NCBI GenBank assembly: GCA_009784335.1
Contig: WRBX01000001.1
Location: forward strand, 1-29,017
From: Oscillospiraceae bacterium
GTDB lineage: Bacteria; Bacillota_A; Clostridia; Monoglobales; WRBX01
DNA: 29,017 bases
Reading direction: 5' to 3'
The notes beneath the pieces were generated by a model. The model had not been told where the DNA came from, did not search any database, and worked only from the letters and a program-made list of their open reading frames with translations. The translations under genes and the position numbers were made by a program. Positions 1 to 29,017 of this stretch are shown here, piece by piece (the stretch's first letter is position 1; each line of letters begins with the position of its first letter).

Positions 1-42
1 ATAGATAAAATCATAGAGGAGGAAGGGGCGCAAAATGTTTAG
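1..42 (+). CDS. dpaA: C-terminal end of upstream gene, probably dipicolinate synthase subunit A
   Basis: A frame open from the first base ends with TAG at 40-42 and encodes the short tail IDKIIEEEGAQNV. Its stop overlaps the dpaB start (35) by 8 bases, an arrangement typical of translationally coupled genes. In Bacillus the gene before spoVFB is spoVFA (dpaA), the dehydrogenase-like partner subunit of dipicolinate synthase, so dpaA is the expected identity. Only 13 residues are visible, so the call rests on position and not on sequence. Confidence 0.45.
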   Translation: MDKIIEEEGAQNV

Positions 43-439
43 AGGAAAAACAATAGGTTGGGCAATCACAGGTTCATTTTGTACCATCCCCGAAATATAT
101 AATGATATAGAGCGAGTTATGGCCGAGGGCGCAAATATCATCCCGATAATCTCGGAAAAAGTGGCGCGCACCGACACACGCGTCGGCCCGGCACATGTAA
201 TCGCCGCCAATTTGGAAAAAGTCACAGGAAATAATGTCATCCGCGATATGAACCACGCCGAGCCAATCGGCCCAAAAAAGATGTTCGATTTGCTTGTTAT
301 CGCTCCCTGCACCGGCTCGAGCATAGCTCGCCTCAATTGCGGCATCACCGATTCATGCGTGCTAATGGCGGCAAAAGCGCACCTGCGCAATAATCGCCCG
401 GTGGTAATCGGGATAAGTACCAATGATGGAACTTATTAA
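35..439 (+). CDS. dpaB: Dipicolinate synthase subunit B, 5' part, interrupted by prophage
   Basis: This is the N-terminal 130 residues of DpaB (SpoVFB), the flavoprotein-like subunit of the synthase that makes dipicolinate in the mother cell during sporulation. Family features seen are the start GWAITGSFCTI, the segments VGPAHVIAANLEKVTG and PIGPKKMFDLLVIAPCTG, and the end VVIGISTNDG. An AGGAGG ribosome site lies just before ATG 35, which overlaps the preceding gene. The family is about 190-200 residues long; here the frame leaves homology after Asn130-Asp131-Gly132 and stops after two phage-encoded residues (Thr, Tyr). The missing 62 residues are encoded at 27370-27558. The truncated product is predicted to be inactive unless the element is excised. 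Confidence 0.94.
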   Translation: MFRGKTIGWAITGSFCTIPEIYNDIERVMAEGANIIPIISEKVARTDTRVGPAHVIAANLEKVTGNNVIRDMNHAEPIGPKKMFDLLVIAPCTGSSIARLNCGITDSCVLMAAKAHLRNNRPVVIGISTNDGTY

Positions 440-454
440 ACACAAAGATTGAAA
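404..454. other. attL, left host/element junction
   Basis: The left part is dpaB coding sequence and the right part is element DNA. GATGG at 425-429 is shared with the right junction (27370-27374), and an AA at 422-423 matches 27367-27368. The element half carries a 25-base arm (430-454) that is the imperfect inverted copy (20 of 25) of the arm at 27336-27360. The dyad made by the two arms is centred on the AA pair, which is the likely crossover dinucleotide for a serine recombinase. The exact crossover base is inferred. Confidence 0.8.
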
Positions 455-461
455 TAAGTTA

Positions 462-537
462 GACAAAAAATCCAATTAGAAATGTTGCATAGACTTTTAA
501 GATATACCTATTATAGTCCTAATTGGAAAATCTTGTC
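462..537. repeat. Long interrupted inverted repeat next to attL
   Basis: TCCAATTAG (471-479) pairs perfectly with CTAATTGGA (519-527), and GACAA (462-466) with TTGTC (533-537), enclosing a 39-base loop. It lies between attL and the recombinase stop. It may be an accessory protein-binding site of the recombination region or part of the recombinase transcript end; no T-tract supports a classical terminator. Confidence 0.5.
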
Positions 538-559
538 AACCTTTTGAACCTTAAAATTG

Positions 560-588
560 TGTAACAATTATGTTACAAAAATGTTACA
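560..588. repeat. TGTTACA palindrome plus third half-site
   Basis: TGTAACA (560-566), a four-base spacer and TGTTACA (571-577) form a perfect 7-bp palindrome. A further TGTTACA follows at 582-588 as a direct repeat. The cluster sits immediately after the recombinase stop codon, on the attL side. The spacing of three half-sites suggests a regulator or accessory-factor binding site; the binding protein is unknown. Confidence 0.5.
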
Positions 589-590
589 GC

Positions 591-2165
591 CTAAAACTGC
601 CAAACTATCTCAATTTGTCGAGAGTTTTTTGAAGTGTCATAAATTCCAACTCTAATACATTCAATAAACTCATCAATAATTTCTCGAGTTAAAACCTTAA
701 TTTGCTTATATTTATTTAATACTTGTGCCCGCTCTGCTTTCTTATCATTCTTATGTTCTAACTTTTTAATTTCTTTATCGAGCCTATCAATAGCCGCCTT
801 AAATGAAATAATATCATTCTCGAAACTCTTATTAAAAGAAATAAACTGTTCCTGTGTAATAATTCCGACAACCTTATCACAATATGATGATTCAACCGCT
901 TTTTCTTTTTGCTCCAACTCTTTTATCAAATCTCTTTTTTGGTGTTGAATAAATTTTATTTGTTTTTCCTCGGCCTCCTCATTAGCTAATTCAAAGCTAA
1001 TCAAATCAGAATTATAGTGTTTTTCAAGAAGTGAATTAATTTCTTTTAAGACAATTCTATTTAGCTCATCTCCATTGAGAGTTTTAACATTATTACATAG
1101 TTCAACTGAACGATAATGAGCAGAACATCTAAAATATGGTTTCATTTCATTTTTAGTCTTATAAAGAGATTTATGTAAAACTTCACCACAACACGAGCAT
1201 AGCAGTTTACTAAAAAAAATATGTTTTAATCCATCCCTTTTGGCCGGTCTTGTTCTTTTCTTTCTAATATCCTGAGCTCTTTCCCAAAGTTCCAACGAAA
1301 TAATAGGCTCATGCGTATTAGGAACTCTTATCCAGTCTTCCATTTTGTTTTTTATTTTTTTTCTATTTTTATAGCTAATAGTTGAAGATTTGCCTTGCAC
1401 AAGCGTTCCAATATAAGTCTCTCTATTAATAATAACAGTAACAGATTCTTTTGACCAAAATATTGATGATGTATTATTTATATAACCTAGTTTTATACCT
1501 TTTGATTTCTTATATGCGGAAGGACTAAGTATTTTCATACGATTAAGTTCTTGAGCAATTAAATGAACTCCCATTCCATCAACATACATATTAAAAATTG
1601 CTTTAACAACTGCCGCCGCCTCTTTATCAATAATAAGTTTGCCTTTGTTATTAGGATCTTTCATATACCCATATGGCGCAAACCCACAACAAAACTCCCC
1701 ATTTCTCTTTTTATGGTCAAGCGTCCGCCTAATATTATCCGATAAATCCTCCAAATACCATTCATTAATCAGCCCGTTAATCTGCCTCGCCTTTTTATTC
1801 CCAATAATGTCCGTGTCAGCATTGTCAACAAGGCTGATAAACCTAATCCCCCACTCATTAAACTTCCCATGTATGTATCGCTCCACCATCTCCATATCCC
1901 GGCTAAACCGGCTCTGCGTCTTGCAAAGTATAATGCTAAACTTCTGCTGCTCCGCCTCCTCAATCATCTTGCACCACTCCGGCCGGTTCCTATCCGCCCC
2001 GGAATAATCATCATCGCAGTAAATCCCATAAATATCCCAAGCCTGCGCCATAGCATAACTAACAAGCATAGACTTCTGATTTTGTATGCTCTCGCTCTCA
2101 TCCCCGGCATTCTTTTTGTTCCTATCCTCATCCGAAAGCCTACAATAAATTGCCACTTTGTTCAT
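591..2165 (-). CDS. Large serine recombinase (integrase/excisionase)
   Basis: This 524-residue site-specific recombinase should integrate and excise the element by a serine-linked double-strand exchange. The N-terminal resolvase-type catalytic domain (about 1-150) has the nucleophile Ser11 in CRLSDED and the arginine-rich SRFSRD motif (85-90). A recombinase DNA-binding domain spans about 160-280, with GFAPYGY at 161-167. A zinc ribbon uses Cys323, Cys326, Cys347 and Cys357. A charged coiled-coil spans about 395-480. Length and layout match SpoIVCA-like recombinases of sporulation elements and clostridial phage integrases. The start ATG at 2165 has GGGGGAG upstream, inside an overlapping small ORF. 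The catalytic-domain DNA is visibly richer in G+C than the rest of the gene, hinting at a mosaic origin. Confidence 0.95.
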   Translation of the reverse strand: MNKVAIYCRLSDEDRNKKNAGDESESIQNQKSMLVSYAMAQAWDIYGIYCDDDYSGADRNRPEWCKMIEEAEQQKFSIILCKTQSRFSRDMEMVERYIHGKFNEWGIRFISLVDNADTDIIGNKKARQINGLINEWYLEDLSDNIRRTLDHKKRNGEFCCGFAPYGYMKDPNNKGKLIIDKEAAAVVKAIFNMYVDGMGVHLIAQELNRMKILSPSAYKKSKGIKLGYINNTSSIFWSKESVTVIINRETYIGTLVQGKSSTISYKNRKKIKNKMEDWIRVPNTHEPIISLELWERAQDIRKKRTRPAKRDGLKHIFFSKLLCSCCGEVLHKSLYKTKNEMKPYFRCSAHYRSVELCNNVKTLNGDELNRIVLKEINSLLEKHYNSDLISFELANEEAEEKQIKFIQHQKRDLIKELEQKEKAVESSYCDKVVGIITQEQFISFNKSFENDIISFKAAIDRLDKEIKKLEHKNDKKAERAQVLNKYKQIKVLTREIIDEFIECIRVGIYDTSKNSRQIEIVWQF

Positions 2166-2307
2166 AATTTTCTCCCCCTAAATAAAAATTTGCATTGCTC
2201 TCGCGTTGCATAACCTTACTGATTTTTTGATTTACAAGCTTCTCAAGCTCACTCTTTTCCATTGTCCGCACCGTATTAATAACCTCATAATAAGCATAAC
2301 TTTTCAT
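2140..2307 (-). CDS. Small 55-residue protein upstream of recombinase
   Basis: ATG at 2307 is preceded by a strong GGGAGGTGA ribosome site. The frame encodes 55 residues beginning MKSYAYYEVINTVRTMEKSE, with a helical charged stretch (ELEKLVNQKISKVMQRE) and no known motif. Its last 26 bases overlap the recombinase start, so the two are probably translationally coupled. Recombination directionality factors are small, poorly conserved and often near the recombinase, so this is a candidate accessory or directionality factor. That role is an inference; I do not recognise the family. Confidence 0.7.
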   Translation of the reverse strand: MKSYAYYEVINTVRTMEKSELEKLVNQKISKVMQRESNANFYLGGENYEQSGNLL

Positions 2308-2326
2308 AGCGCTCACCTCCCATCTA

Positions 2327-2355
2327 ATAATATGAGAGGGAGCTCCTTAATAGTT
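2327..2355 (-). promoter_or_regulatory. Candidate sigma-E-like (mother-cell) promoter for small ORF and recombinase
   Basis: On the minus strand AACTATT (2349-2355), 14 bases, then CATATTAT (2327-2334) resembles the Bacillus sigma-E consensus (KMATATT, 14-15 bases, CATACAHT) at about 5 of 7 and 6 of 8 positions. Transcription would begin near 2320, at the edge of the small ORF's ribosome site, leaving a very short leader for that ORF but a normal one for the recombinase. In skin elements the recombinase gene is under sigma-E control, so the position fits. Such matches in A+T-rich DNA can be chance. Confidence 0.27.
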
Positions 2356-2409
2356 ATTCAATAGCTGTCTCCCCCTTAAATAATAGTTTTAACCTCCTTT
2401 TTCTAAAAT

Positions 2410-2437
2410 TTGACTTATCTAACCATCAGTCTATAAT
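2410..2437 (+). promoter_or_regulatory. Sigma-A promoter for the lipoprotein gene
   Basis: TTGACT (2410-2415), a 16-base spacer and a perfect TATAAT (2432-2437) lie about 60 bases before ATG 2500. Its -10 box overlaps by two bases the -10 box of the divergent recombinase promoter. Confidence 0.62.
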
Positions 2438-2464
2438 TATAACATAAATAGGTTAATTTAGCAA
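2436..2464 (-). promoter_or_regulatory. Sigma-A promoter for the recombinase operon
   Basis: Read on the minus strand, TTGCTA (2459-2464), a 17-base spacer and a perfect TATAAT (2436-2441) face the small ORF and recombinase. The two opposing -10 boxes share the palindromic sequence TATAATTATA, so RNA polymerase could probably occupy only one of the two promoters at a time. The resulting leader is about 120 bases and contains a GGGGGAG...CTCCC pairing. Confidence 0.6.
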
Positions 2465-2499
2465 GTTATTAAATACAAAAATTAAGAAAAGAGGTTCAA

Positions 2500-3081
2500 A
2501 TGAAAAAAGTAATACTAATATCACTTTCACTAATATTGGCATTCTCTTTAATAGGATGTGGAGAAAATAAATATTCTCAATATGAAATTGATGATATTAA
2601 AAGAGATTTTGAAATTCGTTCAATGAATGTATTGCAAGAAATAGAAGATTTTAAAGATTGGTATTTTGATGAATATCAATCTGCTGAAGATGCAATTGAA
2701 GATTTATTATTTGGAGCTATAGAACAAAAGAATAGTTATATAATACCAAAAGAAAATATAGAAGAGCTATTCGAAGGAACGGAATTAGGCGAGAAAGACT
2801 TTTTAGAAAAAATTAACGAATTATATAAAGAAATTGGAAATATGCTTTTACCAAATCCAGCTCCAAAACCAACAGAAATTGCACCTAAAACCACAACACA
2901 ATTAACTTCAACAAGTATTCCTACTAAAATAGCAAATGAAGCCTCTCGCATAGTTTATACATATCCATCAGGCAAAAGATACCATTTTTTTTCAACTTGT
3001 AGCGGTGCAAATTCACGAGAAACAACTTTAGAAAAAGCAAAGTCTCAGGGATATACTCCATGTCAAAAATGCACTTACTAA
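2500..3081 (+). CDS. Lipoprotein with C-terminal Cys/His domain (likely lysogenic-conversion gene)
   Basis: This 193-residue secreted lipoprotein has a lipoprotein signal peptide (MKKVILISLSLILAFSLIGC, lipidated Cys20), an acidic helical region (about 25-115), a Pro/Thr-rich linker (about 118-145), and a C-terminal module. The module reads YPSGKRYH, then Cys167, then EKAKSQGYTPCQKC, with His162, Cys167, Cys188 and Cys191 as possible metal ligands. Similar C-terminal modules occur on secreted nucleases and surface proteins of Firmicutes. It is the only plus-strand gene recognised in the element, has its own promoter and terminator and is strongly A+T-rich. It therefore looks like a moron expressed from the prophage. 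Its function is unknown. Confidence 0.85.
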   Translation: MKKVILISLSLILAFSLIGCGENKYSQYEIDDIKRDFEIRSMNVLQEIEDFKDWYFDEYQSAEDAIEDLLFGAIEQKNSYIIPKENIEELFEGTELGEKDFLEKINELYKEIGNMLLPNPAPKPTEIAPKTTTQLTSTSIPTKIANEASRIVYTYPSGKRYHFFSTCSGANSRETTLEKAKSQGYTPCQKCTY

Positions 3082-3110
3082 AAAAGAGAGCTAACCCAGC
3101 CCTCTTTTTT
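3080..3110. terminator. Bidirectional intrinsic terminator
   Basis: AAAAAAGAG (3080-3088) pairs with CTCTTTTTT (3102-3110) around a 13-base loop, giving a T-run in both directions. It separates the lipoprotein gene (plus) from the convergent end of the virion operon (minus, ending at 3122). Confidence 0.85.
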
Positions 3111-3121
3111 AGTATTCCTTG

Positions 3122-4426
3122 TCAGCTCGCATAAGGATATCTAGCATTCATCTCATTCGCCGTCCTATAAGCCTCCGCCAAAGCCGCCGAATAACTCATC
3201 CCCTGCTCCATCAACACAGCTACAATAGATGATATGCTATTGCGGCTCGCCTCTGCTGCTGAATTTTGAAGTTGCGAAGCCTGTAGCCCTCTATTATAAT
3301 CCCGCTCATCAGCATAAACCAACCTATCATAACCCAAATTCCGAGAAGCCTGAATGGCATCAGCATAATATCTATCATCAACCCTATTTGCATTAAATAA
3401 ATCATTTTGCGCCGTATATCCCCATTTAGCATTAGCCATCTCGCGCGCCGCCGCCTCAGCAATAGCATTCGCAAGTTGAATATCACCCGATTGCCTTGCC
3501 TGCGTTATAGCAAGTTCAATATCATTCATCAGCTTGTCCCGGTTGCCCGCAATCTGCGCCTGCGCTCCTTGAAAACTATTAAGTGCATCAGCTTGAAAAA
3601 AATCACTAACACCGCTCAATCCCAATCTTCCGCCTTGCTGTTCATTCCTTTTCAATGCCTTCATATATTCAAGATATGCCGCACTCCCCGCTTGTTCTGC
3701 CGAAGAAGTCACATTTCCCCTCTGCGCTTCAATCTGCGTCACAGCATTATTAACCGCCGCTCTAATCGCTGCCTCCTGCGCCGCCCTCTGCTCCGCCTCA
3801 ATCCGCCTTTGGTCTGATAAAATGTTATCCAAAGTATTTTGTTGCTGTTGTTGCGCTATCTTATTAGCATAAGTTTGATTAAAATTATTTTGCAATGCTC
3901 CACTATCCACGCTTGAATATGCCCCTAATTGCTCTCTATCCGCCATAGCCTTTTGTGCAGCCGTTAAATCTCCAATAGATAAATAATATTCAATAGCTCG
4001 CCCTACATCACCGCCAAATTGAGAATATTGTGCTCTAATCCCATAAGGGTCAGCCACACTCGCGTCCACCTTCCATGCCTCATTATTAGTAGAAGGCGTT
4101 CCATATAAAGCCCCGCCGCTCGAATTATACCAATTCCCATTATCATATGTAGCGCCTATGCTATTTCCAAGCGTCTGATTTGTAGCCGTAAGCGCCGCCT
4201 GCGTGTTTGAATCAGCTCCGCCCCACGCATTCGAATTTCCCTGCATTTGCGAAATAGTATTGCCGGGATTAAGATGGTCAGTCCGCAATTGCGTCCAAAT
4301 ATTCGCATTATTAGTATCACCGGCCTTGTTGTAATAATCAACAACTCCCTGATAACCGCCCCAATCATAAGCCCCGGCCACATCACCCGAAAGCCCAAGC
4401 TGTGCGCTCGTAAATTTATCAGCCAT
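3122..4426 (-). CDS. Putative virion structural protein, Ala/Gln-rich
   Basis: This 434-residue protein is encoded last in the virion operon. It has a Gly/Asn/Trp-rich N-terminal half with imperfect repeats (AYDWGGYQGVVDYYNKAGDT; QFGGDVGRAIEYYLSIGDL). A long Ala/Gln-rich helical half follows (about 185-330), containing KIAQQQQQN and AEQRAAQEAAIRAAV, then a second helical tail. No enzyme motif is visible. Its place after the giant virion protein and the tail-hub-like protein, and its composition, suggest an internal or ejected virion protein or a tail accessory. The start has AGAGGTGG upstream, and a 29-bp repeat lies in its leader. I do not recognise a named family. Confidence 0.65.
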   Translation of the reverse strand: MADKFTSAQLGLSGDVAGAYDWGGYQGVVDYYNKAGDTNNANIWTQLRTDHLNPGNTISQMQGNSNAWGGADSNTQAALTATNQTLGNSIGATYDNGNWYNSSGGALYGTPSTNNEAWKVDASVADPYGIRAQYSQFGGDVGRAIEYYLSIGDLTAAQKAMADREQLGAYSSVDSGALQNNFNQTYANKIAQQQQQNTLDNILSDQRRIEAEQRAAQEAAIRAAVNNAVTQIEAQRGNVTSSAEQAGSAAYLEYMKALKRNEQQGGRLGLSGVSDFFQADALNSFQGAQAQIAGNRDKLMNDIELAITQARQSGDIQLANAIAEAAAREMANAKWGYTAQNDLFNANRVDDRYYADAIQASRNLGYDRLVYADERDYNRGLQASQLQNSAAEASRNSISSIVAVLMEQGMSYSAALAEAYRTANEMNARYPYAS

Positions 4427-4456
4427 TTATACCACCTCTTTTAATTTATTAAATAT

Positions 4457-4485
4457 TATTTTTAGGCTCATTAACGACAACTTTT
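4457..4485 (-). repeat. 29-bp leader repeat, copy 1 (possible phage promoter)
   Basis: This sequence is identical over 29 bases to 23586-23614. It lies directly after the stop of the 741-residue gene and before the 434-residue gene. On the minus strand it contains TTGTCG and, 16 bases on, TAATAT, a plausible promoter with its -35 and spacer inside the repeat. Both copies sit in leaders of virion genes, suggesting a shared control element. Confidence 0.6.
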
Positions 4486-4486
4486 T

Positions 4487-6712
4487 TCATTTTTTAACCA
4501 TACTCAGCATTCTCACCCTAATATTAAGCTCATAAATACCAAATGCCGAGTTAATCCTTGAATTTTCTATTTTCAATTGCGCCAATTGCCATTTTCTCTC
4601 TTTTAATTTGCGAAAAACAATGCTCACCTGGTCAAAAGTATTATATGTCATATCAGCATAATCAAAATCCGAATAATCAAAATATCCGGTATTTTGTTGC
4701 TTGTGCTGATTCCAAAATGAGCGATTTGTCCGCACCGATAATCTAACCCACCCGCTCCGAAATGATTTAGTCCAAAGCACATTCCCCTTCTTCTCAAATC
4801 GTTTTAGCACATTAAAAGCACCATAATCATAAAACGGCGTGCAATAATAAGCGTCAATCTTTCGCCCGCAGTTGTTAAAAGCATAAACTCTAAGCTCTCC
4901 ATTGTCAGGATTTTTCACAATATCTGCGTTAATCTTACAAATCAAAATATGTCCGTTATTATTATCCCTTGTAGCAAAATATAAATTATCATCATACGAG
5001 AAAATGCAATCCGCCGCGCTAAATTCACCCCCGCGCATTTCAATATGTAACCCAACCTGATAACTTTGAATTTCACTATCGCTTATCTCGCCTCTATAAT
5101 ATCTCTCAGCCACCTCCGGCCAAACATAAGCATAAACCGGTCTATGCGAAGCCTGCAAATCTATTACAATAACATCACCGTTAAGAACCGCCTGCTCTAA
5201 TATCTTGCCTAAATCAGTAACAATATTTTCTTTCTCTTGCCCGGTGTAATATCCAATATTAGTAATATAAAACCATTCATACTCAATAGATTGGCTGTCT
5301 TGAACCTCGCTCCGCATTCTGCTATCTGCTAAATATAAATTCCCGCTCGGAAATAGCAGGCAGTAATATCCGCGCCAAATGCACGCCTTCGCCTTATGCT
5401 TGTCAGGCTCATTCTTCATCTTTCTATCAACAAAACTGCTACGATGTTGAATGCTTCTCTCCATGCTAACATCAGTTTTTCCAATCGCCTTAACTCCATC
5501 TTTTGTGTAAAATATAGTGTCATCATTAAGTGAGTTTGCAGCGTATCGCGAGCTCGAACCAACTCCCGCAATTCCAACTTTGCCCGGATATTGAATATTT
5601 AAAAAAGTATCATTCATATCAAGCGGCGAATGATAATAAATCATTCCGTCTTGCTCAGTGTCTGCCTTAATTGCACATAGTGTATTATTTCCAACTTTTA
5701 TTAAGTTCATAATCGGGCTTGCGCTGTTTCCGTCAGTAACGCTATTAAGCTCTCCAAAATAACCGGGGCTATTTTCATCACTCCACCTTATTTTATTGTG
5801 CTCTCCCGGATGTCCGGTCAGAAAAATCCTATTATCAAATATTATAATTTCCCTATTCCACCCAATTTTTTCATATTGGTCTTGCATCCACCTCGCCGCA
5901 ATAAATTCAATATTATCAACCCCGGGCATAGCAGGCCCGGGCGGCGCATTAGTAAAAGTAACAGTCCCGTCAACTAAATTAACAGTATAAGCAGTGGTTA
6001 AAACTCCATTTATAAAAACATCCTCAACAAAATCAAGATTTTTTTCCGATAGATGAAAAGTTTTACTATTTCCATCTCCGCGCGCTAAATTCTTAAATTT
6101 GCTTGTCAACATATTCCGCTGTTCATATCTTGAACCTCCACCGAGAGAAGTTCTATTTATATATGTAGTAGGTATATAAACATCAGAGCTTTGTTGCACA
6201 AGTCCAAAACTTGTTCCATCGCAAACATAAAAATAAGCACCGTCAACCATATATAGCTTATTGTTAAAAACAACACTTTTACTATTGTTTTCATAATCCA
6301 TATTAGAATAAATCTCTAAGAAATTAGGAGCAATCGGAGTTTCCCAGTTTTCGGGTTTATTGCATTCATCAAAGTTAGTCCATTCAAAAAACTTTCTTCC
6401 ATGATGAATATAAACTTTTTTAATTTTTTTGTTATAATTGTCTTTATACTCAAAAAAATGTATGCCTCGAACCACATTATTCCCCGACGGCGCGCTGTCA
6501 GTAAAATTAAAATCAGCAATCGCCCGAAACCCGGGAAACATCTGAATGCAATCGCCGTCCGAAAACCAATCGCGATACATATTCTGCATATCAGGCGAGC
6601 GATTATTTTTGCATGTAATGCTCCTAAAATCAACCCCGCGAATGTTTTGGAATTTTTGATTAACAATATTCGGCTTGCCAAGTTTTGGCCGCCTACTCGG
6701 TATAAATGCCAT
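4487..6712 (-). CDS. Putative podovirus tail hub/stabilisation protein (gp10-like)
   Basis: This 741-residue, beta-rich protein begins KLGKPNIVNQKFQNIRGVDF and has repeated short strands with aromatic and Asp/Asn turns (VYIHHGRKFFEW, NKLYMVDGAYFYVCDG, NRIFLTGHPGEHNKIRWSDE, DTIFYTKDGVKAI). Such periodic motifs suggest a beta-propeller-like fold, as in tail-hub proteins of short-tailed phages (P22 gp10, T7 tubular B). The position after portal, coat, connector and giant virion protein agrees. It probably closes the head-tail channel. The family assignment is inferred from pattern and context. GGGAGG precedes ATG 6712. Confidence 0.62.
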   Translation of the reverse strand: MAFIPSRRPKLGKPNIVNQKFQNIRGVDFRSITCKNNRSPDMQNMYRDWFSDGDCIQMFPGFRAIADFNFTDSAPSGNNVVRGIHFFEYKDNYNKKIKKVYIHHGRKFFEWTNFDECNKPENWETPIAPNFLEIYSNMDYENNSKSVVFNNKLYMVDGAYFYVCDGTSFGLVQQSSDVYIPTTYINRTSLGGGSRYEQRNMLTSKFKNLARGDGNSKTFHLSEKNLDFVEDVFINGVLTTAYTVNLVDGTVTFTNAPPGPAMPGVDNIEFIAARWMQDQYEKIGWNREIIIFDNRIFLTGHPGEHNKIRWSDENSPGYFGELNSVTDGNSASPIMNLIKVGNNTLCAIKADTEQDGMIYYHSPLDMNDTFLNIQYPGKVGIAGVGSSSRYAANSLNDDTIFYTKDGVKAIGKTDVSMERSIQHRSSFVDRKMKNEPDKHKAKACIWRGYYCLLFPSGNLYLADSRMRSEVQDSQSIEYEWFYITNIGYYTGQEKENIVTDLGKILEQAVLNGDVIVIDLQASHRPVYAYVWPEVAERYYRGEISDSEIQSYQVGLHIEMRGGEFSAADCIFSYDDNLYFATRDNNNGHILICKINADIVKNPDNGELRVYAFNNCGRKIDAYYCTPFYDYGAFNVLKRFEKKGNVLWTKSFRSGWVRLSVRTNRSFWNQHKQQNTGYFDYSDFDYADMTYNTFDQVSIVFRKLKERKWQLAQLKIENSRINSAFGIYELNIRVRMLSMVKK

Positions 6713-6725
6713 AATCTTTCCCTCC

Positions 6726-6764
6726 CGTCATTGCGAGGGCGCTTGCGCCCGAAGCAATCCAGTG
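6726..6764. repeat. REP-like palindrome (CGTCATTGCGAGG...GAAGCAATCC)
   Basis: GGGCGC (6737-6742) and GCGCCC (6745-6750) form a perfect 6-bp stem with a two-base loop. ATTGC (6730-6734) and GCAAT (6754-6758) form an outer stem. The motif CGTCATTGCGAGG...GAAGCAATCC is a widespread chromosomal palindromic repeat type in bacteria. It lies in the gap between two virion genes, just upstream of the ribosome site of the 741-residue gene, and looks like host-type repeat DNA rather than phage sequence. Confidence 0.75.
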
Positions 6765-6797
6765 TCTTTTTTAGTGGCGATATCCTTCGCTATAAAA

Positions 6798-9700
6798 TTA
6801 AAATTTAAGTCTTTTAGTATTTTTAGGTTTCTTCGGCGCCTTCGGTTTTTTAGCCTTCGAACTCGTCCCGCTTCCGCCGCTCGTTGCAGTCCAGTTTGTC
6901 GGCAATTTTAAAAGTTCCTTATATGCATTTTTCTCAACATCATCAATATCAAGCCCATTAATATAATCAAGCACCCGCGAAGTAATCGCCACATTTGTCG
7001 AAGTGCCGGCGTCAAAACTGCTATACCCGGTAATAAATAGCAAGTCCTTTTGTATCTGAGGAATATCAAGCTCTTTTATAGCTTTCTCAACAGCCGCCTT
7101 ATATGAGCCGCTAATCGTCTTTCCTTTGCTGTCTTTAACTCCCTTAATCTCTTTAATATCATAAAGTTTTGGCAAGTAATCCACCATATCAACGCCCAAA
7201 GCCTCCACCGCAACATATTTCCCATAATTCTTATCAAAGCTCTCTTGCTCTTTATAATTCATGTTTTCATAATTTCTAAGTTTGCCGTAGTATTTCCCAA
7301 ATTCAATCGCCGCGTCGCGATTTATATCAGCAAGCCTAGCATAAGCATTTATATCCTCTTTTTTACCAAACACTTCACTAAACATATAATCCCTCTGCTC
7401 AGGCGTGAGCTTTGTTTCAAGCACAAAATCCCTAATCTTTTGCACTCCGCTCTCAGTAACATTCCCCTCCGAATCCCGTTCCGGCTTTAGCGCACTCGCC
7501 GCGTCAATAATCTCAATCGCATATTTAGGGTTCGCCCCCATGCGATAAAGCTCTTCAATTTGTGCTGTTTTATTTTCACCTTTTGCTATTTTATTACTTT
7601 CTAAATAATCCCTTCCATCCCTAGTTGCAAAAGTCCCAAATAGCGCATTCTTTGAAAATGTCCCAATGCTATCATTCATTGGAAATCTTAATTTTCCTTT
7701 TTTATCATAACTGGCAGGAAATTCATTGCGTCTCCATCCGCCCTCACTATTAATATTACCTTCCTCATCAAAAGTTGCTGGTGAATATCTCGGCAACCAA
7801 CCAAAATTCTGCATTCCGCTAACCGCTCTATTAACAGCAACCCCACCGCCGGGCAACCCAAAGCTAAGCAATAAATCTTGCACAGCGTCTGCCGCTTTCC
7901 CTCTTTTGTCAACCCCATCTTCTGGCACCGCCGCGTCAGTCAAATCAGCAAGTGGATTAAGCAGTGCGTCCGTCACCATGCTTGCCCCGCCAAATCTATC
8001 AGGGTCTCGGTCGCCTATGTATTTATTCCTAAAGTTCTCAGGTATCAGCTTAAATGCCAAGTTAGCAAATGGCTCGGTCACAGCATAATCAACCGCCGCC
8101 GCCTTTGCTGCATTAAGTCCCCTCATTGCCACACTATCATCAGGGTTCTCATTAAATCCGAGAATCGCATTTCCAATAGGGTCAGGCCCAATCTGCCGTT
8201 CAATAAACTTCCTAATAATTCCATTCATAATAAATAGTGTAACTGTCATTCCTATAAACCCGGCAGGCTTTCCGTTAAATAAATCACGAATAGCTCCCGC
8301 ATATTCTCTTTTGTCTGCTCCAACCTGGTGCTGAAACGGCGCAAAAACTTTTGCCAATTTACTATTATATACCCGCGGCATTTCATTTGTAGTAAATCCA
8401 GGCGCGGCTCTGCGCGCAATAGTGTCAGCATATCTCGAAAGCTCATCCCCCGAAAGCCCTTTCTTAATCCCTTGCTCCCTAGCCGCAAACCATGTAACCG
8501 CAGAAGTAATTCGGTCACCAATGCGCATAAACTCAATCCCGCCCTTGCGCCAATATTTCGAAAGCTTCTCAGGTTGCAAATTAAGCGGGGTATCTTCAAA
8601 TTTACTCATCCAAAATGTGCTGTCAGCAAGTTTTTCATGTGCCTTTGAGTTAGGATTAAGTGCCTCAAGCGCACCTTTAACCCCTGCCGTCCATTCATCA
8701 GGCGCTTGAATATATCTCGCCGTCCGCTGTAAGTTAAAGAAGTTGGCAACCCCTGCCGAAGCATTCCAAAGAATCGCATTCTCGCGCACTCTATTATTTG
8801 CTTGATTAAGTGCTTGAAACCACTTTCGGCTATTCTCGCGCTGAACTTCCCTATCAATAGCATTCGTTTTATTAATAATCTGATTAATATGCTTATGCAT
8901 ATAGCTCACAACAGCATTTGCATTCTTATCATGCCCGGTAACATCACGAAGCTCATCATTCCATCGTCTCATAGTTTTAACATGCTGAGTATATCCAATC
9001 ACCGGCGCAACTTGCTCAATGTATTTTGTAGCATTCCCAATAAGTCCCGGCGTATATGCACCCTTGCCCTGCGGCAACATCATTCCCAAAAAGTTCTTAT
9101 ATCCTTCCGTCTGCCCTGTCTTTCCAACAATTTGAGGATTAATATTTATATCCTGCGTAATAGTTCTCCAAAGCCCCGGCAAAAACCCGCTACGCTTGCG
9201 TCCGTGGTGAGTGTAATTCTTGCGGAATTGCAATTCATATTGTCTCATCGAATCTTGCAAATTTAGTTTCTCATATCCGAGCTTTTCAATTTCTTTATTT
9301 AGAGCGTTAACTTGCTTTGTTTCAGATTCATTCATCCCTTTCATTCGGCGGGCATGATTTTCAATAGCAGAAATTATATTTTCTTTATCTGATATTTGTG
9401 CCTTAACTGCGTCAATAGCAGGCTGATAAACTTTTCTAAGCGTTTCATCATAAAGCGCAAACATTCCATCATAAACCCTGCCAACCTCATCAGAAGCCTT
9501 TTGTATCATATCCCACTTCTCAGGCTGATTTGGAAATGCTTGTTTAACATCATCCATCGTATAAGCGGCATATTCCATCCAACCGTCTTTGCCGCGCACT
9601 TGTTTCTTGCCCTCGCGCAAGTAATTAGCCGCCGCGTCCTCTTTGCTATATGGCTTAAATCCTGTTTCTTTTTGTATGCGGCTCAGCTCGCCAATTCCCC

Positions 9701-12700
9701 ATCTTTCAACTTGATTTGCAATCCTTTTCGCTGTTTCCTCACCATAAACAATATCTTGCGTAAGATTTTTATGCATATCAGAGCCTTTTGGCGCAAGCTT
9801 ATCAATCATCATTTCAGGCGTTAATGTCGCTCCGTCTGCAAGCCCTATTTTCTTGCCTCTTAAATCTTTCATATCAGCAAAAGAAGTCGCAAAATCAGGA
9901 AACTCCCAGCTTTCCGTAACTTCTGCCGGATGGAGCATAGAGTGTTTCATATCTTCAATTAATCCGCGAAAGCTATAAACTCCGTCCTTGGCCTCAGTCA
10001 TCAGCCCCATAAGTGTTTTAACATTAGGCTCATAAGCCTCGCGCTTATAATAAATATCCCTCGCAATGCTCTGCGTCAGCCTCCGCACTTGCCCCGGGTC
10101 AGCATTAAGTTTAATATATGGAGCAACTGCGTCATGAAATTTATTATATGCAACCTCCCTGCGAGATTCGGTCACCGCAATTTTCTTTTCCATCTCATTG
10201 GCAAAATCACTCTTCTTGTTAGTAATAGGATTAAAAGCCTTGTCCGTCCGCTTATATTTCTCGGTAGCCTCCTCCATATTGTTCTGCCGAATAGCCTCGC
10301 CCTGCATTCTCCGTGCCATGCTATCAAATTGCTCATTTATCCTGTTCTGCTCGCTCGTCCCCAGCCCCTCGCCCAATGTCTGCCGAGTTATTGGCGTTTT
10401 GCCAAATTCAATAATGTGCGCCAATTGGTCACCGGGCGCAAGTATCTCAGCCGGAAATAAATCAGGATATTGCTCCGATAATTGTTGCCATAGCATATCC
10501 ACTCCACCCGCTCCGCTCGGAGTAATCTTCACATATTTAGAAAGTTGAGGATACCATTTGCTTCCCAGTAGATATCTAAGCTCGTTCTTTTCCGTATCGC
10601 TAAGTGTAATCTGTGAGCCCTTTAATTGCCTTTTTGCCTCAATAATCCGCTTGTTAAAATCATCTGCAATCGGTTTGTTATAAATGCTATTAAGAAAACC
10701 ATCAATCCCCTCAGGAGCCCTCCCCCGCGCAAGTTCAGTCGCAAGTCGCGTAATTTCCTCATTATTAACATTATTAATGCCATTTTCACGGAAATATTTA
10801 TTAATCTGCGTTTTATATTTTCCAACAGAGGCCTCCTGAGTTTGCGTAAGCGGCGAAATATTTTCCAAATTGTTGACATTTTTTGCGTTTTCGGCTATAC
10901 TATTATTATAGGAAGTAGTTAATTCGTTAGCTGCTCCTTGAGCGGTTTGTGTATTTGCTATCTGCGTGGGCAATTGTAGCCCGAAGGAGTTTAGCATTTC
11001 CAAGCCGTTTTCATTTGCCCAAGCCACCTCTTGTGATTTAATCCAGTTAGCAAAATTACTTCGCCCATATATGCTTTTCAAAGCGTTAGCTTTAAATTGA
11101 TTACCTTCTTTGTATAAGCTTAAAGGAATAATAACCTCTTGTCCTCGCTTGTTAATCATATCAGTAAGAATAACAAAATCTCCTTTATGACTCGCTGATT
11201 TCAATATAATGTTTGGATTTTGCACTTGGTCAAAAGTATTAATAATTTCATCTATTGAAAAATCATGTTTATTGAAAGCTTTGTCTAATGTTTTTTGTGT
11301 CAATAGCATAGGAAGTGATGGTGCATTAATAGCTTCCTTATATACTGCAGGAGTCATTCCATAACTTATAATCTCGCTACTTTTTAAATTTCCTTTTGAA
11401 AAATTTTCAACTTGTCTAATAAAATTATTCTTTGCTTGCTGAATATTTTGCACGGAAACTGACGCCACTACACTCCCCGCAGGCTGTGCCGGAGCAACTC
11501 CCGCTCCCTGTGCTTGAGCTACCGGTGCCGCCGGGGCAATTCCCGCCGAACTATTAATCCTCACAGAATTATCCTCGAGCAAAGCAAGCGCATTCTTCAC
11601 ATCCGTTGTCTGCGGCCGCGCGCGAAGTGAGCTCGCCCAGCTCCGCATCCGCTCCATAATCCCCGCTTTATCACCCTTTGCAAATAGTTTCTCAAGGTCA
11701 GCATATTCTTTGTTTATTTGCCCCATTATTTTAGTTTCTGCGTCAACTCTTGCTTGCCCATCTTTATAAAATTGGTCAGGGTGATGTGCTTTTGCATATT
11801 GCCTATATGCCTTCTTAATCTCCTCTAAATTCTTTTCATTGCCAAAATATTCACTCTTTCTCAGCTCGCTCCTCAGCGTCGGTGCTCTCTGCGTCTGCGG
11901 CACAACCTCGCCTTTTAATCCTTGCGAAAGCCCGCTTCCAAGTCCCATAGCTAAACCAAATCCACCCATAGAAAGTGCCTCGCTCCCCGCTCCGCTAGCT
12001 ATATCAGCGGCACTGTCTCCTCGAGCTATTCCTTTTATAGCTCCGCTTGTAGCTCCCACAGCCGTTCCGCTAAGTCCGCTTTTCAACCCGTGTGTTGCAG
12101 TAGTTCGCAATAAATCATTTCCTATCCTTCCGGCAGTTGCCGAAGCAACCTTGCTTGTAATAGGCGATAAAGCTTTATTTGCAATAGGAAATAGCGCATA
12201 AGGTATAGTCGAAATCATCCCTTCTTTGTTAGCCTCTTCAAAATTTCCGCCTTTATTTAATATGTTAGCTGAAGCCTGCCCGTAAGCAGATGAAGCCCCG
12301 GCCGCAGGCGAAACAAAAGGAGCCGCCGCCGTTCCGCCGGTAACAGCCGATAGTGCCATTATAGGTAAAATATTGCCTGCAAAATCAGCCGTATCATTTA
12401 AAAACTTGCTTCCTGTATCATAATTATAATTTCGGATGTCATCAATATCAGCTATTCTATCAGCTATGCCTCGTATAATTTCTTCATATTTATCACTTAT
12501 CCCCTTAATATACTCGGGGTTTTTATCCATTGCATATTTATATTTCCAATTTTTTCGAGGATTATCTAATTCATCTAACCTTTTTTGATTTATATATGAA
12601 CCCGCTCCATATATAGTTTTCCACCCAAAATCCTCAATTCCCTGGCTTGCCCTTGATAAAGTTGCCGCTGATTTTTGAGCTATATTTTTAGTATTATCAA

Positions 12701-13136
12701 GTGTATTTGGAGATAATAACTTATTAGCAATAGGATATGTAGCATAAGGCATTCGAGAAATTTCAGTATCATTCTTCAATTGTTGCCTAAGCTGCTTCTT
12801 ATATTCCGTTGTCTTCTTCGCCCGCTCCCCGCTCCAATCAGTATATGCCTTCCTATCAGCCTTAATCTTCGCATTCCTAGCCGCCTCAAGCTCGGCAAGC
12901 CGTGCATAATTGCTCGGGTCTCGCTCTCTCGCAAGGTTAATCTGCGCCTGATAATCAATATTCTTATTAAATGCAGGCTTTCCGCGCTCATCTCTAACAA
13001 TAACCGGTTGGCGCACTCGCGGCGCGCTAGCCCTCGCAACTTCACTCGTATTAAAAATTTCAGAGACAATTTTATTAGCCTCTGCATTAGTCTTTTTTTC
13101 CTTCTTATTAAACCAATCCGAATAAAATTTGCTCAA
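6798..13136 (-). CDS. Giant (2112-residue) virion-associated protein with J-domain, probable ejection protein
   Basis: The start is TTG 13136 with GGGGAGGTGA about 8 bases upstream. Charged helical sequence fills residues 1-240. A Gly/Ala-rich hydrophobic region (about 245-410) includes stretches like AGNILPIMALSAVTGGTAAA and GFGLAMGLGSGLSQGL. A DnaJ-type J-domain spans about 428-490, with HPD at 452-454. Long helical regions follow. The late segment with VRENAILWNASAGVANFFN (about 1440) and the membrane-like GFIGMTVTLFIMNGII (about 1625) recalls the C-terminal parts of large polyvalent phage proteins. It ends in a Lys/Pro-rich tail. Size, membrane-prone segments and location between connector and tail hub suggest an internal protein ejected with the DNA. 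The J-domain would recruit host DnaK. Confidence 0.75.
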   Translation of the reverse strand: MSKFYSDWFNKKEKKTNAEANKIVSEIFNTSEVARASAPRVRQPVIVRDERGKPAFNKNIDYQAQINLARERDPSNYARLAELEAARNAKIKADRKAYTDWSGERAKKTTEYKKQLRQQLKNDTEISRMPYATYPIANKLLSPNTLDNTKNIAQKSAATLSRASQGIEDFGWKTIYGAGSYINQKRLDELDNPRKNWKYKYAMDKNPEYIKGISDKYEEIIRGIADRIADIDDIRNYNYDTGSKFLNDTADFAGNILPIMALSAVTGGTAAAPFVSPAAGASSAYGQASANILNKGGNFEEANKEGMISTIPYALFPIANKALSPITSKVASATAGRIGNDLLRTTATHGLKSGLSGTAVGATSGAIKGIARGDSAADIASGAGSEALSMGGFGLAMGLGSGLSQGLKGEVVPQTQRAPTLRSELRKSEYFGNEKNLEEIKKAYRQYAKAHHPDQFYKDGQARVDAETKIMGQINKEYADLEKLFAKGDKAGIMERMRSWASSLRARPQTTDVKNALALLEDNSVRINSSAGIAPAAPVAQAQGAGVAPAQPAGSVVASVSVQNIQQAKNNFIRQVENFSKGNLKSSEIISYGMTPAVYKEAINAPSLPMLLTQKTLDKAFNKHDFSIDEIINTFDQVQNPNIILKSASHKGDFVILTDMINKRGQEVIIPLSLYKEGNQFKANALKSIYGRSNFANWIKSQEVAWANENGLEMLNSFGLQLPTQIANTQTAQGAANELTTSYNNSIAENAKNVNNLENISPLTQTQEASVGKYKTQINKYFRENGINNVNNEEITRLATELARGRAPEGIDGFLNSIYNKPIADDFNKRIIEAKRQLKGSQITLSDTEKNELRYLLGSKWYPQLSKYVKITPSGAGGVDMLWQQLSEQYPDLFPAEILAPGDQLAHIIEFGKTPITRQTLGEGLGTSEQNRINEQFDSMARRMQGEAIRQNNMEEATEKYKRTDKAFNPITNKKSDFANEMEKKIAVTESRREVAYNKFHDAVAPYIKLNADPGQVRRLTQSIARDIYYKREAYEPNVKTLMGLMTEAKDGVYSFRGLIEDMKHSMLHPAEVTESWEFPDFATSFADMKDLRGKKIGLADGATLTPEMMIDKLAPKGSDMHKNLTQDIVYGEETAKRIANQVERWGIGELSRIQKETGFKPYSKEDAAANYLREGKKQVRGKDGWMEYAAYTMDDVKQAFPNQPEKWDMIQKASDEVGRVYDGMFALYDETLRKVYQPAIDAVKAQISDKENIISAIENHARRMKGMNESETKQVNALNKEIEKLGYEKLNLQDSMRQYELQFRKNYTHHGRKRSGFLPGLWRTITQDININPQIVGKTGQTEGYKNFLGMMLPQGKGAYTPGLIGNATKYIEQVAPVIGYTQHVKTMRRWNDELRDVTGHDKNANAVVSYMHKHINQIINKTNAIDREVQRENSRKWFQALNQANNRVRENAILWNASAGVANFFNLQRTARYIQAPDEWTAGVKGALEALNPNSKAHEKLADSTFWMSKFEDTPLNLQPEKLSKYWRKGGIEFMRIGDRITSAVTWFAAREQGIKKGLSGDELSRYADTIARRAAPGFTTNEMPRVYNSKLAKVFAPFQHQVGADKREYAGAIRDLFNGKPAGFIGMTVTLFIMNGIIRKFIERQIGPDPIGNAILGFNENPDDSVAMRGLNAAKAAAVDYAVTEPFANLAFKLIPENFRNKYIGDRDPDRFGGASMVTDALLNPLADLTDAAVPEDGVDKRGKAADAVQDLLLSFGLPGGGVAVNRAVSGMQNFGWLPRYSPATFDEEGNINSEGGWRRNEFPASYDKKGKLRFPMNDSIGTFSKNALFGTFATRDGRDYLESNKIAKGENKTAQIEELYRMGANPKYAIEIIDAASALKPERDSEGNVTESGVQKIRDFVLETKLTPEQRDYMFSEVFGKKEDINAYARLADINRDAAIEFGKYYGKLRNYENMNYKEQESFDKNYGKYVAVEALGVDMVDYLPKLYDIKEIKGVKDSKGKTISGSYKAAVEKAIKELDIPQIQKDLLFITGYSSFDAGTSTNVAITSRVLDYINGLDIDDVEKNAYKELLKLPTNWTATSGGSGTSSKAKKPKAPKKPKNTKRLKF

Positions 13137-13155
13137 GTCTCGCTCACCTCCCCGG

Positions 13156-13734
13156 CTAATTCATAAATTCAACCAGTTTTTTGCTCCTGCTATTCGTCAA
13201 ATTGGCCATTCCGCTCTGATATTGCTCAAAGAAATGTCCGTAAAGCTCCGAGCTCTCAATCGTCAATCCCATAGCAACAAAATTTTCAAGTATAGGTATG
13301 CAATCATCAGTTAATTCAATAATAAAATTCTTGTTTTCATCTGCCGCAATAGGAGTAGTAATTGAAATAGTAGGATGAAAAGCCTCATATTCAATATAAA
13401 CATCCTGCAAATCAGCACTATTTTCATATCTTAAATAGTTGTTATTTCCATCACCAACAAGCCTATAATCAATATGTTTCGGCATAACAACCCTTATTTG
13501 ATATAAATCTTCCGGCAATTCAAAAAGAGAAAAGTTCATTTGCTCGCTTGCCTCAGTAGCAGGAAGAATTGCAAATTTAACAATAGGCTTCACTTGCAAA
13601 ATCTTTGTTATCCCCTGCATGGTAAGCACCGGTAATTTCGCGCGAATATCCTCGTCATCGGTAATTTGATTGTCATTAGTCCATTCCTCAATCAGCCTGC
13701 ACACTTTAATATAAAAATCTTTTAAGTTAGTCAT
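13156..13734 (-). CDS. Head-tail connector (adaptor) protein
   Basis: This 192-residue protein is encoded straight after the coat gene and before the giant virion protein, where P22-type phages encode gp4-like head-completion proteins. It opens with a helical segment (MTNLKDFYIKVCRLIEEWTN), contains beta-rich central sequence (QIRVVMPKHIDYRLVGDG, VYIEYEAFHPTI), and ends with a helix (LYGHFFEQYQSGMANL). The ATG at 13734 is favoured over the GTG six bases upstream because that GTG lies in the AGGTGAGGTGG ribosome site. The role is inferred from position, size and pattern. Confidence 0.62.
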   Translation of the reverse strand: MTNLKDFYIKVCRLIEEWTNDNQITDDEDIRAKLPVLTMQGITKILQVKPIVKFAILPATEASEQMNFSLFELPEDLYQIRVVMPKHIDYRLVGDGNNNYLRYENSADLQDVYIEYEAFHPTISITTPIAADENKNFIIELTDDCIPILENFVAMGLTIESSELYGHFFEQYQSGMANLTNSRSKKLVEFMN

Positions 13735-13787
13735 ATCCACCTCACCTTTCCTGTCCCCTGATACTCCCTGCTTCCAAAAGGATGAAG

Positions 13788-13822
13788 GTAAAAAGCATAA
13801 AAGCCTCCACCCTTTCGGAGGC
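13788..13822 (-). terminator. Intrinsic terminator after the coat gene
   Basis: On the minus strand GCCTCC and GGAGGC (13817-13822 and 13803-13808) form a 6-bp G+C stem with an 8-base loop, followed directly by TTTTATGCTTTTT. It lies 22 bases after the coat stop. It should set coat transcript levels above those of the downstream connector and tail genes. Confidence 0.85.
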
Positions 13823-13844
13823 AGGGCTCGCCTCCGTTAATCTA

Positions 13845-14675
13845 TTAAGCAGGATCAAAATCAGCTTTAACCACAACTAATTCTTTCGGCCGTGATATAA
13901 CACCGCCGTAAACATGCAATCCTCGAACCAAATCAGCAAATTGTTTTTCCATCCGAGTAGTTTCCAAATTAGTAACTTTAGAAACATATGCAATAGAATT
14001 TTTCGTCCGCACAAAAAGATTATGAACAGTCTGCGCTTCGGTGCCGAATGCAGCTGTCATTTTAACCTTAGCACCACCATAACGCCCAATCTCACCGGTC
14101 TTGATAAATTCGGGGTTATTGGTTGATAGCTCTTCAATCTTTCGGCGAAGTAAGCCGTAATATTTAGGAGAAATCTCGATAACAGTATCAGCATTAATTG
14201 CAACTTTATTGTCATAAAGTTTTTGCAATGCGCTATCAACTGCCGCCAAAGCTTCATCAGGCGTTGTAACATCAGCTGCAACAATTTGAGCCGCGTCGGA
14301 AACTCCTGCTGCAAGCCCGGCCAAGAACCCTTCCGAATCATTAACAAGTCCATTCTTTGCAGTTTCAATATATGCTGATTGCATTTCAGGCAATGCCTGC
14401 GCTTTCTCAACATCATCAACATTAAATGCAAAGTATTTGAATTGGTTGATAGGAAGGCTCACAACTATCCCGGGTTTAGTTTCGATAGTGATATCGGTTC
14501 CGGGAGTATAAGTTCCGATAGTGGCGGTCTCAGCCGTCAAAATCTTAACAGTATTTCCCATCTTCGCGTCACCTTCGAAAGCGCGGTTAGTGTCTCTTGC
14601 AATTATTTCAGAGAGTGCAAGCTCTCTTTGAATTTTTTTAGCCCACATTTGCGGTATAAAATTAATTCTAAGCAT
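13845..14675 (-). CDS. Major capsid (coat) protein
   Basis: This 276-residue protein begins MLRINFIPQMWAKKIQREL, typical of short phage coat proteins with an HK97-type fold. Features are an early helix, the beta segment GNTVKILTAETATIGTYTPG, INQFKYFAFNVDDVEKAQA and a C-terminal domain ending GLHVYGGVISRPKELVVVKA. It follows the scaffold gene and precedes a strong terminator, as expected for the most abundant virion protein. ATG 14675 is preferred over an in-frame GTG nine bases upstream, which belongs to the TAGGTGAT ribosome site. The P22-like/HK97-fold class is judged from pattern and order. Confidence 0.87.
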   Translation of the reverse strand: MLRINFIPQMWAKKIQRELALSEIIARDTNRAFEGDAKMGNTVKILTAETATIGTYTPGTDITIETKPGIVVSLPINQFKYFAFNVDDVEKAQALPEMQSAYIETAKNGLVNDSEGFLAGLAAGVSDAAQIVAADVTTPDEALAAVDSALQKLYDNKVAINADTVIEISPKYYGLLRRKIEELSTNNPEFIKTGEIGRYGGAKVKMTAAFGTEAQTVHNLFVRTKNSIAYVSKVTNLETTRMEKQFADLVRGLHVYGGVISRPKELVVVKADFDPA

Positions 14676-14703
14676 AATAATCACCTATTTCTTTCTTTTA
14701 AAT

Positions 14704-14753
14704 ACAAGAAGCGATAGAGCTCCCGCTCCGTTGCCGCTATCTTTTGTTCTTGT
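14704..14753. repeat. Hairpin in scaffold-coat intergenic gap
   Basis: ACAAGAA (14704-14710) pairs with TTCTTGT (14747-14753), and GATAG (14713-14717) with CTATC (14737-14741), around a G+C-rich loop. It lies in the 132-base gap between the scaffold and coat genes. It could stabilise or process the coat mRNA. A T-run follows only on the plus strand, so a terminator in the gene direction is unlikely. Confidence 0.55.
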
Positions 14754-14807
14754 TTTTGCTCCAAGTCGCCAAACTAACAAGCAAAAACACTTATCTAATT
14801 GAAAAGG

Positions 14808-15653
14808 CTATTTTTTATACCAACTCGCCATTGATTTTTCCACTTGCCGAAAAACAATCGGGTCATCATAAGCGCTGTCGGGTAGCGCCCTCACCTCATC
14901 AGGCGTAAGTAATTTATCAGGATTATTTGCCACCTGTTTAAGTTTTCCTGCGCTCGCAGGCATGGGCTTTTCAGTCCGTGCCTTTTGTGTTTGAATCACC
15001 TGATATGCCATGTCAGCAGAAAGTCCAGCTTTGAACCTTAAATCAAAAAACCTTTCTTTGTCAGCTCCGATAGCATTCAAAACTTCGTCCATGTTAGAAG
15101 CCGCAACATCAGGAAATGCAGTCTTAATAGCTTGAAAGTCCTCATTAGCTATCTTTTCCGCCCTAAGTGTCTCTGCCTCAAGAACAACAGGGTGATTCTG
15201 CACTTGTTGTGAGATATATATTTCTTGCCTCGCCCGCTCGGCCTTAATAACTTCCGGCAAAACATTTCGATTATAAGCCTCAGCTTCAATCAGCCTATCC
15301 TCTATTGTTTCTCCGGGGTTAAGCCCTAAGGCTTGATGAGCCATTGAAACTTGTCGCTCTAATGCCGCCTTTTCCATAGCATTCTTTCGGTTAATCTCAT
15401 TAACTCGCGCGCGAATAATCTCATCAACTCGTGCTTCGGGAACTTCCTTCCCTGTGCTGCTTGTTAGAGTTTCCTCTTCTTCATCGGCAGTCGGCGATTC
15501 TGCCGGTTCTTCGCCTTTATTTTGCTCGGTGGGCGATTCCAAGCTATCTTCGCCCGTTTCGGCTGATAAGCCTTCATCAGCAGTAAATTCCGGCTCATCA
15601 GAAATCATTTCCGCGGTTGACGATTCCGCTTGCGTCAAATCTTGCTTTTCCAT
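14808..15653 (-). CDS. Capsid scaffolding protein
   Basis: This 281-residue, strongly acidic protein starts MEKQDLTQAESSTAE, with a Glu/Asp/Ser-rich N-terminal half and then long helices (VDEIIRARVNEINRKNAMEK; PEVIKAERARQEIYISQQVQ). It ends in a basic peptide (MASWYKK), as in phage scaffolds that bind the coat through a basic C-terminal helix. It sits between portal and coat genes, the usual scaffold place. ATG 15653 is chosen because AAAGAGGT lies just upstream; the open frame runs 81 bases further up but without a ribosome site or similar composition. Confidence 0.85.
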   Translation of the reverse strand: MEKQDLTQAESSTAEMISDEPEFTADEGLSAETGEDSLESPTEQNKGEEPAESPTADEEEETLTSSTGKEVPEARVDEIIRARVNEINRKNAMEKAALERQVSMAHQALGLNPGETIEDRLIEAEAYNRNVLPEVIKAERARQEIYISQQVQNHPVVLEAETLRAEKIANEDFQAIKTAFPDVAASNMDEVLNAIGADKERFFDLRFKAGLSADMAYQVIQTQKARTEKPMPASAGKLKQVANNPDKLLTPDEVRALPDSAYDDPIVFRQVEKSMASWYKK

Positions 15654-15714
15654 ATAAATACCTCTTTCTTTCGGTTGCGAATTCCGAATTACGCAATTAT
15701 TTAATTTTGCTTTT

Positions 15715-17583
15715 TCACATAATCGGTGGCGCACCTGCGCCCTGCCCTGCCATTGCCATTATTGCTTCAAGCGGTATTTGCGGCGGATTAGCACCGGGCG
15801 GAGCTTGTCCCGGTGGCATATTAGGAGGAAGAGGAGGAGGAGCCGGTTGCTGTTTGCTCCTAAGTCGCTCTAATATGTTTTGTTTTGATAAAATTGTGTC
15901 ATCAGGCAAGCTTTCAATAAAGTCAATCTCATCAAATTTTCCTCGTTCAAGTAGCATTTTCAATATTCCTTCCAGCCTCTGCCCTTCAGCATATTTGCTC
16001 CAAGGGTCAGCAGGCGAAACATCAACCTTAATAGAAAGCTTTATTTTTTCCATAATTTCTGCAGGAATAGTTTCAATAACTTCAACTGTCTCCATAATCG
16101 GATTTCCAAAGTTATCAACTCCGCTTTGAATTTCTTCTTCGATAACAACATCAATCCCATTAGGCGAATATCCGTTCTTAATATCAATCAAAATCCTTGC
16201 AATATCTTCAATAAACTTCCTAAATCTTGCCCCTTGCCCATTAAGTGGAACAGCCGCCGCATCCCGAACAGCGAGTATAGCCGCACCACTCGCCTTCTCA
16301 GGATTAACAGCTCCAAGCGCAATATCTCCCGCCCCGGCAAGCTCTCTCGTTTGGTTCATAAGTGTTGCAGATGATTCTCGAACCTCGCTATTCATAGGCG
16401 GCGGTTTCAAATAAGCAATAAGCGAGGCTATTTCCCTGGCGTCATCATCATCAAGTCCGATAATATTGCTACCATTCATAAGCGGCGAAGGGTCAGGAAT
16501 TGCCCGCTTGTTATATGCTAAAATGTTTCCGCTGGTCTTAATCTGCATAAGTTCTCGCGCTTTGGTTCGATTTATCTCAATCTGATTTGGAATGTTATAT
16601 AAAACTTCACCTAGTCCCCTAGCAGAACCTTTTAACCCATTCCATAAAAACCCCGCAATCGGATAAAGCTTCATCCCGGTCTTCGTCCAATCTTGCACAG
16701 TTGCAAATTTAGTCGTCTTCTTAAAATGCACAACATTGTCAATCTTCTTAAAATGCACAATAACATTGCATTTCCCATTATTTCCGCTTGTATTAACTTC
16801 ATCTTTTGCTCGGTCTCCGGCTTGATAATCATAATCGGTATCTGCAATTATAAGGTCTAATTCTTCCTTAGGTATGCCGTTATCCTCAGCCTCGGCAATA
16901 ACATTTCTAACGCTGTCACGATAAGGTAGCAGTATGTATGGTTGTTCTTGCAATTCAGGGTTATTCTCATCACCGAATAAAATATTAGTTCCGTCAACCT
17001 GCTTCATTTCAATTCCGTCAAGCCGTTCAAATTCACTTTCAATAGCCGGAATTTCATCATAAGATTCAATAATTTCGTTTCCTTCATCATCAATGCTAAT
17101 AACCGGGCTAATAATAGCCGGCTGTGTAATCTCAGTATGTTTCGATATCTTTGGAAAGAAATATGCATATTTCTCTCCGGTAATTCCGCTATCTAAAGCA
17201 ATCTCCCATGTAGCAGTATCAAGATTAAGATTTTCCCAGTTTCTTTGTGCGTCGGCATTAAGCAAATCGCAAACCTTTGTCGCCTTAATTTGCAAATTAG
17301 GGTCATCATAATTAGTAGCCGAATAATTAATTGCAAATCCCTTTTGCGCAACAACACCTATTTTATAAAGCAAAATAGGCTTGATAATATTAAGCACCGG
17401 TAGGCTAACCCCCGAATTGCTCGGAACATTCACTCCGCGCCATTGGTCGCCCTCAAAAAACCGATGGCATTTATCAGTATCATTAAAAAAGTTAAATTGT
17501 TGCAGATAACTAATCCCCTTCCGATATTTCGAATATGTATCAGTTATCTGCAAATCACTCTCATCTTTTTTGTTTTTTCCCAT
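15715..17583 (-). CDS. Portal protein
   Basis: This 622-residue protein forms the DNA entry ring at one capsid vertex. Visible features are an N-terminal helical region with FFEGDQWRG and a LPVLNIIKPILLYKIGVVAQ segment. A central beta-rich core contains VIVHFKKIDNVVHFKKT and AGFLWNGLKGSARGLGEVLY. The helix region IPNQIEINRTKARELMQIKT is typical of portals, and a Pro/Gly/Ala-rich C-terminal tail follows (about 575-622). Length fits P22-like portals more than the 400-500 residues common in siphophages. ATG 17583 is favoured over the GTG nine bases upstream, which is part of the GAGGTGA site. Confidence 0.88.
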   Translation of the reverse strand: MGKNKKDESDLQITDTYSKYRKGISYLQQFNFFNDTDKCHRFFEGDQWRGVNVPSNSGVSLPVLNIIKPILLYKIGVVAQKGFAINYSATNYDDPNLQIKATKVCDLLNADAQRNWENLNLDTATWEIALDSGITGEKYAYFFPKISKHTEITQPAIISPVISIDDEGNEIIESYDEIPAIESEFERLDGIEMKQVDGTNILFGDENNPELQEQPYILLPYRDSVRNVIAEAEDNGIPKEELDLIIADTDYDYQAGDRAKDEVNTSGNNGKCNVIVHFKKIDNVVHFKKTTKFATVQDWTKTGMKLYPIAGFLWNGLKGSARGLGEVLYNIPNQIEINRTKARELMQIKTSGNILAYNKRAIPDPSPLMNGSNIIGLDDDDAREIASLIAYLKPPPMNSEVRESSATLMNQTRELAGAGDIALGAVNPEKASGAAILAVRDAAAVPLNGQGARFRKFIEDIARILIDIKNGYSPNGIDVVIEEEIQSGVDNFGNPIMETVEVIETIPAEIMEKIKLSIKVDVSPADPWSKYAEGQRLEGILKMLLERGKFDEIDFIESLPDDTILSKQNILERLRSKQQPAPPPLPPNMPPGQAPPGANPPQIPLEAIMAMAGQGAGAPPIM

Positions 17584-17597
17584 GAAATTCACCTCAA

Positions 17598-17864
17598 TTA
17601 ATTATCAATGTATTCTTTTTGCCCATCTTGGCTTCCGTTATAACTGTTAATATTTTCAAATAATATTTCCGCATTTATCTCATCAATGGTTTTCTTTTTC
17701 TCAGCTTTTTTTTGCTCCTTTTTATCGCGCTTCAATGTTTTTATTCTTTCGCGTTCAAAGTGCCTGTTCTCATATTCAATTCTTCTTGCATTATGTCCGC
17801 CCATTTCAAACCTCCATTTTTCAACTAATTCGCCATTTTCACTCTTCCAAATAGCAATCTTCAT
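17598..17864 (-). CDS. Small charged protein between terminase and portal
   Basis: This 88-residue protein has an N-terminal segment MKIAIWKSENGELVEKWRFE and a very basic central helix (about 38-60, many Lys/Arg/Glu, KKEQKKAEKKK-like). Its ATG overlaps the terminase stop by four bases, so translation is coupled, and 14 bases separate it from the portal start. It may aid packaging or head assembly. I do not recognise a family. Confidence 0.7.
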   Translation of the reverse strand: MKIAIWKSENGELVEKWRFEMGGHNARRIEYENRHFERERIKTLKRDKKEQKKAEKKKTIDEINAEILFENINSYNGSQDGQKEYIDN

Positions 17865-19240
17865 ATTCCCGCTCCTCCAAAACCAAATAAACCGTCATTT
17901 GTATAAGTCTGCTTTTCAAAATCCCAAATTTCTTTTTTCTTATTAGGCAGTATTGCAGCCCTCGGCCTGCTCATCAACCCATATCTTAAAGCTTCGGGTG
18001 CATGAGAAAGCTCATGCGGCTCGCGTGCAACATCCTCGATTCGCCTTTGGTCATATTGTAGTTGCGGAAGCGTGCGAATTAAGTTTTTGCAATTCTCAAA
18101 TATTTGCATTTTAGGCTCACCGCCATCTTTATCTTTATCAAAATGCAAATATTCTTTAATAACTCTCCAACCGGAAACCCTTGAATTATTCGCCTTGATA
18201 ATTCCCGATAGTCCACTCTTTCGCATAATCTCCACTCCGCTAGTCCCGGTCTCTTGCCGTGAGTTCCATAAATCAGGGCTTGCAGTCGTATATGCAATTT
18301 TCTCTTCCTTTGGAGTTAGTTCTTTAATTCTTAATGCAGCCTGCGAAAGTATCAAATTAGGCTCATAAAGCTCACGGTATATGTAAACTCTATTTTCAGT
18401 GCTAACAGCAAACCATAAGCACGCCGTCATGTCTTGCCCATAATCCAAAGCCCTAAACTTCGTCCAATTATTCGGTATTTCAAAAGGCGGGCAAGTGTGC
18501 AAATCTCTCTTAAATTCCTTAAAATATTGCCCTGCATAAACATCCCAGTCGCCGTCTAAATGCGCCCTTCTCAAATCCTCAGGCAATTTCATAAGCATTT
18601 GCTTATATTCGGTATCCCTCAAAAATTCGTTATCATCCACCTTTGCAGGATAAAAAACATAATCATCAGGGTTTTCATTCTTATTGAAATTTCTATCTAT
18701 AAAAAGCCTCTTAACCCACGAATGCCCAACTCCGCCGGGGTTGCAAGTGTAATATGCGCGCGGCGTAAAGTCCTTCCTTGTTGTTCTAAGCGCAGTTTGA
18801 ATAAAATTAACCCACTCTTCCTCAAACCCGGTCGCCTCTTCAAATCCTTGCACATCGTATTCCTGCCCCTGATATTGCAAGCTGTCTTTGTAACTTGCGC
18901 AATATCCAAGCTTTATTGTTGAACCATTGGCAAATGTAAAAGTCTTTTTGCTATCGTTATATTTTGCAATCCCGCAAGGTATAAGCTCATTCATAAGCTG
19001 ATTAATATGATTAGTTGCTATTTCAGGATAAGTCCGCCTAAGCAGTAATATTTTTAATCCGGCATATCTGCAAGCCAACATAACAAGCTTTCGCCTCATA
19101 GCCCACGATTTGCCGCCGCCCCTTGCCCCACCATAACATGTATGCCTATTTCTAGATTTGAAAAATGGAATTTGCGCCTTTTGCGGCGTGCCGGTTAATA
19201 TAATTTCCTTAACACCATTTTTAACCTCCCAAGTCGTCAT
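17861..19240 (-). CDS. terL: Terminase large subunit
   Basis: This 459-residue motor/nuclease packages phage DNA into the prohead. A Walker A motif GGARGGGKS (37-45) and an acidic pair in GFEEATG (about 134-135, Walker B) are followed by the coupling motif YTCNPGG (163-169). The C-terminal nuclease begins at RALDYG, with Asp265 as metal ligand. ATG 19240 is chosen because GGAGGGG lies 10 bases upstream. An in-frame TTG 30 bases earlier lacks such a site. The gene overlaps the small subunit gene by 20 bases. The C-terminus has a Gly/Phe-rich end (LFGFGGAGI). Confidence 0.96.
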   Translation of the reverse strand: MTTWEVKNGVKEIILTGTPQKAQIPFFKSRNRHTCYGGARGGGKSWAMRRKLVMLACRYAGLKILLLRRTYPEIATNHINQLMNELIPCGIAKYNDSKKTFTFANGSTIKLGYCASYKDSLQYQGQEYDVQGFEEATGFEEEWVNFIQTALRTTRKDFTPRAYYTCNPGGVGHSWVKRLFIDRNFNKNENPDDYVFYPAKVDDNEFLRDTEYKQMLMKLPEDLRRAHLDGDWDVYAGQYFKEFKRDLHTCPPFEIPNNWTKFRALDYGQDMTACLWFAVSTENRVYIYRELYEPNLILSQAALRIKELTPKEEKIAYTTASPDLWNSRQETGTSGVEIMRKSGLSGIIKANNSRVSGWRVIKEYLHFDKDKDGGEPKMQIFENCKNLIRTLPQLQYDQRRIEDVAREPHELSHAPEALRYGLMSRPRAAILPNKKKEIWDFEKQTYTNDGLFGFGGAGI

Positions 19241-19736
19241 CGGAATCCTGCCCCTCCATTCGAATCGCAAACATATTAAATGCCGAATCAGCCAAAGCGG
19301 CCTGCGCCTTCACGCTCTCATTTTTCAATTTATCCCACGAATCAGGTTTCAAGTTCCTCATTATGAACGAAGTAGCCCGCCAATCAGGAGGCACCCACAC
19401 CTCCCGCTCCACGCGCTTAACTGTTTCCAGCGGTTTGATTTTGCCGGCCTTATCATTCCCGCTAACCTCAACCCTTTCATATTCAATAATTGTCTTGTAA
19501 TATCCCTTTGCCTGCTTAAAAGCCGAAATCTCAATCTCTTTTAAGAGCTCATCACGCCCGGCATTTATAGCCTTAGCAAGACTCACATCATCTTTCTCAT
19601 ATTTTTTAAGTGTCGAAAGTCCGCACCCCATAAGTGCCGCAATCTGCGCTTTTGTGTTTCCATCATAGGAATAAATTCTAATGCGCTCAAGCCCATCATC
19701 AGAAAGCCAATATGTAATATCAAATTTCTTTCCCAT
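19221..19736 (-). CDS. terS: Terminase small subunit
   Basis: This 171-residue protein should recognise phage DNA and start packaging. It has a helix-turn-helix near the N-terminus (about 25-48, KAQIAALMGCGLSTLKKYEK), a central segment AKGYYKTIIEYERVEVSG, the pattern REVWVPPDWRATSFIMRNLK followed by PDSWDK that is typical of this small-subunit group, and an acidic tail. It directly precedes and overlaps TerL, and follows the endolysin gene by 10 bases. Confidence 0.88.
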   Translation of the reverse strand: MGKKFDITYWLSDDGLERIRIYSYDGNTKAQIAALMGCGLSTLKKYEKDDVSLAKAINAGRDELLKEIEISAFKQAKGYYKTIIEYERVEVSGNDKAGKIKPLETVKRVEREVWVPPDWRATSFIMRNLKPDSWDKLKNESVKAQAALADSAFNMFAIRMEGQDSDDDLGG

Positions 19737-19746
19737 TGCTAAGCCC

Positions 19747-20460
19747 CTAAATCCTACTAATCATCATTGCAACTTCCTCGCGCGTAGCCCAGCTCTGCGG
19801 CCTTGTTCCATCAGTAATCCCTTGCTTTATATGCTCGTTATATAACCTCGGCTTAAGCCCTCGCTCATAAAGATAATGGTCCATCATTTTTGCAAATTGC
19901 TCGTTAGTCATCTCGTCCTCCTTGTTTTCGATTCTTAAATATTCAAGTATCCCGGCAACTATAGCCGTAGCGCAATAAAACCTATAATCATCACTTTTTA
20001 ATTTACCCAAATCACTGGCGTTATCCATAAATCCAAGCTCACAAAGTATCGCCGGGCATGGAGGATAAACCACCATATGAAACCCCGAATATTTAACTCC
20101 TCTATCTCTCATCCCTGTCTTGCGAATTAAATGCGCCTGCACAAGATTTGCCAATTTATCAGCATTCGTCCCGGGCTTATATGCGAAAGTCTCAATGCCT
20201 GTCCCTCCGCCCGCGTTAGCATGTATGCTCACGCTTAAATCGCATTTCTCAGCCCTTATCATTTGCGACCTATCGGAAAGTCCTATATCATTTTTTCCCA
20301 TAATATCGTCAGTTCTCAGCGTATTTATGCCATATTTTTTAAGTAATTCACAAACTCTAGTTGCCACATCGGAATTGAAGCTCCACTCTCGCATAGTTCC
20401 ATCAGGCGAGCGTTTGCCAGGCGTATTAAACCCATGCCCCGCGTCAATCGCAATTTTCAT
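19747..20460 (-). CDS. Endolysin, N-acetylmuramoyl-L-alanine amidase (Amidase_3)
   Basis: This 237-residue lysin cuts the bond between muramic acid and the stem peptide to release virions. The zinc site is DAGHG (His9), Glu25 and SIHANAGG (His80), and the catalytic Glu141 lies in ILCELGFMDN. After the catalytic domain (about 1-176) comes a short C-terminal region with GITDGTRPQSWATREEVAMM, resembling a single S-layer-homology-like element of clostridial phage amidases. It has no signal peptide, so it depends on the adjacent holin. Confidence 0.95.
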   Translation of the reverse strand: MKIAIDAGHGFNTPGKRSPDGTMREWSFNSDVATRVCELLKKYGINTLRTDDIMGKNDIGLSDRSQMIRAEKCDLSVSIHANAGGGTGIETFAYKPGTNADKLANLVQAHLIRKTGMRDRGVKYSGFHMVVYPPCPAILCELGFMDNASDLGKLKSDDYRFYCATAIVAGILEYLRIENKEDEMTNEQFAKMMDHYLYERGLKPRLYNEHIKQGITDGTRPQSWATREEVAMMISRI

Positions 20461-20475
20461 TTTAATCTCCTAGTC

Positions 20476-20673
20476 TTAGCTTTTTTTTGAGCCTTCAACT
20501 TCCGGGAGGCCTGTCACACTCGTCAAAAGAGATAAAAATCCGGCCAATAGTGAAGTTGAAACAACAATTTTCCAGTCAACCTCGTGCCAAGCTGCCGTAA
20601 GTCCTATTATTGCAATAGCCGACTGCGCCACAGTTTTTAGCGCCCTAATGCTTGCCGCTCGAATCCAACTCAT
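20476..20673 (-). CDS. Holin, r1t type
   Basis: This 65-residue protein starts MSWIRAASIRALKTVAQ, has two membrane segments (about 13-28 and 33-52) and contains LTSVTGLPEVEG near the end, the pattern of the phage r1t holin family. It would permeabilise the membrane so the amidase reaches the wall. It lies 15 bases before the amidase gene, and its ATG overlaps the stop of the preceding gene by four bases. Confidence 0.9.
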   Translation of the reverse strand: MSWIRAASIRALKTVAQSAIAIIGLTAAWHEVDWKIVVSTSLLAGFLSLLTSVTGLPEVEGSKKS

Positions 20674-20900
20674 CGTCTCGTCAACTCCTTTATTAGAATA
20701 GAAATGTCGCTCTTGATATAATCAAGGTCAGCTTTTATAATTCCTAACTCTTTCTCTATTTTGATTTCCTTAAGCTCACGCATATCATTTTTAATCGAAT
20801 TAACCTCAAATTGTAATGTTAAAAATGAAGCTACTATGGCTAAAACAACACCACCTATTTTTAATAAATCAACCACTTTTATTTCTTTCAATTTTTCCAT
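20670..20900 (-). CDS. Small membrane protein with coiled coil (lysis cassette)
   Basis: This 76-residue protein has one membrane segment (about 12-30, LLKIGGVVLAIVASFLTL) followed by a charged helical coiled-coil (KNDMRELKEIKIEKEL...IKADLDYIKSDIS). The order here is membrane first, unlike XhlA-type proteins where the coiled coil comes first. It is encoded directly before the holin and overlaps it by four bases, so it probably assists or regulates lysis. AAGGAG precedes the ATG and overlaps the end of the upstream tail-fibre remnant. Confidence 0.75.
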   Translation of the reverse strand: MEKLKEIKVVDLLKIGGVVLAIVASFLTLQFEVNSIKNDMRELKEIKIEKELGIIKADLDYIKSDISILIKELTRR

Positions 20901-20911
20901 AATTAAACTCC

Positions 20912-20983
20912 TTACCTATTAAAAGCAAAAGCACCGCTAACAGAAGAGGAAGAATCGGGAAATGCAACTTCCGCATTTGTTAA
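20912..20983 (-). pseudogene. Duplicated tail-fibre C-terminal remnant
   Basis: Immediately after the tail-fibre TAA, the same frame stays open for 23 more codons and ends AFPDSSSSVSGAFAFNR. This matches the true C-terminus NFPDSGSTVSGVFGFN at 11 of 16 positions. There is no start codon or ribosome site. It appears to be the end of a second fibre copy left by duplication or recombination. Readthrough of the TAA would extend the fibre by this peptide, but that is speculative. Confidence 0.72.
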
Positions 20984-23551
20984 TTAGAATGTATTTCCGG
21001 TATTAAAACCAAATACTCCGCTAACAGTTGAACCGCTATCAGGAAAATTAGTGTCAGTTGTCCCACTTAAATAACGCCTATTGCAAATGTTACGATGTAT
21101 CATTCTTGCAGATGAGGCGCCTTCGACTAAATAAATATGTGAATTAGCATCTTTATAAACAACCCAGTTAGATTCAATATATTTTCTATAACCACCAAAT
21201 GCAGATATGCAGTTATTCCACGAGGGGTCTATAACACCCGGAATTATAGAATTACGCCGTAATTGCCCGTGTTCTTGCATGCCCATTACAGTCCATTGCC
21301 GTGTTGGTATATCAGAATTTCTTATACCCGGTGCATTTATTATAACCCTGTTATCTTCAAATCTTGCTATATCATAATTCCAAAACCAAACAAATGGTAT
21401 TCCGTTATTCATATTTGTAACATTAAATGTAAAATTAAAATCACAATCAATAACTGCATATTCTCTGATTTTCGTGCCCGCTCCATAATATGTGCCAATG
21501 TTTCCGTTTGCAGTTTCTATTGTTATTGAAATATTATGTTTACATCTTAATATTTTAACAATTAAGTTATTAGGTGTTCCAGCAACTGTGCTAAATAAAA
21601 ATGCGTTAAATACATTATTAGCGCCCCATTGGCTACCACCATCAATATAACAATTGGTAACATTCAAATTTGTTAAAGTATATCCCCTATAATTCACATT
21701 TCCGGTTGTTATAAATTCACAGTTCGAAATATCAATTCCATTCTTTCCATAAAATAACACATCATAACTTGTAGAGCTTTGATTTCCGGTAATATAGAAT
21801 TTACATCCATCAATAGTTGTGCGCAAAATATCCATTCCCGCTCCGGTTGTAACAGCCGGATATTGAGCCATAGAAAAGTGCAAAACAATATGAGAATTAA
21901 GCATAATAAATCGATTAATATATCTAACATCCGGAAGAATAGTTAGTTTGCAATTATCAATAGTTAAATTACCGCCAACAACACCCAAAACTTGCTCAAT
22001 CTTAACACTGCTAAAATTGCAGTTAAAAAAATGCAAGTTTGAATTGCTGCTTTTCACAATAGGAACATTATTGCTTTGAAATTTTATGCCTTCAATAAAA
22101 ACCTTTTCTGAACTGTTAGAAAATAGTAAATTGCAGTTATTAGACATTTGAAAAACACAATCTTCGCCATATATCCTGCCCTTGATAATCTTTGTTTGAT
22201 TATCTCCTGTTTGAGTTAAGTTATAAGTGCCTCTGCGAAATATAATATCTCCGGTAAAACCGTTCGGCACAAAGTCAAAAATCTCTTTTAGTGTTATAGT
22301 TGTGCCATTGTATAAAATATCGCAGTTTTCAGCTATATCACCCTCATTTTCATTACCAACAATAATTGTGGCAGTTCTAAGACATTTCCCGCTCCCTCCA
22401 CCTGGAGGAGGGTTCACAGGAGAATAAACTCTCTGATTATTATCATAAACTCCGTCATTAGCCGATATATTGTCAATTTGAGCCGTCCATTTATTAGTCG
22501 AATTATTTCTTTCAATCTTGTTTTTACCAGCGGCGTCAAAATTAATAGCATTATTAACATTGATAAAATTAGAAACAAAAGCCGCCGGCACTTCTAAACT
22601 ATCGTTCATTTTAACTTTTTTACTAAAAGAGTTATCACCGGTAAAAGTATTGTTTCCGGATAAATAAACATCCCCGCCGCCACCACCGCTAATAACATTA
22701 GTTTCACCGGTCATAGGAACACCGTTATATTTAGGCCGATTGCTCAAATCATCAAAATTTGAAGTGCCGCCTCCCCCACCAATAGGATTTCCGTTATATG
22801 TAGGCTGTCCTCCGCTCTCGCCAAATTTATCAAGCACCGCCTTATTCTGATGAGTATGTATCTCGTTAAATTTTGCCGCAGTTAAAATTCCCGGTTCAAA
22901 AGCGTTAGCCTTTGGTATGTTTTCCCAAAAATTATTAAATCCACTATCAATTACAGGATTTTTATATCGGAAATTGTATCTTAAATTATCTCCTGAAACA
23001 GTAAACACTTTGTCAGGGTTAAAAAGAATATCACCATTAACAGTTGATTTATCAAGTTTATTTTGAAATTCTTGAAATTTTGCCGCAGTTAATATCCCGG
23101 ATTGCAAAGTAGATGAAATAGGTAATCCAGAACCTAATCCTTTTGGCTCATTCGTGACTGGATTTAACCATTTTATTGAGTATTGCACGGCATTTGGATT
23201 ACTGCTAAATGTAATATCAGTAACAAAATCTAAATTAAGATTACTAATTAAATTCTGCACATCCTGCCTAATTTCATCATCTTGCGCTTTAAGCCAATCA
23301 ATCCCATCTTGCAAGCTCTGCAAAGCTCCGCTATCAGGATTTATAATCTGTAATTCATTGGCAGAAAAATCAGGCGACATCAAGTAATTAATAACTCCGT
23401 TCACTTGCCCAATTGCAACACCAAAAACAGCAACATAATCAAAAAATGCTTTTAATTGGCTCGCCGTCATCTGCGGCCTATCAGGCTGCTCACTATGTAA
23501 ATGCCCCGAAAAGCTCGGCTCATCTCTCAAAAAATCCGATAATTGTGCCAT
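20984..23551 (-). CDS. Tail fibre/receptor-binding protein with beta-helix
   Basis: This 855-residue protein is probably the host-recognition fibre. The N-terminus (1-60, MAQLSDFLRDEPSFSG) is likely the virion anchor. GILTAAKF occurs twice (near 153 and 221), suggesting repeated modules. Gly-rich linkers (PIGGGGG, SGGGGGDV) flank a GNNTFTGDNSFSKKV element. From about 400 on, short repeated beta turns with Asn and Cys (GIKFQSN, NLHFFNCNF, NLTIDNCKLT, ISNCEFITTGN) indicate a right-handed parallel beta-helix. The end is NFPDSGSTVSGVFGFN plus a short tail. GAGGTGA precedes ATG 23551, and a 29-bp repeat lies upstream. It is placed before the lysis genes, not after the other tail genes. Confidence 0.82.
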   Translation of the reverse strand: MAQLSDFLRDEPSFSGHLHSEQPDRPQMTASQLKAFFDYVAVFGVAIGQVNGVINYLMSPDFSANELQIINPDSGALQSLQDGIDWLKAQDDEIRQDVQNLISNLNLDFVTDITFSSNPNAVQYSIKWLNPVTNEPKGLGSGLPISSTLQSGILTAAKFQEFQNKLDKSTVNGDILFNPDKVFTVSGDNLRYNFRYKNPVIDSGFNNFWENIPKANAFEPGILTAAKFNEIHTHQNKAVLDKFGESGGQPTYNGNPIGGGGGTSNFDDLSNRPKYNGVPMTGETNVISGGGGGDVYLSGNNTFTGDNSFSKKVKMNDSLEVPAAFVSNFINVNNAINFDAAGKNKIERNNSTNKWTAQIDNISANDGVYDNNQRVYSPVNPPPGGGSGKCLRTATIIVGNENEGDIAENCDILYNGTTITLKEIFDFVPNGFTGDIIFRRGTYNLTQTGDNQTKIIKGRIYGEDCVFQMSNNCNLLFSNSSEKVFIEGIKFQSNNVPIVKSSNSNLHFFNCNFSSVKIEQVLGVVGGNLTIDNCKLTILPDVRYINRFIMLNSHIVLHFSMAQYPAVTTGAGMDILRTTIDGCKFYITGNQSSTSYDVLFYGKNGIDISNCEFITTGNVNYRGYTLTNLNVTNCYIDGGSQWGANNVFNAFLFSTVAGTPNNLIVKILRCKHNISITIETANGNIGTYYGAGTKIREYAVIDCDFNFTFNVTNMNNGIPFVWFWNYDIARFEDNRVIINAPGIRNSDIPTRQWTVMGMQEHGQLRRNSIIPGVIDPSWNNCISAFGGYRKYIESNWVVYKDANSHIYLVEGASSARMIHRNICNRRYLSGTTDTNFPDSGSTVSGVFGFNTGNTF

Positions 23552-23585
23552 ATCAACTCACCTCTTCTATGTTTTAAGCAAAACA

Positions 23586-23614
23586 TATTTTTAGGCTCAT
23601 TAACGACAACTTTT
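23586..23614 (-). repeat. 29-bp leader repeat, copy 2 (possible phage promoter)
   Basis: This copy is identical over 29 bases to 4457-4485 and abuts the stop of the 90-residue gene, upstream of the tail-fibre gene. On the minus strand TTGTCG is followed after 16 bases by TATGTT, a weak -10. It would mark the switch from the early operon to virion genes. Confidence 0.6.
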
Positions 23615-23886
23615 CATTTATCCCAATTTTCATAAAATTTCTTTCGCGCCCGCTCCAAAGTCTTTTCGCTACAAGGGCATTTCATGCTAGCCGAAATAAT
23701 AGAATCACCCTTAGTCATAACTCTAAATAACCAATAACCATATTCCCCGCCGCAAGAAGCACTCAAATTTATTATTTTTAGCTTAATATCATAAGGTTGG
23801 TCACGAAAATCAAGGCAAGTCGCCTTTATAAGCACCTGCTTATTCTTTGGAATATTCACCGAGCGCAATATCTTATATCCCATCAT
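23614..23886 (-). CDS. Small protein after Rep, unknown function
   Basis: This 90-residue protein starts MMGYKILRSVNIPKNKQVL and contains Cys24, Cys45 and a CPC pair in SMKCPCSEKTLERARKKF. Its ATG overlaps the Rep stop by four bases, so it is translationally coupled to Rep and may help replication. It is the last gene of the early operon before the fibre leader repeat. I do not recognise a family. Confidence 0.7.
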   Translation of the reverse strand: MMGYKILRSVNIPKNKQVLIKATCLDFRDQPYDIKLKIINLSASCGGEYGYWLFRVMTKGDSIISASMKCPCSEKTLERARKKFYENWDK

Positions 23887-24914
23887 TCCATCCTTTTAAG
23901 CCGGGCATATATCCAATAACCGCCGAAATATTCATTAGTCCGCACCTCAGGAAACCCCACAAGCTCATAGCCGGGATAATTCTGCGCAAACCACGCATAG
24001 CAATATTGCTTGTCATTTGCTATCTTGCCGGCCGTCCGCTTGCCAGCTTTCCTATCGCGCATCTTCGCTGATTTGTGCGGCATATGTAAATTCCTCGAAT
24101 GTGTAAAAGATTTCTCATATTCCTTCTTGTATTTATAGTCCTTCGATAAATATCCCGCTAATCCATAAAGCTTGTCCGGCACAACAAACTTCGCACTATT
24201 AGAGCGCCCAAACTTCCAAAAAGCCTGCACAATTTCCGTGTTAGGAAAGTTAATCACTAAATGATGATGAAAGCGCTCATTCTCTGATTGTTCAACCACA
24301 AGCAAATATTTAATAGCCTCCATCGGCGCCGATAAATTTTGCGCCAAATAAAAAGCGATAGTGTTAAAATTCCCCTTAATTCGCTTTCCTTGTTCATATT
24401 CTTTTAATGCTTGTAAAAATGTTATGTAGCTTATCTTTGCCGGTTGCACTTGCAAAAAATCAATCTGCATAAGCTCCCAAAAATATTCATTCACCCGCTC
24501 CGCTAGGCGCACCATCCGCTTTTTATAACTCTCAAAATCTCTGTATGCTTGCTTATAATCCTGCGGCAAGTGCCTATTATCATAAGTCAGCGTAGCCCAC
24601 ACATTGCTAAAATGATAGAAGTTAGCATGCAAAAGCTGTGAAAATAACCGTTGGCGATTGCGCTGATTGATTTTCCTCTGCGCCTCCCCGGTCTTTTTCC
24701 GCTCCCGCTCCTTATTGTATTCCTTGCGCATGCCATGCGCAGGCATTGGATATATATCAGCCTCAAGAATTTGCCCGCAAGTCGTCTCCTTCACCCTGTA
24801 ATTACTTATATTTCCCGAAAGTGCCTCATTGCGCGCAAATTGCTCCCCCTCATATTCATAATCAAATATATTGCTCGGGTTATAATCAGCCCCTCGGCGC
24901 AAAGGTTTCACCAC
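23883..24914 (-). CDS. HUH-type rolling-circle replication initiator (Rep)
   Basis: This protein of about 343 residues should nick the element's origin and start rolling-circle replication. Motif 1 is VWATLTYD (105-112). The HUH metal motif is in RFHHHLVINF (His216/His218). The tyrosine motif is GLAGYLSKDYKYKK (Tyr255 as likely nucleophile, Lys258 nearby). A basic segment with SFTHSRNLHMPHKSAK follows, like small phage and plasmid Reps. The start is GTG 24914 or GTG 24911; AGAGGGGAG lies rather far upstream (about 14 bases). It is the only replication protein recognised in the element. Rep of this size is more usual in ssDNA phages and plasmids than in tailed phages. Confidence 0.8.
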   Translation of the reverse strand: MVKPLRRGADYNPSNIFDYEYEGEQFARNEALSGNISNYRVKETTCGQILEADIYPMPAHGMRKEYNKERERKKTGEAQRKINQRNRQRLFSQLLHANFYHFSNVWATLTYDNRHLPQDYKQAYRDFESYKKRMVRLAERVNEYFWELMQIDFLQVQPAKISYITFLQALKEYEQGKRIKGNFNTIAFYLAQNLSAPMEAIKYLLVVEQSENERFHHHLVINFPNTEIVQAFWKFGRSNSAKFVVPDKLYGLAGYLSKDYKYKKEYEKSFTHSRNLHMPHKSAKMRDRKAGKRTAGKIANDKQYCYAWFAQNYPGYELVGFPEVRTNEYFGGYWIYARLKRME

Positions 24915-24946
24915 ACTTTCGTTTGCAGCTCCCCTCTACATTTTAC

Positions 24947-25126
24947 CTAAACTCTACCAGCTATAAGAATTAGGCATTTCTTAATTTCTTCCAACTTCTC
25001 AACAATATTCTCAGTTCTCAAAAGCTCACGCCTAAGATTCCAAAGCTCTTCATCGCAATTTATCTTCCCCCGGCACTCGCACCTTCTCTTTGGCCATCCA
25101 CAATTCTTGCATGGCTTATACATCAT
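24947..25126 (-). CDS. Cys-rich mini-protein (59 residues)
   Basis: This frame starts at ATG 25126 (or the adjacent ATG 25123) after GAGGAGTGAGG and overlaps the end of the upstream gene by 11 bases. It opens MMYKPCKNCGWPKRRCECRG, with Cys6, Cys9, Cys16, Cys18 and Cys24 as probable zinc ligands, followed by a charged helix. It ends 32 bases before the Rep start. Its function is unknown; it may be a nucleic-acid-binding or adaptor protein of the early operon. Confidence 0.7.
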   Translation of the reverse strand: MMYKPCKNCGWPKRRCECRGKINCDEELWNLRRELLRTENIVEKLEEIKKCLILIAGRV

Positions 25127-25325
25127 TCCTCACTCCTCTGCAAGCAGGACATTTAACGAATTTTCCTATACTCCATCCATAAGTCCTTAATGCTGTTTTA
25201 TATCGTTCTGCCGTCCACGATGCTATGTTATTTGCTGTAATATCTCCACTATGTCCTACTTCTGTGCAATTACAAATATCACAAGTGCATGCCCACTCTT
25301 GATACCTGTTATTAGTAAATCCCAT
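25116..25325 (-). CDS. Cys-rich mini-protein (69 residues)
   Basis: The ATG at 25325 shares one base with the upstream stop (TAATG) and has TGGAG about 10 bases upstream. This is preferred over an ATG 30 bases earlier. The product starts MGFTNNRYQEWACTCDICNC, with Cys13, Cys15, Cys18 and Cys20, and ends KCPACRGVRNDV with Cys59 and Cys62. The two clusters flank a helix (ASWTAERYKTALRTYGW), the layout of a single zinc-binding domain. No known function. Confidence 0.72.
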   Translation of the reverse strand: MGFTNNRYQEWACTCDICNCTEVGHSGDITANNIASWTAERYKTALRTYGWSIGKFVKCPACRGVRNDV

Positions 25326-25585
25326 TATTCCACGCTCCAATCTAATTTTACCCAACTCGGTTTATATTCCTCTAAATGCCTAATTAAATCGTTAATCGCA
25401 CATTTTTGACACCTGCTACACATTTCTTGAATATTCATTGCCCAAAATGGCTGTCCGTCATATATATTCATATAAATAATTAGTGGTTTTTCGTAATTAA
25501 GTTTGATTTCCATTCCGCTTGGGGTGTCTAAAATTGCCATACATTGTTTGCAATACTCCTCGTTTTTCCATTTATCTTTGCTCAT
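25325..25585 (-). CDS. Cys-rich mini-protein (86 residues)
   Basis: This 86-residue protein has CKQC (Cys12, Cys15) and CSRC plus a further Cys (56, 59, 62) around a beta-rich centre (EIKLNYEKPLIIYMNIYDG). The ATG overlaps the upstream stop by four bases with GAGTGAGG before it. Its second CxxC and the C-terminal LDWSVE recall the QRIDWSEE end of the preceding gene. It is probably a zinc ribbon of unknown function. Confidence 0.72.
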   Translation of the reverse strand: MSKDKWKNEEYCKQCMAILDTPSGMEIKLNYEKPLIIYMNIYDGQPFWAMNIQEMCSRCQKCAINDLIRHLEEYKPSWVKLDWSVE

Positions 25586-25836
25586 TCCTCACTCCAATCA
25601 ATGCGCTGTCCGCAACTAGGACAAAAATTGCAATTATTTTTATCTATTGCAATCCATAATCCCTCATTACCACAAGGGCAAGTTGGCGTTCCATTTATAT
25701 TTATCGGCTTAACCGTAATTTGTTTTTCTAATGCCCATTTTGATATATCGTTAGATTTTTTTAAGTTGGCATTTGGTGTTGAAAGCACATTTATCACACG
25801 AGCATTTTTAATATCGTCTTGTGTATAATCAATCAT
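25582..25836 (-). CDS. Zinc-ribbon mini-protein (84 residues)
   Basis: This product starts MIDYTQDDIKNARVINVLST and ends with TCPCGNEGLW (Cys53, Cys55) and NFCPSCGQRIDWSEE (Cys72, Cys75), a clear zinc ribbon. ATG 25836 is chosen because it overlaps the upstream stop by one base (TAATG). A GTG nine bases further up is part of the GGTGGAG site. The CPSCGQRIDW ending is common in small clostridial phage proteins, whose role is unknown. Confidence 0.74.
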   Translation of the reverse strand: MIDYTQDDIKNARVINVLSTPNANLKKSNDISKWALEKQITVKPININGTPTCPCGNEGLWIAIDKNNCNFCPSCGQRIDWSEE

Positions 25837-25970
25837 TATCTCCACCGCCTTATCCTTCTATTTAACCAATAAACCCAATAAATCAATCCTGTAATAACAA
25901 AAATAACTACTCCTAAACAACAAGCTGAAAAAAACAATACAAAAAAACAATCTAATACTAAATCAATCAT
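25836..25970 (-). CDS. Small membrane peptide (44 residues)
   Basis: This short frame encodes a very hydrophobic peptide starting MIDLVLDCFFVLFFSACC, with one or two membrane spans and ending with a basic tail (NRRIRRWR). Its stop shares one base with the next start, and its start lies inside the end of the 20-residue frame upstream. It fits the continuous overlapping series of the early operon. Function unknown. Confidence 0.6.
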   Translation of the reverse strand: MIDLVLDCFFVLFFSACCLGVVIFVITGLIYWVYWLNRRIRRWR

Positions 25971-26025
25971 TATTCCACTCCAATCTCTGCCCACAGCAAT
26001 AACAATAAATTTTTTCTATCCTCAT
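25963..26025 (-). CDS. Very small Cys-rich ORF (20 residues)
   Basis: An ATG at 26025, with AAAAGGGAG upstream, opens a 20-codon frame containing CYCCGQRLEW. The ending closely resembles CPSCGQRIDW of the 84-residue protein, as if only one half of a zinc ribbon were kept. It overlaps the next gene by eight bases. It could be a real micro-protein or a degraded remnant. Confidence 0.42.
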   Translation of the reverse strand: MRIEKIYCYCCGQRLEWNND

Positions 26026-26026
26026 T

Positions 26027-26143
26027 TCATACACTCCCTTTTGAGAACAACCATTTCTTTGCTCCTTTTTTAGAATCAAACATAAATAAAAAGATAAAAC
26101 CTATCGCGAGGGGATTTGAAAACGCCGCTCCGCTCGTTTTCAC
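26027..26143 (-). CDS. Possible small membrane peptide (38 residues)
   Basis: GTG 26143 opens a 38-codon frame with a hydrophobic span (NPLAIGFIFLFMF) and a basic end (KKGAKKWLFSKGSV). It ends one base before the next ATG. A second frame, in phase with it (26245-26147, 32 codons, MKSICFFGLVICINL start), lies upstream beyond a TGA. Together they may be one gene broken by a stop. The ribosome sites are weak. The stretch 26026-26258 holds nothing else that I can support. Confidence 0.33.
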   Translation of the reverse strand: MKTSGAAFSNPLAIGFIFLFMFDSKKGAKKWLFSKGSV

Positions 26144-26258
26144 CCCTCACACTCCCCAAACTTTCCCCACCAACCACTCAACCCTATCCTTCGTGGCCGT
26201 TAAGTTAATACATATTACAAGCCCAAAAAAGCAAATGCTTTTCATATTTCAAAAATGC

Positions 26259-26492
26259 CTATATCAATGCTCTTTTAGTCCTTAGCTCTGCCTTGAAATC
26301 TCTCTCTCTCTGCCTGTCAAATTCCTTGCGCTCCCGCCTGCGTTTTTCATAGTGCGCCCTGGTGCGCCTATTTTCCAAAACAGTAATGTCAAATGCCTTA
26401 TAAATCACATATCCAATCGCAAAACCCACAATCCCAAAATTCAAAGCCACTTGCCACATAGCCTGCAAAATCAAATAACTATTCGCTAACAT
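26259..26492 (-). CDS. Small membrane protein with basic cytoplasmic tail (77 residues)
   Basis: The frame starts MLANSYLILQAMWQVALNF, has one membrane span (about 12-32, ending GYVIYKAF), and then a strongly charged tail rich in Arg/Glu (about 38-77). ATG 26492 has AGAGAGGAG upstream and overlaps the end of the preceding gene by 14 bases. The longer open frame upstream has no ribosome site. Function unknown; it might be an early membrane-associated effector. Confidence 0.68.
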   Translation of the reverse strand: MLANSYLILQAMWQVALNFGIVGFAIGYVIYKAFDITVLENRRTRAHYEKRRRERKEFDRQRERDFKAELRTKRALI

Positions 26493-26772
26493 GCTTTTTC
26501 TCCTCTCTGAGCAAACTTGCGCCGCAATGGTCGCAAAACTTTGCGTCGGTATTGATATCAAAATCCTTGCCGCAATCGTTGCAATAAATCTTTTCATTCG
26601 CCGGGGAATAATCTCCTTGTCCGTGAACCTCAATTGAAATATGCGAAAACGGATGATGAAGGCTACATTGGCAACACTTCCACGCAATAACTCGCGTCAT
26701 TTCGTCATTTAGCACACTCTGAAACTCCATGCTCGCACAATTCGGATTCCTGCACTTAATCTCTTTTTTCAT
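26479..26772 (-). CDS. Multi-zinc-ribbon protein (97 residues)
   Basis: This protein starts MKKEIKCRNPNCASMEF and carries four Cys pairs: Cys7/Cys12, Cys33/Cys36, Cys64/Cys67 and Cys80/Cys83. They would form two zinc ribbons, the second being YCNDCGKDF and FCDHCGASLL. ATG 26772 overlaps the upstream stop by four bases and has GAGGGG upstream. Such double ribbons bind nucleic acid or protein partners; the exact role is unknown. Confidence 0.76.
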   Translation of the reverse strand: MKKEIKCRNPNCASMEFQSVLNDEMTRVIAWKCCQCSLHHPFSHISIEVHGQGDYSPANEKIYCNDCGKDFDINTDAKFCDHCGASLLREEKKHVSE

Positions 26773-27002
26773 AAGCTTGTCCCCTCGTCTCCGCCGCATA
26801 ATAGGCATTCCTTGCCCTTCTCATGCCACCAATTGCATAAAGGGCACTTCACAATCCGAAGCCTAAGTTCGTTTAGGCACTTCGGGCAGTCAGCCGCCAC
26901 ATCCTTAAACATCCCACTAAGCCCTTGCTCTCCCATTTCCGCAAGCTCTTTGTAAATTTCCTCCTTGCGCTTTAATTCTTGATACTCTTGCCTCGCGTCC
27001 AT
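26769..27002 (-). CDS. Multi-zinc-ribbon protein (77 residues)
   Basis: An N-terminal coiled-coil helix (MDARQEYQELKRKEEIYKEL) precedes three CxxC pairs: Cys39/Cys42, Cys53/Cys56 and Cys66/Cys69, with NWWHEKG between the last two. AGGAGG lies nine bases before ATG 27002. It is followed directly by the 97-residue zinc-ribbon gene. Function unknown. Confidence 0.78.
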   Translation of the reverse strand: MDARQEYQELKRKEEIYKELAEMGEQGLSGMFKDVAADCPKCLNELRLRIVKCPLCNWWHEKGKECLLCGGDEGTSL

Positions 27003-27033
27003 AGCTTTTTCCTCCTATTTTTATTTCCCCCAA

Positions 27034-27195
27034 CTATTTCCTTTTTCTAAACTTGTCGGCCTCCGGGCAAGTCGCAAAATGTGTTTGCTTTAATTCATTA
27101 AAATTCATCGGCATAAGCTTTCCATTTTTCGTCTTAACCCAAAAAATATCTTCACCACAGGCCCGGCACTTCGCCCTTCCCAAATTTTCTTCCAT
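27034..27195 (-). CDS. Zinc-finger mini-protein (53 residues), first gene of the early operon
   Basis: The 53-residue product has CRACG (Cys10, Cys13), FWVKTKNGKLMPM and HFATC (His39, Cys43), a C2HC-type finger pattern seen in small phage proteins. GAAAGGA lies about eight bases before ATG 27195. It is the rightmost gene of the minus-strand early operon, preceded by a 14-bp inverted repeat. Thirty-one bases separate it from the next gene. Confidence 0.74.
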   Translation of the reverse strand: MEENLGRAKCRACGEDIFWVKTKNGKLMPMNFNELKQTHFATCPEADKFRKRK

Positions 27196-27215
27196 CGAAT
27201 ATATCCTTTCACTAA

Positions 27216-27254
27216 ATAACGGAACTGCCCCCTCTAGTTAGGCAGTTCCGTTAT
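27216..27254. repeat. Perfect 14-bp inverted repeat in early-operon leader
   Basis: ATAACGGAACTGCC (27216-27229) is the exact inverse complement of GGCAGTTCCGTTAT (27241-27254), with an 11-base spacer. It lies just upstream of the first early gene. No T-run follows on either side, so an operator or a leader RNA hairpin is more likely than a terminator. A weaker GCGG/CCGC hairpin follows at 27257-27268. Confidence 0.75.
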
Positions 27255-27278
27255 CAGCGGCGCACCGCAAATTAACAA
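27250..27278 (-). promoter_or_regulatory. Weak candidate promoter for the early operon
   Basis: Minus-strand TTGTTA (27273-27278), 17 bases, GATAAC (27250-27255) is the best match I find upstream of the early genes. Its -10 box would overlap the inverted repeat 27216-27254, making that repeat a good operator position. Both boxes are poor matches to the consensus. Confidence 0.25.
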
Positions 27279-27335
27279 AAATATAACTAGAGGAGTATCA
27301 AAAAAAACCGGTCATTTCTAACCGGATTTCATAAC

Positions 27336-27381
27336 TTTCAATATTTGGTTTTAACTAGTTCCGTGAAACGATGGCCTATCC
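27336..27381. other. attR, right element/host junction
   Basis: The left part is element DNA with the arm 27336-27360, an imperfect inverted copy (20 of 25) of 430-454. The right part is dpaB coding sequence. The shared GATGG is at 27370-27374, and the likely crossover AA at 27367-27368. Across this junction the dpaB frame is closed by TGA at 27364-27366, so the 3' fragment cannot be read from the element side. Confidence 0.8.
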
Positions 27382-27558
27382 ACCAATGCCCGCAATATCG
27401 GCGACTTACTTAACAAAAAAAATATCTATTTCATCCCCTTCGGCCAAGACGACCCCAAAGGCAAACCCAACTCGCTCAAATTTGATAATGATAAAATAGT
27501 AGATACAATTAAACTGGCACTTTCTAATAAGCAAATTCAACCGATAATTAGTGGTTAG
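27370..27558 (+). pseudogene. dpaB: Dipicolinate synthase subunit B, 3' part
   Basis: This frame encodes the missing C-terminal 62 residues: DGLSTNARNIGDLLNKKNIY, then FIPFGQDDPKGKPNSL and a short tail to TAG 27556-27558. It is the SpoVFB C-terminus and continues exactly from Asn130 of the 5' part, giving 192 residues after excision. It has no start codon or ribosome site of its own. The reading frame is undamaged, which suggests that restored DpaB is still under selection. Confidence 0.93.
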
Positions 27559-27621
27559 TGACTAGTGACTAGTGGTTAGAATGCGCCTAAACTAGCCACT
27601 AGCCACTAATCACTAGCCACT
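27550..27621. repeat. Long hairpin made of TAGTGRYT-like heptads
   Basis: A 30-base arm (27550-27579) and its near-inverse (27592-27621) match at 26 of 30 positions around a 12-base loop. Each arm is built of tandem 7-base units such as TAGTGAC and TAGTGGT. The arm begins inside the last codons of dpaB and includes its stop. It may be a mobile or expanding chromosomal repeat, and could act as a transcript-end structure between dpaB and asd. Confidence 0.8.
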
Positions 27622-27623
27622 TG

Positions 27624-27657
27624 TTGACAAAAGAGGCTTTTTGTTTTAATGTATAAT
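27624..27657 (+). promoter_or_regulatory. Possible promoter for asd
   Basis: TTGACA (27624-27629) and TATAAT (27652-27657) are perfect boxes but 22 bases apart, too wide for sigma-A. TTTAAT (27645-27650) gives a 15-base spacer instead. An internal promoter would keep asd expressed while dpaB is interrupted. Weak evidence. Confidence 0.25.
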
Positions 27658-27673
27658 GGAAGGATTGATAGAT

Positions 27674-28663
27674 TTGAAAACTTACAAAATAGCTGTTGTC
27701 GGCGCCACCGGCATGGTCGGCCGCACATTCTTAAAAGTTTTGGAAGAAAAGTGTTTCCCGAATTGTGAATATACCCTATTCTCGTCCGCGCGCTCTGCCG
27801 GCAAAGAGATTGATTTCATGGGCGAAAAATATATTTGCCGCGAGCTCACCGAAACCTCCTTCAATGAAGGATTCGATATTGCGCTTTTTTCAGCGGGCGG
27901 TGCAACCAGCGCCAAATTCGCTCCAATCGCTGCTGCAAAAGGCTGTGTGGTTATCGATAATTCAAGCCATTTTCGCATGGACGAATCCGTGCCCCTCATT
28001 GTCCCCGAAGTAAATCCCGAGGCGCTCGCGCAGCACAAAGGCATCATCGCCAACCCCAATTGCTCCACCATTCAGGCCATGGTCGCCCTCGCCCCGCTGC
28101 ACAAAAAATATGGCATCCGCCGCATTATTTATTCCACCTATCAAGCCGTTAGCGGCGCCGGCGTGGAAGGCGTCCGCGATCTCGAGCGCACCGCAAAGGG
28201 CGAGGCTCCCGAAAAATGGCCGCACTCGATTTACAATAATTGCCTGCCTCATATCGATGTTTTCCTCGATAATGGCTACACAAAAGAAGAGCAAAAAATG
28301 ATAGATGAAACCCATAAAATCTTGGGAGATAAGAGCATCGGCGTGACGGCTACAACCGTGCGCGTGCCTATTTTGAATTCCCATTCCGAAAGCATAAACA
28401 TCGAGCTCGCTCGCAAATTTGAAGTGGAAGATATTAAAGAACTCCTTAAAAACAGCGATGGAATCACTCTTTATGACGATGTCGAAAATAACATCTACCC
28501 GCTGGCGACCATCGCAACCGATTCCGATAGCACCTTCGTCGGCCGCATCCGCCGCGATTTCTCGCAGCCGCGCACCCTCAATATGTGGGTTGTCGCCGAT
28601 AATATCCGCAAAGGCGCCGCCACCAACGCAGTGCAAATCGCAGAATTATTGATTGCAAAATAG
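27674..28663 (+). CDS. asd: Aspartate-semialdehyde dehydrogenase
   Basis: This 329-residue cytosolic enzyme reduces aspartyl phosphate to aspartate semialdehyde, feeding lysine, diaminopimelate and dipicolinate synthesis. It shows the NADP-binding start KIAVVGATGMVG, SSARSAGK, the catalytic NPNCST (Cys130), SGAGVEGVRDL and the second catalytic site around NSHSE (His237). TTG 27674 is preferred as start: GGAAGG (27658-27663) lies 10 bases upstream, and the N-terminus MKTYKIAVVGATG is typical. The ATG at 27656 would overlap that ribosome site and add six residues. The dpaB-asd order matches Bacillus. Confidence 0.95.
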   Translation: MKTYKIAVVGATGMVGRTFLKVLEEKCFPNCEYTLFSSARSAGKEIDFMGEKYICRELTETSFNEGFDIALFSAGGATSAKFAPIAAAKGCVVIDNSSHFRMDESVPLIVPEVNPEALAQHKGIIANPNCSTIQAMVALAPLHKKYGIRRIIYSTYQAVSGAGVEGVRDLERTAKGEAPEKWPHSIYNNCLPHIDVFLDNGYTKEEQKMIDETHKILGDKSIGVTATTVRVPILNSHSESINIELARKFEVEDIKELLKNSDGITLYDDVENNIYPLATIATDSDSTFVGRIRRDFSQPRTLNMWVVADNIRKGAATNAVQIAELLIAK

Positions 28664-28666
28664 TAG

Positions 28667-28686
28667 GGGCGCGCCTTGGTGCGTCC
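28667..28686. repeat. Short G+C hairpin after asd
   Basis: GGGCGCGC (28667-28674) pairs with GTGCGTCC (28679-28686) as an 8-bp stem with two G-U pairs and a CTTG loop, three bases after the asd stop. No T-run follows. It resembles dispersed G+C palindromes found between genes in related genomes. Confidence 0.5.
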
Positions 28687-28708
28687 GAATATGGAGGGGA
28701 AATTTTAA

Positions 28709-29017
28709 ATGTTAAAACGAGAAGATGAAAGAGTAATTGCCGTATATAACATTGACAGGCATGGATATGTTAAGGCATTCGAATTTCATAAAGTTGACTT
28801 GATGCGAGATAAACTTGGTTACTATGAGCCCAAAAGAGTTCTTGGAAAGCCAGCGCCTCATGAAGATACACCTTGGCCTATGAAAGGATATGTCACAAAT
28901 TATGGAAGACTAATTGATACACCAATGAGAATCGATTATTATGCAGAAAAGAACTGGTTAAAAAATAACTGGTGGTATTCAATCAAGTTTAAAAATAACT
29001 ATGGAGAAGAATATGAC
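28709..29017 (+). CDS. Unidentified protein, N-terminal part (window-truncated)
   Basis: The frame starts at ATG 28709 with GGAGGGG upstream and stays open to the window end (103 residues). The product begins MLKREDERVIAVYNIDRHGY and contains PHEDTPWPMKGYVTNYGRLI and NWLKNNWWYSIKF, rich in aromatic and charged residues. No membrane span or catalytic motif is visible. The DNA is more A+T-rich than asd. I do not recognise the family. Confidence 0.7.
   Translation, partial: MLKREDERVIAVYNIDRHGYVKAFEFHKVDLMRDKLGYYEPKRVLGKPAPHEDTPWPMKGYVTNYGRLIDTPMRIDYYAEKNWLKNNWWYSIKFKNNYGEEYD

Follow-up and report, generated by a model that had tools for sequence, protein, structure and literature searches.

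The sporulation gene dpaB, which is required for building heat-resistant spores, is cut in the stretch of DNA analysed here (the window, an isolated 29,017-base virus record whose flanks are host DNA) by a temperate phage of 26.9 kb, which encodes a large serine recombinase (LSR) next to attL. We favour, with moderate confidence, the reading that this phage entered a clostridial dpaB by means of its LSR, that its removal would restore the gene, and that the removal would take place in the mother cell. The insert is probably an active-lysogeny prophage of that kind. The features of the window are as follows.

1 to 42, plus strand: probable last codons of dpaA (IDKIIEEEGAQNV, then a stop at 40 to 42), an open frame overlapping the dpaB start and assigned to dpaA from the usual gene order
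35 to 424, plus strand: 5' part of dpaB, residues 1 to 130 (TIGR02852 and NF006161 match; PF02441)
422 to 429, no strand: left junction core AATGATGG (attL), from junction comparison
425 to 439, plus strand: run-on of the 5' frame, D-G-T-Y-stop, read from the sequence
591 to 2165, minus strand: large serine recombinase (integrase), 524 aa (Resolvase, Recombinase, Zn_ribbon_recom, DUF4368; phrog_95 integrase)
2140 to 2307, minus strand: 55-aa open reading frame overlapping the integrase start, with an RBS-like sequence; at a guess from the sequence, a candidate recombination directionality factor (RDF) or regulator
3122 to 4426, minus strand: 434-aa phage protein without family match
4487 to 6712, minus strand: 741-aa phage protein without family match
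6798 to 13136, minus strand: 2112-aa protein with a MuF_C domain (PF18819)
13845 to 14684, minus strand: major head protein (phrog_267, 5.8e-32)
15715 to 17592, minus strand: portal, P22-like (phrog_156, 8.6e-12; PF16510 under its cut-off)
17861 to 19270, minus strand: terminase large subunit (phrog_2, 1.4e-39)
19221 to 19736, minus strand: terminase small subunit (phrog_309)
19747 to 20460, minus strand: endolysin, Amidase_3 (PF01520; phrog_435)
20476 to 20673, minus strand: holin (PF16945; phrog_443)
20984 to 23551, minus strand: 855-aa protein, at a guess a tail fibre or spike (weak match to the unnamed family phrog_7946)
23883 to 24914, minus strand: replication initiation protein, HUH/G2P-type (PF23343; phrog_3584, 6.8e-40)
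27367 to 27374, no strand: right junction core AACGATGG (attR), from junction comparison
27370 to 27558, plus strand: 3' part of dpaB, residues 131 to 192 and stop (rejoined frame, DpaB profiles)
27656 to 28663, plus strand: asd, aspartate-semialdehyde dehydrogenase of the host (TIGR01296 and NF011456, over cut-off)

The insert lies within the coding sequence of dpaB, between Asn130 and Asp131 (STN/D), as in a sporulation-gene intervening element. The left open reading frame (35 to 439) holds DpaB residues 1 to 130, then D-G from the shared core, then T-Y-stop. When 35 to 424 is joined in silico to 27370 to 27558, the reading frame is restored exactly and gives a 192-aa protein without internal stop, which exceeds the cut-offs of two NCBI profiles for DpaB, with 245.7 bits for TIGR02852 (spore_dpaB, cut-off 229) and 276.3 bits for NF006161 (cut-off 156); the DpaB fragment alone reaches 158.6 bits with TIGR02852, under the cut-off, and 180.3 with NF006161, over it. 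Both junctions share AA[T/C]GATGG, so the crossover point is not base-exact, and Asn is encoded by either choice. Of the homologues that are not interrupted, the two nearest, P0001 (87%) and P0002 (83%), have the same residues, STNDGLSTNARNIGDLLNKKN, across the joint. The original prediction, that dpaB carries a prophage acting as an intervening sequence that can be removed, with these coordinates and this frame, and that Asn is kept whichever junction base is used, is borne out by these comparisons, and a clostridial-type host is supported as well. The GC content is 49% in the left host flank, 40% in the insert and 45% in the right flank. Asd was matched in 25 of 25 genomes with a best full-length identity of 64%; in G017 the match is to a contig-edge stretch alone, 86% over 28 residues.

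The integrase, together with head, packaging and lysis modules, marks the insert as a temperate tailed phage carrying its own site-specific recombinase, some 165 bases away from the left junction. Its head, packaging, lysis and replication genes are all open, and the predicted gene content, including an HUH Rep, agrees with the families matched. The phage may be podovirus-like. Its portal is P22-like, its terminase has its nearest named counterparts in Pelagibacter phages such as HTVC033P (38%), and several large proteins are unnamed.

Elsewhere in clostridia, 17 genomes have a broken dpaB, at about six positions in all; 11 of them have the two halves on the same contig, and the others give one-sided evidence (G223, G413, G415, G874, G128 and G832). 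The breaks mostly adjoin LSR genes, which belong to several lineages; in G832 the C part follows foreign sequence without a recombinase. These counts are minima, since breaks near residue 14 (site A) escape the screen, and the missing first dpaB codons were not found at site A. In a draw from the class, 18 genomes of intermediate DpaB score were re-searched; nine were interrupted (G244, G263, G351, G179, G105, G156, G223, G232, G128) and four had dpaB whole (G255, G269, G321, G397), while contig ends (G060, G308, G315), a frameshift-like case (G386) and internal stops (G211) were not counted. A second re-search, of 20 genomes, gave five interrupted (G441, G457, G846, G874, G832) and 11 whole, again leaving contig ends (G459, G637, G624) and a frameshift-like case (G683) uncounted. 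Each both-sided case that was rejoined, with the crossing point picked by eye inside the shared bases, yielded an intact frame: 6/6 at site B, and also G232 and G846 (site D), G457 (sites C, E) and G441 (site F). At site F the recombinase type does not track the site, and in G128 that site has a single N part, with three different C parts lying on other contigs. The recombinase of L132 is 369 aa long and the others 470-525. In G457, a separate island occupies the window's own dpaB codon pair, and two genes at its right end are the nearest to the window integrase (34%, 9e-52) among 20 other recombinases compared. Group II introns were not supported as the cause of the inserts of about 3 kb: a scan of 18 loci, covering the inserts in part, gave one tRNA alone at the gathering threshold, and recombinase genes were found instead. 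A DpaB pattern gave 138 matches in viral_contigs, none of them real; in the phages collection, five unannotated contigs had one dpaB place each, covering at least 80% of the query, and no split dpaB was found.

The site-B elements form a family, with an LSR and a RelA/SpoT-domain gene. It occurs in 10 of 22 genomes from the order to which Lutispora belongs, at a single insertion site common to diverged species. Rejoined site-B dpaB is under purifying selection: the four closest pairs give dN/dS values of 0.045-0.094, similar to those of neighbouring lysC. Finite values alone are quoted, and dS is saturated in many dpaB pairs. Selection on the split gene implies excision in the site-B family, though not in the window phage, and the pattern is hard to explain without excision.

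Ordinary lysogeny would offer another account of the window, with dpaB as a convenient attB, a host that makes DPA-poor spores or sporulates rarely, and excision by normal induction. As the phage modules look complete, it accounts for the insertion without a developmental role, and the window holds nothing mother-cell-specific. In a scan of the window for sigma-E-like and sigma-K-like patterns no convincing sporulation promoter was found: a loose sigma-E-like box lies upstream of the integrase operon, but the pattern is common in this DNA (42 matches against 24.5 expected from simple shuffles), and the sigma-K-like pattern matches once against 4.6 expected. Likewise, no RDF was recognised among the window genes, and domain and phrog profile searches with 2140 to 2316 found no family match. 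However, ordinary lysogeny fits poorly with the roughly six positions at which dpaB is split in other genomes and with purifying selection on the site-B gene across diverged species, and we regard it as unlikely.

An LSR of low specificity, of the multi-target DUF4368/TndX-like kind, could also have landed in dpaB by chance. The window integrase resembles the multi-target clade in domain content, with DUF4368 (PF14287) at 26.3 bits against a cut-off of 25; in the excerpted text of PMC10083194, this domain occurs in 63% of multi-target-clade LSRs versus 0.73% of site-specific ones. According to the same excerpts, the target-gene enrichment excluded that clade, and the enriched targets mentioned there for the other LSRs are competence genes rather than spore genes. 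Leaving aside the partial, 99% identical variant P0121, the best integrase relatives listed have at most 53% identity, and several genes are occupied by those at 31-51%; many different genes are occupied overall. None of the best 30 relatives is in dpaB, nor is dpaB found at any of 20 loci from an alignment-based (A3) integrase search of viral_contigs; the integrase as a single query had no match there, and the attP/attL pattern had none in other viral contigs. The DUF4368 domain, the lack of dpaB among the 30 and the 20, the missing attP/attL pattern and the negative RDF and promoter searches count against the favoured reading. The use of the window's codon pair by the G457 island, with the nearest recombinases compared, counts for it and against chance insertion, as does the symmetry of the rebuilt attP, an inverted repeat at 17/26 positions (15/5000 shuffles reach as much). 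Nine of the best 30 relatives abut spore-gene pieces, compared with 0 clear and 2 ambiguous of 19 in an LSR control whose identity range overlaps theirs, an insecure contrast (p 0.008 at 0/19, p 0.16 with the 2 ambiguous loci counted). HMM scans of 14/19 control loci traced the ambiguous flanks to L207 and L208, and at L209 found spoIIID intact at a distance of 0.77 kb; with two ambiguous loci in so small a control, the enrichment is unproven. Taken together, insertion by low specificity appears rather improbable. An assembly chimera or decaying pseudogene is scarcely credible: although this is a metagenomic virus record whose right junction is supported by that single contig, a second virus record (L153) independently assembled 9.7 kb from the interior of this phage at 99.99% identity, a partial, 99% identical integrase variant lies on a separate 1,989-base contig (P0121), the 134-aa product crossing the left junction (P0003) is listed on 2 contigs, perhaps two copies of one record, and the dpaB halves are both open and rejoin exactly.

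Under the favoured reading of mother-cell excision, the phage LSR would have inserted the phage at the Asn-Asp codons of dpaB, the host being an uncultured clostridial bacterium, and no full-length DpaB would come from the interrupted copy. Recombination of attL with attR, set off in the mother cell by expression of the integrase or some RDF, would then yield an uninterrupted dpaB, while the forespore would retain the prophage. Dipicolinate is made late in sporulation by the mother cell, which is terminal, so that neither the spore nor the prophage would lose anything by excision there. We infer such excision from the position of the insertion, from the precedents of sigK skin, spoVFB vfbin, spsM SPbeta and gerE gin, and from the repeated splitting of clostridial dpaB by further recombinase elements, including one in a group where selection maintains the split gene.

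More broadly, and tentatively, since we put it at somewhat below an even chance, late sporulation genes, dpaB above all, may be a safe harbour for clostridial serine-recombinase elements. Several recombinase lineages would independently use conserved dpaB codons as attB, integrase relatives would use cwlD, a cotJC-like catalase gene, pdaB and dpaA, and hosts would tolerate them because mother-cell excision is the rule; the RelA/SpoT-gene element would be stably inherited and skin-like in the Lutispora order. It looks like dpaB is a recurrent refuge for DNA that needs to leave before the spore is complete. Programmed gene rearrangement in spore formers is known from few cases, most of them in Bacillus. 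With various elements dividing dpaB at several codons across many clostridia, and one version maintained by selection, why phages occupy mother-cell genes becomes a comparative, testable question. Genomes scored as lacking DpaB may hold dpaB in pieces, and the split-dpaB elements are a source of natural LSR/att pairs.

The element vfbin was reportedly described by Abe in 2013 as an insert in the spoVFB (dpaB) gene of Bacillus weihenstephanensis KBAB4. The analogy first drawn with skin and vfbin is supported by excerpts of the published accounts, on which the comparisons below also draw: vfbin is a phage-like insert in spoVFB that is excised during sporulation (PMC4191935, PMC10747680, PMC5595907), its recombinase has sporulation-specific expression (PMC5595907), and it descends from a prophage but is now particle-defective (PMC4191935). 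The window element likewise is a phage-like insert in the same gene, but in a clostridial-type host and as an apparently complete phage. SPbeta in Bacillus subtilis spsM is an active prophage with a serine recombinase, precise restoration and the RDF SprB, with experimental proof (PMC4191935); the window element is also a prophage in a mother-cell gene with a serine recombinase and, in silico, precise restoration, in another gene and another host. The sigK skin of Clostridioides difficile, a prophage-like element of 19 genes, is excised in the mother cell by an LSR with an RDF under sigma-E and SpoIIID (PMC5025042); it shares the clostridial host class and the LSR with the window element, and differs in its gene, its 19-gene make-up and its known RDF. 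Finally, the gin element of Bacillus cereus ATCC10987 interrupts gerE, which is restored in sporulation (PMC5595907). Like the window insert, gin is a serine-recombinase element in a mother-cell gene, but it is a 28.6-kb non-phage island with three recombinases.

The window, a single 29,017-base virus record from IMG/VR, holds a dpaB gene that is interrupted by an insert and whose reading frame can be restored. The features are as follows.

35 to 439: left frame of dpaB, giving DpaB residues through Asn130 and then D-G-T-Y
425 to 27369, genes mostly on the minus strand: insert, with phage genes and a large serine recombinase (LSR)
591 to 2165, minus strand: window integrase (the LSR), beside the left junction, with Resolvase, Recombinase, zinc ribbon and DUF4368 domains
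Overlapping the integrase start: ORF of 55 aa
6798 to 13136: MuF_C-domain phage protein of 2112 aa, also with a DnaJ-like match under its cut-off
23883 to 24914: HUH/G2P-type replication protein, by family match
Elsewhere in the insert, by family searches: major head protein, P22-like portal, both terminase subunits, endolysin and holin

Joined in silico, 35-424 and 27370-27558 encode 192 residues free of stops, as originally predicted. The joined protein scores 245.7 bits against TIGR02852 (curated cut-off 229) and also passes the NF006161 cut-off, while the left fragment alone, at 158.6 bits, falls below the former and still passes the laxer latter. The nearest uninterrupted homologues, P0001 (87%) and P0002 (83%), have identical residues across the joint. 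Both junctions share AA[T/C]GATGG, the attP rebuilt from the ends of the insert is symmetrical around AA at 17 of 26 positions (equalled in 15 of 5000 shuffles), and GC drops from 49% in the left host flank to 40% within the insert.

The original prediction of an apparently intact podovirus-like prophage with an HUH Rep stands for the head, portal, terminase, lysis and replication genes. The morphology may be that of a podovirus; the best match of the terminase is a human faecal phage contig without annotation (51%), and the nearest phages that bear a name are those of Pelagibacter (38%). An HUH/G2P-type replication protein within a tailed prophage is an unusual pairing. Family searches of ORFs of the insert, a few of the small ones at 24947-27195 among them, named no repressor or recombination directionality factor (RDF). 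The same phage recurs in a second virus record as a 9,704-base piece with 99.99% identity. Of the 544 dpaB loci in the genome collection, the best 80 are just 50-61% identical to the window dpaB, so the host lineage seems absent from that collection; our placement of the host stops at the level of clostridial spore formers.

Dipicolinate (DPA) is reported to be made by the mother cell late in sporulation (PMC5629000). The analysis shows the structure of the interruption, a frame that can be restored and the repeated splitting of dpaB; for the window prophage we infer excision, along with its timing and trigger. Two observations argue against a special role: the phage looks complete, so that lysogeny alone is enough to account for it, and its integrase has DUF4368, a domain reported in 63% of a multi-target LSR clade versus 0.73% of site-specific LSRs (PMC10083194).

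Splitting of dpaB is recurrent. DpaB was searched for in three slightly overlapping draws, of 391 genomes of one class (304 matched, of which by our own count 221 reached a dpaB-grade score), 345 of one order (293 matched) and 344 of another order (254 matched, 165 dpaB-grade); genomes with intermediate scores (18 and 20) were searched again. The draws yielded 9, 2 and 3 genomes with an interrupted dpaB, and a search of all 22 genomes in the order of genome G179 added three, for a total of 17; both halves lie on one contig in 11 of them, and the other six are one-sided or have the halves on separate contigs. The breaks fall at six sites.

Break sites in dpaB, in residue numbers of the window gene
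Site A, about residue 14: G441 and G457; deduced from an N end that has been replaced, with recombinase sequence alongside
Site B, 93/94, between APCT and GNT: 10 genomes, nine of which show the core
Site C, about residue 106: G457
Site D, about residue 113: G232, G846, G874 and G832
Site E, 130/131: the window and G457
Site F, about residues 152-157: G441 and G128

The inserts differ in size, from 2.6-4.0 kb at site B to 5.6 kb in G232, 8.8 kb in G441, 15.9 kb in G457 (site E) and 45.9 kb in G846. Genes of the G232 insert were assigned by Pfam; by eye, the G846 insert (L166-L168, site D) looks like a tailed prophage, that of G441 has a relaxase-like gene and that of G457 at site E has restriction-modification-like genes. 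Rejoining left the frame intact in every both-sided case tried (site B, 6/6; G232; G846; G457 at C and E; G441 at F), the joins being made at shared bases with the crossing point picked by eye and G441 at F representing one of three possible registers. The dpaB of G457 (L163, L164) is broken near residues 14, 106 and 130 into three or more pieces, which are spread over two contigs; a serine recombinase gene precedes each of three pieces. In G128 (L139-L142, L149-L152) the contig with the dpaB N part also carries three serine recombinases in tandem, and other contigs hold three dpaB 3' ends that differ from one another but share a similar left arm, perhaps from mixed species in one bin.

The site-B element (complete in L132-L137 and L155, partial in L143, L156 and L157) occupies one dpaB site and carries an LSR, together with a RelA/SpoT-domain protein in all eight loci reaching that far (two identified by Pfam, the remainder by similarity). 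Among the 22 genomes of G179's order, 10 have the element, which is complete in 7 and lies at a contig end in 3, six have dpaB uninterrupted at site B (one ending at residue 125, one frameshift-like), Lutispora thermophila and another Lutispora (G078, G282) among the uninterrupted, and the dpaB search gave nothing in the other six. Across the six complete site-B genomes first analysed, identities are 41-75% for the recombinase, 49-80% for the RelA/SpoT-domain protein, 63-88% for dpaB and 70-90% for lysC, and all four show the same closest groupings. The DpaB search found no second dpaB in these six genomes, just the halves and weak matches, mostly longer CoaBC-like frames. In the four closest pairs (dS 0.67-1.9; most deeper pairs are saturated), dN/dS of the rejoined dpaB is 0.094, 0.055, 0.045 and 0.051, similar to lysC at 0.082, 0.036, 0.051 and 0.045; the rejoined gene is under purifying selection. 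The simplest reading of that selection would be that the split gene has been inherited vertically and still works, and hence that the site-B element is excised.

Among the 21 recombinase sequences compared, those of site B are mutually nearest, as are those of site D (38-42%), and the two at site A are 92% alike across 228 residues; site F is the exception, the recombinases of G441 and G128 not being each other's nearest. In the site-E island of G457, the left-end LSR likewise has a site-A recombinase as its nearest. The window integrase is 20-29% identical to seven site-B and site-D sequences and nearest to the pair of LSR genes on the right of that island (34%, E 9e-52), so one lineage perhaps used the Asn-Asp site twice, in two very different elements.

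Relatives of the window integrase (E 1e-60 or better) occur in at least 154 of 382 genomes of the class, with at most three candidates scored per genome. None of the 30 best loci (31-51% identical; flanks of 17 scanned with HMMs) is a dpaB insertion; a spore-gene piece adjoins the LSR in nine, scoring under full-length NCBIfam cut-offs as expected of fragments.

Spore-gene pieces beside relatives of the window integrase
cwlD: L172 (other piece at the element's far end, break between DAGHG and G) and L193
dpaA: L195
pdaB: L192 and L196 (motif only)
Mn-catalase, presumably of CotJC type: L173, L175, L176 and L186

The same catalase lies beside the LSR in 4 of 20 viral loci (L086 by Pfam; L087, L088 and L091 by eye); NCBIfam scans of L087 and L091 gave no match. 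In L173, L175, L176, L186 and L086 the catalase fragments have their start or end near profile positions 147-151. In G200 (L203, L205) cwlD is split at its DAGHGG motif, and the LSR beside one half is 51% identical to the window integrase; in G100 (L195, L225) dpaA stops at PGGVDF next to an LSR gene, with a full dpaB a few kb off on the same contig. A short cysteine-rich ORF lacking a family match (L099:7591-7824) adjoins a viral LSR. Other relatives adjoin D-Ala-D-Ala carboxypeptidase, subtilase, PRK06851 proteins, purF, a copper-binding protein and an AraC-type regulator.

As a control we took 19 loci ranked 41st or lower, within a few dozen places of the best 30 (28-35% identical; flanks of 14 HMM-scanned), and none has a clear spore-gene fragment. 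Control LSRs adjoin a truncated collagen-like protein, possibly BclA-type (L207), and a PG-binding/SleB-like fragment with SleB as its best, weak NCBIfam match (L208); in L209 an intact spoIIID lies 0.77 kb from the LSR. Against 9/30, Fisher's p is 0.008 with 0/19 and 0.16 with 2/19 when L207 and L208 are counted, and we take the enrichment as a lead, not a result. Spore-gene cases make up 5/21 at 36% identity or more and 4/9 at 31-34%, so their frequency does not rise with similarity to the window integrase.

Among titles and opening lines of abstracts in the open-access literature, none was seen that deals with split dpaB in Clostridia, with RelA/SpoT genes on an element in dpaB or with a preference of LSRs for spore genes; a CotJC-like gene is described as adjoining prophage phi027 of C. 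difficile (PMC11222575). To us the wider pattern is of more interest than the window case alone. Programmed excision is already known as a concept, and dpaB as its target in Bacillus, where vfbin interrupts spoVFB. In the account of PMC5595907, the C. difficile skin and SPbeta have a constitutive recombinase and an RDF under sporulation control, whereas B. subtilis skin, vfbin and gin have a recombinase that is itself under such control.
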